From Cylindrotheca closterium (lineage: Eukaryota; Bacillariophyta; Bacillariophyceae; Bacillariales; Bacillariaceae), in the NCBI GenBank assembly GCA_933822405.4, contig CAKOGP040001725.1, positions 281,922 through 345,921 on the forward strand: a DNA stretch of 64,000 bases. Reading direction: 5' to 3'. Shown here in pieces: positions 1 to 64,000 of this stretch (positions within the stretch are counted from its first letter, which is position 1; each line of letters opens with the position of its first letter). The translations under genes were made by a program, and so were the position numbers. Below the pieces are notes generated by a model. The model searched no databases. It was not told the origin of the DNA and worked only from the letters and a program-made list of their open reading frames with translations.

Positions 1-333
1 GAGAAGTAGCACGCAAGCGAGCTTTTCAAGTCCGTCCGCCTATCCACACCCTTCACCTCTGAGATGGGCAAAATCATTTCTGCATTGCAAAATGAGGCTC
101 TCCATAAAATAAAGGGTAGATGCACCGTCATTGGTAGAATATGGCGATTTGGAGAAGATGTTTTCAATGATGTTGAACGAAACGCACACTGTAGATATAT
201 TACGGTATATATCGTTGCGTCTATCGGGCGTCTGTTTCAAATGGAAGCAGCTCATCACGTGTTATCCATGACCCAACAACTCGACAGGGTATTACTCACA
301 GCAATAGTAAGACATATAAGCTGTTGACAAGGA
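1..333. other. left-edge noncoding stretch
   Basis: I see no supportable gene here. Short open frames exist on both strands but have no recognisable features. The frame leading into the next gene is closed by a stop just before that gene's first ATG. Confidence 0.5.
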
Positions 334-2947
334 ATGAAGGTCCGATTAAGACTTCGACCAGCAAGGAAGAAGAAAAGTAATAATGCTTTCAAAAAGACAC
401 TGTTTGCGGTCTCTCTTCTCGTCTTGTCATTGCTGAATGTGTTTACTTTCAGTCGCTTCAGTTCAGGATGGTCAAAAGCACTAGTCTCCTTTTTTACCGA
501 GTCATCTGTGATAGCTTGTCCACACAATATGACCGTTGATATTCTATCGGTAAGTCTAATTAATAGGCATTTTGACCGTGTGTCATTTTCTGGCTACGCT
601 GAACATTGTTATCCCTTTCACTTAAGATTGGATCTGTGCACCGATTAAATTACCTGAGTGCCCAGCAAAACACCTTTGCGTCGCACTGTACTGTTCGAAA
701 CTTCTTTACAGCCACGGAAAAAGAGGATGCTGATCCACATTGCGAAAGCAAGTTGTCGAACCAGACGGTCGTGGCCATTAGCAACTTTTGTAGAAGGGGT
801 CATCGGTGGGGGCGCCACGGAAAGCGGTTCATGGAATACATGTCGGGCTCCTATGCATTTCATAAATGGCTCTTTAAAAAGAAAAATCCTCAGGGATGGG
901 TTTGTGCCCAAACACGACCAGCCCAAGCTCTCTTTAACGTTTTGGAAAAGTACCGAAAGCAAAATGAATCATTCCCCGATTGTAAGTAACGGATCGACTC
1001 TGTTTGTCTATGTTGTCGATAGATGATATTCTAATCACTGCTCTCATTGACTACCCTTTCCAGACTTGATGATCCTTGATGACGATACGTACTACAACAT
1101 GAAACTGTTTTCAGATTACTTTGGACCAATGGATAGTTCCGAGCCAATGGTAGTCGCTGGGTGTCGTGTTCGTAGTCCCGTCCGACATCTTAATTTTACT
1201 ATACCATTCGGTGGTTATGGGACGACGGTCAGCAAGGGGTGGCTGGAGAAGATGGTAACACCAATCTCCTGTCCAGGCGATACCGATTATTGCAACACCA
1301 TTCAAGTTGCCAGTGAAATTGGTGAGCACGCAGTCTTCAAAAATGGAATGACCGTCGCCGAGCTGATGTATGCGTATTCAACCTATGAACCATTTGATCA
1401 AAGGGAAAATTGGACAATTGGTTTTTGCTTGCATAGTGACTGGTATGTTTGTCTCTTGAATGATTCGAATGTCGAACTTAGATTTCCGATTTGGTTTCTG
1501 ACATGTTTTGATATTTCAGGTTCATTGCCTATTTTACGAATTTCTACAACCTATCCAATCAAGTGACTGACCCAGACTTTGCAAATGAGCCTCGGGCCAG
1601 ACTTGGCTCCATTATGGAATCAGAAATCAACGGAGGAGACGCTCCGCATCGGAGGAAAATATGTGATATGCACAGTGGCAACTGCCATTCCGATTCGGTC
1701 GCTTGCCACTACAGCAATCCAACCGAAATGAAAGCGATTACGGATATAGTTCGGCGAGAGAATCCTCAGGAGTTCACGCTCCCTGAAATTGACTGCATAG
1801 ACTGCGATGAAGATGATGAACCCTATTATCAAGAAAAGGCTCCGATACTTGACATAATCTCGTTAGTCCGCAATGGTGGTGATGATGACACGGCCAATAT
1901 TGATGCACAGAAGAAAGTTATTGGGTCAGACGAATTCGTTCGCTCCTTTTTCAACATATCGCAATCCAACACTGATGATTCCTCGTGTTCCAACACAAAC
2001 ATGATCGACTTGTCTCACGCCAACAGCATCGTATTGACATGCAAATCGGACAAACTGCTTAGTCCTGGAACGTGGCTGATGAATCAACTACGAAATCGCT
2101 ACGCTCAATATGCCGGTGACGATTTACCTCGTTGGATCTGTGAACAGCGAAGGCTAATCAAAGGAGTCAGCCGGTTCCTTCTTCAGTACAAACAACACAT
2201 TCGAACGAAGAAACTTCCAGACTATTTGCTACTGTTGACCGATACGACCTACTTTAACGTCAAAGTATTCCGAGAGATGCTTCGAAATATTGCAAACGGA
2301 GTAAAGTCCTCTACTGGTAAGCACTACCATCCGTTGGATCCACTTGCTGTGGGTGGATGTATGAGAGAATACGGCATTTCTGAAGAGGTATCCTTTCGAG
2401 TGCCAAATCTTGATTTTGGAATCCTTCTGAATCGGGCGACATTGGAGGACCTCTTGACACGAATTCACTGCAATAAGATAGAAACACGAAAGAATCCTCT
2501 TTGCAGTATCATCTCAGAATCTCAAATAGGCGAAAGAGATGTATTCAAGGATGGCATGACTCCGGTGGACTTGATGAACAGCTTTGCCACAGCAGACGCG
2601 CACCAAGATTTCAAGAATTGGACGGTTGGGATGTGTTTTGAAGCTGGATGGTAAGTTCTGATTGACCTTCATCCCAGCTACAGTATGTTTACTACCATCA
2701 TGAAGCAAACGACTCAACAATATATTCCAGGCTGTTGGCGTACTTTATACAGTTTTATACTGGAACCAGAGCAACCACCACGATACCTCCAGAATCAAGC
2801 CTTGCGCGTGTCAACAGTTCTTTACACGCATACTTGGAGCCAATACAGAATGTACTTTGCCAGTACTCTGGGCGTGATTGTAACATCGATGCTCCTTATT
2901 GCAGTGGCATATCAGCTGACCAAATGTCAGCGTATAGGAGAAACTGA
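334..2947 (+). CDS. tandem Fringe-like type II glycosyltransferase, 5 exons
   Basis: Exons are 334-549, 627-981, 1064-1442, 1520-2650 and 2731-2947 (765 aa). All four introns are 77-82 nt, GT-AG, and the phases match. A basic N terminus and a hydrophobic stretch at about residues 20-40 suggest a Golgi type II anchor. Two homologous halves follow. The first has a W-V-C-A-Q-T-R segment and then LDDDTYYN, the DxD metal/nucleotide-sugar motif of Fringe/C1GalT-like transferases. The second has the parallel W-I-C-E-Q-R-R segment but LLTDTTYFN, so the acidic triad is degraded. Each half continues with matching G-E-(H/R)-(A/D)-V-F-K-(N/D)-G-M-T and NWT(I/V)G(F/M)C blocks. A hexosyltransferase acting on secretory glycans is inferred from the family; acceptor and sugar are unknown. 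The start is the first ATG after an in-frame stop. Confidence 0.85.
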
Positions 2948-3271
2948 ATGAATCACCGTCGTGCAAAACGAGAAGACCTCGACTTGGCAACGAAGGTATT
3001 TGGGTGATTACGATCTTTATCTGGTACGCCGCAATAGTCGGTATCTCCAGTCCAAGGTCACCGTTGAACATACGGCCGAAATCTAAAACAACTGGGCATA
3101 GTCTGATCCGAAGGATTCCCCATGATTACGTGTCAGGGTGCTGCAACAAGTTGACATAACCCAAAATAGAGCGATAGCATGGTTTTGCCAATACTAGTAA
3201 TGTGCTTTCCAGTAGATATTTATTCTACTGTACGGTAGAAGATTTAGATGATCGTTTGTCGTCAGATTTCA
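2948..3271. other. intergenic, convergent gene ends
   Basis: This lies between the 3' ends of the glycosyltransferase and the hydrolase on the opposite strand. I see no gene, RNA or repeat. Confidence 0.4.
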
Positions 3272-4672
3272 TCATTCCGACGACTCCTGCATCCACTTCA
3301 AAACTGTATCTCTCGTAATCCCACCAAACATTATCTGGATCAAGGAATCCAAGTGTTCAACCTCTGGGAGGACCTCTAAATCGATCCGGCGGCTATTCTG
3401 TTGAGTGGCAGCAGACTTATTTAGAGATTCCCATAATCGTATGGAAGACTCCATTGGAACTGTAGTATCATTTTTGCCATGAACGATGAGTGTGTCTGGA
3501 AACGAGTCCATCAAAGTTGATTTTGATGGCTGTCGCAGTATTAGCCATGTGGGTGACTGGCTCTTCCAATTTTCCCGTAACGAGCCCGATACTTTGCCTA
3601 CAGCCGATTCTTCTATCAATGGGATAGAACAAGCAACTGCCATGGGTGAGATTCGTTCGACGCCTCGTGCGCGTTCGAAGAGATAATGCTTCGGAATGTC
3701 GTACACTCCATTCAAAGCGACAAAGGAGTCGATGCTTTGTCGAAATTCCGGATCGGTCAAAAGGGCCATTGCAGCAATATGTGAGCCAGAAGAGTGCCCC
3801 ATTAAGGTGATGTCGGTCTTGGCATCAATCAATCCTTCATGCTTTAGTTTCGAGAGGGATGCCACAATGTCAGCAGCTTGATCGGATACGTTCCCGTTGG
3901 GATACGTTCGATATCCAACAATGGCAACATCGATATTTTCTTGCAGGAATGGACTTGCTATTGGCCTGTAGATGGCGGGAAATCCGCTGTGTGGAAACAA
4001 TGGACATGAGGATGAGTATATCTACCGGTAGCTCAGTTAGCGGTTGGTTCTTCCATCAAATAAATAAGGCTCAATATATCCTTACCTTCCCCATGCTCCA
4101 CCATGAACAAACAAGACAAGTCGTTTTGAAGTATTAATTGTGCTTCCGCTCGTAGTGTTCTCTCGTTTACACTGAATCAGATCGAGAATTTGTCGGCGAT
4201 CTTTGCCATACTGCAGTCTCTGAAAGGCGACGGCGGGTTCCAAGAAGTCTTGGCTCATACTAATATCAGATTTCAACTTGCGGTTGACAAGTTTCGAAAG
4301 AAGGGAACCTTGTAGGCCTGATGAATGTACGAACTGCGTCAATGCGATTGGTTGTTCCTCAAGAACGGCCGGAGCAGCAGCAATCAAAGTCATTGTGTCC
4401 ACCACAAAACGGAGAATTCCAAAGTCTCGCAAAAAATACTGAATCCGCCGTGGGACCCGTGTCCGAAAGTTTCGAAAGAAGTCGTCGTCTGGAGAAGGTT
4501 CATAGTCGGGAGCTTGCTGAAGTAGCTCATTCACTGTGTTTTCGACTTTTGCCGTAGTCGTCTGAACAGAAAAGGCTTCGGCATAATGTCGTTCGCATGG
4601 CAAGCAAGTCAGAATAAGCAGGATGGCAAATAAGCTTGCCAGTCTCGTGAATCCACGGATTGTTGCCAACAT
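3272..4672 (-). CDS. prenylcysteine methylesterase-like alpha/beta hydrolase, 2 exons
   Basis: On the minus strand, exon 1 is 4672-4086 and exon 2 is 3986-3272, separated by a 99-nt GT-AG intron (433 aa). Splicing restores HGGAWGSG, the oxyanion-hole motif of isoprenylcysteine methylesterase/carboxylesterase-type hydrolases. GHSSGSH supplies the nucleophilic Ser, an Asp sits in GKNDTTV, and a His in EVEHLD completes the triad. The N terminus is a hydrophobic signal-like segment followed by AEAF, which resembles the A|F site of diatom plastid presequences, so a plastid location is possible. An upstream GTG extends the frame, but the first ATG gives the clean presequence. The substrate is uncertain; a general carboxylesterase is the alternative. 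Confidence 0.85.
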
Positions 4673-5019
4673 GGTGCTGGGTGTGATAAGGTAAATCTTC
4701 CACTTGGTATTCAGGGTATTGGTCTCATGATACACTTGGATGGTGAGATGTATTAGTAAAACAATTGATCAACAATAATCGTGGAGTGCGTCAGAAAGAT
4801 GATGTGATGAGATTATGTTCGAAATTCTGCAATTTGGGCCTACAAAAGTTCTATTTCTATAGATACTATAGTATGGTATTAATACCAGGTAGCTATATTT
4901 CAACAGTTTCTTCTATGGTGTACATATTACATTTGATTTAGCCATTCCCCACAATCATGCAGTGTAAATCCCCATATAATATTGAAGCTGTCAGGAGCCG
5001 TCGCCCAATGTCTCCCTCA
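4673..5019. other. intergenic between two minus-strand genes
   Basis: AT-rich spacer. It should contain the promoter of the hydrolase and the 3' end of the coiled-coil gene. I see nothing further. Confidence 0.4.
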
Positions 5020-6723
5020 TCAATCTTCTTCTTCGTCGGCACTTGGCATCAAACCAATTTGCATGGCATGATTCAACTTCAATTGTTCCAATTCTTGTTC
5101 CATCTCCTCCAGACTTGTTTCCAGACAACCAATAGTCTGCTGCATCGCCCGCTTGTCGCGATTGAGCTGTTGCTTCTCGGACGAAAAACTTCGTTGCTGC
5201 TGTAAAGCGTTCTGTAGCATTGCTTCAAAGGAATTCATTTTGTCATTGTGTTGTTGCTGAGCCGTGTTAAGCTGTTGTTCAAAATACTGCTTTGACTCTC
5301 CGAGGCGTTGGCCAATATCATAATTTTGCTTGCGAAGGATTTCTACTAGCCGTTCCTTGTCATCAATGATGCGTGTTGTTTTCTCCCCAGTTTTCAGCAT
5401 CTTGGAGATCTCTTTCTTGAGCTTGTTGTTTTCAGTCCGAAGCAAGCTTTCCTTTCGATTGTGCTCCAAACGGTAACGGTCCAATGCCTCCGATTGCTCC
5501 TTGATTTTCGCGGCAGAGCGCTGAGAGTTGCTTTCCATCATTTGCTTCTCCTTTTTGCTCTCGGATCGAACCGTTTCAAGTTCCTTCTTGAAAGTCTCTA
5601 GTTCGACATCCTTTTCCTTCAACATATTCTTCATTCGTGCTTCGCACTTCTTGTTGAGAGTATCTTGCTCGGCAGAATGTTTGACGAGACTTTGCATGAT
5701 TTGCTTATCCTTTGCTCTCTCGGATTGACCCGTTTCAAGTTCCTTCTTGAGAGTCTCTAGTTGGGCATCCTTTTCCTCCAGAATACTCTTCATTTGTTCG
5801 TCAAACTTCTTCTTGAGAGCATCTTTTTGGGCATCGTTTTCGTCCTGCAAACGTTGGATTCGCTCTTTGGTCTCATTCGTCGTTTTGACCAGCATTCGTC
5901 TCGATTCCTCCTCCTTTAGTTTCATGACAGCAGCATTATGTTCGGTGGCCTGATTCTGAAGTTTGGCGTGTAGATCTCGAATCTGATTTGCTTGTTGTAC
6001 CATTTGTTGCTCGAATTGGCAATGCTTTCGACGTAGCTCTGCATTGGTTGCCACTAGCATTTGTTCCACGGTATTAGCGCCTGGAATAGGTAGTAGGTGT
6101 GGCGAATGTGACTGCTTGTTTTTAGTCGGTCCAGTGTCCATTTGATGATCGACTTGTGAAAGTTGCAGCGAATCCTGGTTTGTAGTTTGGTCTTGATTAT
6201 GAATACTGCCGAGTGGAGAGAAGATTGCAGGTGGAGCACGGTGACGACTTATTCCAACATGTTGAGATACCAATTCGACAATTCCTTTTGCGTTATTCTT
6301 CTTGACTGGATCAGAGTTTTCCTTGCCTTCCTCGCCATTCGTGTTGGTTTGTACAACTGTGGGAGACAATGATTTGTTTTCTAGTCCCTCTATGATACCA
6401 ATGGCAGACACGAGACAGTTCATGTTGTTGACATCATTCTTTCCTTCCTTCGTCTTGCTCTTGGATTTGGAAGCATCGCTTGTATCCAGCTTCTCGGAAC
6501 CCTGTGAAGGCGAACTGACGCCTTTGGTAGATCTCAAGGGCAAGGGCCTCCGGGGCTTTTGTTTCGAACTTCTTGTTGTTATCTTGTTCCCCAGTGGTGG
6601 TGGTGGTGATGATGATGATGATGCTGAAGATTCGTCATGAGTCGACGATGATCCAGCATCAGATTCGGATACAAAACGTTTCCGCTTGAAACCTGTGATG
6701 ATTGTATTTTCAATGCATTCCAT
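5020..6723 (-). CDS. long coiled-coil protein of unknown function
   Basis: Single-exon frame of 567 aa from an ATG. The first ~60 residues are Ser/Pro rich, with a KRKR patch that could be a nuclear localisation signal. From about residue 220 to the C terminus it is almost continuous heptad-like sequence rich in E, K, Q and L, including two related copies of a motif like D-A-Q-L-E-T-L-K-K-E-L-E-T (the second D-V-E-L-E-T-F-K-K-E-L-E-T). It ends in an acidic DEEED tail. No enzymatic motif is visible. A structural or scaffold role is the most that can be inferred. Coiled-coil composition makes database matches to myosin or kinesin tails likely but uninformative. Confidence 0.7.
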   Translation of the reverse strand: MECIENTIITGFKRKRFVSESDAGSSSTHDESSASSSSSPPPPLGNKITTRSSKQKPRRPLPLRSTKGVSSPSQGSEKLDTSDASKSKSKTKEGKNDVNNMNCLVSAIGIIEGLENKSLSPTVVQTNTNGEEGKENSDPVKKNNAKGIVELVSQHVGISRHRAPPAIFSPLGSIHNQDQTTNQDSLQLSQVDHQMDTGPTKNKQSHSPHLLPIPGANTVEQMLVATNAELRRKHCQFEQQMVQQANQIRDLHAKLQNQATEHNAAVMKLKEEESRRMLVKTTNETKERIQRLQDENDAQKDALKKKFDEQMKSILEEKDAQLETLKKELETGQSERAKDKQIMQSLVKHSAEQDTLNKKCEARMKNMLKEKDVELETFKKELETVRSESKKEKQMMESNSQRSAAKIKEQSEALDRYRLEHNRKESLLRTENNKLKKEISKMLKTGEKTTRIIDDKERLVEILRKQNYDIGQRLGESKQYFEQQLNTAQQQHNDKMNSFEAMLQNALQQQRSFSSEKQQLNRDKRAMQQTIGCLETSLEEMEQELEQLKLNHAMQIGLMPSADEEED

Positions 6724-7333
6724 TCTATCTCTTGTATTTCTCTAAGCTCTGGCTTTATGTGTGGTATATTCAGAACATCCAGAATTCACAACCTTTCTTT
6801 CATACCGGTAGAGGACCTTATTGCTTGTATATTCCCGTTATTACTGTAATTTTCAATTTTGTTCTGTGGTTTGATATTTGGGGATTTGGAGACCTCGTTT
6901 AAAAAAAGCAGCGCGGCTGGCGCTCACTGAAACTAAAATATCGCGAAATGGTTGGTATTCGATCCCTTCGACTACAGTTTCAAAAATTCTGTGGTGCGTA
7001 TACCGGTACCGGCATGCTCGCATCTCTCTCAACGACATATTTTTTATAAAATATACAGTACCAGGAGGCACAATACTCGTCGTGATGCAATAAAAGAGAA
7101 TACACAGATATTGTATCAGACAATGACACTGTGATGCTGGCCAAGTGATGGAGATAAAACAACGCCGCTCATCCTACAGACAATGACGCCCACGATCATT
7201 TGAAAGTAGAATTGGAGTATCTTCATTTTATTGGACAAGCTCAAGCAAATCGCATCATCCAACACTCATCATCTCAGGTGAATCATCAATCAAAATCAGT
7301 CTTTGGATTGATTCAGTCTGTTTGATTTCCAAT
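6724..7333. other. divergent promoter region
   Basis: Lies between the 5' ends of the coiled-coil gene and the hydrolase gene. It holds two copies of the palindrome TACCGGTA (6803 and 7001). The short open frames here have no features. Confidence 0.4.
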
Positions 7334-8737
7334 ATGGTTTGGCCGTGGACTACCGTTTCTGCCTCTACGTCTCCAAAAGGAAAGAGAATCAATGGAATCC
7401 GGCATACTGCACAGAAGAAATGGCCACCAAAGACTTCAAGACAACACTTCAGATCTCGATTGGTAGTATTGCTGATTATGATCACCACCATGATTGCTTG
7501 GGTGGGAGCTTTGCTACGACTTGTGCTCCTATCAAAAGACAACAGAGATCCGATGTCCATACACAATCCTCCCGTTGTCGCCTTTCACGATGCCGTGGAC
7601 GATAGGATTGCCCGAGAAATACCTGGATTGGAAATTTCTATTCCAATGCCGCCAGATGGTGGTCAATCCGATCTTCAAGTGGTAATACCCGCCAACTTAC
7701 AATCATACTTTTCCAGCAACATATCTATCGATGACTCAAAAGCAAAAGGCATGGTACTATTGCTGCATGCTTGTACACATTCCGCGACAAAGTTTTTCTC
7801 CCCATCTCTTGCCACCTGTCCCAACTGTGTTGGCTTATCTGAAGAAATGCGCATCGTAAGGCTAGTGTTGGAAAAAGGATACATTCCAGTCGCCTTGTCT
7901 TGTGTCGATCGAAAAAGCGGATGCTGGAATCCTACGAAGGATACCAAACGAATTGAATACTTGCTGAAATGGTTGCGAGAAGAACCATCATCAAACGAAC
8001 CATTGTCACCTCGCAAGTTTCTTTCGACTGCACTATCATCATCCCCTTCCTCTCAGACATTTGTAATGGGAGCTTCTTCAGGAGGTGCCATGGCGGCTCA
8101 GTTGGTCGCTCACGGAGTCATTGATAAGGGTGTCGTCATGGTCATGGGACTGGGCCCCAAGGTCGTCACCCAACTTCAGGAATTGCACCGACAACGACAA
8201 CAAAGCAAGAATAACGGAGGCAAAGCAAGCTCACCAAAATTATATTTAGCACCCATGCCACGAGACAAGGGCACCACTCAAAAGGCAATTCAGAATTATC
8301 ATACGCTCTGCACCAATAACTGCGCTTCAGCAGGGCATAATCCACTTCCGAACTCTGAGGCGGGTGACTGGATCATACTGGATACGACACACTGCGCTTC
8401 CTTGCCTGTCACTGTCGACTTTTTGATGCAACGAGTTCCTGGCATGAATGTCGAGGCGGCAAACCAGTTAATTCAAGCATTGCTAGAGGCCAAACACATG
8501 GACAAAGACAGCCAAGAACTCGTGGTGGATCCCACAAGATCCAACTGGAGGGACTTGTTATTACTACAGGAAGAAAAGAAGGCTGTCTCTTCCAGCTCCA
8601 ATGCCTCTTACTATCATGGCAAGTTTGCTCTTCAGCCAGGATACTCGCCACTGGCCAAAGCATTGCACCGAGCATGGGCCTTTCACGAATACTGTTCGGA
8701 AGTGGTGGTTCCGGCGCTGGAATTCTTTGAGCAATAG
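7334..8737 (+). CDS. membrane-anchored alpha/beta hydrolase
   Basis: Single exon of 467 aa from the first ATG; the frame extends four codons upstream to a TTG. A strongly hydrophobic segment at about residues 43-67 follows a basic stretch and should be a signal anchor. The downstream region carries LLLHACTHSA near the oxyanion hole and GASSGG, a nucleophile-elbow variant of GxSxG, in a hydrolase-fold context. A Cys pair (ATCPNC) and a late DTTHCAS segment may supply structure or the His. The substrate is unknown. Part of its 3' coding sequence reappears as a dead fragment near 10.9 kb. Confidence 0.75.
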   Translation: MVWPWTTVSASTSPKGKRINGIRHTAQKKWPPKTSRQHFRSRLVVLLIMITTMIAWVGALLRLVLLSKDNRDPMSIHNPPVVAFHDAVDDRIAREIPGLEISIPMPPDGGQSDLQVVIPANLQSYFSSNISIDDSKAKGMVLLLHACTHSATKFFSPSLATCPNCVGLSEEMRIVRLVLEKGYIPVALSCVDRKSGCWNPTKDTKRIEYLLKWLREEPSSNEPLSPRKFLSTALSSSPSSQTFVMGASSGGAMAAQLVAHGVIDKGVVMVMGLGPKVVTQLQELHRQRQQSKNNGGKASSPKLYLAPMPRDKGTTQKAIQNYHTLCTNNCASAGHNPLPNSEAGDWIILDTTHCASLPVTVDFLMQRVPGMNVEAANQLIQALLEAKHMDKDSQELVVDPTRSNWRDLLLLQEEKKAVSSSSNASYYHGKFALQPGYSPLAKALHRAWAFHEYCSEVVVPALEFFEQ

Positions 8738-9150
8738 ATTTTTTAAAAAGCAAACTTGCTCATGATAGGACTACTATAATAGACAGCGTAACAAAAAATT
8801 GTGCCATTTAATTTTGCAATGCTCGAATGCTAGTCCTGCTAGTCCTGATATTACTATGTGCCAACAGTAGAGAAGTCTAGAACAATTACAGAAACAGGGG
8901 TGCCAGTGTTTTACTAAGTGATAGCAATTCACTTTTTGCATATAAAGAGGATTTTGGTTGGTTCGCTGTGACTCTTATATCCGAGTCCTTGGAAGCTAGC
9001 TTGTTTCTTTACTTGGTCTCCACCTCCCCACTGCGTACCAAGCTCACCGGTGGCAAGCCCTATGGCGCTGGAAACTATACAACAGTGCCAGGATACTGCA
9101 ATAAGGCCGATGGATTGATTCGTTCAGAGCATAATAAACTATGCTACTCG
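8738..9150. other. intergenic, convergent gene ends
   Basis: An 82-codon frame near 8968-9216 has no recognisable feature and overlaps the next gene's 3' end. I do not call it. Confidence 0.4.
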
Positions 9151-10620
9151 TCACTCATGTGCCTGTTTGAGCAAGCAGTAACAAGATCGAAGCTGATTCT
9201 CTGCCTTGGCGCATGAATTATTTTTGCCAAAAGGCAAATGATCCCAAAACTTTTCCATATCGCCAACTGTTAATGATAACTCGGGAGTCCAATAAGGATC
9301 CGTCTGGTTGGTTCTTAGCCGAAAAGCATTCTTCAGGACATGACCCGTTATGGCCAATCTATGACGCGGATGACCCCTCAACTGAATGGCTCGTTGAGGG
9401 CACATGGAAATCATTTCACCTGCTTTCGGAAATTTGGAAACGAGACTGACCAATAGATCCGCTTGGGCCATGACTAATACATCGGAAAATGCACTGATAG
9501 AGGTTTCAATCTTTTCTTCTGTAGTGGTGGTTTGTCCTCCCAGATAATTGTGCCCCACTCGTCCTTCGTTCCAGACAATCTTGGGCGTTCTGGTGTGGAG
9601 CAAGTATTGCACATACCTTCGAATTCCAGGAGCATCGCTGGCCACATAAAGCCGCCAATTGGCCATTCCAAACATTCGATCGGCCGCATGGGCTGTATCC
9701 AAAAGGATGCCTTTCAAATCAATTTCATTTACGGCCAGTGGGGTGTTTTCCATGTCATGAGGAAAATCCTCACAATTGCCCAAGGCGTTCCAGGCTGCAT
9801 TTCGCTCTAGTTCGTCACTCCACCCAGCACGAATATGAAGGGCGACCAATGGCAAATGGTCGGAAGAATTTTCAGCGAACTTGGCAGCCACTTGTTCCAA
9901 TTTTGTCGCCACTGCCTCTCGGGGTCGAGTAATGGCATATAGGACGCATTTTTTGATAGGCTCTGATCGGTTCAGGACAGGAACGACAACGGTCGGATCA
10001 TGAACATAATCCAAGAGTTTAAATTTGTAAGTGTTGGCCTCCAGAGTTTTTGACCAATCATCCTTGAGAATGGGAGTACAGTCGGGTTGCTCCTGGAGAC
10101 TATCCATGGCATATTTGACATACGAAACAGTAAGGGCATTGCCAATTCCGTGATTGTTGCGAACGTTTTCAATGACACGGGAACAATTGGCTGGACGTGG
10201 ATTGCAGTTGGCACGAAAAGCAGCAGCCATGTCGCATTTGGACCAATTGTTCCAATAAGAATCATGCTTGAGGAATTCCTTGTTTGTGTAATATTCTGTT
10301 GGAGATGGTGTGGGTGTTCCTGTGGATTGTGCGCGTACAGTGGAAGGTGCATTTTCCGAGGCCGATGATGATGTCAAGGCTTGCGCGTTGTTGCCTTGAT
10401 TTGGTATCTTTGCTGATTTGCTTCCTAGGGCAGGATCTTGTTGTTTCGAGAAAGAGCGGTATGGTTGTTTGCTACCAAACAAGATCAAACCAATAATCAC
10501 TAGAATCCATATTGGGCTCAACCATTTGGATTTCTTTTTGGAAGTATTATTGGTTCGATTGGTACTATTTGGCTCTGCTGTCCCGCAGACATTCTGTCCA
10601 TGTCTGTTTCGAATGGTCAT
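9151..10620 (-). CDS. fucosyltransferase-like type II membrane protein
   Basis: Single exon, 489 aa, ATG start. A short cytosolic N terminus rich in N, T and K precedes one membrane helix (about residues 34-49), then a Ser/Thr/Pro stem. The luminal part contains LHIRAGWSDE, resembling the H-x-R donor-site motif of alpha-1,6- and O-fucosyltransferase folds. LYVASDAPG and DVLVMAQADLLVS follow, like the later donor-site blocks of that superfamily. Paired cysteines occur throughout. A Golgi glycosyltransferase is likely. Fucose specificity is inferred from fold motifs only. Confidence 0.6.
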   Translation of the reverse strand: MTIRNRHGQNVCGTAEPNSTNRTNNTSKKKSKWLSPIWILVIIGLILFGSKQPYRSFSKQQDPALGSKSAKIPNQGNNAQALTSSSASENAPSTVRAQSTGTPTPSPTEYYTNKEFLKHDSYWNNWSKCDMAAAFRANCNPRPANCSRVIENVRNNHGIGNALTVSYVKYAMDSLQEQPDCTPILKDDWSKTLEANTYKFKLLDYVHDPTVVVPVLNRSEPIKKCVLYAITRPREAVATKLEQVAAKFAENSSDHLPLVALHIRAGWSDELERNAAWNALGNCEDFPHDMENTPLAVNEIDLKGILLDTAHAADRMFGMANWRLYVASDAPGIRRYVQYLLHTRTPKIVWNEGRVGHNYLGGQTTTTEEKIETSISAFSDVLVMAQADLLVSLVSKFPKAGEMISMCPQRAIQLRGHPRHRLAITGHVLKNAFRLRTNQTDPYWTPELSLTVGDMEKFWDHLPFGKNNSCAKAENQLRSCYCLLKQAHE

Positions 10621-11233
10621 TCTACTGGGACGAAGAAGACCAAACTACCAGCGAGAGTGGTAGATCATCTCATTGTGGACTCTTAGCTGACGGAACGCAC
10701 AAAAACAGCTTCAAACAAGAAGGATTGCGATGGAGTCTTTGAAAAATGAGAACATCGTCATGATATGGGGGAGTAGGTCATCATCAAATTTGAAATTATG
10801 ACTGGTTCAGTCCTGAACTGGTCGAGTCCCGCATTCATCCAAGAAGTTGAAAGTTGAAAGTGAAAGTTGTCATCACTTTTATTTCCATACGAATCACGAA
10901 GAAAGAAGCCAACCTTCTTTAGCTCGAACGGCTTTTACTACTCTCATGGCAAGTTTGCACTTCAGCCAGGATTTTCGCCACTGCTGGCTAAAGCCTTGCA
11001 CCCAGCATGGGCCCGCTGCTGCTGAAGGCAACTAGATATAAGTTCATGATTAGTAGTTTTGAAGTATATATCCTACACATTTTCTATTTAGTTCCAAAAC
11101 GCAGATTTGTTTGTTGGCGATGAACATCTGAACTAGTGGGCAAACTGAAAGATAAAAAATGGATATATACGGTACCTTTGTTCTATGAATATAATATACT
11201 AGCCCTATATTATTTCGTTAGCCAAAGCTCGCT
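10621..11233. other. intergenic with a dead hydrolase fragment
   Basis: Between the divergent start of the transferase and the 3' end of the STAND gene. It contains the hydrolase-derived fragment listed separately and no intact gene. Confidence 0.4.
10896..11014 (+). pseudogene. fragment copied from the 7.3-8.7 kb hydrolase
   Basis: About 120 nt align with the hydrolase coding sequence near 8570-8682. Shared runs include CATGGCAAGTTTGC, CTTCAGCCAGGAT and CAGCATGGGCC/GAGCATGGGCC. Small indels and substitutions break the frame, and no upstream part of the gene is present. It is best read as a truncated, decayed duplicate lying one gene away from its parent. Confidence 0.75.
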
Positions 11234-14200
11234 TTAATTGAAGGACGGCGGTTGTTCACTCTCGTCCATGCTACTGCGCTTGATTCTGCGAGCAGTAGCC
11301 AAGGATGTGTGCATATGAGCAATCGAACCACGGAAATGTCGTCGACTGCGAAGCCCTTCACTCTTTCGTTGGCGTACTCTGCTACCCGGTGCTTCTTTGG
11401 GGAAACATTCCGGATGGCGCTTCTTCACTGATTCTGCAACTTCTGCTGCTCCCCAAGATTGGTACTGCTTGTACGCTTCTTCGATGAAACGACTGGCTGA
11501 GTCCACTTGGTCGGGTTGGCTCAAGCAGAATTGGGCGCACAGATAGTTTCCCAGAGCACTGTCTTGAAGAAATCCAGTTCGGGACGCAAGGGCAATTGCC
11601 CTTTCGTACTTTCTGACAACCTTGGTCGGATCTTTTGGAGCCAACGACATCAATCCGGCTTGCAGGAGTTGGAATTTATGGTTCACATTCACAGCACCTT
11701 GTTCCACCAAGTTTTTCAAGAAACCAGTGTACTTCTTGGCATCGTTTTTGGTTTGCACTTTCTTGGTAATTCGATAGTTCTCAATCGAAATGAGCGCGTA
11801 GAAGAAAACTCTGCTGTGAAACAGCAAGGTTGCCTTGAGGTATCCGATGTGCAAATTCTTGATCTCATTGTAATAGTTTGTAGCCTTCTCCAGATCACCA
11901 AAGTAGAACGCAAGTTCCATTCCATAGGCACGGATGAACTCCCAACATACGTCATGTTCACTTTCAGTCGGAACTTTACCTGCCAGTTCAATTGCCTTTC
12001 CCTTTTCGATATTCGTCGGGTCGCCTGAGACACCTTGCAAGTTTAGCAATAATTGGTACATCGGTGTGACCATGTGAAAGAGATAAAGCTGTTTATAATC
12101 CAGCATTTGGAGAGCAAATCTTTCAATGTCATCAATGAGCGGTTCAAAAGGCAAGCCACTGTAATAGAAGCTCCAAAGGTAGACACGAGCTCCGTGGAAT
12201 GCATTTTGGATGTCACCAAGCTCCATACTGGCCTTGTATCCATCCAATGCCAGGTACATACACCTGGAGATTGGCTGAACACACCCGAGAGCCATACATG
12301 CCTGTGTTAGCACACGCCCCCTCAAAGCAACTTCAACATTATCTTGAATCTGAAACCCAAGTTGAATGAACTTGTTTCCTTCTTTCAAGTCATTGCCATA
12401 CGCAATGAAGTCTAAACCCACAAGGATGAAAATCAGAGGAGTAAACTTCGAGAGACCATGCTTCAGCGTCATCTGAACCATCCGTGCAGTTGCAAAGCAA
12501 CTGAAAAGTCGCCCCGGCGCATCCGAGGTCAAAACAAGATCAGTCATGATATCATAACAAAAGTCAATGCCCTTATCTGTTGCATGGGGAAGGGCAAGAA
12601 CCTCTTCGGCATTCTTGATGCCAGATTTCGTCTTTTCCCACTCTAGCTTCACTTGAATAACGTTGGGGTCTTTTGGGATTTTGAGCCCAGCTGCAGCCAA
12701 CAGATCGATAGCAAAATCAAGTTGTTCTTTCATTCTGCTCTCCGCAGTGAAGCAGCGAAACAAGGTAATACTAGCGGTCTGTTTGTCTTTTTGTAGCCGG
12801 CTCTCTTCGAGGACCGTCTCAGCGAGCTTTCGGCTCTCTTCGACTCGGCCGGCACTGAGTTCTGATTGCGCAAGGGTTGAGTACATCAAAACAGAAGATT
12901 CGTAGTGATCACGAAAGGCAGCCTTCGGATCGTCTGCCAAAAGCTGGACACCGGTACGAAGATACCGATTGGCCACACCAAAGGCAGATAATGTCATCGC
13001 GCTTTGTCCTGCTCGAAGGAACCAGTTGACAATTCTGATTTTGTAATTTCGTTTGACCATAAGGAACATTTGCTCTTCGCTTTGCAACATCTGATCCACG
13101 CAGGCAAAGAGATTACTGCTATCCTGTAGCAAGTTCCGACGTTTCGAAAGCTTGAACCCAATCTCCCAGTGAACCTTTTTTCGCTCTTCTCCTTCGGGCA
13201 GAAGCTTGTATGCGGCCAGCCGAACCTCCTCATGGGCAAATTTGTATTCTCGCTCTGAAATTCGAATCAACAAGTCTTCGTTGCATGCTTGGTCAAGCAC
13301 GTAGGCAGTTTCCTCGTAGATCTTCAAGACCGACTTTGTGGCATCGATGACATCGGGATCAAAAGAAGTACCAAAGCATGAAGCAATTTTCAATGTCTCT
13401 GCCACAGAACGCGGCAAGTTTGCAATTCTCATCGACAGTAGTGATGCTACATTGTCAGACACATTGGTCTCCTGCCGAATCTGTTCCACGTCAAACTTCC
13501 ATTTTAAAGTTGGAAAATCGTAGATCAGGAGACGCATCTGCTGTAGCGTTTCAAGAAGCTGAATAAGGAAAAACATATTTCCCAACGTTCTCGTTTTCAT
13601 CAGTGTCGCAAGTTCTGCAACTTGATCCTCTTCTAACTTCAATGAGTGACTGAGGAAGATTCGAACTTGGTTCTCGTTCAAGTTTTCCATTGCCATGCTC
13701 TCGACCTTGATTTTTTTGGTCATTTCCTTCTTGAACTTCATCAGGTTGTGCTCTTCATCCACGTGGTCAGTTTGATATGTTGCCACTAAAAGCAGATTAT
13801 TTTGGCTTGACTTCAATACAAAGTCAAGAATTTCAAGTGTTTCTTGTTCTGCGAACATGATATCATCAAGTAGAAGGATAACTGGATAGAAAGAGCACAC
13901 CGCTTCCAAGAACGATAGTAGTGTATGTTTGATGCAAGCGCCTTCCCCATCGGACTCAGTCCGAACGGCTTCTTGCTCAACGTCGTCAGCAAAAAGCATT
14001 GTGACGGCCTCGGGTACCCAATTGATGAAAGCGAGTTTCTGATTTCCAGTGAGTGTCTCGGCTAAACTGCGACAAATATCGAAATTATCACCAATCTTTT
14101 TGCAGATTTCCGAAAATAGAAGTCGTATTGTCGCAAATGGTGAGTTTTCTGTCTTTTCGAATTTGGCGGACGAAAATAAGGCATTTTTGTCGCTATCGAA

Positions 14201-16765
14201 GGTTGATTCCACCAATGCACGTTTTCCACAACCTGAAGGACCCGATATCATAACCATGTGCACGTCGTTCGCGATTCTGTTCCCAATTTGTTTCAGCTGT
14301 TTGACGTGCTCCTGTCTCAAGGTAGCATCGTATTCCATTCGAATGCGTTCCCCCTTTTTCTTCGCGGGTTCAGTACTATCCGTACCCTCGGCACCGCTAG
14401 CGTTACCAACATCACTGGCAGTAATGTGGGTTGGCACTAACGTAGGTGTTGCGAGTTCGGCTGCTGTTTTTTGCTTGCCCTTGGTCATTTGTGAAGGTTG
14501 AAAGCCTGTGACCGATTGATTTACGGTCTTGGCAATAATATCTTTTTGTCCCGAAGCACCTGACACGAAACGGAAGAATAACGGCTCGTCTTTAAAGCCT
14601 TGGGTTCTAGTGACATGATGAAAGAAAGTATAGTCCTCTTCAAGTCTTTTCCCAATAGCAACTGCGTATTCCCGCGATTCTGCAATCCCCGATTGCACCA
14701 TAAAGTCGACAGCTTCCGAGGCGATGAAACAACTGCGATAAGTCTTGAATTTACGTTTTCGGTTTTGCACGCGAATTCCCCGTCGCAGTCGCTCTCCAAT
14801 CTGTAAGATTTCCTGTCGCTTCATCCGTCCCACCTGCTCGGTGACTCCCGAAAATTCCATGTCACCGTCTTGGCTGTCGTCGTCAAGACTGAGTTCAAAG
14901 GAAGCAAAGGAAGCAAACGATTGGTCGAAACTGAAGCCATCTGTGGATATGGATGAGCGCCCCAAGCTCAGTTTGGTGTCTTTGGAGAATCTATAGAGGA
15001 AGAATTCGTCCGCAAACGGCTTGTTGATTCCGTTTTTGCTACTATCAATGCCGCTCATTGCGTTTTTCTCCTCACCATTGGCCACACCACCTTTGGATGT
15101 ACTTTTGACAGCCTTTCCACGAGTGGATACACAGTAGAACAAATCAAATTGGTCCATCAGGTGATTGCCAAGTTTCACTGCCTCTTCCCGACTGGAGGTG
15201 ATTTTTGATTGCACCATGAAGTCCACAGCCTCGGTTCCGACGAAGACGTTGCGATAGCGTTTCAATTTGTACTTTCGGTCCTTGATGTTCAGACCTCGAT
15301 TTAGCTTGGAGGCAACGCTGTTCAAGCCCAATATGTCCAAAGTGGTGCCATTTTGAAGCTTATAGGTAGGACCTCCAATTGAGAGAGTCGTGGAAGCGAT
15401 GGAATGTCCAGTGCCTTCCGGAATGGAGACTGTGTGGAAGGAACCGGAGTATTTTTCCGAGGCGATGGTGAATTCTTCGGACCCGTAGGTGGTGGAGAAT
15501 CGAAATAATAGCTTGCCATCCTTAAAGTTGTCATCAAAGCTGACATGATGCCAAAGTCCCAGCTGATGTTGAAGCGCAAGTCCTAGTTGCTCCGCCTCTT
15601 TTCGGTCAGCACACAAGCCTTCCTTCACCATAAAGTCGATGGCTTCACGAGTCATGAAGCATTTGTGATAGGTTTTGAACTTGTGGGACCGGTCCTTAAC
15701 CTTGAGTCCTCTTTTGAGAATATTCCCAATCGTGTTCAATTGCGACATTGTGTGAAGTTGTGGACGGGCTGGTGCTGCTGTTCCTGCGGAGGCATCTGCT
15801 GCATCAGGTGTAGATTGCAGGGAGTCATCGGGAGAGAGCGTTGCTGTGGTGATGTGACTCGGTCGCTGTTGCTGGTTGGTTCCTGGTTGCTGCTGCTGCT
15901 GCTGCCGTTGGGCTTGCTCCTGGGATGCCGTGGCGGCCGATTTCAGTTTGTTCTGTGCATTCTTTTCTTGGAATCGAAAGAGCAAGTACTTGTCGCTAAA
16001 TGCGAGCCTTTGGTCGATATGCTGCCACAGTTGCAGTTCTCGTTCTAATCGTTGGCCCAGCTTGACAGCTTCGTACCGTGTGCCAACCAACTGTTCATGA
16101 ACCATAAACGTAATAGCTTCACTGGCAACGAACGAGTTTCGATAAATGCTAAAGTTGTGGACCCGGAACCCTCGAACTGGTAGCTTTTGGCGTATCAATT
16201 CAGCAGCCGATTTTAAAGTTGCGTCTGTTGAGGACATTGATTTCGCTGAGGCAGGCTTTGCTGCTCCTTGGGCAGAAGCCTTTGATATGGATGCCCGTGG
16301 TGGTAAGGTGCGTCTTTCAGGCTCAATGAATCGATAAAAGAAGTGGTCATCGTTAAACTCTTGATCATCTAAAGTAGCATGCTCAAAAAGATTCAGTTCC
16401 GACACCAGTTTCCGTCCCAATTCCACAGCTGCTGTCCTTGACTCCACCAACTGTGATCTCACCAGAAAATCAACGCAATCAGTTCCCACAAAGGTTTGTT
16501 TGTACGTTCGAAAGCGCTGTCTGTGATCTCTGACAGGTAAGCCGCGTTCTAGATCTGCCGCAACTTGCTGTAAGGCAGCGGGATTGCGCATGATATTATG
16601 CTTATTCATAGCGGCCCCGTTGCTGTTTACTGCCGTTGCGTTTCCAGCCATGTTGACGGTCATCTTCTTACTTTCTTCGTAATAATCCCTTTCCGAATGG
16701 AGTTCAGATTCACACATGCTTTCCGACATTTCACTGGATTCGCTGATATTGTTTAGGCTCGTCAT
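11234..16765 (-). CDS. five-DEP STAND-type ATPase with helical-repeat C terminus
   Basis: Uninterrupted 1843-aa frame from an ATG. Five DEP domains lie at about residues 60-150, 185-267, 340-425, 480-595 and 655-731, each with a basic F-(K/R)-x-Y-(K/R) start and a F-M-V core, ending in FRF or YRF. The linkers are poly-Q or Ser/Thr rich. An AAA_16/STAND-like NTPase follows, with Walker A GPSGCGKRALVE near 842 and Walker B VILLLDD near 962. The rest is helical and probably TPR-like, as in PknK/MalT-type regulators. DEP domains usually direct proteins to membranes or to GPCR/G-protein partners, so a signalling switch is inferred. No kinase or cyclase domain is present. It lies divergent to glutathione reductase. 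Confidence 0.85.
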   Translation of the reverse strand: MTSLNNISESSEMSESMCESELHSERDYYEESKKMTVNMAGNATAVNSNGAAMNKHNIMRNPAALQQVAADLERGLPVRDHRQRFRTYKQTFVGTDCVDFLVRSQLVESRTAAVELGRKLVSELNLFEHATLDDQEFNDDHFFYRFIEPERRTLPPRASISKASAQGAAKPASAKSMSSTDATLKSAAELIRQKLPVRGFRVHNFSIYRNSFVASEAITFMVHEQLVGTRYEAVKLGQRLERELQLWQHIDQRLAFSDKYLLFRFQEKNAQNKLKSAATASQEQAQRQQQQQQPGTNQQQRPSHITTATLSPDDSLQSTPDAADASAGTAAPARPQLHTMSQLNTIGNILKRGLKVKDRSHKFKTYHKCFMTREAIDFMVKEGLCADRKEAEQLGLALQHQLGLWHHVSFDDNFKDGKLLFRFSTTYGSEEFTIASEKYSGSFHTVSIPEGTGHSIASTTLSIGGPTYKLQNGTTLDILGLNSVASKLNRGLNIKDRKYKLKRYRNVFVGTEAVDFMVQSKITSSREEAVKLGNHLMDQFDLFYCVSTRGKAVKSTSKGGVANGEEKNAMSGIDSSKNGINKPFADEFFLYRFSKDTKLSLGRSSISTDGFSFDQSFASFASFELSLDDDSQDGDMEFSGVTEQVGRMKRQEILQIGERLRRGIRVQNRKRKFKTYRSCFIASEAVDFMVQSGIAESREYAVAIGKRLEEDYTFFHHVTRTQGFKDEPLFFRFVSGASGQKDIIAKTVNQSVTGFQPSQMTKGKQKTAAELATPTLVPTHITASDVGNASGAEGTDSTEPAKKKGERIRMEYDATLRQEHVKQLKQIGNRIANDVHMVMISGPSGCGKRALVESTFDSDKNALFSSAKFEKTENSPFATIRLLFSEICKKIGDNFDICRSLAETLTGNQKLAFINWVPEAVTMLFADDVEQEAVRTESDGEGACIKHTLLSFLEAVCSFYPVILLLDDIMFAEQETLEILDFVLKSSQNNLLLVATYQTDHVDEEHNLMKFKKEMTKKIKVESMAMENLNENQVRIFLSHSLKLEEDQVAELATLMKTRTLGNMFFLIQLLETLQQMRLLIYDFPTLKWKFDVEQIRQETNVSDNVASLLSMRIANLPRSVAETLKIASCFGTSFDPDVIDATKSVLKIYEETAYVLDQACNEDLLIRISEREYKFAHEEVRLAAYKLLPEGEERKKVHWEIGFKLSKRRNLLQDSSNLFACVDQMLQSEEQMFLMVKRNYKIRIVNWFLRAGQSAMTLSAFGVANRYLRTGVQLLADDPKAAFRDHYESSVLMYSTLAQSELSAGRVEESRKLAETVLEESRLQKDKQTASITLFRCFTAESRMKEQLDFAIDLLAAAGLKIPKDPNVIQVKLEWEKTKSGIKNAEEVLALPHATDKGIDFCYDIMTDLVLTSDAPGRLFSCFATARMVQMTLKHGLSKFTPLIFILVGLDFIAYGNDLKEGNKFIQLGFQIQDNVEVALRGRVLTQACMALGCVQPISRCMYLALDGYKASMELGDIQNAFHGARVYLWSFYYSGLPFEPLIDDIERFALQMLDYKQLYLFHMVTPMYQLLLNLQGVSGDPTNIEKGKAIELAGKVPTESEHDVCWEFIRAYGMELAFYFGDLEKATNYYNEIKNLHIGYLKATLLFHSRVFFYALISIENYRITKKVQTKNDAKKYTGFLKNLVEQGAVNVNHKFQLLQAGLMSLAPKDPTKVVRKYERAIALASRTGFLQDSALGNYLCAQFCLSQPDQVDSASRFIEEAYKQYQSWGAAEVAESVKKRHPECFPKEAPGSRVRQRKSEGLRSRRHFRGSIAHMHTSLATARRIKRSSMDESEQPPSFN

Positions 16766-17624
16766 GATGTCTTCAAGCTCGTTCGTTGTGGTAAGGCTAT
16801 TATTTTAGTATCCGAATGCTCCAATGGCCTTGCTGAATCAGATTTCTGAAATCTGATCAAATTATGATCAAAGCTTTTGTACTGATGGCGATGCCTGAAA
16901 TCTCAAGTAGCAGGTACTCGTACTGTCACAGCACTGTATGCTTGATGGTGATGATTGTAGGCTTATCAAAGAAAGATAATAGCCCTCGCAAGTCGTTGAT
17001 GCCCACAACAGCTGGGGGGATGACTGATTTGCTTTGTGCCGGGGAACTTTTTCATGACCAATAGTTTCCCTTGGATGAACGTCCGTAAGGCGGTCGCATA
17101 ACATCTGTATGTGCACGTGGAATTTACTACGATCAGATGAAAGTGCTCATCAATTAGGGAGCGGCATCCAACACTCGGTTTTGGGTGCAAGATTTTGAGC
17201 TCGGATTAATTAAATTTGTTTCGTGCCTAAATGGAGAGCTACCAAAATGTCTGATTATCTCGTCGAATGCGAGATTATTGGCGGCTACGTGGTGTCACAA
17301 TACGTAACCTGCCCCATTCGCCCAAGAATAAGATTCTCCATTTCATTCGTGGCCATCATCCTGCCAAACGAACAGTTCTCTTATATTCGTTCGGACAGAG
17401 AAATGCGTCGGACACAACATACGTCAGTCTGCCACCGATGCTTGAGCTGAGTGATGTGTGATGTTTCTCCGCCCGTCCATCCACCATCATTGATGGATGA
17501 AAATATAGGCAGATCTTTCCTTGACAACAAAAAGAAAGTACAGCAGCGCAACTCCAAACGTGTGTTGCAGTGTTTATATTCAAGAAACATTCCGACAATT
17601 TCAGCAACGTTAGTTGTATTTGCA
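16766..17624. other. divergent promoter region
   Basis: This separates the STAND gene and glutathione reductase. Several short frames run through it, including an open upstream extension of the reductase frame, but none has features. I see no RNA gene. Confidence 0.4.
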
Positions 17625-19169
17625 ATGAGAATCGCCATGCTTGCCTCCATGGTGGTTTCGGCCGCTACCTTTGTTCCACGCACCTCCTTGCGTCGGACAG
17701 CGCTATCCTCCGTGGTCAGCCGTTCCATGTCTTCCGAAGGAGACTACGATTACGACTTTTTGGTCATTGGCGGAGGATCGGGTGGTGTCCGCGCCTCTCG
17801 TATCGCGGCTGGTCACGGCGCCAAGGTCGCATTGATTGAACCCCAATTGCAACACGGTGCTCCCAACTACAGTGCCATTGGTGGAACCTGTGTCAACGTC
17901 GGGTGCGTCCCCAAGAAGCTGATGGTCTTCGCCGCTCGTTACCCTGGTGAGGTTGGCGAAGCCGCTGGATACGGATGGAGTGGAGCCACTCCAGGACAAT
18001 TCGATTGGAAGCAATTTATGGAATACAAGGATACTGAAATCACTCGTCTGAACAACGTGTACAACAAATTTATCTTGGGAAATGCTGGTGTCGAAATCAT
18101 CGAGGGTTTTGGTGCCTTGAACGGAAAGAATGCCGTCGATGTTCACATGACTGACAGTGGTGAAACCAAGACCTTGACTGCCAAAAATATCTTGGTTGCT
18201 GTTGGTGGTTGGCCATTCAAGCCTGATATTCCAGGAATCGAACACACCATCACATCGAACGAAATCTTTTACTTGAAGGAACAACCCAAGCGCATGGTCA
18301 TTGTTGGAGGGGGATTCATCGCATTGGAATTCGCTACCATCATGGACGGTTTGGGCACTGATGTCACCCTCATGTACCGTGGCGACCTGTTCCTTCGTGG
18401 ATTCGATAACGACATGCGGGCACACTTGAAGGAAGAGATGGAAACCAACTCCAAGATCAACTTGCAATTCAATACCAATCCTACAGAAATTGTCAAAAAC
18501 GACGATGGAAGCTTCACCGTCGTCACCGAGGACGGAAACAAGGTGGAATGCGACTCTGTCATGTACGCCACTGGCCGCAAGGGTAAGATTGAAAAGCTAA
18601 ACTTGGAGTCCGCAGGTGTCCACACCGAAAAGTCCTTCATTCCCGTCGATGACTACTCCCGTACCAACGTTCCAGGCATTTTCGCCGTTGGTGATATCAC
18701 CAATCGCATTGCCTTGACACCCGTCGCCCTTATGGAAGGTCACCGTTTGGCCGATACTGTCTTTGGAGGTATGGATCGTCCTGTCGACCACGAGTTTGTC
18801 GCTCAAACAGTCTTCACCACTCCTGAAATCGGAACGGTTGGATACTCGGAAGAAGAAGCCGTCGAAAAGTTCAAGAATATCTCTGTCTTCAAGTCTCGCT
18901 TCCGTGCCATGAAGCACTCCTTCCCCGGCTCTGAGACCTACAGCTTGTTCAAGCTCATTGTCGATGACAATACCGGCAAAGTTGTCGGATGTCATGCCGC
19001 CACGGATGGAGCCGGGGAAATGGTCCAAGGTATTGCCATTGCCATCAAGATGGGAGCCACCAAGGCTGACTTTGATAACACCATTGGAATCCACCCCACT
19101 TCTGCTGAAGAGATGGTCACCATGAGAACACCATCTTATTCCTACAAGGACGGTGTCAAGGTAGAGTAA
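17625..19169 (+). CDS. GR: glutathione reductase, likely plastid-targeted
   Basis: Single exon, 514 aa. It reduces glutathione disulfide with NADPH. Visible motifs are the FAD-binding GGGSGGVRASR, the redox-active CVNVGC (Cys89/Cys94), the NADPH-site GGGFIALEFA, a YATGRKG block, the FAD ribityl motif GIFAVGDI, and the C-terminal HPTSAEE carrying the catalytic His-Glu pair. The frame is open 58 codons further upstream. The chosen ATG instead gives a basic/hydrophobic presequence ending in SAATF, close to the diatom signal-plus-transit design, with a Ser/Arg-rich stretch before the mature enzyme. A cytosolic or mitochondrial form from another start is possible. Trypanothione reductase is less likely given the overall match to eukaryotic GR. 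Confidence 0.92.
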   Translation: MRIAMLASMVVSAATFVPRTSLRRTALSSVVSRSMSSEGDYDYDFLVIGGGSGGVRASRIAAGHGAKVALIEPQLQHGAPNYSAIGGTCVNVGCVPKKLMVFAARYPGEVGEAAGYGWSGATPGQFDWKQFMEYKDTEITRLNNVYNKFILGNAGVEIIEGFGALNGKNAVDVHMTDSGETKTLTAKNILVAVGGWPFKPDIPGIEHTITSNEIFYLKEQPKRMVIVGGGFIALEFATIMDGLGTDVTLMYRGDLFLRGFDNDMRAHLKEEMETNSKINLQFNTNPTEIVKNDDGSFTVVTEDGNKVECDSVMYATGRKGKIEKLNLESAGVHTEKSFIPVDDYSRTNVPGIFAVGDITNRIALTPVALMEGHRLADTVFGGMDRPVDHEFVAQTVFTTPEIGTVGYSEEEAVEKFKNISVFKSRFRAMKHSFPGSETYSLFKLIVDDNTGKVVGCHAATDGAGEMVQGIAIAIKMGATKADFDNTIGIHPTSAEEMVTMRTPSYSYKDGVKVE

Positions 19170-19506
19170 ATATTTTAAGTTTTAAAAATGATAATGAATG
19201 CTACTACCGACTAGCGAATACGTCCTGAGGACTAGCATCATCGACATGCAACAGCAACCAGGAGCTTGCTTGTTGAAATGGATTGCACGCACAACCAAAT
19301 CGCATCAAAATGAACGTGGACTCGTTTGTTTGTAACCTAGCGTTTATAATGGTTTCTAGCCTGTCTATGGTAGTGTGGCAAAATTGTGCATGCAAAAAAT
19401 TGCAAAATTTGATGGCAAGCAGGAGATCTCAAGCAGCAGATGGCCTCAATTCTCTGCAAATCAAAGTGAAAAATTGGGATTGGGAAAATGTCACCGCAAC
19501 GTCTGA
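19170..19506. other. intergenic, convergent gene ends
   Basis: 3' flanks of glutathione reductase and the kinase. No feature seen. Confidence 0.4.
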
Positions 19507-20661
19507 TTACCAAAGCGCGCGAGGATTTTCATCAACAAGCGTCGAGTCATTGTCATCGGCAGTAAGGATAGTAACAAGAACATCCACAATCTCATCAAAT
19601 GTAGGGCGATCCTTTGGATCGGTAGCCCAACAGCTCGAGATAAGATTCCTTGTCTGCATGCAAGGAACAGTTCTGTCCAACGATGGTCGCTCACCAGAGA
19701 GAACGTGTTTCTCAAAGCATTGAAGGTCGGTGTCCAAAGAAAAGAAGGACTGCAGAGTACAAATCTCGTACAACATAACGCCAAACGAGAAGACATCGGA
19801 TTCTTTGCTTCCTCCAGCACCTTGCATGACTTCTGGAGCCATGTAGCGTGGAGTTCCGCAAACGAGACCTTCTTCCCTCTTGTCTTGGAGGGGATTGGAT
19901 AGTTCGTTCACCTTGTGCGCCATGCCAAAATCGAATATTCGGACTTCACCAGTACGCTGATCGAATCCAACGTTGGATACGCTGAGGTCTTGCATAATAA
20001 CACCTTCTTCGTGAAGATACTGCATACCACAAGCAACTCCCACTGCTGCTATACGCATTCGATCCTTCATTTTGGCATCGTCCACTTTGGAGGCTTGCTT
20101 GCTAACTTTCTTTTTCCAGGCATCAAAGGATAATGCTCTACTGATGGTGCCCTTCTTTCGTCCCTTAGCGGATGTTCGAAGGTCTCTACGCCATCTTGAA
20201 AGGCGGCTTTTCAAGGTCTCGTCAATGGTATCCAGCAGAATGAAATATCCATCGTCGCTTTGGCTGCTGACCTCTGCGTCAGAGAATGATTCGGAAAGGC
20301 TAGTGCACGGAACTCCTCGCAATCGAATGATGTTCTGGTGATCAAGTTTTGATAATATGTTTGCTTCCCGTGCTAGATCAACAGCTGCATCAACAAAGGC
20401 ATTTTGTGTGCCCAACTTCGCTGGATCCAAAGACTTCATGGCCAACTGATCTTTCGATGCTGTAATCACTAGTGAAACCTTGGAGTATGACCCCCCTCCA
20501 AGATGTGACACCTTGTGAAGGTCGCTGAATCGATACTCTGGAGTCTCCCGAAGACTGCAAGAGTAACCGTCATAAGCACTCAGATCCCGGAGTGATTTCC
20601 CGTTCACCAGCTTCTGCTGGCGAAAGGGACTTTCAGGAGAGATAGGGTCCTGAAGGATCAT
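19507..20661 (-). CDS. TKL-like protein kinase with a variant HRD motif
   Basis: 384 aa from the first ATG (a TTG lies three codons upstream). The kinase domain fills most of the protein: glycine loop LGGGSYSKV, the VAIK-type Lys in LAMKSL, catalytic-loop MQDLSVSN, DFG, APE in YMAPEV, and the F-lobe DVFSFGVMLYEI and DRPTFDEI. The catalytic Asp and the Asn four residues later are kept, but the His-Arg of HRD is Met-Gln. An insertion between beta4 and the C-helix region is rich in K/R and S. The sequence style is tyrosine-kinase-like Ser/Thr kinase. It is probably active, since Lys, Asp, Asn and DFG all remain. Confidence 0.85.
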   Translation of the reverse strand: MILQDPISPESPFRQQKLVNGKSLRDLSAYDGYSCSLRETPEYRFSDLHKVSHLGGGSYSKVSLVITASKDQLAMKSLDPAKLGTQNAFVDAAVDLAREANILSKLDHQNIIRLRGVPCTSLSESFSDAEVSSQSDDGYFILLDTIDETLKSRLSRWRRDLRTSAKGRKKGTISRALSFDAWKKKVSKQASKVDDAKMKDRMRIAAVGVACGMQYLHEEGVIMQDLSVSNVGFDQRTGEVRIFDFGMAHKVNELSNPLQDKREEGLVCGTPRYMAPEVMQGAGGSKESDVFSFGVMLYEICTLQSFFSLDTDLQCFEKHVLSGERPSLDRTVPCMQTRNLISSCWATDPKDRPTFDEIVDVLVTILTADDNDSTLVDENPRALW

Positions 20662-21689
20662 GGTGTGCAAGACAATGTATGGAGGGCTGTAGTCCTTTGA
20701 ATATTGTGGGAGGGTTCTTGCAAATACTGCGAGGAAAGGGAAAAAAAACGCGCAATCAAGACCAATCTAGCATACAGGAATCATCACTTTTATCAACCTC
20801 AACCGCCGCAGTCGCCGCAAGTATTAAATGTTCGCTGTGGACCTGGGTCTTTTCATTGGCTCCCGACTTGCCCACTTATACTGTTGATCGTAGGGAATAC
20901 AGCTGTTAATTACATTTATTGAAATCGACTGTTCTCTGTAACTCGAATGCGAATTTTACTTAGTATAATTTCGCCTCAAACTTAGTAGCCTTAACGAGTT
21001 TTTCCAGTTTGGTGTAGCTCACAGTGCGTTTGTACCGTAGTCTCTTTTCTGATCACGTGGTACTATTGCTCTCCGCATTGGGTGAAGATTCTCATTTTTA
21101 AACTTGTGAAGGGTGTCATTCCGAATGAAAAAGCGTTAATTATTTGAAAGCTGCAGTAACTGGTACTAGGTATTGGCGCTGCTCAAACGTTGAACGGTGA
21201 GGGAAATTTTACATATGGTAGTCCATTTTGGGTACCCGTACCACCGTACCGGCGGTGCGCAGTTCACCCACGTTATACCGCCTGCCCCGATTTGAGGATA
21301 CGTACGTTCCTGACATAGAAGCTAATAATACAGCTTCAAGCCACCAACGATTAATACCGCATCTAATTCTATTGCATATTTCAACAGCTATTAACTTCAA
21401 TGGCGGTTGTTTCTTCTGCTTGTGAGAAATGTGCACCTTCTCTGTTTCCAATTGTTTCTTGCCGTGTATCGTCCAGTTGAGAATTATGTATGGACGCATC
21501 GACTCCGTTGTCCGAGGAGGACGTTCCTTCTTTGGCTCATCCCTCGGGTTCTGCGGAATCATGTGTGTGGGCTTGGCCCCCCAGTTCTTATTCTGTTTCT
21601 CTGCCATGCCGCGTTGTCCTTTATAGATCGAAAGAGAAGCAGTGCGAGTCAAAACCACAGAGCGTTATGCTATTTTAAGATCGTCGCAT
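20662..21689. other. intergenic stretch, no confident gene
   Basis: 5' flank of the kinase on the right side of that gene, then about 0.7 kb before the receptor pseudogene. A 149-codon minus-strand frame at 21209-21658 begins with GTG and shows no domain, so it is not called. Confidence 0.4.
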
Positions 21690-22590
21690 TCATTCAACAT
21701 CTGTGAGGCTCACTATGCCTACACCATATTTCCTCATCTTCAGCTTCGTCCTCACTATGCCTACACCCTACTTCCTCATCTTCAGCTTCGCCACCACAGC
21801 GACACGTAATGAAGCGTTTCACAGCCTCCAAGATGTCAGGTTTCATCAACGGTACGGCAACGCTCACTCGGATCACCCTGTAGGTGACTCCTAGTCCCAC
21901 CAGCACAGAAGTACTCAGGTGTTATCGGAATGGCAAAAAGTACGCTGAGATTACGTGAACAAAGGGCATGCCAGCAAATATTGGAAAGAAGACAAACGAG
22001 AAGAAAACGGTTTGATGCTTTGCCCGTTTCCACTGGCAAACCGCGTAAACCTGTAACTGCTCCAGAATGAAAGGGGAACTTTTGGAGTCTCGTAGATACC
22101 TCAGCTGGCCAAGAATATGAACCATTTGTACGCTGTCATGCTGGCATCAAGTGTTACTCGTCTTCGAGTCGGTACATTGTAGCGCCTTCTGTCGTGGGAG
22201 TATGCGTGCAGCTGAAAGCACCGTTGAGCCAAATGTTGGCTCCCAATCCGAAAACCACGTAGATTTGCACATCCAGCGGCTCCAGTAACTGCCGATCGCA
22301 TTCACCAGGTAAGCCGCACCGTCGCTACAGAGCAACGAAAATAAAATATCTGGAACTATTTCAAGTTGAAAGGCTGCCGTCTTGTTTTCCTGCTCGAAAT
22401 GACTCCCGAACAGACGAGGATAAAGCGGAACATTCTGATAAAAGGTAATCCCCGCACATCAGGCATATAGTAATGTTTTCGTTCAGTTCGTCCACTCGTA
22501 ATCGTGGTGTCGCTTTGTCTTACATTAACGATAACAATCGAGTAGCCATCTCTGCAAAATTACCCCTTGTATCAAGCATGGAGATGGTTG
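21690..22590 (-). pseudogene. dead tandem copy of the adjacent seven-helix receptor
   Basis: The minus strand aligns with the intact receptor at 22.8-24.2 kb from its MPDTRG start to the post-TM7 tail, but in three frames. Matching pieces include TRLLSLM, DKATPRLRVDELNEN, RRRVTLD, PITPEYF and LMKPDILEAVKRFI. The conserved Tyr after SLM is a TAA stop (22520-22522), and several indels delete helices. The parent lies in the same orientation, so this is a tandem duplicate that decayed. Confidence 0.85.
21711..21792 (-). repeat. 42-bp direct repeat inside the receptor pseudogene
   Basis: Two adjacent copies of a 42-bp unit. On the minus strand they would encode EAEDEEVGCRHSED and EAEDEEIWCRHSE. 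It expanded the acidic tail segment after TM7. Confidence 0.8.
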
Positions 22591-22813
22591 TTATTGTGGA
22601 GGTTGCGACTATTGTAAAATGACGAAAAAGCCTCGTTACGTTGCACGTGTAACGATCGCGAGTTTTTCTCCATTTCTACATTGGGTTGGGAATCGTAGAT
22701 TGGTACCGGTAGGTATGAGCTCGTACCAGGTACACGTGTACTGTACCAAAACGAAGACATTTCCTTTTATTATTTTTTAGATCAATCGACTAGCTAGATC
22801 GAGCGACGAAATG

Positions 22814-24235
22814 CTACTCTATTACAATCTCATTGGCGTACCTCCTTCCATTCTTTCGGCTCCCATGAATAGTGACTTGGCCTGTTTGGTCTATTCGAGA
22901 ATGCCGACTGACCCCATCGATTCCATCTGACGTGTCCATCGAGGGCGTGTCTTCTTTGCCTTCTTGTTCGGGTTTTGTTTGCTCTTCTTTATGCGGGGTG
23001 GTTTCCAGCTCTGTCGATTTGTTTGTCCCGACCGATGGTCCGATCTCTAGGTCGAAAGACATGTCTCCTAAAGACTTATTATAGTGCGAATCATACTCAC
23101 TCACCCTCATGCTAGTCGAAGTTCGCCGCATTCTTTCAGCATCTGTAAGGCTCTTTCCATGAGAATCCTCACTCTGCTGCCTAAATCTTTCGTCCTTCTC
23201 AACCTCAGCATCGTCACAGCGACATTTGATGAATCGTTTCACAGCCTGCAAAATATCGGGTTTCATCAAGGCTACGACAGCACTCACTCCCCCCTGCAGG
23301 TGACTCCAAGTCCCACCAGCAAAGAAGTACTCAGGTGATATCGGCATGACAAAAGCGAGGACGATGGAAGGAACCCACATCACCACAAACATCCCGACAA
23401 GGCGCGCATAGTATATAAATAAGAGTCGTCGCTTGCCCCGAGGTGGCAGCAAATTCCGACGATATACATCAAAACACGCCCACATTACGTACACAAGCGG
23501 TATGCCAGCAAAGACTGGAAAGAATACAAGCCAGAAGAAGAGGGTCGAGGCTCCATCCGTTTCCACTGGCAAGCACCCCAATCCTGTAACCGCTCCTGAG
23601 TGAAAGGGGAACTTTGGAGTCTCATAGATACCCCAACTAGCCAGAAATAAGCACCAGCTATAGACCGCCATAGAGTGAAATGTTACTCGTCTTCGGCTGG
23701 GCATTTGGTAGCGCCTTCTGCCATTTGAGAATGAAAGCATTCTGTGCAGCTGAAAGCACACCACACCATTTAGCCACATGTTGGCTCCAAACCCAAACAC
23801 TACATAGAATTGTTGAAAATTGCACATCCAATGACTCCAGTAACTGCCGTGTATCGCGTTCATTAGGCACGTCATGGCACAGAGTAACGAAAACAGAAAA
23901 TCCGGTACCATCAGGTAGATCAGATACAAGTTGAAAGGCTGCCGTCGGGTCTTCCGGCTCGAAACGACTCCCAAGAAGACGACGAAGCTGAACATTCCTG
24001 ACAGAAAGGTTATTATCGCCCATGCATACCAGTAGTCTACTAAAGTTTCGTCAGGCGGAGCGGCAACGGCCAAGTCATATCGAGTGCTGTTTTCGTTCAG
24101 TTCGTCCACTCGTAATCGTGGTGTCGCTTTGTCGTACATTAAAGATAGCAATCGAGTACTGATAGCCATCTCTGTTTCACTACCTCTTGTGTCGGGCATT
24201 GAGATGGTATTTGTGGATGACATTATTGAGATCAT
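22814..24235 (-). CDS. seven-transmembrane GPCR-like receptor
   Basis: 473 aa from the ATG at 24235; a second ATG four codons on is equally plausible. An extracellular N terminus of about 60 residues with an NST sequon precedes seven hydrophobic segments (about residues 62 to 330). Cysteines in the first extracellular loop (SHWMC) and the second (GLGCLPVE) could form the usual disulfide. The TM3 end reads LHRML rather than DRY. After TM7 comes PDILQAVKRFIKCRC, with a possible palmitoylation Cys pair, then a ~130-residue Ser/Thr/acidic cytoplasmic tail. The family is not recognised more precisely. The frame stays open upstream, but that part is made of a noncoding duplication. A degraded copy lies immediately downstream. 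Confidence 0.8.
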   Translation of the reverse strand: MISIMSSTNTISMPDTRGSETEMAISTRLLSLMYDKATPRLRVDELNENSTRYDLAVAAPPDETLVDYWYAWAIITFLSGMFSFVVFLGVVSSRKTRRQPFNLYLIYLMVPDFLFSLLCAMTCLMNAIHGSYWSHWMCNFQQFYVVFGFGANMWLNGVVCFQLHRMLSFSNGRRRYQMPSRRRVTFHSMAVYSWCLFLASWGIYETPKFPFHSGAVTGLGCLPVETDGASTLFFWLVFFPVFAGIPLVYVMWACFDVYRRNLLPPRGKRRLLFIYYARLVGMFVVMWVPSIVLAFVMPISPEYFFAGGTWSHLQGGVSAVVALMKPDILQAVKRFIKCRCDDAEVEKDERFRQQSEDSHGKSLTDAERMRRTSTSMRVSEYDSHYNKSLGDMSFDLEIGPSVGTNKSTELETTPHKEEQTKPEQEGKEDTPSMDTSDGIDGVSRHSRIDQTGQVTIHGSRKNGRRYANEIVIE

Positions 24236-24370
24236 ACAAAGTGCCTGTATGCTATCGTCGTAAATTGTTGGTAGTATAAACGCCCTGTTCTCTTTGCCGT
24301 GTATTACTAAAATGCCTGCTGCGAAATTGTTTTTCTCCTTTTGACTTATGGTGGGGTAACAATATCTCAG

Positions 24371-24561
24371 AATAATGACCAATAAAGACAGATTTTGACT
24401 CACAAGTAAGACATTTTGAATCGGCATTTTATTTAGGATCGTAGAATGATGACCAACGAACATTTTTGTTTGTTTGCCGTTTAGCACCTCTATCGTAGAA
24501 TGACCAATCAATAAAAAAAAGACAAATTTTGACTGACTCACCAGCAGTCAGACATTTTGAA
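24371..24561. repeat. short diverged direct duplication upstream of the receptor
   Basis: Two copies, about 24376-24427 and 24503-24561, share ACCAATAA/ACCAATCAATAA, ATTTTGACT and AGACATTTTGAAT. The duplication keeps a frame open above the receptor start, which makes that extension suspect as coding sequence. Confidence 0.65.
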
Positions 24562-25837
24562 TTTCTTTTTCTCTGTACCGGTATAGTATCCCTGGTAAAT
24601 TAAATTCAATCAACTATAATAGATATCCGCCCTATAGCAGCTCGAGCATCTAATTGTGAACAATCCTACCTCCCTAACGACATCCTTGTTGATAGATGGA
24701 AGTTTGTATGTTATAGTTGTTGATTTATAATTGAGTATATTGTATCATAATATTCATATTCAGCAACTACAGAAGATAAGATTCGGATTACTTTGCAGGA
24801 CAGCAGGTTTCGTCTTTGGCTTGGACATGGACCCACAAGAACGGATGATAGCATTGACATAAACACATAAAGGTGCATAAGAGGAATAGATCGACATGGC
24901 GTCATAATCGAAAGGTGGTGGAATGCGGCTGAAAAAGAGGAAAATCTGTGCAAGTCGTCGTCGTGGACTCGGGTGCATTGGATGTGTTTGGTGCTCTGAT
25001 AGTAGGCCAGCGATCCAGAGTCAGGTGCAACTTCAGTCACTGCATCTTGGGTCGTCAGTTCGCCATGGCAGCAGTTGCAGAGGAATTTATAGGTTGAGGT
25101 TTATCTGTTCCATCGGCTGTTCCACGCAGCAAGGTTGAGGCTTCCCCTACGCAGTGAAATCGTCCGCTTGGAAGTTTGACTTGGCGACGATATCAGATCA
25201 TGTAGTTTCTTTACAAGCGTATTCTTGTTGGCATTGTTGCTTTTGTGTATAAAAGTGCCGCTGTTGAAATAACTCATGGAATAATGTGAGCGAAAGTCAT
25301 CGGAATGAAACTTTTTGTGGAATTCGGTCCACGTTTCGCAGGTTTCTTGTCTCAAGGCTCGCAAAACCATTTTCGGTTGTGTATATTGTGATGTATTTGG
25401 ATGGTATTGTTGCAATTTGCAACGATTGGAGTGCTAGATTCGTGGATGTATCTTTTCGTCGGGTGTATTGCGGTGAAGATTTTGATGTCAACACCACTTT
25501 TGTCGTTGTGTTCAAATGTTGGCGGGTCCGCTGCCATACGTTCCATACTTACTATTGACTTTAGCGCGTGCTTTTGTATGTGGGTTTCTACAAAAGTGCG
25601 CCCTGCACACTTTCAGCGAGCACTTCAATCTTGCTTCTACATAGTATATGAATCTGGCCCGCGCAGCCTCGCAGAATTGGTGCGTTGACCAAGAAACAGT
25701 GCCTGAAAAAGTTCTGCCGAGGATTCCACTCCGACATAACGCATGATGAATGATGACGCATCGTTTCTCGGCAGTCACGCGAAGTTCAAACCCATCAAGA
25801 AAACGGCAAACGCAATGGACCCGACTAGCTGGAATGC

Positions 25838-25920
25838 TGATGACGTCGTACAACCAATGGCGAAATGATGACGTCGTTTTTAACCAATCACACGGGATTA
25901 ACTAGAATCGTTTCTGATTG
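25838..25920 (+). promoter_or_regulatory. duplicated CRE-like/CCAAT cluster
   Basis: GATGACGTCGT followed closely by AACCAAT occurs twice (25839-25858 and 25867-25888), with an inverted CCAAT (ATTGG) at about 25916. TGACGT is the core of CO2/cAMP-responsive elements described in diatoms. The cluster sits about 160-240 bp before the ATG of the small secreted protein gene. Confidence 0.5.
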
Positions 25921-26074
25921 GCTGAGCAAATTTTGAAACCCCACAAACCATCAACTCCGTCGTGTAATGTGCAAAAGGAGAACGAGACAATCGCAGAAAC
26001 CCGTCAAAATATTACAAACATTCTCATTTTTTCACAAAGAGAAGGCCAACACTTTTACCAAACAAACCACAACC

Positions 26075-26677
26075 ATGAAGAAGTCTACCTTGATTTCACT
26101 CCTTGCGACAAGTCTCTGCTGTAGCGAAGGCAACGCCCTGGTGGACATTGCTCTTCCAACAGCCGCATCGCTAATCGCTTCACAGAGTCATGCAGCATTT
26201 TCTCCAGCAACCACTTTTGCTCAGTCAACGATCGCCACCTCCAGTATTTCAATGGCCGACAGCCTATCACTACCGCAAATGGCTGGGCCGGATTCTTTTA
26301 CGGACGTGGCCCACTTTGCCCTTGATTTCTCGGGCCTTCTCAGCAATCCTTCCAGATTGATGATGCGGCTCTCAGCACTTGGCTCCTCCAGCCTTGACAT
26401 TGCCGAAACCATACCGCTGACCACGGAGCCTCCCTCCTCCCCATTGGTAGAGGCTGAAGTCCTGACAGACATGGCACACGTTGCCTTGGACTTTTCTGGT
26501 TTACTCAGTCCGTCCAAGTCCATGATGCGCCTGTATTCCATAATCGGGCGACTATTTGCCTTGAGTGCTGACTACCTACCAGATCATACTGTTCATCCAG
26601 AAGAATTGATGATTCAATTGTTCTTGATCTGTGTGACTATGCGAGAACTGATCCAAGAGAAGCCTATCAAGTCATGA
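26075..26677 (+). CDS. small secreted protein with an internal repeat, unknown function
   Basis: 200 aa. The frame is open further upstream, but this ATG starts a classical signal peptide (M-K-K then a hydrophobic core through GNA). The body is Ala/Ser rich and contains two related blocks: F-T-D-V-A-H-F-A-L-D-F-S-G-L-L near residue 81 and L-T-D-M-A-H-V-A-L-D-F-S-G-L-L near residue 132, each followed by MMRL. No known family is recognised. HAAFSP downstream of the signal could be a second, plastid-type site. A CRE/CCAAT cluster precedes it. Confidence 0.65.
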   Translation: MKKSTLISLLATSLCCSEGNALVDIALPTAASLIASQSHAAFSPATTFAQSTIATSSISMADSLSLPQMAGPDSFTDVAHFALDFSGLLSNPSRLMMRLSALGSSSLDIAETIPLTTEPPSSPLVEAEVLTDMAHVALDFSGLLSPSKSMMRLYSIIGRLFALSADYLPDHTVHPEELMIQLFLICVTMRELIQEKPIKS

Positions 26678-27958
26678 TAGTGATTGCTTGATTCTTCATC
26701 ATGAAGAAGCAGGAGCGCAACACGAAATACATAGAAAGAAACTTCCACGCAAGCGATTGCAATAGAGAAGGAAGTTACAATCCAACCCATAGACGACGAA
26801 AATCAATCATAGACCAATAAATCAAATAATAGAGACTTACTAGATCTAAACTCTATTCTCACATAGCCAGACTATCATCTTGAGGAGCAGCACGCCGAGG
26901 AGGTCGGGGCGGGGCGGTGCTACTACCACTACCACGTCGTGCATTGCATTACCTCATTCTCCCCTTTTCCAATCTTGCATGCTCGACCCATTCGTTATTC
27001 ACTTCAGTCGGTCACTACCTCTCGCTCCACCAGAACTTGATGAGTCAGTCAGGTTTCGTGGGATACACTCCGACCCTTTACCGTTTCATGATAGTCCTTT
27101 CTTGTTTGGTGGCCGATTTTTGATGACGTCATTTGTTCAGAGAGGGCAGTACTGAACCAAATTGATATTTTTGACATCCCCAACATTATTTGTGTTCCCG
27201 GAATTGTTCACAAAATTGATAAAATTAGATCCAGTGTTCCGATGAAAAGAGGACATCCATCGGTATGCGGTATCGTAAACTACTGCAAGCCACTCTTCCA
27301 ATGGTTACCCACAACAAGGTCAAGAAACAGGAACTTACAATATTTGGGCATTTTATATCCACTTGCTGCTGTGTGAGTGTAGTGGTATTTCCGCCCCGCA
27401 TCCTGCTGGTAGTGGTGCTGGTGCTGGTGGTCATCCGAGGGGGTATTTGTGGCAAAAAGAAACCAAGGTGCCAACCCCATGATGCCACCATTCCAATTTA
27501 ATTCTACAACTGATACTATTAGCGGTGTTCATTGGACCAACAAGTGTTGGCGATCGTATTTTCACCACGAAGACGGCATGACGTGGATTTGCAGTATTTC
27601 GGTCATTATCGGTCATAGGTGGTGCCAACTTCAAGCATTTCATTATTCCGAATGATACTCAGAGTTTTGGATGATTTAGCTTAAGTATCAAAGTTTTGCA
27701 ATCCATTGTGGGGAGTACTGTAGTGCTATGGAATTAGCGGTGTTAATTGGAGAAAAAATGCAAACTTTGGCGGGATGCCGTGCCCAACACCGTAATTGTG
27801 ATGTTTGGGCGCAATGAGGCAGGTGGCTGGAATTGGGCCGGGTGCAATCTCAAGCCATTGTCGTTTCGCCCACAAACTTGCTAATAAATTCGATGAACGA
27901 ACGAATCAATCGTTCATCTCATCACTTCAAGCCCCGATAGCTCACCAAATAATTAATC
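26678..27958. other. 1.3-kb stretch without a gene
   Basis: Includes one perfect CRE palindrome TGACGTCA (27124-27131) and two short similar strings TTAGCGGTGTT(C/A)ATTGGA (near 27529 and 27734). No coding feature is supported. Confidence 0.4.
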
Positions 27959-28609
27959 ATGAAGATCGCATCCATCCTAAAGACCAAACTGCTGGTAGAG
28001 TCCAAGAAGAACAAACTATCTTTCAAGACCTTTTTGTCCCAAACAAGTTTGGATACCCTTGCAACTTCAGAGTGTAACAAGAGAGATTGCGTTGATGAAG
28101 GCTTTCAACAAGAATCCTTGCAAAGCGTTGACATACTGGCATCCAATGCGATGTCGAAATTTCTGACAATGGCGAGGACGAGAAAACCAGGAGCACTCTG
28201 GCCCTTTCCGACGATGAGGTCCGTGGACTCTTCTGCGTCTGGAACGACGCATTGGCGACTCTCGATTCAGACGAGGTCGCATCAAGGTACTCCAGCAAGC
28301 CTTGTCTCCTTCCCAGCACTGTCAGCCATGTCCCAAGAACTGATTATGATTCCATCAAGGAGGACTACTTCGTTCATTTCTTGGAAAAAGAAACCTCAAG
28401 GCATGTTACTCTAAAATTATGTCACGACTGGTCCCGGCTGGTACATGGACAATGGTGTCTATGATATCAGTCTACAAGCCACTGAAGGCATTGTGAAAGC
28501 ACGACAGTACTCCTTTGTCTACACCAAAGAGGGAGACGAATGGAAGATTTCCCATCATGCCGGAAGAAATTCTTCTCAAATCGGCAATGTTGGGCAGTCT
28601 CCTAGATGA
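27959..28609 (+). pseudogene. broken SnoaL-like / CaMKII-association-like gene
   Basis: Pieces of one SnoaL-fold (nuclear-transport-factor-2-like) protein lie in order but change frame. Frame 2 starts at the ATG (MKIASILKTK). Frame 1 from about 28160 reads WNDALATLDSDEVASRY, then LLP and DYFVHFLEK. Frame 2 resumes near 28442 with DNGVYDISL, YSFVYTKEGDEWKISHH and a stop at 28607. Those blocks match the order seen in SgcJ/EcaC-type association-domain proteins. A TAA at 28412 closes the first frame. No GT-AG intron repairs all the joins, so it is a pseudogene unless the assembly has indels. Confidence 0.75.
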
Positions 28610-29043
28610 CTTGATGTTTGATATAATGCGTTCATAGAAAGGTGTCCAACAGAAGGAAAAGCAAGAAAACATTTTATTAGAGCAAAAGAAGGAAAAACTT
28701 TCGCGATGACGCATATTGAATATTGAACGAATATGACCAGAAAGATATTGTGACTCGACTGACTCAGAATGGCGGCAAAAAGCAAGCCTAGCATTTTTCA
28801 GCGTAAATTTCAAGAAATTCTACTAGTCCCACATCACAACGCGCGGCAGAACGTCTCAATCTACAGTTTTAGCCGCTAAATGGTTAAATACTTAGCTATG
28901 TCCCGCGCCGGCGCCAATCCGGGATTGTCACAATCATCCCACGATTACTCCATTACCCAGAAAACCACACCGCTGGACATCACTTCACGTCTCGAACGGT
29001 TCCTCAATTTTATATATAGTATCTTTCCGTCTGGGAAAACAGG
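28610..29043. other. intergenic
   Basis: 5' flank of the first GH99-like gene; a TATATATA-like string lies about 30 nt before its ATG. Nothing else seen. Confidence 0.4.
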
Positions 29044-30768
29044 ATGTCATCCTACTTGATCTATTCCAAAGATGAAGCATACTCTCGAAGAACTGCGGCT
29101 GTCATAGGTGCAGCAGATGCCTCGCCATCATTGAGAAGAGTGCCTGACGGAGAAGAGAGTTTGGACTACAAATTCCGCGAAACGGAAGGAATCAAGGGCC
29201 CCGAAAGAGAAGCCGCAGCTGAAAATTCTTCAGCATCAGCTTCAATCGACGACGAGATACCATCGCACCATGAGTTGGAAGCATCTGCATCCTTTCTTGA
29301 CGAATATCACGACCATGGAGACAAGAAAAAGAACATGCGAAAAAACCCGAGGTACAACCCAAGACGAAAGAATTCAGGTGCTTCAACATCTTCTTCAAAT
29401 GATTCCATACAGTCCTACCCGGCTGCAAATAATTCTAGAATCATGGAAATCTACTGCTTACTCCTGTCGGTTGCTCTGCTTTTCACACTGGGACTGATGG
29501 CTGGCCGTCATATTTGGGAGTATCCAGTTTCGAGCAGCAGTCCTTCTTCTTCTGTGATTTCAGGTGTTCGAGATAGTAGTGACAAGAATCTTCAGGACAC
29601 ACCTCAGATTCCTAAGATTACTGTTGGAACTTACTATTACCCATGGCACGGTGGAGACTTTCACAGAGGAGCTGGATACGTCCGTAAAAGCTTGGGACAA
29701 AGCCCTGCGCTCGGCGAGTATGACGATCGTGATCCCAATACTATCAGCCAACATTTGGCATGGAGCAAGGAGGGAAACATTGGGCTATGGGTGGCAAGCT
29801 GGTGGGGGGCATACGAACGGGAAGATAATACAACAAGGACGGTCATATTGAATCACGAGGAATTGAAAAAAGGAGGACCTTTTGAAAATCACAAGGTTGC
29901 TCTGTTCTACGAAACTTTTGGTAGAATCCGAGAGGAAGACTACTACTCGTTACATCGCATCAAACCCGATATGGAATTCATCTGTGAACACTACTTGAGT
30001 CATCCCAACTATTACACGCTCGACGATGGTCGCCCTGTTTTGTTCGTGTACCTGACAAGGCATTTGGAGACCTTGGTTCGTTTCGAATCAGTAATTCACA
30101 TAATGCGCAAGACTGTCAAAGATGCCTGTGGGAAGGATATTTATATTATTGGCGATCAGATCTTTGGGCGCTTTGATCCACCAGGCTATGAGGTCAGTGC
30201 CGAACAGAGACTGGTAGAAAAGGAAGATAAATTGTATTCGTCGACTCCCACGGCCTTTGATTTACTGGATGGTGTCACCAACTACGATGTCTATGGGAGT
30301 ATGGGTGCAACTTTACGGACATTTGGTGGGTACGTGGCGGAAGATTCTGTCGCTGACTATTACCTGACGGTACAGCGTAAATGGAGGAAATACGCCAAGG
30401 AGCAAAAAGGATGCTCTTTCATTCCAGCTGTCTCTCCTGGCTACAATGACCTTGGAGTACGTCCAAAAGAAGAACACACGCCGTTGGCAAGATCCTTGAA
30501 ACGAGCAACCCGTGGTGGCAAAGACTCGGGCTCCTTCTTCCGTGTATCGATCGAGCATGCCCGAACACTGGTCGATCCGTCCGCATCATACCTGCTAATG
30601 GTTAATTCTTTCAATGAATGGCATGAAGATACACAGATTGAACCAGTCATCGGCGAGCCGGCGTCTACACCATATAATATGACCTTTGGAATCGAGTACG
30701 ATGGATACGGCACTTTGTATTTGGATATCCTGCGGAATGGCACAAAGGATGTCAACATTGTCGTTTGA
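29044..30768 (+). CDS. GH99-like glycosidase, type II membrane form
   Basis: Single exon, 574 aa, ATG start. A hydrophilic N-terminal part of about 130 residues with a basic KKKNMRKNPR stretch precedes one membrane helix (about 133-153) and a Ser stem. The catalytic part starts near residue 192 with VGTYYYPWHGGDFHRG and contains LWVASWWGAY, FYET, DGRPVLFVYL and NSFNEWHEDTQIEPV. In GH99 endo-alpha-mannosidases the N-E-W-H-E block holds the two catalytic carboxylates, here Glu525 and Glu528. A Golgi/endomembrane orientation resembles animal endomannosidase. Family knowledge predicts endo cleavage of alpha-mannosides; the substrate is not shown. This is the first of three paralogues. Confidence 0.85.
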   Translation: MSSYLIYSKDEAYSRRTAAVIGAADASPSLRRVPDGEESLDYKFRETEGIKGPEREAAAENSSASASIDDEIPSHHELEASASFLDEYHDHGDKKKNMRKNPRYNPRRKNSGASTSSSNDSIQSYPAANNSRIMEIYCLLLSVALLFTLGLMAGRHIWEYPVSSSSPSSSVISGVRDSSDKNLQDTPQIPKITVGTYYYPWHGGDFHRGAGYVRKSLGQSPALGEYDDRDPNTISQHLAWSKEGNIGLWVASWWGAYEREDNTTRTVILNHEELKKGGPFENHKVALFYETFGRIREEDYYSLHRIKPDMEFICEHYLSHPNYYTLDDGRPVLFVYLTRHLETLVRFESVIHIMRKTVKDACGKDIYIIGDQIFGRFDPPGYEVSAEQRLVEKEDKLYSSTPTAFDLLDGVTNYDVYGSMGATLRTFGGYVAEDSVADYYLTVQRKWRKYAKEQKGCSFIPAVSPGYNDLGVRPKEEHTPLARSLKRATRGGKDSGSFFRVSIEHARTLVDPSASYLLMVNSFNEWHEDTQIEPVIGEPASTPYNMTFGIEYDGYGTLYLDILRNGTKDVNIVV

Positions 30769-30863
30769 GCGACACAATATTCCATTCGAATAATGGAGCT
30801 ACATGTACAATTTTATAAAAAGAATTACATTTGAGTGACTATGTACGTCGGAGCAGGTCATCA

Positions 30864-31694
30864 TTATCTTCTGCCTTTTCCTTTCTTTCCATTACCACCT
30901 TTGCCGCGTTTGCCACCGCTGCTACCACCATAGTTGTCAAATGCTTTTTCGAGCTTTCCAACATCGGCTCCCTTCCATTTGCTGACTTCAGTTCCCTGTT
31001 GATACAGAACAAAGACTGGGTAACTACCAACACCATTCGCATCTGCCAGCTTTTTGGTCTCCTTGTTCTTGTCACAAACAACTTGAGCAGCCCGAAGCAT
31101 TGCGTCACTGTTCTCATTGCTCCCCATTTCGCCTTTTGCCAATTCCTCGTACCGAGGTTGAATTCCATGACAAGCGGTACACCACGTCGTGACAAACTCC
31201 AATAATACTGTATCATGTTCCTGCAAGACTTTATTCAAATCACTCTGAGTGTGAATCTGCTGAATGGATGATACTGATTGTTGAGTGCCTCCTTCCTTCT
31301 TATTCTTATTCTTGCTCTTTCTCCTATTCTTTTTGTTTAGCTTTTCAGAGGAAGCAATGGTCGGATTAGATGCTCCTTCAGATTGGCTCTTGCTTTCAGA
31401 TGTTTTCGAGTCATCAACTGAAGATGGTCCATCATGGGACCCATTCATAGGGATAGGACAACTTTCGGCCGTACAAATTGCAATCTGACCTACTGTTGAA
31501 ACATCGTTCATCAGACCATCACCATCCTGTTGATCGTGGAAACTAATCTTTTCAGCCGTTTCTTCAGCAAATTCAGTGAGACCTTCTGACGCCCTCATTC
31601 TTTCACGATAGATTGTACTTTGTTGTTGGTGTCGCAAGGAGTACTGTGGGAACGATTCTAATGTTTTTTTTTGGTGGTTGATAGCGGGATGCAT
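30864..31694 (-). CDS. thioredoxin-domain protein with a basic glycine tail
   Basis: 276 aa from an ATG seven bases from a TACCGGTA palindrome. The N-terminal half is hydrophilic with a Lys/Asn-rich patch and lacks a signal peptide. The second half is a thioredoxin fold: LLEFVTTWCTACHG with the WCxxC site, YEELA, and the cis-Pro loop SYPVFVLYQQG. It ends in a GGKRGKGG-type basic tail. A reductase or isomerase role is inferred from WCTAC. It is the only minus-strand gene between 29 and 60 kb and shares none of the secreted modules, so it is probably a bystander. Confidence 0.85.
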   Translation of the reverse strand: MHPAINHQKKTLESFPQYSLRHQQQSTIYRERMRASEGLTEFAEETAEKISFHDQQDGDGLMNDVSTVGQIAICTAESCPIPMNGSHDGPSSVDDSKTSESKSQSEGASNPTIASSEKLNKKNRRKSKNKNKKEGGTQQSVSSIQQIHTQSDLNKVLQEHDTVLLEFVTTWCTACHGIQPRYEELAKGEMGSNENSDAMLRAAQVVCDKNKETKKLADANGVGSYPVFVLYQQGTEVSKWKGADVGKLEKAFDNYGGSSGGKRGKGGNGKKGKGRR

Positions 31695-32388
31695 GTTATA
31701 TACCGGTACGATGGGAGACGAAAAACTGGAGCGAACCCGGATGTTAGTAATAGTCCCTAAAAAAATCCCACACGCGCATGCAGTATATATTGAATAAAAT
31801 GATTACACGTGACAAGTTATGCCTTTGTTCGTACTGTACCTATGGTTATCAACAACCCTTACGGAGTCTTCCAAGGTCGGCTTATATCTACCGGTATGCT
31901 TGTTTGATCAGAAGGTAGCAATAACAATCATTTTTATTCCAACTGTGTATTTTAATAAAAAAATACTGCAGGCCGCATGAACCATCAATTGTGCGGTTCG
32001 AAAAATTGCCAGAGTGTTCGAATTACATGGGACTGGCCAGTGCGAGCAAGCCTGTTCGAGCGAGACAATTGCATGGTATTCATGTTCAACGTCGGACGCA
32101 TTGGAACGATTTCCGCCACATTTGTTTATCGTTTTCGTCGAGTCTCCACAATATTTGTATCTGCAATAAATATCATGCGAACTCTGAGATTTATGGTGAA
32201 AAAAACACAGGAAAAACCAAAACAATGTATCATCATTGGAGTTTTCTCATATTGCCGCCTACCACCAACAAGCACGAGATCTCAGACCTAATAACTTCCA
32301 ACACCAATACTAACACCAATACCAGCACAGGCACAAACACCAATATCAGTACCAGCTCTTCCGCTTTCAACCAAGTAATACATTGACG
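31695..32388. other. intergenic with a degenerate ACCAAT repeat
   Basis: Holds TACCGGTA at 31701 and 31889 and a degenerate (ACCAAT/ACCAGC)n tract at about 32297-32355, just before the next gene. No gene is supported. Confidence 0.45.
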
Positions 32389-34107
32389 ATGAAGTTCTTG
32401 GACCACAGAGCTGTTCTGCGTTTCTCGTTCATTCTCGTCTTCGTCAATGCCGTTGTGGACGAGTCAGAAGATTATGCTCGTTTCTTCAACGAGCCACAAA
32501 CCATGCCTCGTGACGAGGGTCCGCTTCGACGAAGTAATCGTCCAATCAAAGGAAGCTCGAGCCATGCCTCGCCAGTTTCTTTCGCAGCCACCACCGAAGA
32601 GGAACAAACACTTCAAGAAGTTGAATTTGAGCGCAAAGAGGCACCAGCGATTTCGAAGGTTGCTTTAAAGTTTGCACGAGAAGATTGGCGAGACCGGCTA
32701 GTCTTTTCAGATCGTCCCACTACAGTCCCGTCCGAATCACCTACCAATGTGCCAACAAAGGAACCGTCGGAGTCACCCAGCATGATTCCATCTCAATCGA
32801 TCAGTCCAACGAATAATGACACTGTTGTTCCAGGACAGTTGATGGTGGGAGCATATTACTACCCTTGGCACGCCGACGATTTTCATCGAGGGTGAGTAGG
32901 TTTTGTTTTGATCAGAGCATGGAATAGTCAAGAGCTGACATTTTGCTCTTTCTTCATTTATTAATACACAGATATGGATATTTGCGAGAGGATTTGGAAC
33001 CACCTCAGCTTCCAGAGCTTGGAGAATATGACGACAGAGATAGAAAGACCATATGGAAGCACCTGCGATGGAGTCGACAGGCCAACATCAATCTATGGAT
33101 AACTTCGTGGTGGGGACCTCAAAGTCGATCGGACAGTGAGCATATGTTATTTTATGAAGTGTACACGATATACATCTTGTTTTCTAACATCATCTTGCTT
33201 TGTAGATACAACCAGAGAATTCATCCTGACTCATGATACCTTGCGAACACACAAGATCTCTGTATTCTACGAAACACAAGGTCGAATCCGTGAAAGTGAT
33301 GACTACTCGTTGCATCGAGTTGAGCGAGATATGAAGTTTTTATGCGATAATTACTTTCGGCACCCTAACTACTACAATGTGGACGATGTTGGAAAAGGTC
33401 GTCGCCCTGTTTTGTTCCTGTATCTGAGCCGAGGACTGGACAATCGAGGGTTGCTGCGAGCAACGACGGAACGTATGCGACAAGGGGTTCGAGATTCTTG
33501 CGGCAAAGAGTTGTACATTGTCGGGGATCAAGTCTTTGGCGGAACTGCGGAAAAAGATTTTGTCAACAACCCTAGACACTACTCTGCATTCCAACTTCTT
33601 GATGCCGTCACCAACTACGACGTCTATGGTAGTGTTGCACAGATTGTGGGACGCAAGGGTGGTACTCTAACGCAATCTCAAGTGCAAAACTACTACGAAA
33701 ACGAACAAGCGGAGTGGAAAGCTGCCGCTGAGAGATACAATTGCCAATTCATTCCAGCAGTGTCGCCTGGATATAATGATCTAAGCGTACGGCCCAGGGC
33801 AGCAAATCCACCGCTCTCCAGATCCCTTCAGGGACAAGAACCAGGGTCCTTGTTTCGAGAGGCGCTGAAGTATGCTGTTCCATTGGCTGACAATAGTGGC
33901 TTGGACAGCACTGCAACATCACAGCCCGATCGACTACTTGTTGTGAATTCGCTTAATGAGTGGCACGAGGATACCCAAATCGAACCGACCGTTGGGACTG
34001 CCTCCTCCACGCCAATAAATCACACGTTTGGTTTTACCTACGAAGGATATGGTACGAAGTATCTGGATATATTGAAGGAGGCAACAGACAGCAAATTGGT
34101 TGTTTGA
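32389..34107 (+). CDS. secreted GH99-like glycosidase, 3 exons
   Basis: Exons are 32389-32891, 32972-33135 and 33206-34107, with 80- and 70-nt GT-AG introns (522 aa). It has a signal peptide, then the cluster's shared head in diverged form (PIKGSS, later ISKVALKF...DWRDRL), a short Pro/Ser linker (PSESPTNVP), and the GH99-like domain from VGAYYYPWHADDFHRG. LWITSWWG, FYETQGRIRE and NSLNEWHEDTQIEP are present, with the catalytic pair at Glu474/Glu477. Splicing was set by alignment with the two intronless paralogues, and both joins restore homologous residues. Secretion contrasts with the membrane-anchored paralogue at 29 kb. Confidence 0.87.
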
Positions 34108-34642
34108 GATTCGTTGATGTGATGCATAGGATGATGATGGATGACCTATTGTAGTAGTAGAACAATGTTGAATAGAAAACCCTACGTCTTTGTGGCAATG
34201 GAAGACCCTTTTCTTAGCTTACATGAAGGCGCGTTGCAATTGCGCTTTTAAAATCGATTCGATGGAAGGCCACCCTTGTGGGCTATAGTCTATTGTGATC
34301 ACATTCTTATTATGCTTTTTAAATATGCATTCATTGGAAGGGGTATCCATGTGGGTGAAATCTGTTGTGATCACATTTTTCTATGTGAAACACCGATGCC
34401 AGTATCGGCAGGCGCTTGAAGATCTATGTATTTTTGTGACTCCAGAATCGTTGGGTCGGCATGCGCGATACTGTTAGTTAGAAACAAGAAGTTCGCAACC
34501 TTCTTTCACACCCCACATTCAAAATTCACACGACACAATAACAAACTCACAACTGAATCTCATACATTCATGATTCTGGCACAAACACAAATCGAAGCTA
34601 AAATTGATTCATATCACTTCACCATCATCTATACTTTGAAAG
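34108..34642. other. intergenic with a diverged direct repeat
   Basis: Two copies of a ~70-bp unit at about 34243-34311 and 34312-34380 share GGAAGG, GTGGG, TCT and TTGTGATCACATT. No gene is supported. Confidence 0.5.
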
Positions 34643-36235
34643 ATGCGATTACTGACAGTGTCTTCGATCAGCCTTTTCTTCTGCTGTAGCAGTTTCATGC
34701 TTGTCGTCTGTGCAAGTGATGCCGATGCCGACACACACAGCATTGCTGATGATTCAAGAAGTGAAACAAAGAGGAATAGATCGCGTGTCCTCAAAGGAAG
34801 CTCAAGGTACACATGGGATGACTCGATGTCATTGACTATGTCGACGTCAGCTTTGAAGTTCAGAAGTCTACAGGAGTTAACAATGGAGGATCTTGAAGAC
34901 CGCAAACGCCAACCGGTTGCGTCCAAAGATGACATGAGACTCAGTATTGGAGGAAGTTGGCGAGACAACCTTGTATTATCTCATCATCCATCGTCAGCGC
35001 CATCCGTCACAGCAAGACCGACGACTACACCTTCAAACCAACCAACTTCAAAACCCAGTTCTTCCCCGACAATCATGCCAACTATCAATGACGAGTTCAT
35101 TGCAGGCCAGCTCGTCGTCGGTGCATACTACTATCCTTGGCATGCGGATGATTTCCATAATGATGAAGGCTATTTACGTGATGACCTAGATCCTCGTCAG
35201 CAGCCTGTGCTCGGGGAGTATGATGACAGAGAAGAAAGCGTTGTCACACAGCACTTGCGATGGAGCCGACAAGCCAATATCAACCTATGGGTAACTTCGT
35301 GGTGGGGGCCCGGAAGTCAGTCGGATCAAACTACCCTGGAAAACATTCTGCCACATCCAAAACTGCGAAACCACAAGATTGCTCTCTTTTACGAAACACT
35401 TGGACGAATTCGGCCATCAGAAGATTACTCCTTGCAACGTGTAGAATCAGACATGCAACACATGTGTACGAATTTCTTCGATCACCCCAACTACTACACT
35501 GTCACTGACCTGGCAAATGGGCCTCGCCCAGTCGTATTCATGTATTTGAGTCGACATTTAGCGAATCGAGACCTATTGCGTGTCACCACCGAGCTCATGC
35601 GTGAGACTGTTCGCAATGCTTGTGGCAAGGAGTTGTTTATAGTGGGAGACCAAGTCTTTGGGTTCGCATCAGAGAAAGACTTTATCAACAACCCTAGGCA
35701 CTACTCTGCTTTCCAACTATTGGACGCTGTCACCAATTACGACGTCTATGGTAGTGTTGCTCAAATTGTGGGAAATAAAGGTGGAACTCTGACTCAATCC
35801 CAGGTCCAAGAATACTACCAAGGAGAACAGACTCTATGGAAACAAGCAGCAGAACAATACAACTGCCAATTCATACCATCTGTAAGCCCAGGGTATAATG
35901 ATCTCAGTGTCCGACCGCAAGAAGAAAATCCGCCACTGTCACGAGCTTTGGCGGGACAAGATCGAGGATCGGTATTGCGGGAGGCATTGAAGTATGCTAT
36001 TCCATTGGCTGACACGAGCAGTTTGGACAAGTCGGTTATTCAACCAAACCGGGTATTGATGGTAAACTCATTCAATGAATGGCACGAGGATACTCAGATT
36101 GAACCGGTTGTTGGTAATCCTGCGTCTTTTCCTGATGAGCTCACCTTTGGATTTGAATATGAAGGCTATGGAGATAAGTATTTGGAAATATTGCGAGTAG
36201 GAACAGAAAAAGAGATCGATGGGCTGTTGAGGTAG
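34643..36235 (+). CDS. secreted GH99-like glycosidase
   Basis: Single exon, 530 aa, ATG start, clear signal peptide ending near CASDAD. The shared head is well preserved: VLKGSS, RSLQEL, RKRQPVASKDDMRLS and SWRDNLV. A Pro/Ser linker (PSSAPS, TTPSNQPTSKPS) leads to VGAYYYPWHADDFH, LWVTSWWGPGSQ, FYETLGRIRP and NSFNEWHEDTQIEP, with Glu479/Glu482 as the inferred catalytic residues. It is closest to the preceding paralogue, and both share SAFQLLDAVTNYDVYGS. Extracellular alpha-mannan cleavage is the family expectation. Confidence 0.88.
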   Translation: MRLLTVSSISLFFCCSSFMLVVCASDADADTHSIADDSRSETKRNRSRVLKGSSRYTWDDSMSLTMSTSALKFRSLQELTMEDLEDRKRQPVASKDDMRLSIGGSWRDNLVLSHHPSSAPSVTARPTTTPSNQPTSKPSSSPTIMPTINDEFIAGQLVVGAYYYPWHADDFHNDEGYLRDDLDPRQQPVLGEYDDREESVVTQHLRWSRQANINLWVTSWWGPGSQSDQTTLENILPHPKLRNHKIALFYETLGRIRPSEDYSLQRVESDMQHMCTNFFDHPNYYTVTDLANGPRPVVFMYLSRHLANRDLLRVTTELMRETVRNACGKELFIVGDQVFGFASEKDFINNPRHYSAFQLLDAVTNYDVYGSVAQIVGNKGGTLTQSQVQEYYQGEQTLWKQAAEQYNCQFIPSVSPGYNDLSVRPQEENPPLSRALAGQDRGSVLREALKYAIPLADTSSLDKSVIQPNRVLMVNSFNEWHEDTQIEPVVGNPASFPDELTFGFEYEGYGDKYLEILRVGTEKEIDGLLR

Positions 36236-36680
36236 TAAACAACAGCCGAGTCATCAGTATTGAAAAACATGCAGAAGGTGCCATCAAGCAAGGCACACCC
36301 TAGAACTTAGAATTTTAATGCGATTCTATCTCATAAATGAGAGGATGATGTTAGAATACCGGTACGTTAGAATTGGCAGTTAAAAGCGCATCTTCTGACG
36401 CATCATTTGCGTAGAATCAAATCTTTGGCGATGGCGTGATTCATTCACCATTCGCGTTTATCGTGGATGGTGGTACATCATAGAAAAACCCACAAAATTT
36501 CAGTTTCCGTTCAGCCTTTTGTTTAGAGCGGAGACATCTGCGACATCGAAATAGACACTGAAATCTCAAACATCACCAAATAAAAATAAGTTACATATTC
36601 AACATATATATACATCTGCTTCGATTTTGTTTGACAAGAAAGTGTTTCAAGCACTGGATCACAAACTTTGCTACAGAACC
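36236..36680. other. intergenic
   Basis: Contains TACCGGTA at 36357 and otherwise no feature. Confidence 0.4.
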
Positions 36681-38863
36681 ATGAAAAACCCTCCAATACA
36701 CTATCTTGCGATTCTTGTGTTACTCTTGGGCGGCGGACCATATTCGTCTTATGCCTCTGACGACAAACACAAGCCAAAGACGATCAAGGGGGCTGAAAGC
36801 AGCCAACAAGAATCAGAAAGGCAATTATTTTTTGAAGACGGAGATGAAGGACCAGTGAGGAAAGATATCCCTTTGGTTTCGAAGGACGACATGAGATTAC
36901 CATTCTTTTCGGAATGGAGAGACAGGGTCAATCCACCATCTGAATCTGCACCAGTAACGGTCGGCGTTTCCAACATTCCCAGTGAAAGCCCTAGCTCACT
37001 GCCATCAGCAGCAACGGGCGCCGTTTCCAACGTTCCCAGTGAAAGCCCTAGCTCGCTACCTTCGGATGCTCCCACTGATAGCCCAAGTTCACAACCTTCG
37101 AATGCTTCCTCTGTATCAAATGTTCCAACCGGAGCTCCTAGCCCGTCACCCCCAACAGCAGAACCTACCCGAACAGCTGATCGACCCTTGAAGTGTGTGC
37201 AATCCAGAAACGGAAGTGGACTGACGATTGAACACTCGACACGATTTTACGCAGGCGACGTTCACTGCCTGTCACGAAACAATCAAGAAGCATATTTTGG
37301 ATATACTTGGACTAACCAGTTTGGCTTGTTTGTAAACGGCCAAAGTGTATGGGAAATTCCACAAAAAGATCTAGGAGCATCCGTTTTTCGATGGACCTTC
37401 CAAAGGGACGGAAATCTGGTTCTGCGAAGTCAGAATGATCAAGTAGTTTGGACTTCAGCGTCATGTTGTTCGAGCGACAGCCAACTCAGGGTGTCGATGG
37501 AACGAGTCTGGATTGAAAGCAGATCGGGATCACAACCATTTTACATGACACCACCCCCAACCCAACCACCACCTCCCACTCGGCCTCCCACCCGACGGCC
37601 CACTTCAAGACCTCAGCCAAATCCTACCCCACGACCAAATCCAGTTTCGAATCCACCACCAAGAGACTCTGCTGTCAGTTATGTTCCTGGGAAATTGACC
37701 AGAAACCAAAATGGATTGCTTTTAAGTCGGGGATTAAGAAGTCGGATTATCGCGAGAACCAATGATAGAGTACGCTTGGCCAATGGCTCCAATTCGAGGG
37801 ACAGATTTCACGGAGAACCAGATGGTGCAGCTGTCTTTCCCGATAGCAATGGTGGATGGATCTATGTCAGCAATTCGGAGGAAAACGGAGGACGTGGTGG
37901 GGTTGGTGCCATCTACTTTAACCGAAATGGAGATGTTGTCGACTACAAAATGCTCTTGCGGGGAACCACCCGCAACTGTTCCGGTGGAAAAACTCCATGG
38001 TACGTTCCCTTCCTTGCTTTCTTGCATTTCAATGCCTGCCAATCTCACATCTTTTCTTGTCTTGCTATCTTGTGAACAGGAATACGTGGGTATCGTGTGA
38101 AGAACATCGAGGTGGAAAGATTTGGCAGGTCGATCCAAAAGGCAAACGGTCTCCACAAAAGACATCCATGAGCCCAGATACAGGAGACTTTGAGGCATTT
38201 GCCTACGACGTTCGCAATCGCAGCAAACCTCGTTTCTTCGTCACTGAAGACAACAATAGAGGTGCGCTGCGTCGGTTCACTCCCTCCAATCCCAACTGGA
38301 ACGACCCGTGGAATATGCTGCATGGATCGGGTGCCCTTGATTATCTTGTGCTGCAACCTCGAAATGGAAATAAAAATGATGGAACGTACTATTGGACAAG
38401 AGATCGCGGCCATGCCGAAGGGAATGCCGAATCCTTTTATCATTTTTCGGAAGGTCTGGATGTACACAACAATGAACTGTACTTCACTTCCAAGACGCTC
38501 AAGTCCCTGTTCGTATTGAATTTGGATGGTGATACCTATAGACGCTTTTCTACGGATAGAGGTCTCTTTGATGGACAACCAGATCAAATGCAGCGACTGA
38601 TCAAGGGTTCCAATTCCCTTTTATATTTCTGTGAAGATGGCGGAAAGGAGGCTGGCATCCATGCACGTGATCGCAACGGGTGGTTCTATACTATACTCGA
38701 AGCTGCAATGGACAATCGAGAAACTTCAGGGTTAGCCTTTTCTCCCGACGGAAAACACATGTACTTTTCCTATCAAATGAGAGGGATCATCTTCGATGTC
38801 TGGCGGGAAGATGGACTGCCATTCTACGGCAAGACACTTGATGTCCATTATCACGAGAAATGA
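36681..38863 (+). CDS. secreted bulb-lectin-like + DUF839/PhoX-like protein, 2 exons
   Basis: Exons 36681-37999 and 38080-38863 (700 aa). Order: signal peptide, shared head (TIKGAE, ERQLFF, PLVSKDDMRLP, EWRDRV), Pro/Ser linker, a beta-prism lectin-like domain at about 168-287 with FQRDGNLVLRSQNDQVVW, a Pro/Thr/Arg linker, then the DUF839 propeller from about 332. The lectin motif follows the mannose-site pattern QxDxNxVxY except that the final Tyr is Arg. The propeller carries NCSGGKTPW-NTWVSCEE, like PhoX phosphatases, and GLAFSPDGKHMYFS. The intron lies inside this block (phase 2). A secreted metal-dependent phosphatase or phosphodiesterase is the family expectation; activity is unproven. 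Confidence 0.85.
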
Positions 38864-39611
38864 TGATAGTAGGGATATAGTGTATCGAACTGAATCCAAG
38901 GTAGATCATGTGATAGAACAACAGCATAATGCATAACAAAGAAATAGTTAATATAATTTGAAGAATCATGCTTCTTGTTTAGCACTAGTAGAGCGAGCGC
39001 GAGAGTTTTCAGTGGGTCCAAACTGGGTTTATTGCAGCTTTTTCGACGGCGACATCAATCTGACGAGGGTTATCGTGCTCAAACGATTTCGACATAATCC
39101 TTGAAACTACTCCCATGGGATACTTCAACATGATGAGGCAAAAAATAAGTTGCCGCGAAATATTAAAAACTGGCATTTTGTTTATCTACTGACTTTGTAG
39201 TTGCCTCTACTGTAGGTTACCACAACACATATCACTTTTATTTCTTGATGTGAAATATATTCTGTTACCTAAAAGGTATTGTAGGTTTATCAACAATCCA
39301 CTCTTTGAGCCTTACGGAAACAGCGCCACGATTGATGACGACGAAAGAGTCTCATCAAAAATTCTACTAGTGTTTTTATTGTATAAATTTTGAATTCAAC
39401 GGACCGAAGGAGGAAGCTCATTCGTTGGCCAAATTTGTCAGAAACGACATTTGCGGATGGTCGACGCCTATCGTGCGTGGACTTTTCTCCGCGCTAAATG
39501 CAATGCCGTCAAACGACTTGCTAATTATTATGCAATATTAAAATTTCACCTCCGCTTTCATATGGGATAGAAGTACTGCCATGAACTATTCCCCAGAATT
39601 ACTCAACGATA
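38864..39611. other. intergenic, upstream region of the SGNH series
   Basis: No gene seen. From about 39330 to the next ATG it resembles the upstream region of the SGNH gene at 49.6 kb, in pieces such as GACGAAAGAGT, CCAAATTTGTC and the ATTAAAATTT block. Confidence 0.5.
39537..39611 (+). promoter_or_regulatory. conserved block before SGNH gene 1
   Basis: ATTAAAATTTCACCTCCGCT followed by TTTCATATGGGAT, then ACGATAATG at the start. The same order is seen before the SGNH genes at 43.7 and 49.6 kb. It could be a promoter element or simply duplicated flank. Confidence 0.55.
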
Positions 39612-42600
39612 ATGACAAGGTCTTTCCTACACTGTCTTCCGATCCTTCTTTTATTCTTATTGAATGCCGCAATAAGTGCAGCTGATTCTTCCAACAACAA
39701 CGATCCAAAAACCAATGTTCGACGGCGACTTGATGGTTCTACTACTCCGAAGAATCATCGAACAACCACGAGAAACAAGTCAGAACACAAGTCCAAGTCA
39801 TCCAGCACAATCAAAGGGGCTGTCGACCGGCAACTGCTCTCAGACATGCCAATACGAAAAAGACAACCTGCTGTTTCAAAAGATGACTTGAAGATGCCCT
39901 TCATATCAACATGGAAGCAAGAACTGTTCGGGTCCGCTGATATCCAGGCCAATGCGCCAACTGACGCACCGAGCGCATTACCTTCCAACGCACCAAGTGA
40001 AGCTGCGACCAATAAGCCAAGTGGATCTCCTAGCGCATTGCCCACCAATGAACCAAGCCAAAATGGTAGTACATTCCCCTCCGCTGCTTCGAGTCAAGCT
40101 CCGAGCACATTGCCCTCCAATGCACCAAGTGAAGCTCCGACCAATAAGCCAAGTGGATCTCCTAGCGCATTGCCCACCAATGAGCCGAGTGAAGCTCCGA
40201 CCAATAAGCCAAGTGGATCTCCTAGTGCATTGCCCACAAATGAACACAGTGAAGTTCCGTCCACTAGTGCATTGCCGTCCACTGCACCGAGTCACGCTCC
40301 GAGCACTTTGCCGTCCACTGCGCCAAGTCATGCTCCGAGCACATTGCCGTCCGATGCACCAAGTACAGGTCCAACTGCACCTCCCACCGTTAGCCTAGTA
40401 CCCACCACTGCACCAAGTGAAGCTCCGTCCATGACGCCAAGTGATTCTGAATCTCCCAGTGCATCGCCCTCCAATGAGCCAAGCGGAGCTCCGTCCACCA
40501 GTGCGTTCCCTTCGCCTACGCCAAGTGACGCACCGAGCACATTGCCATCCAATTCACCAAGTGAAGTTCCGTCCAACGAGCCAAGTGAATCACCTAGCTT
40601 ATGGCCCTCCGACGAGCCAAGTGAATCTCCTAGTTCTTTGCCCACCGACGAACCAAGTGAAGCTCCTACCACTAGTACATCCCCCTCTACTGCGCCAAGT
40701 GATGCTCCGAGCAAACCGCCCTCCAATGCACCAAGTAAAGGTCCGACTGCATCGCCCACCATTAGTCTTGTGCCCACTCCTGCACCAAGTGCAGCTCCAA
40801 CTGCACCGCCTACCGCTACTCCTCTCCGAGTGGCTTGTGCGGGGGATAGCTTGACGCGGGGGAACATTGGGGTGTATCCTGGAGTCGACTACCCTACCCA
40901 ACTTGATGAATTGTTGGGCGCAGGCTTTGACACGTACAACTATGGAAAAAACTCTGCCAATGCCATTGACGGGTTTGGTACACCGTACATCAATACCCAA
41001 GACTTTCGAGCTTCCATAACTTTGGGTGCAGATATCTATTTGTTAATGCTTGGGACTAATGATGCCAAATATTGGAAGGCTGCCAGTCACAGATATGTCG
41101 CGGGTATGGAATGGATAATACGACAAGTTGAAGCAACTTCACCAGGCGTCCGAATCATATTGGCCATACCACCATGGGTCAAGACTCCAAACGATTTTGG
41201 AATCTCGAATGATATTTGGTTCAACGATATTCAACCAATCATACGGGCGGTTGCCTCAGCACAACAGGTAGAACTGGTGGACATGTACAAGGTGACTGTC
41301 AATCAACATGACATGTACACTGGCGACAAATTGCACCTCAATGAAAAAGGATACGCAGCGCTTGCTCAAGTTTGGCAGAGGCAGATCTTGTGCAACAATA
41401 ATGGTTTTTGTGATATTGGGGAGAGCTGTGAAACATGTCGTCAAGATTGCCTTGAGCAATGCGGAGGGAGGAAAAGACGAAAAGCGATAAGTGATAATGG
41501 AAGTGATTTAAAAATCAATGTTCGAAGGCTTGGTTCTACTCTGAAGAATCATCGAACAACCACGAGAAACCAGCCAGAACACAAGTCAGAAAAAAAGTCC
41601 AAGTCATCAAGCACAATCAAAGGGGCTGTCGACCGGCAACTGCTCTCAGACATGCCAATACGAAAAAGACAACCTGCTGTATCAAAAGATGACTTGAAGA
41701 TGCCCTTCATATCAACATGGAAGCAAGAACTGTTCGGGTCCGCTGATATCCAGGCCAATGCGCCAACTGACGCACCGAGCGCATTACCTTCCAACGCACC
41801 AAGTAAAGCTGCGACCAATAAGCCAAGTGGATCTCCTAGCGCACTGCCCACTATTGGGCCAAGCGAATATGGTGGTGCATTCCCCTTAGTTGCTTCAAGT
41901 CAAGATCCCAGTACATTGCCCTCCAATGCACCAAGTGAAGCCCAGTCCAACGCACCAAGTGGATCTCCTAGCGCATTGCCCACCAATGAGCCGAGTGAAG
42001 CTCCGACCAATAAGCCAAGTGGATCTCCTAGTGCATTGCCCACGAGTGAGGAAAGTGAAGTTCCGTCCACTAGCGCATTGCCATCCACTGCGCCGAGTCA
42101 CGTACCGAGCGAATTGCCGTCCACTGCACCGAGTCACGCTCCGAGCACATTACCGTCCACTGCGCCAAGTCATGCTCCGAGCACATTGCCGTCCGATGCA
42201 CCAAGTACAGGTCCGACTGCACCTCCCACCGTTAGCCTAGTGCCCACCACTGCACCAAGTGAAGCTCCGTCCATGACGCCAAGTGATTCTGAATCTCCCA
42301 GTGCATCGCCTTCCAATGAGCCAAGCGGAGCTCCGTCCATCAGTATGTTCCCCTCCCCTGTGCCAAGTGACGCACCGAGCGCATTGCCATCCAATGCACC
42401 AAGTGAAGTTCCGTCCAACGAGCCAAGTGAATCACCTAGCTTGCGGCCCTCCGAGAAGCCAAGTGAATCTCCTAGTTCTTTGCCCACCGACGAACCAAGT
42501 GAAGCTCCTACCACTAGTACATCCCCCTCTACTGCGCCAAGTGATGCTCCGAGCAAACCGCCCTCCAATGCACCAAGTAAAGGTCCGACCACATCGCCCA

Positions 42601-43310
42601 CCATTAGTCTTGTGCCCACTCCTGCACCAAGTGCAGCTCCAACTGCATCGCCTACCGTTACTCCGCTCCGAGTGGCTTGTGCGGGGGATAGCTTGACGCT
42701 TGGAAGAAGCGGAAATAGTGGAGCCTCTTACCCTACCCTACTTCAGAGATTGTTGGGCAGCGCCTTTGGGGTCCGTAACTATGGAAGAAATGCTGTCAAT
42801 GCCATTGATGTGGTTGGTATACCTTACATTGGAACCCATAACTTTGGATTTTCCTTGGACTTTGATCCCGATATCTATTTGCTCATGCTGGGAACAAACG
42901 ATGCCAGATATTGGAAAGAAGCCAGCCACAGATATGCCGCGGGCATGGATCGGATAATAAAGCAAGTCAAAGCAGCTTCACCAGGCGTCCGAATCATTTT
43001 GGCGATACCACCATGGGTCAAGCCGAACAATTTTGGAATCCCCAACGATATTTTGGTAAATAATATTGAACCAATCATACGGGCGGTTGCCTCAGCACAA
43101 CAGGTAGAATTGGTAAATATGTACAAAACGACTGTCAATCAAGATAACATGTACAGTTCCGACAACCTGCACCTCAATGAAAAAGGATATGCAGCGCTTG
43201 CTCAAGTTTGGGAGAGGCAGATCTTATGCAACAATAATGGTGTCTGTGATATTGGGGAGAGCTGTGAAACATGTCGTCAAGATTGCCTTGAGCAATGTAG
43301 TACACCTTAG
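39612..43310 (+). CDS. secreted two-domain SGNH hydrolase with PS linkers
   Basis: Single exon, 1232 aa. Signal peptide, an RRRL tripeptide site, the shared head (TIKGAVDRQL, RKRQPAVSKDDLKMPF, WKQELFG), a ~290-residue linker of SALPTNEPSEAP-type repeats, SGNH domain A, a six-Cys tail, then the head, linker, SGNH domain B and Cys tail all over again without a second signal peptide. Each SGNH domain shows ACAGDSLT (Ser413 and Ser1027), LMLGTND and LHLNEKGY, supplying Ser, Asn, and Asp/His. Domain A (RGNIGVYPGVDYP) and B (LGRSGNSGASYP) belong to different subtypes, although the two heads and linkers are nearly identical. An extracellular esterase such as a polysaccharide deacylase is inferred. 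Confidence 0.88.
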   Translation: MTRSFLHCLPILLLFLLNAAISAADSSNNNDPKTNVRRRLDGSTTPKNHRTTTRNKSEHKSKSSSTIKGAVDRQLLSDMPIRKRQPAVSKDDLKMPFISTWKQELFGSADIQANAPTDAPSALPSNAPSEAATNKPSGSPSALPTNEPSQNGSTFPSAASSQAPSTLPSNAPSEAPTNKPSGSPSALPTNEPSEAPTNKPSGSPSALPTNEHSEVPSTSALPSTAPSHAPSTLPSTAPSHAPSTLPSDAPSTGPTAPPTVSLVPTTAPSEAPSMTPSDSESPSASPSNEPSGAPSTSAFPSPTPSDAPSTLPSNSPSEVPSNEPSESPSLWPSDEPSESPSSLPTDEPSEAPTTSTSPSTAPSDAPSKPPSNAPSKGPTASPTISLVPTPAPSAAPTAPPTATPLRVACAGDSLTRGNIGVYPGVDYPTQLDELLGAGFDTYNYGKNSANAIDGFGTPYINTQDFRASITLGADIYLLMLGTNDAKYWKAASHRYVAGMEWIIRQVEATSPGVRIILAIPPWVKTPNDFGISNDIWFNDIQPIIRAVASAQQVELVDMYKVTVNQHDMYTGDKLHLNEKGYAALAQVWQRQILCNNNGFCDIGESCETCRQDCLEQCGGRKRRKAISDNGSDLKINVRRLGSTLKNHRTTTRNQPEHKSEKKSKSSSTIKGAVDRQLLSDMPIRKRQPAVSKDDLKMPFISTWKQELFGSADIQANAPTDAPSALPSNAPSKAATNKPSGSPSALPTIGPSEYGGAFPLVASSQDPSTLPSNAPSEAQSNAPSGSPSALPTNEPSEAPTNKPSGSPSALPTSEESEVPSTSALPSTAPSHVPSELPSTAPSHAPSTLPSTAPSHAPSTLPSDAPSTGPTAPPTVSLVPTTAPSEAPSMTPSDSESPSASPSNEPSGAPSISMFPSPVPSDAPSALPSNAPSEVPSNEPSESPSLRPSEKPSESPSSLPTDEPSEAPTTSTSPSTAPSDAPSKPPSNAPSKGPTTSPTISLVPTPAPSAAPTASPTVTPLRVACAGDSLTLGRSGNSGASYPTLLQRLLGSAFGVRNYGRNAVNAIDVVGIPYIGTHNFGFSLDFDPDIYLLMLGTNDARYWKEASHRYAAGMDRIIKQVKAASPGVRIILAIPPWVKPNNFGIPNDILVNNIEPIIRAVASAQQVELVNMYKTTVNQDNMYSSDNLHLNEKGYAALAQVWERQILCNNNGVCDIGESCETCRQDCLEQCSTP
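39951..40830 (+). repeat. coding minisatellite: Pro/Ser linker 1
   Basis: Repeats of about 30 and 60 bp encoding APS-x-x-PS units such as ALPTNEPSEAPTNKPSGSPS and STLPSTAPSHAP. Codon-level identity between neighbouring units indicates recent expansion. Confidence 0.85.
41757..42675 (+). repeat. coding minisatellite: Pro/Ser linker 2
   Basis: Near-copy of linker 1 in the same gene, with small differences such as an extra STAPSH unit. The similarity continues upstream into the duplicated head from about 41550. Confidence 0.85.
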
Positions 43311-43683
43311 AAAGCAATGCTATAGAAGAAGTTATATTATATCTTCTACCGGTATGATAAGTTTCCCGACAAGTATATTTTAATCGGATCCTTTTTTATG
43401 TTTGAATATGAAGCAAAGGGGGGTCGTTATTGAGGGGGAATTATTCTAGGGGCTATCTCTGACCCCCGATCGGTTGGTATATTTTATCATATTGAATATG
43501 AGTCATCAGTCATACACGGATACATGTATTCCCGCCGGGTGCTAAATACCGACGTCGCCAAACGACTCGCTCATTTCACACTATTAAAATTTCACTTTCG
43601 TTTTTCATGGGATTGAAACACTTGAAGCTTGAGCCTTTCAGAATGCTTGAGCTATAAATTATTCCCAAGCTCACTGTACGACA
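43311..43683 (+). promoter_or_regulatory. intergenic with conserved block before SGNH gene 2
   Basis: TACCGGTA lies at 43347. The conserved block starts at 43583: ATTAAAATTTCACTTTCG, TTTTCATGGGATTG, then CTTGAAGCTT and TACGACAATG at the start. The last two strings also precede the 49.6-kb gene. Confidence 0.55.
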
Positions 43684-45156
43684 ATGAGAAAGTCTGACAT
43701 ACGCTGCCTTCTGATCCTTGCTTTATTCTTATTCAGTGGTGCAAGCGCCGCTGATGCTTCCAACAACAACGATCCAAAAACCAATGTGCGAAGGCGGCTT
43801 GTTGGTTCTAGTTTGAAGAATCATCGAAAAACCACGAGAAACAAGTCAGAACATAAGTCCAAGTCGTCCAGCGTAATAAAAGGGGCTGTCGACCGGCAAC
43901 TGCTCTTAGACATACCGATACGAAAACGACAAACTACTGTTTCAAAAGACGACTTAAAGATGCCCTTTGTATCAACATGGAAACAAGAACTTTTCGGATC
44001 CACTGAAACCCAGGCCAATACGCCAAGTGACGCACCGAATACATCGCCTAGCAGTACACCAAGTGAAGATCCGACCAATGTGCCAAGTGAATCTCCTAGC
44101 GCATTCCCTTCCAACGAGCCAAGTTATGCACCGAGCGCATTGCCTTCCAATGCACCAAGTGAAGCTCCGTCCAACCAACCAAGTAAGTCTCCTAGTACAT
44201 GGCCCTCCAAAGAGCCAAGTGACTCTCCTAGCGCATTGCCTACCAATGAGCCAAGTGAATCTCCAAGTGCATTGCCCACGAACGAGCCAAGTAACTCTCC
44301 CAGCAAATCGCCCTCCAATGCCCCAAGTGAAGCTCCGTCCAGTCGGCCAAGTCAGTCTCCTAGTACTTTGCCCACAGATAGGCCAAGTGATGCTCCGAGC
44401 ATATCGCCCTCCAATGCACCAACTGAGGCTCCGACTGTATCGCCCACTACTAGTCTAGTTCCGACCACAGCACCAAGTGCAGCTCCGACTGCATCCCCCA
44501 CCGTTACTCCTCTCCGAGTGGCCTGTGCGGGGGATAGCTTGACGCTGGGAAGAAGCGGAAATAGTGGTGCTTCCTACCCTACCCTTCTTCAGAGATTGTT
44601 GGGCACCGGCTTTGGAGTCCGTAACTATGGAAGAAATGCTGCCAACGCCATGGACGGTTTTGGCATACCTTACATCGGTACACATAACTTTGGATTCTCC
44701 ATGGACTTGAATCCTGATATCTATTTGCTCATGCTGGGAACAAATGATATGAGGTTTTGGAAGGCTGCCAGTCACAGGTTTACCGCGGGTATGAAAGCGA
44801 TAATAAAACAAGTCAGAGCAGCTTCACCCGGCGTCCGAATCATATTGGCGATACCACCATGGGTCCAGCCAAACGATTTTGGAATCTCTAACGACATTTT
44901 GCTCAACGATATTCAACCAAGAATACGAGAGGTGGCATGGGCCCAACAAATAGAATTGGTGGACATGTACAAGCCGACTGTCAATCAACATGACATGTAC
45001 AGTTCCGACAACTTGCACCTCAATGAAAAAGGATATGCAGCGCTTGCTCAAGTTTGGCAGAGGCAGATCTTGTGCAACAATAATGGTGTATGTGATATTG
45101 GGGAGAGTTGTGAAACTTGTCGTCAAGACTGCCTTCAACAATGTAGTGTACCTTAG
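43684..45156 (+). CDS. secreted SGNH hydrolase with PS linker
   Basis: Single exon, 490 aa. Signal peptide ending near SAADAS, VRRRL, shared head (VIKGAVDRQL, RKRQTTVSKDDLKMPF, TWKQELFG), a ~165-residue Pro/Ser linker, one SGNH domain and a six-Cys tail. The domain is subtype B: ACAGDSLTLGRSG with Ser285, LMLGTND, IPPWVQPNDFG and LHLNEKGY. It looks like the second half of the preceding two-domain protein with its own signal peptide restored. The function is inferred as an extracellular esterase/deacylase. Confidence 0.88.
   Translation: MRKSDIRCLLILALFLFSGASAADASNNNDPKTNVRRRLVGSSLKNHRKTTRNKSEHKSKSSSVIKGAVDRQLLLDIPIRKRQTTVSKDDLKMPFVSTWKQELFGSTETQANTPSDAPNTSPSSTPSEDPTNVPSESPSAFPSNEPSYAPSALPSNAPSEAPSNQPSKSPSTWPSKEPSDSPSALPTNEPSESPSALPTNEPSNSPSKSPSNAPSEAPSSRPSQSPSTLPTDRPSDAPSISPSNAPTEAPTVSPTTSLVPTTAPSAAPTASPTVTPLRVACAGDSLTLGRSGNSGASYPTLLQRLLGTGFGVRNYGRNAANAMDGFGIPYIGTHNFGFSMDLNPDIYLLMLGTNDMRFWKAASHRFTAGMKAIIKQVRAASPGVRIILAIPPWVQPNDFGISNDILLNDIQPRIREVAWAQQIELVDMYKPTVNQHDMYSSDNLHLNEKGYAALAQVWQRQILCNNNGVCDIGESCETCRQDCLQQCSVP
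44013..44512 (+). repeat. coding Pro/Ser linker repeats
   Basis: Encodes about sixteen loose units of the form (E/D)(A/S)PS-x-x-PSN. Less homogeneous than the linkers of the 39.6-kb gene. Confidence 0.75.
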
Positions 45157-45454
45157 AAAAAGTGCTATAGTATTGAAGAAAGAGCAGATAGGACTTTATA
45201 TCTTGTATAACAGACTTTTCAATAGCACTTGTGGGAATCGTCGTGTGTTTCTTCACTAGTCCTTTATCGGACCGATTCTTCTGTTAGTGCGCTTTGAGAA
45301 GCTTACAGAGTCATTCCGATAGTGGGAAAGCCATCACTAGCTACTAGTAGAGCGGATTCTTCCGATTTCTGGTGCGCTATTATTGGCTTTTTTCTAATTT
45401 CAATCATAACCAAATAATGAGAAATATAAAAAGCCAGAATACAACAAGCCGTGG

Positions 45455-45625
45455 TCCATCACGATCGAAGGGCTGAAGACCGGCAATTGATTGTACAAGA
45501 GTGAGATCACCAGCCATGTACCAGCACAGAATATTTACCTACGGTTTCAAAAGAATTTTCATACAAACCGGACTGGAGGGACAAATTCTCGGCCATCGAA
45601 TTTCCCAACTGCCGACGACGGGTTG
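45455..45625 (+). pseudogene. relic of the shared secreted head module
   Basis: About 170 nt align with the head-coding region of the 52.65-kb gene (52818-52980). Shared strings include GACCGGCAATTG/GACCGACAATTG, ATGTACCAGCAC, TTTCAAAAG, GACTGGA..GACA and CAACTGCCGACG/CCACTGCCG. Frame is lost by stops and indels, and no signal peptide or catalytic domain remains. It is a dead member of the family. Confidence 0.7.
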
Positions 45626-45890
45626 CCATGATCGATATGAGAATGAATCGACGGTAGGTCAAGATAGAACATATACTGTAGCATAATAATGATAAAACGA
45701 CGAAATGTAGGTACTGTAATTGATTAGTTCGATCAACTTAAATTTCAAAATTGATTGCGGATATATAACGGGATTCATTTTCGTCAACTGATGTTTTCAT
45801 ACCGGTACCTGCGGTACCGGTAGATCGACGAAGCACTTGTCTGCAAGCTATACTGTAGAATAAGAGAGCAAAAGTCAAAACAAAACCGTT

Positions 45891-45929
45891 CGTGGTGGAG
45901 TTTGCCGTGGTGGAATTCGCCGTGGTGTC
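45891..45929 (+). repeat. three copies of a ~13-15 bp GTGGTGGA unit
   Basis: CGTGGTGGAGTTTGC, CGTGGTGGAATTCGC and CGTGGTGTCC lie just before the ATG. A single related copy precedes the 47.4-kb gene, so the two leaders share ancestry. Confidence 0.7.
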
Positions 45930-45938
45930 CTCAGTTTT

Positions 45939-46940
45939 ATGATGGAAACGACGATAACACTACCCAATGGGAACGATGTAGACGAGGTGCCGTTACAAGT
46001 AGAATCATCGATATGCTATGTATCCAAAAGCCACAGAAAGAAAAAGATACTGATAATAGTTTTGTTTATACTCTTTGGGATAGTGGGTCTGATAATAGTG
46101 GTCATGGGTGAAAGCAAATCAGACGATGCGATGAGAGAAAATCAGAGAGACACTGGGACTGGACAACAACTGACGCAACAACAAGACGCTCCCACAGATT
46201 CTGCGACTAGCGACTTTATCCCCACCGATCTAACAGAATCGATTCCAGACAATTCAAGTGAAGCTCCTCCGACTGCATCGCCCACAATTGTTCCTCTCCG
46301 AGTGGCTTGTGCAGGGGATAGCTTGACGCTGGGAAGAAGCGGAAATAGTGGAGCCTCTTACCCTACCCTACTTCAGAGATTGCTGGGCACCGGCTTTGGA
46401 GTCCGTAACTATGGAAGAAATGCTGTCAATGTCATTGAAGGTTTTGGTGTACCGTACATAGGTACCCATAACTTTGGATTCTCCATGGATTTGGATCCCG
46501 ATATCTATTTGCTCATGTTGGGAACAAACGATGTGAGGTTTTGGAAGGCTGCTAGTCACAGATTTTTCGCGGGTATGAAAGCGATAATAAAACAAGTCAG
46601 AGCAGCTTCACCCGGCGTCCGAATCATATTGGCGATACCACCATGGGTCCAGCCAAACGATTTTGGAATCTCTAACGACATTTTGCTCAACGATATTCAA
46701 CCAAGAATACGAGAGGTGGCATGGGCCCAACAGGTAGAATTGGTGGACATGTACAAACCGACTTTCAATCAACATGACATGTACAGTTTCGACAACTTGC
46801 ACCTCAATGAAAAAGGTTATGCAGCGCTTGCTCAAGTTTGGCAGATGCAGATCTTGTGCAACAATAATGGTGTATGTGATATTGGGGAGAGTTGTGAAAC
46901 TTGTCGTCAAGACTGTCTTGAGCAATGTACACTGTTTTAG
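45939..46940 (+). CDS. membrane-anchored SGNH hydrolase
   Basis: Single exon, 333 aa; two consecutive ATGs open the frame. The shared secreted head is absent. A short cytosolic N terminus with VESSICYVSKSHRKKK precedes one membrane helix (about residues 36-55), giving type II topology. A short Ser/Thr stem replaces the long PS linker. The SGNH domain is subtype B: ACAGDSLTLGRSG with Ser128, LMLGTND and LHLNEKGY, then the six-Cys tail. It is very close to the 43.7-kb protein over the catalytic region. The enzyme would face the lumen or cell exterior. Confidence 0.85.
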   Translation: MMETTITLPNGNDVDEVPLQVESSICYVSKSHRKKKILIIVLFILFGIVGLIIVVMGESKSDDAMRENQRDTGTGQQLTQQQDAPTDSATSDFIPTDLTESIPDNSSEAPPTASPTIVPLRVACAGDSLTLGRSGNSGASYPTLLQRLLGTGFGVRNYGRNAVNVIEGFGVPYIGTHNFGFSMDLDPDIYLLMLGTNDVRFWKAASHRFFAGMKAIIKQVRAASPGVRIILAIPPWVQPNDFGISNDILLNDIQPRIREVAWAQQVELVDMYKPTFNQHDMYSFDNLHLNEKGYAALAQVWQMQILCNNNGVCDIGESCETCRQDCLEQCTLF

Positions 46941-47432
46941 AAACAAGCCAATGAAGTTACATATTTCCAATGATAGGTATCAGCAATGTATGGTATGGGA
47001 TTGAATCGGGAGTAGATCATGATACTGGTAACATAATGCATGCGGATACTATTACAAAACAACGCAATACCTGTACAGACAATAGCTTGATGGTACAGCA
47101 TAGTTACGGAATTATATATTGAATGAATATATATGGTTTGATACTTGTACTACTGTGCGTGTTGGTCACACATATGGGAACGACTAGTTCGATTGTCAAC
47201 AAATAGAAATGATGGGTAAAGGCATCGCAGCCGCCGGCCGGTCCCAGCGAGGTACGCGCACACTTCGTCAAATATTCATGTTAACGCCATACCGTGTATC
47301 AACGAATACAAGAGTTTCTCCTTGATCAAAGCACCTTAGCTTTCCGTGAGCTGCTGGTACTGTAGATAGAAGAGAGCAAAAGCCACGGCAAAAAGATCAG
47401 TGGTGGAATACGCCGTTGTTGTCTGCAGTCCA
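46941..47432. other. intergenic
   Basis: No gene seen. The last ~40 nt resemble the leader of the previous SGNH gene. Confidence 0.4.
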
Positions 47433-48713
47433 ATGAAAGAAAGGAGAAGAACACTACCCAAATGGAGTGATGCAGACGATGTGTCAGTGGAATCAGATTC
47501 ATCGATATGCTGTTTATCCAAAAGCCACAGAAAGAAGAAGATACTCATAATAATTCTGTTTCTATGCGTGGGAATGGTGGGCATGTATATATTGGCCCTG
47601 AATAAAAAGAAATCAGAGAAACGGAAAGAAATTGGAACAGATCAACAAGCGACGCAAGAAGACGTTCCCGTCGCTGTCCCCACAGATGCTCCAAGCAAAT
47701 TGCCCACCACAGCTTCTCCCACCGCATTGGCCTCCAATGCACCCACTAAAAATCCGACCACCGCGCCAAGTGACGCCCCGAGCGTATTGCCCTCCAATGC
47801 ACCAAGCGAAGCTCCGTCCACTGAGCCAAGTGAATCTCCTAGCGCGTTACCAACCAATCTGCCGAGTGAATCTCCTAGTGCACTGCCCACCATTGCATCA
47901 AGTGAAGCTCCGTCCAGTAGTTCAATGCCCTCCCCTGCGCCAAGTAATGCTCCGAGCAAATTTCCCTCCAATGCACCAAGTGAGGCTCCGACTGCATCAC
48001 CCACCGTTAGTCTTGTGCCCACAACAACACCAAGCGCAGCTCCGACTGCATCGCCCACCGCTGCTCCTCTCCGAGTGGCCTGTGCGGGGGATAGCTTGAC
48101 GCTGGGAAGAAGCGGAAATAGTGGTGCTTCCTACCCTCAACAACTTCAGGGATTGTTGGGCAGCGGCTTTGGAGTCCGCAATTATGGAAGAAATGCGGCT
48201 AATGCCATGGACGGTTTTGGTGTACCTTATATTGGTACCCCTAACTTTGCATTCTCCATGGACTTGAATCCCGATATCTATTTGCTCATGCTGGGAACAA
48301 ATGATATGAAATATTGGAGGGAAGCCAGTCACAGATATGCTGCGGGCATGAATCAGATAATGAAACAAGTCAGAGCAGCTTCACCAGGAGTCCGAATCAT
48401 ATTGGCAATACCACCATGGGTCAAGCCAAACGATTTTGGCATCTCCAATGACATTTTGGTGAACAATATTCAACCAAGAATACGAGAGATTGCCTCGGCC
48501 AATCAGGTAGAATTGGTGAACATGTATATGGCGACTATCAATCAACATGACATGTACAGTTTCGACAACTTGCACCTCAATGAAAAAGGTTATGCAGCGC
48601 TTGCTCAAGTTTGGCAGAGGCAGATCTTGTGCAACAATAATGGTTTTTGTGATATTGGGGAGAGCTGTGAAACATGTCGTCAAGACTGCCTTGAGCAATG
48701 TACACCAGTTTAG
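47433..48713 (+). CDS. membrane-anchored SGNH hydrolase with PS linker
   Basis: Single exon, 426 aa from the first ATG (the frame is open to a GTG eleven codons earlier). N terminus SSICCLSKSHRKKK plus a membrane helix matches the previous gene. This one also carries a ~130-residue Pro/Ser linker (NAPSEAPSTEPSESPS-like), so it combines the anchor of one paralogue with the linker of the others. Subtype B SGNH domain with ACAGDSLTLGRSG (Ser221), LMLGTND, LHLNEKGY and the six-Cys tail. Confidence 0.86.
   Translation: MKERRRTLPKWSDADDVSVESDSSICCLSKSHRKKKILIIILFLCVGMVGMYILALNKKKSEKRKEIGTDQQATQEDVPVAVPTDAPSKLPTTASPTALASNAPTKNPTTAPSDAPSVLPSNAPSEAPSTEPSESPSALPTNLPSESPSALPTIASSEAPSSSSMPSPAPSNAPSKFPSNAPSEAPTASPTVSLVPTTTPSAAPTASPTAAPLRVACAGDSLTLGRSGNSGASYPQQLQGLLGSGFGVRNYGRNAANAMDGFGVPYIGTPNFAFSMDLNPDIYLLMLGTNDMKYWREASHRYAAGMNQIMKQVRAASPGVRIILAIPPWVKPNDFGISNDILVNNIQPRIREIASANQVELVNMYMATINQHDMYSFDNLHLNEKGYAALAQVWQRQILCNNNGFCDIGESCETCRQDCLEQCTPV
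47661..48066 (+). repeat. coding Pro/Ser linker repeats
   Basis: Loose APS-x-x-PS units between the membrane stem and the SGNH domain. Confidence 0.7.
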
Positions 48714-49563
48714 AAAGCAATGCTAAAGAAGAAGCTATATAATACATCTTTAATTTTAGGTATTAGCACAGTCAAGGTCTTGCATCGGGCTTGTACGAGA
48801 GCTGTTCAGTAGGTGGTCTGCCAGCACTCATCGGTTCTCTGATTCAATCGTGTGTTTTTCAACTTGTCGTTGATCGGATCATGTGTGCGACGCCTCGAGG
48901 ACTTTCAGTTGCGGTTTGAGAAATTTCCGGAGTCATCATTACGACAATGCGGAGGTCATTGTCTTCCAAAATCAGAGTGGCTTCCGAGCGAGCTCCTACT
49001 GTAATTATTGAAGCTGGAAAGATGCCGTAATACATGGTGCTGTATTTTAAATCGAAATGATCGATTGATTCATTCCCCTTTGATTGGATTTGAGCTTGAT
49101 TCACCATCTCATTTCCCTGTATAGGAATGAATCAAACTCATGGGAGAAGAAGAATCTAAACAAAACTGTAGCGATTGGAAAATTTGCGGAGTATATACTA
49201 ATTCCATTGGTCGATTTGGTACGATTGATTCAGGGCGGAGCAATGACGAAAGAGTGAGTGGCACGTTTACTGGTTTTTTAATAATGAATTTCGAATACAT
49301 AGCATTCTTTGTCCGTTCCTCGGTGGCCAAATTTGTCCAAAACGGCACTTGCCTATTATGTGTATATTTTGTACCGGTCATGCGTTCTCCAGCCACGCTC
49401 TAAATGTTACGATGTCGTCGGCGCCAAAGAATCTGTTGTTTTTTTATCTCAGGTCGTTTTGCACCATTAAAATTTTAGTTCCGTTTTCATGGGATTGGTT
49501 GCAATACGAGTATAATACTTGAAGCTTCACTAGTAAGCATTTCCGCTTAGTTACACTACGACA
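48714..49563. other. intergenic with family flank repeats
   Basis: A repeat near 48866-48925 (GTTGATCGGATCA, TGTGCGACGCC, TTTCAGTTGC) recurs after the next SGNH gene. The conserved upstream block lies at 49466. No intact gene is seen. Confidence 0.5.
49466..49563 (+). promoter_or_regulatory. conserved block before the second two-domain SGNH gene
   Basis: ATTAAAATTTTAGTTCCG, TTTTCATGGGATTGG, CTTGAAGCTT and CTACGACAATG, in the same order as before the 43.7-kb gene. Confidence 0.55.
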
Positions 49564-51873
49564 ATGAGAAAGTCTTTCCTACGCTGTCTTCCTATCCTTC
49601 TTTTATCCTTTTTGGATGGTGCAAGCGCAGCTGATGCCTCGAACGAGGAACCAAGAACCAATATTCGACGGCTTGGTTCTAATTTGAATCACCATCAAAC
49701 AGCGACGAAGCCAGAATTCAAGTCCAAATCGTCCAGCGCAAGCAGAGGGGATTTTGGCCGGCAATTATTTTTTGAAGAAGATGCAGCGCCAATTCGAAAA
49801 AGGCAACCTGCAGTTTCCAAAGACAACTTGAAGATGGCATATGCATCAGCCTGGAGGGAAAGGTTGTTTCCACCATCTCAATCTCCCACTGCTACCGCGT
49901 CCAATGCGCCAAGTGATCCTCCGAGTGCATCGCCATCTCAATCTCCCACTGCTATCGCGTCCAATGCGCCAAGTGATTCTCCGAGTGCATCGCCATCCAA
50001 TGCTCCTACCGCGGCCATCCGAATTGCTTGTGCTGGGGATAGCTTGACACGGGGGAAGATTGGGGTGGATCCTGGAGTCGACTACCCTACCCAACTTGAC
50101 GAATTGTTGGGCGCAGGCTTCGACACGTACAACTATGGAAAAAACTCCGCCGCTGCCATTGGTGGTTTGAGTTTGTCCTACAACAAGACCCAAGAATTTC
50201 GAGCTTCCATAGCTTTGGGTGCAGACATCTACTTGCTAATGCTTGGGACCAATGATGCCAAGTATTGGGAGACAGACGGTCAAAAATTTGTCGCGAGTAT
50301 GGAATGGATAATACAACAAGTTGAAGCAACTTCACCAGGCGCCCGAATCATACTGGCGATACCGCCATGGATCATGGGAACGAGTTATGGAATCACGAAC
50401 GACGTCTTGCTGAAAAATATTCAACCAAAAATAAGAGAGGTTGCCTCGGCCCAACAGGTAGAATTGGTGGACATGTACAAAGCGACACTTGGTCTAGATT
50501 CACTTTTCGCTGCCGACCAACTGCACCTCAACGCCAAAGGACATGAAACTATTGCTCAAGTTTGGGAGAGGCAGATCTTATGCAACAATAATGGCAGATG
50601 TGATATTGGGGAGAGTTGTGAAACCTGTCGCCAGGACTGCCTTGAGCAATGTGAAGGTAGGAAAAGCGAAAAACAATCACGCAATGATGGAAGTGCTTCC
50701 TTGAACAATGTTCCAAGGCTTGGTTCAAGCTTGAAGAATCAGCGAACAACGAAGTCAGAATACAAGTCCAAGTCGTCCAGCACGATCAAAGGGGCTGTGG
50801 ACCGGCAACTACAATTAGACGCACCAGTACGAAAAAGGCAGCCTCTTGTTTCAAAAGACGACTTGAAGATGCCATACAAATCAGCCTGGAAGCAACAGTT
50901 CGGGCCCACTGATTCCCCGACTACTCAGCCAAGTCAGTCTCCTAGCTCATTGCCCTCCAATGCACCAAGTTATACTCCGACCGATGAGCCCTCCGATGCA
51001 CCCAGTTATAACCCGACTGATGAGCCAAGTCAATCTCCCAGCCAATTGCCATCCATCATACCAAGTGAATTTCCGACCAATCGGCCAAGTGAATCTCCGA
51101 CCAACTTGCCCTCCTCTACGCCAAGTAAATCTCTTGTGCCCTCCACTTCACCAAGTGCAGCTCCGACAGCATCACCCACCGCTACTCCTCTCCGAGTGGC
51201 TTCTGCGGGGGATAGTTTGACGCGGGGAAGAACCAGTAATCCTGGACTCACTTACCCTCAGCAACTTCAGGGATTGTTGGGCGGCGGCTTTAGGGTCCGT
51301 AATTATGGAAGAAATACTGCCAATGCCATTGAAGAATTTGGTGTACCGTACATCAATACTGCTAACTTTGGATTTTCCATGGAGTATGATCCCGATATCT
51401 ATTTGCTCATGCTGGGAACAAATGATGTGAGGTTTTGGCAGCAAGCCAGTCACAGATATGCCGCGGGCATGAATCGGATAATAAAACAAGTCAAAGCGTC
51501 TTCACCAGGCGTCCGAATCATAGTGGCGATACCACCGTGGGTCAAGACTCCAAACGATTTTGGAATCTCCAACGACGTTTTGGTCTACAGTATTCAAACG
51601 AGAATACGAGAGGTTGCCTCAGCCAATCAAGTAGAATTGGTGGACATGTACAAGGCGACTTTCAGTCTAGATTATTTGTACAGTGCCGACAACTTGCACC
51701 TTAACACCAAAGGATATGAAACCATGGCTGCAGTATGGGAGAGGCAGATCGTGTGCAACAGAAATGGTGTATGTGATGTTGGGGAGAGTTGCGAAACATG
51801 TCGCCAAGACTGTCTTGAGCAATGCACCGGGGTGAAGAATCCAAAAGAGATTCGTAATGATGGAAGTGACTAA
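49564..51873 (+). CDS. secreted two-domain SGNH hydrolase
   Basis: Single exon, 769 aa. Signal peptide, IRRLG, shared head (RGDFGRQLFF, RKRQPAVSKDNLKMAY, AWRERLF), a short PS linker, SGNH subtype A (ACAGDSLTRGKIG, Ser160), a six-Cys tail, then a second full head (TIKGAVDRQL, RKRQPLVSKDDLKMPY), a PS linker, SGNH subtype B (ASAGDSLTRGRTS, Ser551) and a Cys tail. The A-then-B order equals that of the 39.6-kb gene. After the last Cys tail the protein ends in GVKNPKEIRNDGSD, matching the start of the inter-domain segment GRKSEKQSRNDGSAS: a truncated third module. Extracellular esterase activity is inferred. Confidence 0.87.
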   Translation: MRKSFLRCLPILLLSFLDGASAADASNEEPRTNIRRLGSNLNHHQTATKPEFKSKSSSASRGDFGRQLFFEEDAAPIRKRQPAVSKDNLKMAYASAWRERLFPPSQSPTATASNAPSDPPSASPSQSPTAIASNAPSDSPSASPSNAPTAAIRIACAGDSLTRGKIGVDPGVDYPTQLDELLGAGFDTYNYGKNSAAAIGGLSLSYNKTQEFRASIALGADIYLLMLGTNDAKYWETDGQKFVASMEWIIQQVEATSPGARIILAIPPWIMGTSYGITNDVLLKNIQPKIREVASAQQVELVDMYKATLGLDSLFAADQLHLNAKGHETIAQVWERQILCNNNGRCDIGESCETCRQDCLEQCEGRKSEKQSRNDGSASLNNVPRLGSSLKNQRTTKSEYKSKSSSTIKGAVDRQLQLDAPVRKRQPLVSKDDLKMPYKSAWKQQFGPTDSPTTQPSQSPSSLPSNAPSYTPTDEPSDAPSYNPTDEPSQSPSQLPSIIPSEFPTNRPSESPTNLPSSTPSKSLVPSTSPSAAPTASPTATPLRVASAGDSLTRGRTSNPGLTYPQQLQGLLGGGFRVRNYGRNTANAIEEFGVPYINTANFGFSMEYDPDIYLLMLGTNDVRFWQQASHRYAAGMNRIIKQVKASSPGVRIIVAIPPWVKTPNDFGISNDVLVYSIQTRIREVASANQVELVDMYKATFSLDYLYSADNLHLNTKGYETMAAVWERQIVCNRNGVCDVGESCETCRQDCLEQCTGVKNPKEIRNDGSD
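50908..51195 (+). repeat. coding Pro/Ser linker repeats
   Basis: Short linker before domain B with units such as YTPTDEPSDAPSYNPTDEPS. A still shorter one, a duplicated SQSPTA.ASNAPSD.PSASP unit, lies before domain A at 49876-50022. Confidence 0.7.
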
Positions 51874-52649
51874 GTAGTGGTCTAGCAGACAGGGAGAACA
51901 GCTTTTTGAAAGCCCGTTCCTACTGCTGCAATGCAACACCAGTTTGATCATTTTTTTTAAAACACAATGCTATAGAAAACTTATATCTCTATATATAATA
52001 TGTACGAGTACACATCGGACTATGTATTCTTCAATGTATCTTCAATGTAGATGATCTGATAATACCTCAGAACCCGCACAACGTACAGTTGGTCCTCTCC
52101 ATTTCAATCGTGTGAATTTTAGAGTCGTTGATCGGACCACATGTTTAAAATATACGTGTGCGACGCCCCAAGGACACCTTTCAGATATAAAATACTTTCA
52201 GTTGCTGTTTGAGAGTTTTTCATGGCATTACTACAACTGCCTTCCTATTCGATGTTTCAACTTTAGCTGATGCCGGCTTCAACGACGACCAAAACAACAA
52301 TTCTCGAACAAGGCTTGGCTCTACCTAATTTGAAGCATCACCACGCGCTCTGTAAAACTCTTCTATAGATGATCTGTCCAGCCAATATATAAAAAGTAAA
52401 GACATGTACTGGTAGTCCTAGCAAGGATGGTCCTAATAGCGTCTTTCAATTTGTTTCGTTTACTATTTTATTTACCCCAGTATATTTCATTTGTCGATTG
52501 ATCAGACCGACCAATGCGACGCCAAGAGGACAAAATTCAATGTCGCACCTTCCGTATTTTACCGAAGTATTCCACAAGTTCCGTATTTTCAAATATTTTA
52601 TGGATGAGGTTTGAATGTGCTGCCGCACCGGTATAAAGTTGCTACGATA
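51874..52649. other. intergenic with a gene relic and flank repeats
   Basis: Contains the relic at 52222-52350 and two copies of the GATCGGA..GACGCC flank repeat (near 52133 and 52500). No intact gene. Confidence 0.5.
52222..52350 (+). pseudogene. relic of a signal-peptide/head region
   Basis: Aligns with gene starts of this family. TTCCTATTCGATGTTTCAA and GCTGATGCC match the signal-peptide region of the 52.65-kb gene. AGGCTTGGCTCTA, TTTGAAGCATCACCA match the 49.6-kb gene's post-signal region. A stop and deletions destroy the frame. Confidence 0.7.
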
Positions 52650-54417
52650 ATGAGAAAGCCATCAATACAATGTCTTCCGATCCTTGCGTTATTGTTGGAT
52701 GTTTCAAGCTCAGCCGATGCCTCGTCGAACTACGATGATTCGAAAACCAATTCTCAAAGGCTTGATTTGAGTCATCGTCGAACCACGATGAAGTCTGAAC
52801 AGAAGAAGTCCAACATGATCAAAGGGGCTGGAGACCGACAATTGGTGTTACAAGACGTAGATGTACCAGCACGAAAATCCCCGCCTACAGTCTCAAAAGA
52901 CGACTTGAAGTTTCCATATAAACAAGACTGGAAAGACAGGTTCTTGAATCCGCCATCTAATTCCCCCACTGCCGCTCCCTCGATGTCCGATGCGCCCACT
53001 GGAGCTCCTATTACATTCCCTTCCGATGTTCCTTCCGTGTCCAGTGTTCCTAGTGGAGCTCCGAGCTCAGTGGCTTCCAATTCTCCCAGCACGGGTCCCA
53101 GCTCATCACCTACCAAGACTATCAGTTATGTTCCAGGAAAGTTGACCAACTCCCAAAATGGAATGATTCTCAGCGAGGGACTCCAAAGTCGAATCATTGC
53201 AAGAGCCGATCAAAAAGTGCGCTTCAAGGATGGTTCCTTCTCACAAGAAGTATTCCACCAAGAGCCAGATGGTTCTGCCGTCTTTGCGGACCCAGATACC
53301 GGTGGATGGACATATGTGAGCAATTCGGAGCAGTTTCGAGGCAACGGTGGAGTTGGAGCCATTGTGTTTGATAAAGACGGAGAAGTAGTTGACTACAAGA
53401 ATCTGCTGCGAGGAACTTCGCGCAATTGTTCGGGTGGGAAGACGCCATGGTACGTATAAGTTGTGTTGCTGAAATGGGTTCCTCTGGTATGATTGAGATC
53501 GATTGAATGATTCACCATCTGATTCTTCTATTGTTTGTGCTTTTTATTTCGTTATTTGATTGGAAAGGAACACATGGGTATCATGCGAAGAGTGGCGGGA
53601 AGGAAAGATTTGGCAGATTGATCCGCAAGGGATACGGTCACCAGAAGTGACATCCCTGAGCCCGGCATTTGGAGACTTTGAATCCTTTGCCTACGATGTT
53701 CGCGATTTCGAGAAACCGCGATTCTTTGTCACAGAAGACAATAGACAAGGTGCGCTGCGGCGGTTCACACCCACCAATCCCAACTGGGATGATCCGTGGA
53801 CGATTCTACACGGGGATGGGACACTTGAATATCTAGTGCTGGTTCCACTTGGTGGAGGCAGAGACGACACTGTTGGGGCATACTATTGGACAACAGATCT
53901 AAACATCGCTAGAGCAAATGCCGAATTCTTTTATCGGTATACCGAGGGTTTGGACGTATACGACAACGAAATGTTTGTCGTCTCCAAGACGCAAAAATCA
54001 CTTTTCATCTTGGATCTGGATGGCAATACCTACAGACGCTTTGACACAGATTTTGGTCTCTTTGATGGGCAACCAGATCAGATGAAGCGGCTTATCAAAA
54101 ATGGTCCTTCCAATGTTGAATTTAGCAGCACATTTGACGCCAAGGAAGCTGAAGAAGAACCACTGCTGTATTTCTGTGAAGATAGTGGAGAAGAGAACGG
54201 AATCCATGCCAGGGATGCTAACAACTGGTTCTACACAATCTTGGAATCAAACAATGGCAGCAGGGAAACTTCAGGGCTTGCCTTTTCTCCGGATGGAAAA
54301 CATATGTACTTTTCGTATCAATTTCAAGGCATCATCTTTGACGTTTGGCGGGAAGATGGATTGCCATTCTACGGCAAGACACTCGATGTACATTATCACG
54401 CGCAACAAGGAAGATAG
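52650..54417 (+). CDS. secreted DUF839/PhoX-like protein, 2 exons
   Basis: Exons 52650-53449 and 53568-54417 (118-nt intron, 549 aa). The signal peptide begins MRKPSIQCLPIL, very like the SGNH genes' MRKS..RCLPIL. The shared head is complete: MIKGAGDRQLVL, ARKSPPTVSKDDLKFPY, DWKDRFL. A ~50-residue PS linker precedes the propeller from about residue 157 (SYVPGKL). NCSGGKTPW-NTWVSCEE spans the intron; RFFVTEDN, GLFDGQPDQMKRLI, LLYFCEDSG and GLAFSPDGKHMYFS follow. The PhoX-type family suggests a Ca/Fe phosphatase; the Cys of NCSGG matches a proposed metal ligand. Confidence 0.87.
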
Positions 54418-54809
54418 TCTGGATTGTGGTGTAAAGCATGAAGTGCAGACTTAGGTTAGATTTAGAGTTATGATAGATTTAGATTGCAATATTCAATATG
54501 CAGATTTTCAAGGCAACGTTGAATCTACTATAGTAGGATTAATATAAAATACAGTACAGTGTACAGTATATATTCATCTCGATGCGTCCCAGTAAGACAA
54601 AAAGTCGTTGGGATTGCGGAAAATTCTTGAAACTTGCGAAAATTCTGAACCGTGCAAAAAGAAACGGGCGCCAGCCGAGCATCTCGCCAAAATACCAAAC
54701 GTCACATGATTGACGGATCACTCATAATCTGCAAGTTTCGCTCAACAAACCGGAACATTTCATAGTGAGCGAACCTTGCTGTCCCATACATACATCATCC
54801 GCTAACAGA
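54418..54809. other. intergenic
   Basis: No feature seen. Confidence 0.4.
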
Positions 54810-56491
54810 ATGAGAAAGTCTACAAGTCACTACCTATCAATATTTGCACTTATTTCTTGGCAAGGCGGAGTTTCATCAAGTCTGGTTGAAGAAGTGGCCA
54901 TCTCTGCCAATCTGGACACCGAATCTGGAAATCAACAGAAACAAGACAATCGCAAGTTAAAAGAGAAAACTATCAAGGGGACAAGGAAGCTTACTGAGGA
55001 TTATTTACGACTACAACCTGAAGGAACATGGAGCGCCTGGACAAATGAACGACGTGTTCCTAAGAAGAAGGAGTCAATTTTGTACAACCGTGCTGACGGT
55101 GGAGTACCTCGCCCACTAGATATTCTCATAGACGTGCAAAGTCCCACATCGTCACCTAGCTCATCGCCTACACAGACAATAAGTTACGTTCCAGGAAAAC
55201 TGAACTTCAGTCAAAATGGGCTACTGCTGAGTGAAGGACTACAGAGTAGAATCATCGCCAAGTCGGCGGAGAAGGTGCAACTCGTTGATGGATCTTCCTC
55301 AAGCTATGGCTTTCATCGCAGTCCCGACGGCGCTGCAGTTTTTGCCGATCCAGATACTGGGGGCTGGATTTATGTCAGCAACTCGGAGGCGGCGTATGGT
55401 GATGGCGGCGTGGGCGCAATCTCTTTCAATGCAGATGGTGAGGTCGTTGGCTTTAAGATTCTCCAAGTGGGAACCTCGTGGAATTGTTCAGGAGGGAAAA
55501 CGCCATGGTACGTGTCAAGAGAAAAGAAATTTATCCAGGATGATACCGGTATCGATTTTTACTCATCACCTATTATATTTCATTCTCCTGTTCGTGTTTT
55601 CATCGGGACAGGAACACATGGGTATCTTGTGAAGAGTATTGGGACGGCAGAATCTGGCAAGTCGATCCAAAAGGACTACGCCCTCCCGAAGTGACATCTA
55701 TTAGCACCGACAATCTAGGATATTTTGAGTCATTTGCATACGACATACGCGATTTTGATACGCCTCGGTTCTTTGTGACAGAAGATTCTGAGTTCGGTGC
55801 ATTACGGCGGTACACCCCCTCCGATCCAAACTGGGATGATCCATGGTCGATTTTGCATGGGGAAGGAACGATGGATTATCTTGTATTGGAACCATCCGGT
55901 GGAAATCGATGGGATAGAGCGGGGACTTTCTCTTGGACGACGAACTTCCGGATTGGGCAAAACAGTGCCATTCGGTTTTATCAGCATACCGAGGGTCTAG
56001 ACGTATACGACAATGAACTCTTTATTGTCTCCAAGGCGCAGCGCTCTCTGTTCATTCTCGATTTGGACAACAATACGTATGAACGTCACTCGACCGATTC
56101 TGGTTTGTTTGATGGACAGCCCGACCAAATGCAACGCCTGATCAAGAATGGTCCTTCCAACGTTGAATCGAGCAATACATTCAAAGCCAATGAAGCTGAA
56201 GAAGAGCCTCTCTTGTATTTCTGTGAGGAGGTTGGTACAGCCAATGGCATTCATGCTCGCGACGCCAACGGATGGTTCTACACGATCCTTGAATCTTCGC
56301 AATATGGTAGAGAGACGTCTGGACTCGCATTTTCTCCTGACGGAAAGCATATGTACTTTTCGTATCAATCCGCGGGAATTATTTTTGATATTTGGCGAGA
56401 TGATGGGTTGCGCTTTTATGGAAAATCACTAGACGTTCATTACCATGAGAAACCAGATGTTCCAGACCAAGAAAGAGACATGTGGGCATAA
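54810..56491 (+). CDS. secreted DUF839/PhoX-like protein, 2 exons
   Basis: Exons 54810-55507 and 55612-56491 (104-nt intron containing a TACCGGTA, 525 aa). Signal peptide MRKSTSHYLSIF. The head is reduced: TIKGTRKL is clear, but the SKDDLK element is lost and the PS linker is only about ten residues. The propeller starts near 124 (SYVPGKL) with NCSGGKTPW-NTWVSCEEY across the intron, RFFVTEDS, FDGQPDQMQRLIKNGPSNVE, LLYFCEEVG and GLAFSPDGKHMYFS. It ends in a short acidic tail, RDMWA, shared with the next paralogue's RDMWS. Confidence 0.86.
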
Positions 56492-57936
56492 TAAAGGGTA
56501 CCGAACGTTGTGTACGGCAGGTTCGAAATCTGATAGTGGGCGTCGCAGGACACGCATACACATACCACACAAACCACATTTACAAGGTAGTGTAGATGTT
56601 GGAAATAAGCATAATTCATAATATGTTATTAGCTATAGCGACATTAGAGTATATGGAGACATTCTTAGTACCGGTATATAGATGTTTTCTTGAAGGAGAT
56701 GCCACACAAAGAGAATGGGACCGGAACGTCGATAACACGAGGTAGCAAGCAATGGCTTTGTCCAACAATACTTGAATGAATGATGGAGGAAGTATAGAAT
56801 AAATCACTGTGCGGCACTGGTCATACTTGTCAACTGTTTTGTCAGGAGGCCCACTGGCGAACGAAACCAACACTATCACGGTATCATATCATCACGCGAA
56901 AGTCATGAACTTGAACGATCGGCGGTACTGGTTGCAAGCTCATGGCGACAGGGTACGATACGAAACACGGCATAAGCCGATGAGTTGTGTTTCCCAAAAG
57001 ATAAAATGACGTTGACAAGAACGACGTTGACAAGAACGACGTTGACAAGAACCATTGACACACTGCATCCGTTGACAGAGCAGGAATTTAGTGGCATGGT
57101 TCGCAAAGGACGTTTTGTCAACTATGCCTTCCACCAAGACCCATCTCTTCTTCAGATTGTTTTTTAAATGATTGCGTCTTTGGATTCTGATCCGAACCAT
57201 ACATTTTGCAACTATAGTTTCTATTCCAGCTCGACAGGAAGATACGAATCATTACAGTGCCAAAAAGACCAAGGAAACTGTTTTTCTAGCACGTCGATTG
57301 CACCTGGTACTTGCAAGCGCAGCGCAAATCATCTTAGTGAAGAGCTTTTACCTGGACTTATAGATCATTGCGAAGTTCCTGCTTGCTTTGCCACTGAACA
57401 AAAGCAAACTTTTATTCTTTCTGGAATCTGATTTAGGATTTATATATAAAATGAGACGAATGCATGTTGTTGTGTTGTTTTCAAGGTCTCTATAAGCCAC
57501 TCATTTGCGCAGTCGAGTCTTCATCATTGGATTTCTGTGTGATCGTCGATAGGCAGTTTCAAATGAGAAAAATCATCTTCGTGGTCCAACTTCGTCCATA
57601 TATACTGCATATAAATGATAGTTCATCTTGCTTTGATTTCCAATCTTCGCGGATTCATCTCATTGGAAGTTTGGACAGGTGCAGTGTGTGTAGTGTGATC
57701 ATATCGTACACATGATGGGAAATTGATTTTCACCGGTGTTTTAACGGCACCGACGGAATTCGTTTATAGAATTTACCGTTCAACGCGCGGCGATTCATCC
57801 CGAAATCGCTGATATTGAAAATGAATTTTCACCATTTTCCAGACCCCTTTGCATCATTCTTTCTAAGCACGTGCCTTGACTATCAAAAGACTTATAACAG
57901 AAAAAGCTACACTATCGAGTGTCGATCCATCACAAA
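56492..57936. other. 1.4-kb stretch without a confident gene
   Basis: Contains TACCGGTA at 56669 and three copies of a 15-bp unit at 57008-57052. Short frames at 56985-57167 and 57168-57431 lack features and are not called. Confidence 0.4.
57008..57052. repeat. 3 x 15-bp tandem repeat
   Basis: Three exact copies of GACGTTGACAAGAAC in tandem, in a region without a gene. Confidence 0.9.
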
Positions 57937-59706
57937 ATGAAAACTTCTTCGAGTTACTGCTTACCTGTCCTTGCATTGCTTCTAAATCGTGGGCAACTAG
58001 CAGATGCCTCAAAGTCGTCTGAGAATGTAAACAACAACGACACCAATCCTAGAATGGAATATGCGAATGGTAATCCCAAGTCCAAGACAACAAGCAAAAT
58101 CAAAGGAACGGAAAGTGGTCATCTAGAAGATCAGCGTGAACTACAATACTCGGCAGGGCCCCCACGGAAACAACCAGCAGCTCAGACACCTCCTACCACC
58201 AATTCAAAAGGAGACTTGATCATTCCACATGAGGCAAAGTGGCCACTTTCCACGTCAACGACGACATGGGAGCAGGGCATGTTGTCACCAACAGAAGCTC
58301 CTTCGGAAACGCCTAGTGAAATGCCTAGTTTCTCGCCTACCAAGATTGCAAGCGCGACTCTTGCTGGCTTGAGCTACATTCCTGGAAAGTTAAACAACTA
58401 TCAGAACGGATTACTTCTGAGTGAAGGATTACAGAGTCGAATCATTGCAACTTCCATGGAAAAGGTTGAGCTCGCTGATGGGACCTATTCACGTTTTGGT
58501 TTTCACGATAGTCCCGATGGCGCTGCCGTCTTTGCGGATCCCGAGAGTGGTGGATGGAGTTACGTCAGCAACTCGGAACGAGAAAATGGCGATGGTGGTG
58601 TAGGAGCCATTGTTTTCAATGCGGATGGAGAAGTTGTGGGATACAAACACCTTCAAGTGGGAACATCTTACAACTGTTCGGGCGGAAAAACACCATGGTA
58701 GGTACTGCCAAGAAAATGTGGAGATGAATAACATGAAGCTGGTTTCCACAAAGAATCTCACCATTCTTTCTTTTTGAACAACAACAACAACAACAACGAC
58801 AATAATAATAATAATAACAGGGACACATGGGTGTCGTGCGAAGAGCACGACTATGGACGGATTTGGCAGGTGGACCCCACTGGACTCCGCCCCCCGGAAG
58901 AAACTTCGATGAGTGCCACCCTTGGTAAATTTGAATCCTTTGCCTACGACATTCGTAATTTTGACAAGCCACAGTTCTTTGTCACGGAGGATAACACTTA
59001 TGGTGCACTGAGACGGTTCACTGCTTCCAATCCCAACTGGGATGATCCCTGGTCTATTTTGCATGGAGAGGGTGTTTTGGAGTATCTAGTGTTGTTGCCA
59101 TCCACTGGAGATCGATGGGACGAAGAAGGAACCTACTACTGGACGGATGATTTGGACGCCGCCAAATCAAACGCCAGAAGTTTCTACATGCATACGGAAG
59201 GATTGGATGTGTACCACAATGAACTATTCTTGGCATCCAAGGTGCAATACTCTTTGTTCATATTAGATTTGGACAGCGACACCTACAAACGCTTCCCCAC
59301 AGATGTGGGTCTCTTTGATGGCCAGCCAGACCAAATGAAGCGACTCATTAGGGATGGCAATGTCGAAACCAGCAGCACGTTTGATGTCAATGAACCGGAA
59401 GAAGAACCCCTTTTGTATTTCTGTGAAGAATTGGGCGACTCCCAAGGGATTCATGCTCGGGATGCCAACAATTGGTATTACACTATATTGGAATCGTCGG
59501 AATATGGCAGAGAGACGACTGGATTGGCATTCTCTCCCGATGGAAAGCACATGTACTTTTCGTTTCAATGGGCAGGAGTCATCTTTGATATTTGGCGAGA
59601 CGACGGCTTGCCCTTTTATGGAAAGACCCTCGATGTTCACTACCATCATCGACCGGACGAGAATGATGAAGCAGCAACTCGAGGAGGCCGAGACATGTGG
59701 TCGTAA
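57937..59706 (+). CDS. secreted DUF839/PhoX-like protein, 2 exons
   Basis: Exons 57937-58697 and 58821-59706 (123-nt intron, 548 aa). Signal peptide MKTSSSYCLPVLALLL. Head diverged: KIKGTESG, QRELQY, a proline stretch, SKGDLIIP and W. Short linker PTEAPSETPSEMPS. Propeller from about 145 (SYIPGKL), NCSGGKTPW-DTWVSCEE across the intron, FFVTEDN, FDGQPDQMKRLI, LLYFCEELG, GLAFSPDGKHMYFS. The intron's 3' end is an ACA/AAT microsatellite running straight into the acceptor AG. Tail RDMWS. Confidence 0.86.
58777..58817 (+). repeat. trinucleotide microsatellite at a splice acceptor
   Basis: (AAC)n then (AAT)n runs into AACAG, the acceptor of the intron. The pyrimidine tract is upstream (TTCTTTCTTTTTG). 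Confidence 0.85.
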
Positions 59707-61053
59707 TGTAAGGAATTCCTATTTGGCATGCAGCATCATCCACTGGGAAATAGCAACTACTTCCCGAATGCTGCATAGGATATTGCTAGAGTAAGGATGA
59801 ATGAATGAATGAATGAATGAATGAATCCTAATAGTGTATTGTTGATTTTCATCAAACTTGATTGATGACATGATTACTACCATACCAGAGATACTTCATT
59901 AGTGCAGAATCGTCGTAGACGAGCAAGATCATAGGACTCCTATGCCCGAATGTGGCACTCCAACGAGAAGCAAGAAACTTGTTGTTTGTGTGTCAACAAG
60001 CAGCGAACAGAACGCAGGTGTATTGTCATCATCATTCCAAAATGTGTAGACATGTCTCAGCAAAAAGCCAAATTGCTAGCTATTCATCAATGCCATATTT
60101 TTCAACGAAGGCCCAGTCGAAACGATAAGGAAGCTTTCTAGGACATACCATTCCCTTGACTTGTTTCTACCGGTATTGCAAAGCCTCCTCCATCAACACA
60201 GGCAGGCAGTAAAATCCAAAATCCAATGGATCGCAGTGACGTCACTCTTCAACATCAGTTTTCTTGCCCTCTTGCATCCTTCACCAAAGTTGTGTGCATC
60301 CTTCCCACCGAAGAAAGTTTCAAAGTTGTGTGCATCCCTCCCACTACCAAGGGACACGTGTATATTATCATAGTTTCAAAAAATATCCTACAGCCTTCCC
60401 ACGGCATTTTGCCATTTTTCCGAACCGTTGAATGTTCGTGGTTCGCAAAATACCACAGTTTGTTTTTTCTGGTCAGAATCGATCAATGAAATATATACAA
60501 ATCTGTAGACAACATAAATTTGAATTCACTATCTCACATCTTATTCACGTAACTTGTACAGGTCACTTTCAGTAGGAACTACTACGCAAGCGAAAAAAGA
60601 CGCTATATCTGCCAAATAAATAAAAATGGAACGATCCCCTTGCGTATTGCTTTGCCATCTCTCTCTCATCATCAGTCATCTCTCATCCGTTTGCCGTCCA
60701 ACAACCATTGATGCAAACGCGGATAAACCTGTATTGCACACAATAATAAAGCATCAACTTCTACCATCATCATTGAAATTGAACGGCTGAACCATTCAAG
60801 AATTCGTATTGCTAACGGAACCATTGAAACGAAACGATTGACCCATCCCCTGCCCACTGAAAAAGGATTCCATTCCTTCCACATTTGCATTCCAAGCTTT
60901 TCATCCAGAAACCACCTACAGTATTTTGATTATCTGTACACTGCAATCATTCATTCTAGTAAGAAGCAGAACAGTCACTCCCTGACCCTCAGCTTCAAAA
61001 GAATTGCACTGCCAACTCAATCAAAACAGACCGGTACAACTTATTGCTACATT
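59707..61053. other. 1.3-kb stretch without a confident gene
   Basis: Contains an ATGA tetranucleotide run (59797-59826), TACCGGTA at 60168 and a perfect CRE palindrome TGACGTCA at 60237-60244. No coding feature is supported. Confidence 0.4.
59797..59826. repeat. ATGA tetranucleotide microsatellite
   Basis: About seven uninterrupted ATGA units. Confidence 0.9.
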
Positions 61054-61746
61054 ATGTCCAATAGCAATAGCAACAGCATCGAACGAACGCGACAAGACAT
61101 GTCATCGTCGCCCATTCAACCATCCGCAAGGTAAGAGAGACTTTGGTCTTTGCTTTAGACGCTACCTCGATGTCGTTGTATTCACACGACTCACTGTCAT
61201 TGGTTTCTTGCATCATTTATTCATGTTAGACTTCATCAGAATGCATCAGTCGGCAAGGAAAATTGCGTCAAAAAGTACGATGACCGCTTGCAACCATCAC
61301 AGCGATTCTTGTTGAAGAATACTAATAGCACCGATGCAAAGAGTCTTTCCAGCAAATCAATGCTGAGTGGACAATTGGGCCAAAAACGACGTCTATCGGA
61401 CATTACTACTAGCAGTGCCATGGTTCCACAACAAACCACCACAACAACAACAACAACTCAAGGTGCTGTCAGAACCGACTTTTACCGGGACAGCTCGCCT
61501 GTTCCCTTGCACATTCAAGATGACTATTCGCGTCACATGGAGGAAGAACGTCGCCGCCACTGTTCCGATCCAGTGGCTGCCTTTTTGAATCGTCAGTTCC
61601 ATGATGAAGATCATCATTATCAAGACAATAAGTTGATGGTGCCATTGCAAGTTTGGGGAAACCGCAACCACAATTGGCAAGTCTCGGCTATCAACCAACA
61701 GATACTGCGGCCAAAGCCCGTTCGGCCCACTGCTATGCTTCCATGA
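61054..61746 (+). CDS. small hydrophilic protein of unknown function, 2 exons
   Basis: Exons 61054-61130 and 61230-61746 with a 99-nt GT-AG intron (197 aa). The splice turns P-S-A-R into a continuous frame with LHQNASVGKENC. The protein is Ser/Asn rich at the start, has KRRLSD, a poly-Thr run encoded by an ACA repeat, EEERRRHCSD, and a C-terminal QVWGNRNHNWQVSAINQQI. No signal peptide, membrane helix or known domain is visible. Evidence for being real is the long frame plus a consistent intron; the function is unknown. Confidence 0.6.
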
Positions 61747-62090
61747 TTCATATACATAAATGAATGCTCAGATAGATTTGGGAATGATTGTGTTCCCTTT
61801 CTCGTATAATCTGTACTGTAAATAAGTCTTACTGCTATGATGTAGATTTTCTCTTGACACATTCCTTAGTGTGATGGCTAGTTGAAGCCGCTACTTTCTC
61901 TGTGAAGCATACTGAATCGAGTGCCGGTATATCGGCGTGAGTATGAAAGGTAGCATTTTTTGCGGTGTTGAATAAGACTAGACAGGAATCTTTTCGTTTG
62001 ACGGATACAATTCATTATATTTATATATATATATGTATATATAAGATTATTCATACATGCAATTTGACAATCCTTTACATGCCGTCACTC
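61747..62090. other. intergenic, convergent gene ends
   Basis: AT-rich with a TA microsatellite near 62017-62042. No gene. Confidence 0.4.
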
Positions 62091-63052
62091 TCAGTGCACC
62101 TCTCTAGAGCCGGAATCCGACTGCGTAGTTGTCATTTCACCTTCTTTCTCTGCCTCTTCTTTGCCGCCATTAAAGGCACGATCCACCACTTGATCGATGA
62201 CGACCTCGTCCTCGTCCTCCTTTTCGGCACGCATACTTGTATCATTCTGATCTTTTTCTTCTTCTCCTCCTCCTCCTCCTCCTCCTCCTTTATTGTTTCG
62301 ATTATCAGCAGGTGGTTCCGTCATGCCTTGTTCGGCGGCAAGATACCATTCGGTGAACAAAAAGGCAGTGGTAATCGAAAGGACAAAGGAATCGTCAAAC
62401 ATTTGCTCGGTCATTTGGATCCATTCCTCATTCGTCGAGTCGTCGTCCAGCAATGGATACAGTCCATCCCATCCCATGGAATGTGACATAATGAGCATTC
62501 CAATCCAAAATCGTTGGAGGGCAATGGTTTGCATGTACCCCACCAAACGAATGGCCCAATGCTTGTGCTTGGGAATGTCTCTCCAAAAAGCGTACCTCCA
62601 TGCTTGGGCGACACAAAAGATGCTGGCGCAGCACAGAATGTATGAAACAAGTTTGACAATGTGACTCTTGGTCGTTGCCGCCAAACCAAATCCAGTAATG
62701 GTTTGGACCAACAGCACAACCATCAAAAAGCGGCCCAGCATGCGATGGAATTTCTTGTAGTTGCGTCGGATCTTTGGAATCAGCTGCAAAAAGTACAGAT
62801 TCCACCACAAAATGGCCCCAATCACATGGGGTAAAAAATAAACGTATCGCACATCCGAAAAGTAGGATTTTTGGTGGTTTCCTGAAATCCGAGTTCGAGC
62901 TCTTCTACTGCCCCGTCGTTTTCTTGAATGCGCTTGAGATTGTATCGCTTGTCCCAGAATCGATTATTCAATACGCCCGACATGGAGAACGCCCATGTAA
63001 TGATGTATAGAAGAAAGAGGCAGATGGCGACAAGTCGATGGCGGCAGGACAT
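62091..63052 (-). CDS. DUF2306-like multi-pass membrane protein with a frame break
   Basis: The first frame starts at an ATG (63052) with one membrane helix (CLFLLYIITWAFSMSG) and runs to a stop at 62822. The homologous continuation lies in another frame, readable from upstream of 62852, with VYFLPHVIGAILWW, the FHRMLGRF block, further helices and HWAIRLVGYMQTIALQRFW. Those blocks resemble the DUF2306 family (PF10067). The tail is Gly/Glu/Asp rich. The two frames overlap at about 62822-62900 with no convincing GT-AG pair, so either a very short intron or a single-base indel joins them. The function is unknown; DUF2306 members are membrane proteins with conserved His. Confidence 0.6.
62261..62289. 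repeat. TCC trinucleotide run inside a coding tail
   Basis: About nine TCC units, read on the minus strand as a poly-Gly stretch between NNK and EEEKD. Confidence 0.85.
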
Positions 63053-63897
63053 ATTTGTTTTTTGTTGGGGTGTGTTTCGTGTTCAGATTTTCAATTTATG
63101 AGATCGTCAAAGAGATCTTTCTTGGATTCTTGTGATGCGCCAAAAGGTGTATTGCCATCATCTCTTTAGACATGATTGTTCGGATTGCTTCTTTAGGTAC
63201 AATGCTGGTGAATACCGGTATTCGATTGCTGCAGAGTAATGTTCCATTGGAACATCACGATTTGTGGTTTTGTATCGTGTTTCAAATGATAGTCACTAAA
63301 GGAGTACCCTTGAGTCATATGGGTCGGCGATCCTACTGACTCCTCCGACCTTTCATCATCTTTACCACCTACTAAAAATCTGCCGTCTGACCTTGCGCAC
63401 ACACGAAAAATCGTCAAGCTCCCTCATCACTGCAAGATAGGACAATAGTGTAGCTACAGGTACGATGATGAAAGGAGATTGGTGTCTCGACAACAACAGC
63501 AACAATGACAATAGTAGGAGCATACGATGGAATATAGAGGCAGTAGTAATGGGATAGAGGAGTCTGATTGTATTGGGGTTTTGATTTGGTTGATTGATGA
63601 TTGGATTGTGGAACGATTGACCTGAGTGCTATGGAATGGAAACTGTCTACAAAGAGTTACCAGTTGGATCCATCGATCAATGCAATCAATCAAACAAACA
63701 AACAAACAAAATACTGTGCAATGCAATCAATTTTGATCTCCTTGGGTACTGCTTCATGCAATTGCTCTGTTGAAAGTCTTGCTGCTGTTGGAGACATATC
63801 GTCTTGATGAGATGTTGAAATCTATTTACAGACCTGTTTCCTCACATTTGCTCTATTTCTCTTTTACCATTTTCAGAAGTATTATCTATTTGCCACA
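63053..63897. other. divergent promoter region of the membrane gene and eS26
   Basis: Contains TACCGGTA at 63213 and a CAAA microsatellite (63690-63710). A TTTTCAG 23 bases before the eS26 ATG could be the acceptor of a 5'UTR intron, but no donor is assigned. Confidence 0.4.
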
Positions 63898-64000
63898 ATG
63901 ACTGTTAAGAGACGCAACCACGGACGCAACAAGAAGGGACGCGGACACGTCAAGCGTGTTCGTTGTGTTTCCACCGGAAAGGCCATCCCCAAGGACAAGG
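63898..64000 (+). CDS. RPS26: small ribosomal subunit protein eS26, 5' part
   Basis: 34 codons from the ATG to the window edge. [17 protein letters not shown] and [14 protein letters not shown] match the very conserved N terminus of eukaryotic eS26, including the basic start and the first Cys of its zinc site. It is part of the 40S platform near the mRNA exit. The rest of the gene lies outside the window. Confidence 0.95.

Follow-up and report, generated by a model that had tools for sequence, protein, structure and literature searches.

The window analysed here, a stretch of 64,000 nucleotides from Cylindrotheca closterium, carries genes of three unrelated enzyme families (GH99, SGNH and DUF839), nine of which are counted as bearing a common N-terminal region, the head (Table 1). 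In order, the head comprises a signal peptide, a basic patch, (I/L)(K/R)G, R-X-L, RK, SKDxLK(F/M), W(K/R) and a Pro/Ser linker. A crude hydropathy scan served to predict signal peptides and membrane anchors; it finds a signal-like N-terminal stretch in seven of the nine headed genes, DUF3 and DUF4 lying below its threshold.

Table 1. Heads and anchored, head-less neighbours in the window. E-values of two-unit genes refer to the frame holding both head copies.
Feature	Positions	Strand	R-X-L	Basis
GH99 gene, membrane anchor instead of head	29044..30768	+		hydropathy, Pfam
GH0, head of GH99 gene (P0008)	32389..32718	+		HMM 1.5e-20
GH1, head of GH99 gene (34643-36235)	34643..34990	+	RSL	shuffles; HMM 5e-19; PF16317 1e-23
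DUF1, head of DUF839/PhoX-like gene	36681..36941	+	RQL	shuffles; HMM 3.7e-11
SG1a, head of first unit of two-unit SGNH gene (39612-43310)	39612..39947	+	RRL (residue 38), RQL (73)	HMM 1e-16 (SG1)
SG1b, internal head between two SGNH units	41484..41756	+	RRL (residue 638), RQL (675)	HMM 1e-16 (SG1)
SG2, head of SGNH gene (43684-45156)	43684..44022	+	RRL (residue 37), RQL (71)	HMM 1.8e-7
Decayed head copy, internal stop	45454..45614	+		tblastn 2.9e-5 over window
SGtm1, SGNH gene with membrane anchor, catalytic domain sister to SG2	45939..46940	+		hydropathy, SGNH tree
SGtm2, SGNH gene with membrane anchor	47400..48713	+		hydropathy, SGNH tree
SG3a, head of first unit of two-unit SGNH gene (49564-51873)	49564..49878	+	RRL (residue 35), RQL (66)	HMM 1.9e-16 (SG3)
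SG3b, internal head between two SGNH units	50659..50913	+	RQL (residue 414)	HMM 1.9e-16 (SG3)
DUF2, head of DUF839/PhoX-like gene	52650..52961	+	RQL	shuffles; HMM 3.5e-13
DUF3, N-terminal region of DUF839 gene	54810..55163	+	RKL	just IKG and RKL remain
DUF4, diverged head of DUF839 gene	57937..58311	+	REL	HMM 0.0012

The catalytic parts belong to known families. That of GH1 matches PF16317 (84.5 bits, cut-off 33) and that of SG2 matches PF13472 (86 bits, cut-off 32.9); single exons of the DUF839 genes score under the cut-off of PF05787 (DUF839/PhoX), which is matched in the precomputed full-length gene models P0125 and P0126. The DUF1 gene also has a bulb-lectin-like stretch. The GH99 domains resemble endo-alpha-1,2-mannosidase, their FNEWHE.TQIE region aligning with the solved enzyme 6zdc, which we take to be human, and the Glu residues of EWHE.TQIE are presumably the catalytic ones. 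For each of the nine solved GH99 relatives listed, the best match starts no earlier than residue 165, and the head therefore lies outside the GH99 catalytic domain. The remaining headed genes have the catalytic domains of PhoX/DUF839 and SGNH (GDSL) hydrolases, but most of their close paralogues in the genome have a membrane anchor where the head would be.

An HMM trained on nine GH99 heads, all from outside the C. closterium genome, was run against 619 stop-to-stop frames, each 50 amino acids or longer, with the reversed frames as control. It recovers nine of the eleven claimed head copies, in seven frames with E≤2e-7 (Table 1); domain E-values of single copies reach 6e-7 at the weakest, and the best match to a reversed frame has E 0.75. 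The test is not fully independent, since the training heads had first been picked with a profile that included heads of the window. With the linker largely cut away and the signal peptide, as estimated, removed, all 17 cross-family pairs among the eight clearest heads scored above each of 500 shuffles (z 7.0 to 23.7), as did three of nine pairs for GH0, two of seven for DUF4 and none of seven for DUF3. Profile-profile comparison gave E 6e-11 across 71 columns for SGNH against DUF839 heads and 5e-6 across 25 columns for SGNH against GH99 heads; DUF839 against GH99 reached only 8e-4 (probability 25%), perhaps because the alignment included the diverged DUF3 and DUF4 rows. Shuffles, profile-profile comparison and the HMM with its reversed controls rule out chance or composition as the source of the similarity, and the heads of the GH99, DUF839 and SGNH genes are, as judged from these comparisons, of common ancestry. 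The proposal of the preliminary description, that one N-terminal module precedes three unrelated catalytic families, is thus upheld by HMM and shuffles, and the similarity survives the profile-profile check suggested there. The eight copies called clearest (34643, 36681, 39612 twice, 43684, 49564 twice and 52650) are genuine; of the three called weaker, the one at 32389 proves solid, that at 57937 is marginal, and that at 54810 is undetected by the HMM. A relative of this last gene, P0124, retains IKG...RQL.

R-X-L occurs in 21 of 22 heads against 3.4 expected from shuffles, a count that does not stand for 22 independent trials because the heads are related. The motif is only three residues long, and its X may be Q, S, A, T, N, I, K or E. 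GH0, with QTL at this place, is the only head without the R, and its relative P0007 has RTL. Of five RXL tripeptides in the SG1 protein, four fall inside the two heads; the heads hold three of four in SG3 (the remaining one lies in the signal peptide) and two of four in SG2. From this conservation a processing role for the head is likely.

The signature RKRQPxVSKDDLK, given in the preliminary description for all copies, is literal in the SGNH copies and varies in the others (RKDIPLVSKDDMR, RKEAPAISKVALK). Searched against Pfam and NCBIfam, six heads gave sub-threshold matches only, with no family above its curated cut-off, and the back half matched no family in either. The idea of a signature without a named domain therefore holds for these two collections, yet the front half bears a published diatom motif, so that the head is not a wholly unknown signature. 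In published work an RXL behind the signal peptide is described as the site where the propeptides of silaffins, cingulins, frustulins, silacidins, Sin1 and SAPs are processed, by a protease that has yet to be named (PMC4557024, PMC5525289, PMC5647440). One of these papers, from 2017, calls the role of RXL unproven and states that such sites were known at that time only from biosilica-associated proteins (PMC5647440).

The head is not a general feature of the cluster: the genes at 29044 (GH99), 45939 and 47400 (both SGNH) have a membrane anchor in its place. According to the hydropathy scan, head-less genes are anchored in all three cases in the window and at 12 of the 14 head-less loci scanned elsewhere in the genome; six distant GH99 loci of C113 were outside this set, as were three of C68, C57 and C1. 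Among close paralogues, head and predicted anchor alternate. Absence of the head does not always imply an anchor: among rows retrieved from the protein collection, 17 of the 104 other GH99 proteins and 10 of the 77 other ones with DUF839 look secreted despite lacking it. The distant GH99 proteins on C113 have a different, unrelated head of secreted type, which also has RSL.

The three families differ in how the head is distributed. In the GH99 tree all 13 headed rows form one clade together with one truncated row (support 99), and a single head change is needed once truncated rows are set aside. In the SGNH tree, which has good support for just two of its five inner branches, headed and anchored proteins are intermixed with three changes, and SG2 groups with SGtm1 at 99/98. 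On this tree, headed SG2 and anchored SGtm1 are sister enzymes with different N-termini, and the reconstructed histories of SGNH domain and N-terminus are discordant; alternatively, gene conversion among SGNH domains could have produced the tree. Among the proteins examined, headed SGNH proteins belong to this cluster only. A search with the SG2 N-terminus through 138 candidates, limited to proteins of 0.55-1.75 times SG2 length, gave two proteins with E≤1, both from the window itself. Outside the cluster a head was seen on one DUF839 protein, the environmental relative P0124, a weak case (0.0019) among the 120 of 255 matches listed. In the rest of the genome, single-sequence searches, whose counts are lower bounds, found no head beyond the C190 cluster (8, 7 and 2 matches, all on C190) except in one GH99 gene on C90. 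Because one GH99 clade bears the head and DUF839 and SGNH proteins bear it almost only here, it does not look equally old in the three families. The counter-argument of the preliminary description, that the head might be a known pro-domain of one family, half applies: one GH99 clade has the head as its N-terminal region, yet no named Pfam or NCBIfam domain matches it. From the coverage of one protein collection we infer that transfer went from GH99 to the others.

At the DNA level, similarity among the SGNH and DUF2 heads begins 5-7 bases upstream of the ATG and ends at +276 to +282 (SG genes), at +261 (DUF2) or, in SG3, within the linker at +451. On the upstream side nothing further matches directly next to it, and the other upstream matches between SGNH genes and DUF2 fall where the preceding SGNH genes end; transfer of a promoter with the head was thus not seen. 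DUF2 speaks against exon shuffling, as its head, its linker and the beginning of its catalytic domain all lie within one exon (52650-53449; next exon from 53568, the GT-AG intron having been read by eye). Exchange of N-termini within the cluster, as first proposed, is borne out by the sisters SG2 and SGtm1 and by the decayed head about 325 bases upstream of SGtm1, which matches by blastn at 6.8e-13 (782 bases searched) and by HMM at just 0.17. Positions 45317-45339 also match the start region of DUF2 weakly, over 23 bases. dN/dS, computable for seven of 24 cross-family head pairs, is 0.25-0.74, and synonymous sites are saturated in 17 of the 24. SG1a and SG1b differ by no amino-acid change in 47 codons.

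We consider it probable that the head is a diatom RXL-type secretory pre-pro segment followed by a conserved mature N-terminal motif, that it derives from GH99, and that it converts anchored enzymes into released ones. The signal peptide would deliver the enzyme to the ER; a protease may then remove the propeptide at RXL, immediately preceded by the basic patch and (I/L)(K/R)G; and RK..P..SKDxLKF..W(K/R) with the Pro/Ser linker would remain on the enzyme, which they might retain at or direct to the wall or extracellular matrix. Since the head occupies the place of the cytosolic tail and membrane anchor of close paralogues, its gain would change an anchored into a released protein. The head may have a long history in a single GH99 clade of Bacillariaceae and have been handed later to neighbouring DUF839 and SGNH genes, presumably as coding sequence without promoter, with the start codon and the Pro/Ser linker as exchange points. 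In two-unit SGNH genes the internal head might let the chain be split into two enzymes.

The conserved part could instead be a wall- or silica-binding tag kept on the enzyme, with RXL incidental. Its basic K/S-rich patch resembles the lysine-rich targeting stretches of frustule proteins described in PMC9650480 and PMC4557024, and internal heads persist without a signal peptide (as in SG1b), SG1a and SG1b being identical over the 47 codons. That identity may, however, reflect gene conversion, and R and L with a free X in nearly all heads is the pattern of a protease site; we regard such a tag as unlikely. That the head is a true pro-domain, folding against or inhibiting the catalytic domain until removal, would agree with its conserved, N-terminal nature and its RXL and dibasic RK sites, but one head stands on three unrelated families with Pro/Ser linkers of widely differing length; a specific fit between head and enzyme is therefore improbable, and this reading quite unlikely. 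Convergence, or similarity of just signal peptide and low-complexity linker, is highly improbable: such elements are common in secreted diatom proteins, the unrelated C113 head has RSL too, and DUF3 and partly DUF4 fail the shuffle test, yet the tests were made without the signal peptide, as estimated, and with little of the linker, and the outside-genome HMM finds the nine copies with clean reversed controls.

As a pre-pro segment the head resembles the diatom biosilica RXL domain as described in print: both have a signal peptide followed by a stretch ending in R-X-L in secreted diatom proteins, and the multi-unit biosilica precursors likewise have repeated RXL sites. It differs in being borne by enzymes, in continuing with the conserved RK..SKDxLKF..W motif, and in being common to three families and exchanged among neighbours. 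A literature search, not aimed at every wall proteome, returned no data on biosilica or cell-wall association of these proteins. RXL processing has so far been discussed for silica-associated proteins, and a conserved RXL head with an inheritance of its own, borne by three families of enzymes, would widen this route to wall- or matrix-modifying enzymes.

A secretory signal followed by RxL is also found with the Plasmodium PEXEL, an RxLxE/Q motif that plasmepsin V cleaves, and with oomycete RxLR. The diatom, in contrast, has no host cell as export target, and E, D or Q stands two places past the leucine in just 10 of the 21 RXL heads, short of the RxLxE/Q/D pattern. Oomycetes possess membrane-bound plasmepsin-V-like proteases, according to PMC3116508. 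Of about five aspartyl proteases found in the present genome, four were examined; the best solved relative is plasmepsin V for three of these, and the other is of the saccharopepsin/cathepsin D type; no paper in the open-access literature searched joins plasmepsin V with diatoms and silica. These plasmepsin-V-like proteins, encoded on C447, C224 and C124, are candidates for the RXL protease. It is tempting, if rather unlikely to be right, to view the head as a mobile secretion licence, whose recipient loses its tether and enters an RXL-processed wall route; were the protease plasmepsin-V-like, one ancient RxL-trimming system would exist in variant forms as RXL in diatoms, RxLR in oomycetes and PEXEL in Plasmodium, and here it would sort enzymes rather than effectors. 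SG2 and SGtm1, nearly identical enzymes with head or anchor, form a natural test set.

Eleven genes lie on the same strand between 32389 and 59706 of the window, within contig C190 of the 47.6 Mb Cylindrotheca closterium genome: two GH99, four DUF839 (PhoX-like) and five SGNH genes. An N-terminal head (signal peptide, basic patch, short conserved motifs, Pro/Ser linker) is found on nine of them, the diverged DUF3 and DUF4 included, and a membrane anchor on the other two, both SGNH genes. The neighbourhood seems to be conserved, since two related proteins from the collection, P0004 and P0048, bear near-consecutive names (SGBAC_002959 and SGBAC_002955) on equal-sized contigs, and the P0048 N-terminus resembles that of the anchored GH99 gene at 29044.

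Positions of the genes, head copies and repeat frame discussed in the text
Feature	Position	Remark
VDFMV-unit repeat frame	11234-16765	minus strand
GH99 gene	29044	anchored; outside 32389-59706
GH0 (GH99)	32389	head
GH1 (GH99)	34643	head
DUF1 (DUF839)	36681-38075	head
SG1 (SGNH)	39612-43310	two units, heads SG1a and SG1b
SG2 (SGNH)	43684-45156	head
Weak extension of decayed head	45317-45339	
Decayed head copy	45454-45614	internal stop; ~325 bases upstream of SGtm1
SGtm1 (SGNH)	45939-46940	anchored
SGtm2 (SGNH)	47400-48713	anchored
SG3 (SGNH)	49564-51873	two units, heads SG3a and SG3b
DUF2 (DUF839)	52650	head
DUF3 (DUF839)	54810	diverged head
DUF4 (DUF839)	57937	diverged head

A head common to the three families, as proposed in the preliminary description, was borne out by shuffling and by an outside HMM with reversed controls. 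When heads stripped of their estimated signal peptide were compared, each pair against 500 shuffles, all 17 cross-family pairs among GH1, DUF1, DUF2 and the five SGNH heads scored above every shuffle, as did three of nine pairs for GH0, two of seven for DUF4 and none of seven for DUF3. The outside HMM was built on nine GH99 heads from other genomes (P0004, 5, 7, 9, 12, 16, 21, 24 and 25; named sources for two, one Bacillariaceae MAG and one C. fusiformis) and, its training heads having originally been selected with a profile containing the window heads, recovered nine of the 11 claimed copies, spread over seven of the 619 window frames, each at E 2e-7 or below. DUF4 reached 0.0012 and the decayed copy 0.17, and DUF3 was not detected in the 619 frames; the best reversed frame scored 0.75, and none of 242 reversed proteins matched up to E 1. 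Among the copies described earlier as weaker, the one in GH0 is recovered by the HMM and that in DUF4 lies at the value given, but that in DUF3 is unsupported by its own sequence; with this one exception the observation of a shared head is confirmed. Profile-profile comparison upheld the similarity between SGNH and DUF839 heads (6e-11) and between SGNH and GH99 heads (5e-6), but only weakly between DUF839 and GH99 heads (8e-4, probability 25%).

The anatomy of the head was read from 22 sequences (all of the window's 11 except SG1b, which nearly duplicates SG1a, together with 12 fetched), its features being picked by eye after alignment. Following a basic patch, (I/L/A/S/M)(K/R)G is present in 22/22 heads and RK or similar also in 22/22, the former having itself been the anchor for cutting out the heads and the latter partly so. 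R-X-L lies downstream of (K/R)G in 21 of the 22, where shuffling between the two anchors gives 3.4 expected, a count that measures conservation, as the heads are related and do not represent 22 independent trials; X is Q, S, A, T, N, I, K or E. Further back, (S/P/A)K-x-(L/M)(K/R)(F/L/M) occurs in 18/22 and W(R/K/E) or YQ in 19/22, and no library family matched this back half above its cut-off.

The front half fits the published description of diatom RXL sequences (PMC4557024, PMC5647440). There, RXL is possibly a general recognition motif for a specific endopeptidase (PMC4557024); N-terminal RXL sites are reported to fit a propeptide cleavage site, had as of 2017 so far been found only in biosilica-associated proteins, and have a role that “remains to be proven” (PMC5647440). 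Its most fitting classification is as a variant of the RXL pre-pro segment of diatoms, the head being remarkable for occurring on enzymes, for an extra conserved motif and for exchange among three families; any function at the wall is putative. In both SG1 and SG3 the gene codes for a pair of SGNH units, separated by a second head that lacks a signal peptide. RXL is found in SG1 at residues 38, 73, 638 and 675 (heads) and 1046 (SGNH domain), in SG3 at 7 (signal peptide), 35, 66 and 414 (heads), and in SG2 at 7 (signal peptide), 37, 71 (head) and 304 (SGNH). That the internal head is retained fits a model in which the chain is cut, like the one put forward for silica precursors of several units, without proving it.

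By hydropathy, a signal-like N-terminal stretch is present in seven of the nine headed window genes (DUF3 and DUF4 fall under the threshold), and all three head-less window genes are anchored. The scan also took in 15 loci elsewhere in the genome, not including the six distant GH99 loci of C113 or the three of C68, C57 and C1. Of the 15, 12 are anchored, one is a headed GH99 gene on contig C90, one on C152 looks secreted without a head, and one on C13 was unclassed because its frame is cut. The GH99 gene L022 on C152 has a very long PTSG-type repeat tail in frame. Secreted GH99-lectin proteins on C113 (L027, L029, L032, L033) share a different head (KLRRGS...RSL), with RSL in all four N-termini read. 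This lends support to RXL being a more widespread feature of secreted proteins in this genome, and warns that RXL by itself is not diagnostic of the shared head.

Head searches of the C. closterium genome returned, as a minimum, the cluster and the C90 gene. Of 8,000 GH99 candidates scored, 1,130 matched; among the 120 matches listed, the head is present at E<=2e-6 in 13, three being C. closterium's own (GH1, GH0 and C90, which also went into that profile) and ten from outside, including P0004 (Bacillariaceae MAG, 79% identical to GH1), P0012 (a transcriptome protein) and P0025 (C. fusiformis). Among 120 of 255 DUF839 matches listed, DUF1 (P0126) is found, as it must be from the way the profile was built, and there is a weak match to P0124, a DUF3 relative (0.0019). 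The SG2 N-terminus found only the window's own proteins in the protein collection.

In a GH99 tree of 117 of the 120 rows (65 anchored, 17 head-less but apparently secreted, 13 headed, 11 truncated, 11 neither), a single clade (support 99) brings together all 13 headed rows and one truncated row. The DUF839 tree (82 of 122 rows) unites its five headed rows and one truncated row in a six-row clade (support 81). In the eight-row SGNH tree headed and anchored genes are intermixed, with three changes and clustering no greater than for shuffled labels. SG2 pairs with SGtm1 (support 99/98; catalytic dS 0.19), its head being closest to that of SG1 (dS 0.35), and SG2/SGtm1 DNA similarity restarts at +791/+317, near the linker end. 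SGNH and DUF2 heads are similar in DNA from 5-7 bases before the ATG to +276..+282 (SGNH) and +261 (DUF2), or +451/+445 for the SG3 pair; the smallest computable cross-family synonymous distances (0.63-0.67) are between the neighbouring genes SG3 and DUF2. From these sequences we read a single gain in GH99, then uptake by DUF839 and SGNH with ongoing exchange via linkers, and the decayed copy is read as a fossil of such exchange; the GH99-first direction is inferred from the distribution of the heads found and could shift with better sampling. Gene conversion is likely also at work: between the heads SG1a and SG1b, dS is 0.07 and dN 0, as against dS 0.39 for their catalytic domains, identity falling to 67-68% around the catalytic domain start.

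A PF00026 search of the genome gave at least nine matches on five contigs, of which four were compared with solved structures. Plasmepsin V is the best solved match for C447 (L081, 2e-13), C224 (L082, 7e-12) and C124 (L078, 2e-15), and for the last two the only solved molecule below 1e-7; the C267 protease is of saccharopepsin/cathepsin D type. A hydrophobic stretch lies close to the C-terminus in the C447 and C224 frames and is absent from that of C124. Plasmepsin V cleaves at PEXEL (RxLxE/Q). Plasmepsin-V-like enzymes were reported from oomycetes in a 2011 paper, whose tree includes a Phaeodactylum protein (PMC3116508). Just 10 of the 21 RXL heads show RxLx(E/D/Q). The three plasmepsin-V-like aspartyl proteases are candidates for the RXL protease, a lead rather than a result.

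A stretch of DUF1 (DRPLKCVQ...GDVHCL...FGYTWTNQFGLFVNG) is bulb-lectin-like and closely resembles those repeated in the GH99 array on C113 (L027-L033), and the source name of P0126 is bulb-type lectin domain-containing; by sequence this appears to be a second module common to the DUF839 and GH99 families. The Pro/Ser linker of SG2 resembles the repeat part of solved OCM3 (9ufe), a compositional, low-complexity likeness for which the E-value means little. A Cys-rich tail (CNNNGxCDIGESCETCRQDC) closes the SGNH units of all five SGNH genes. The minus-strand open frame comprises 1,843 residues, in which a VDFMV-containing unit recurs several times; we take it to be DEP-domain-like.
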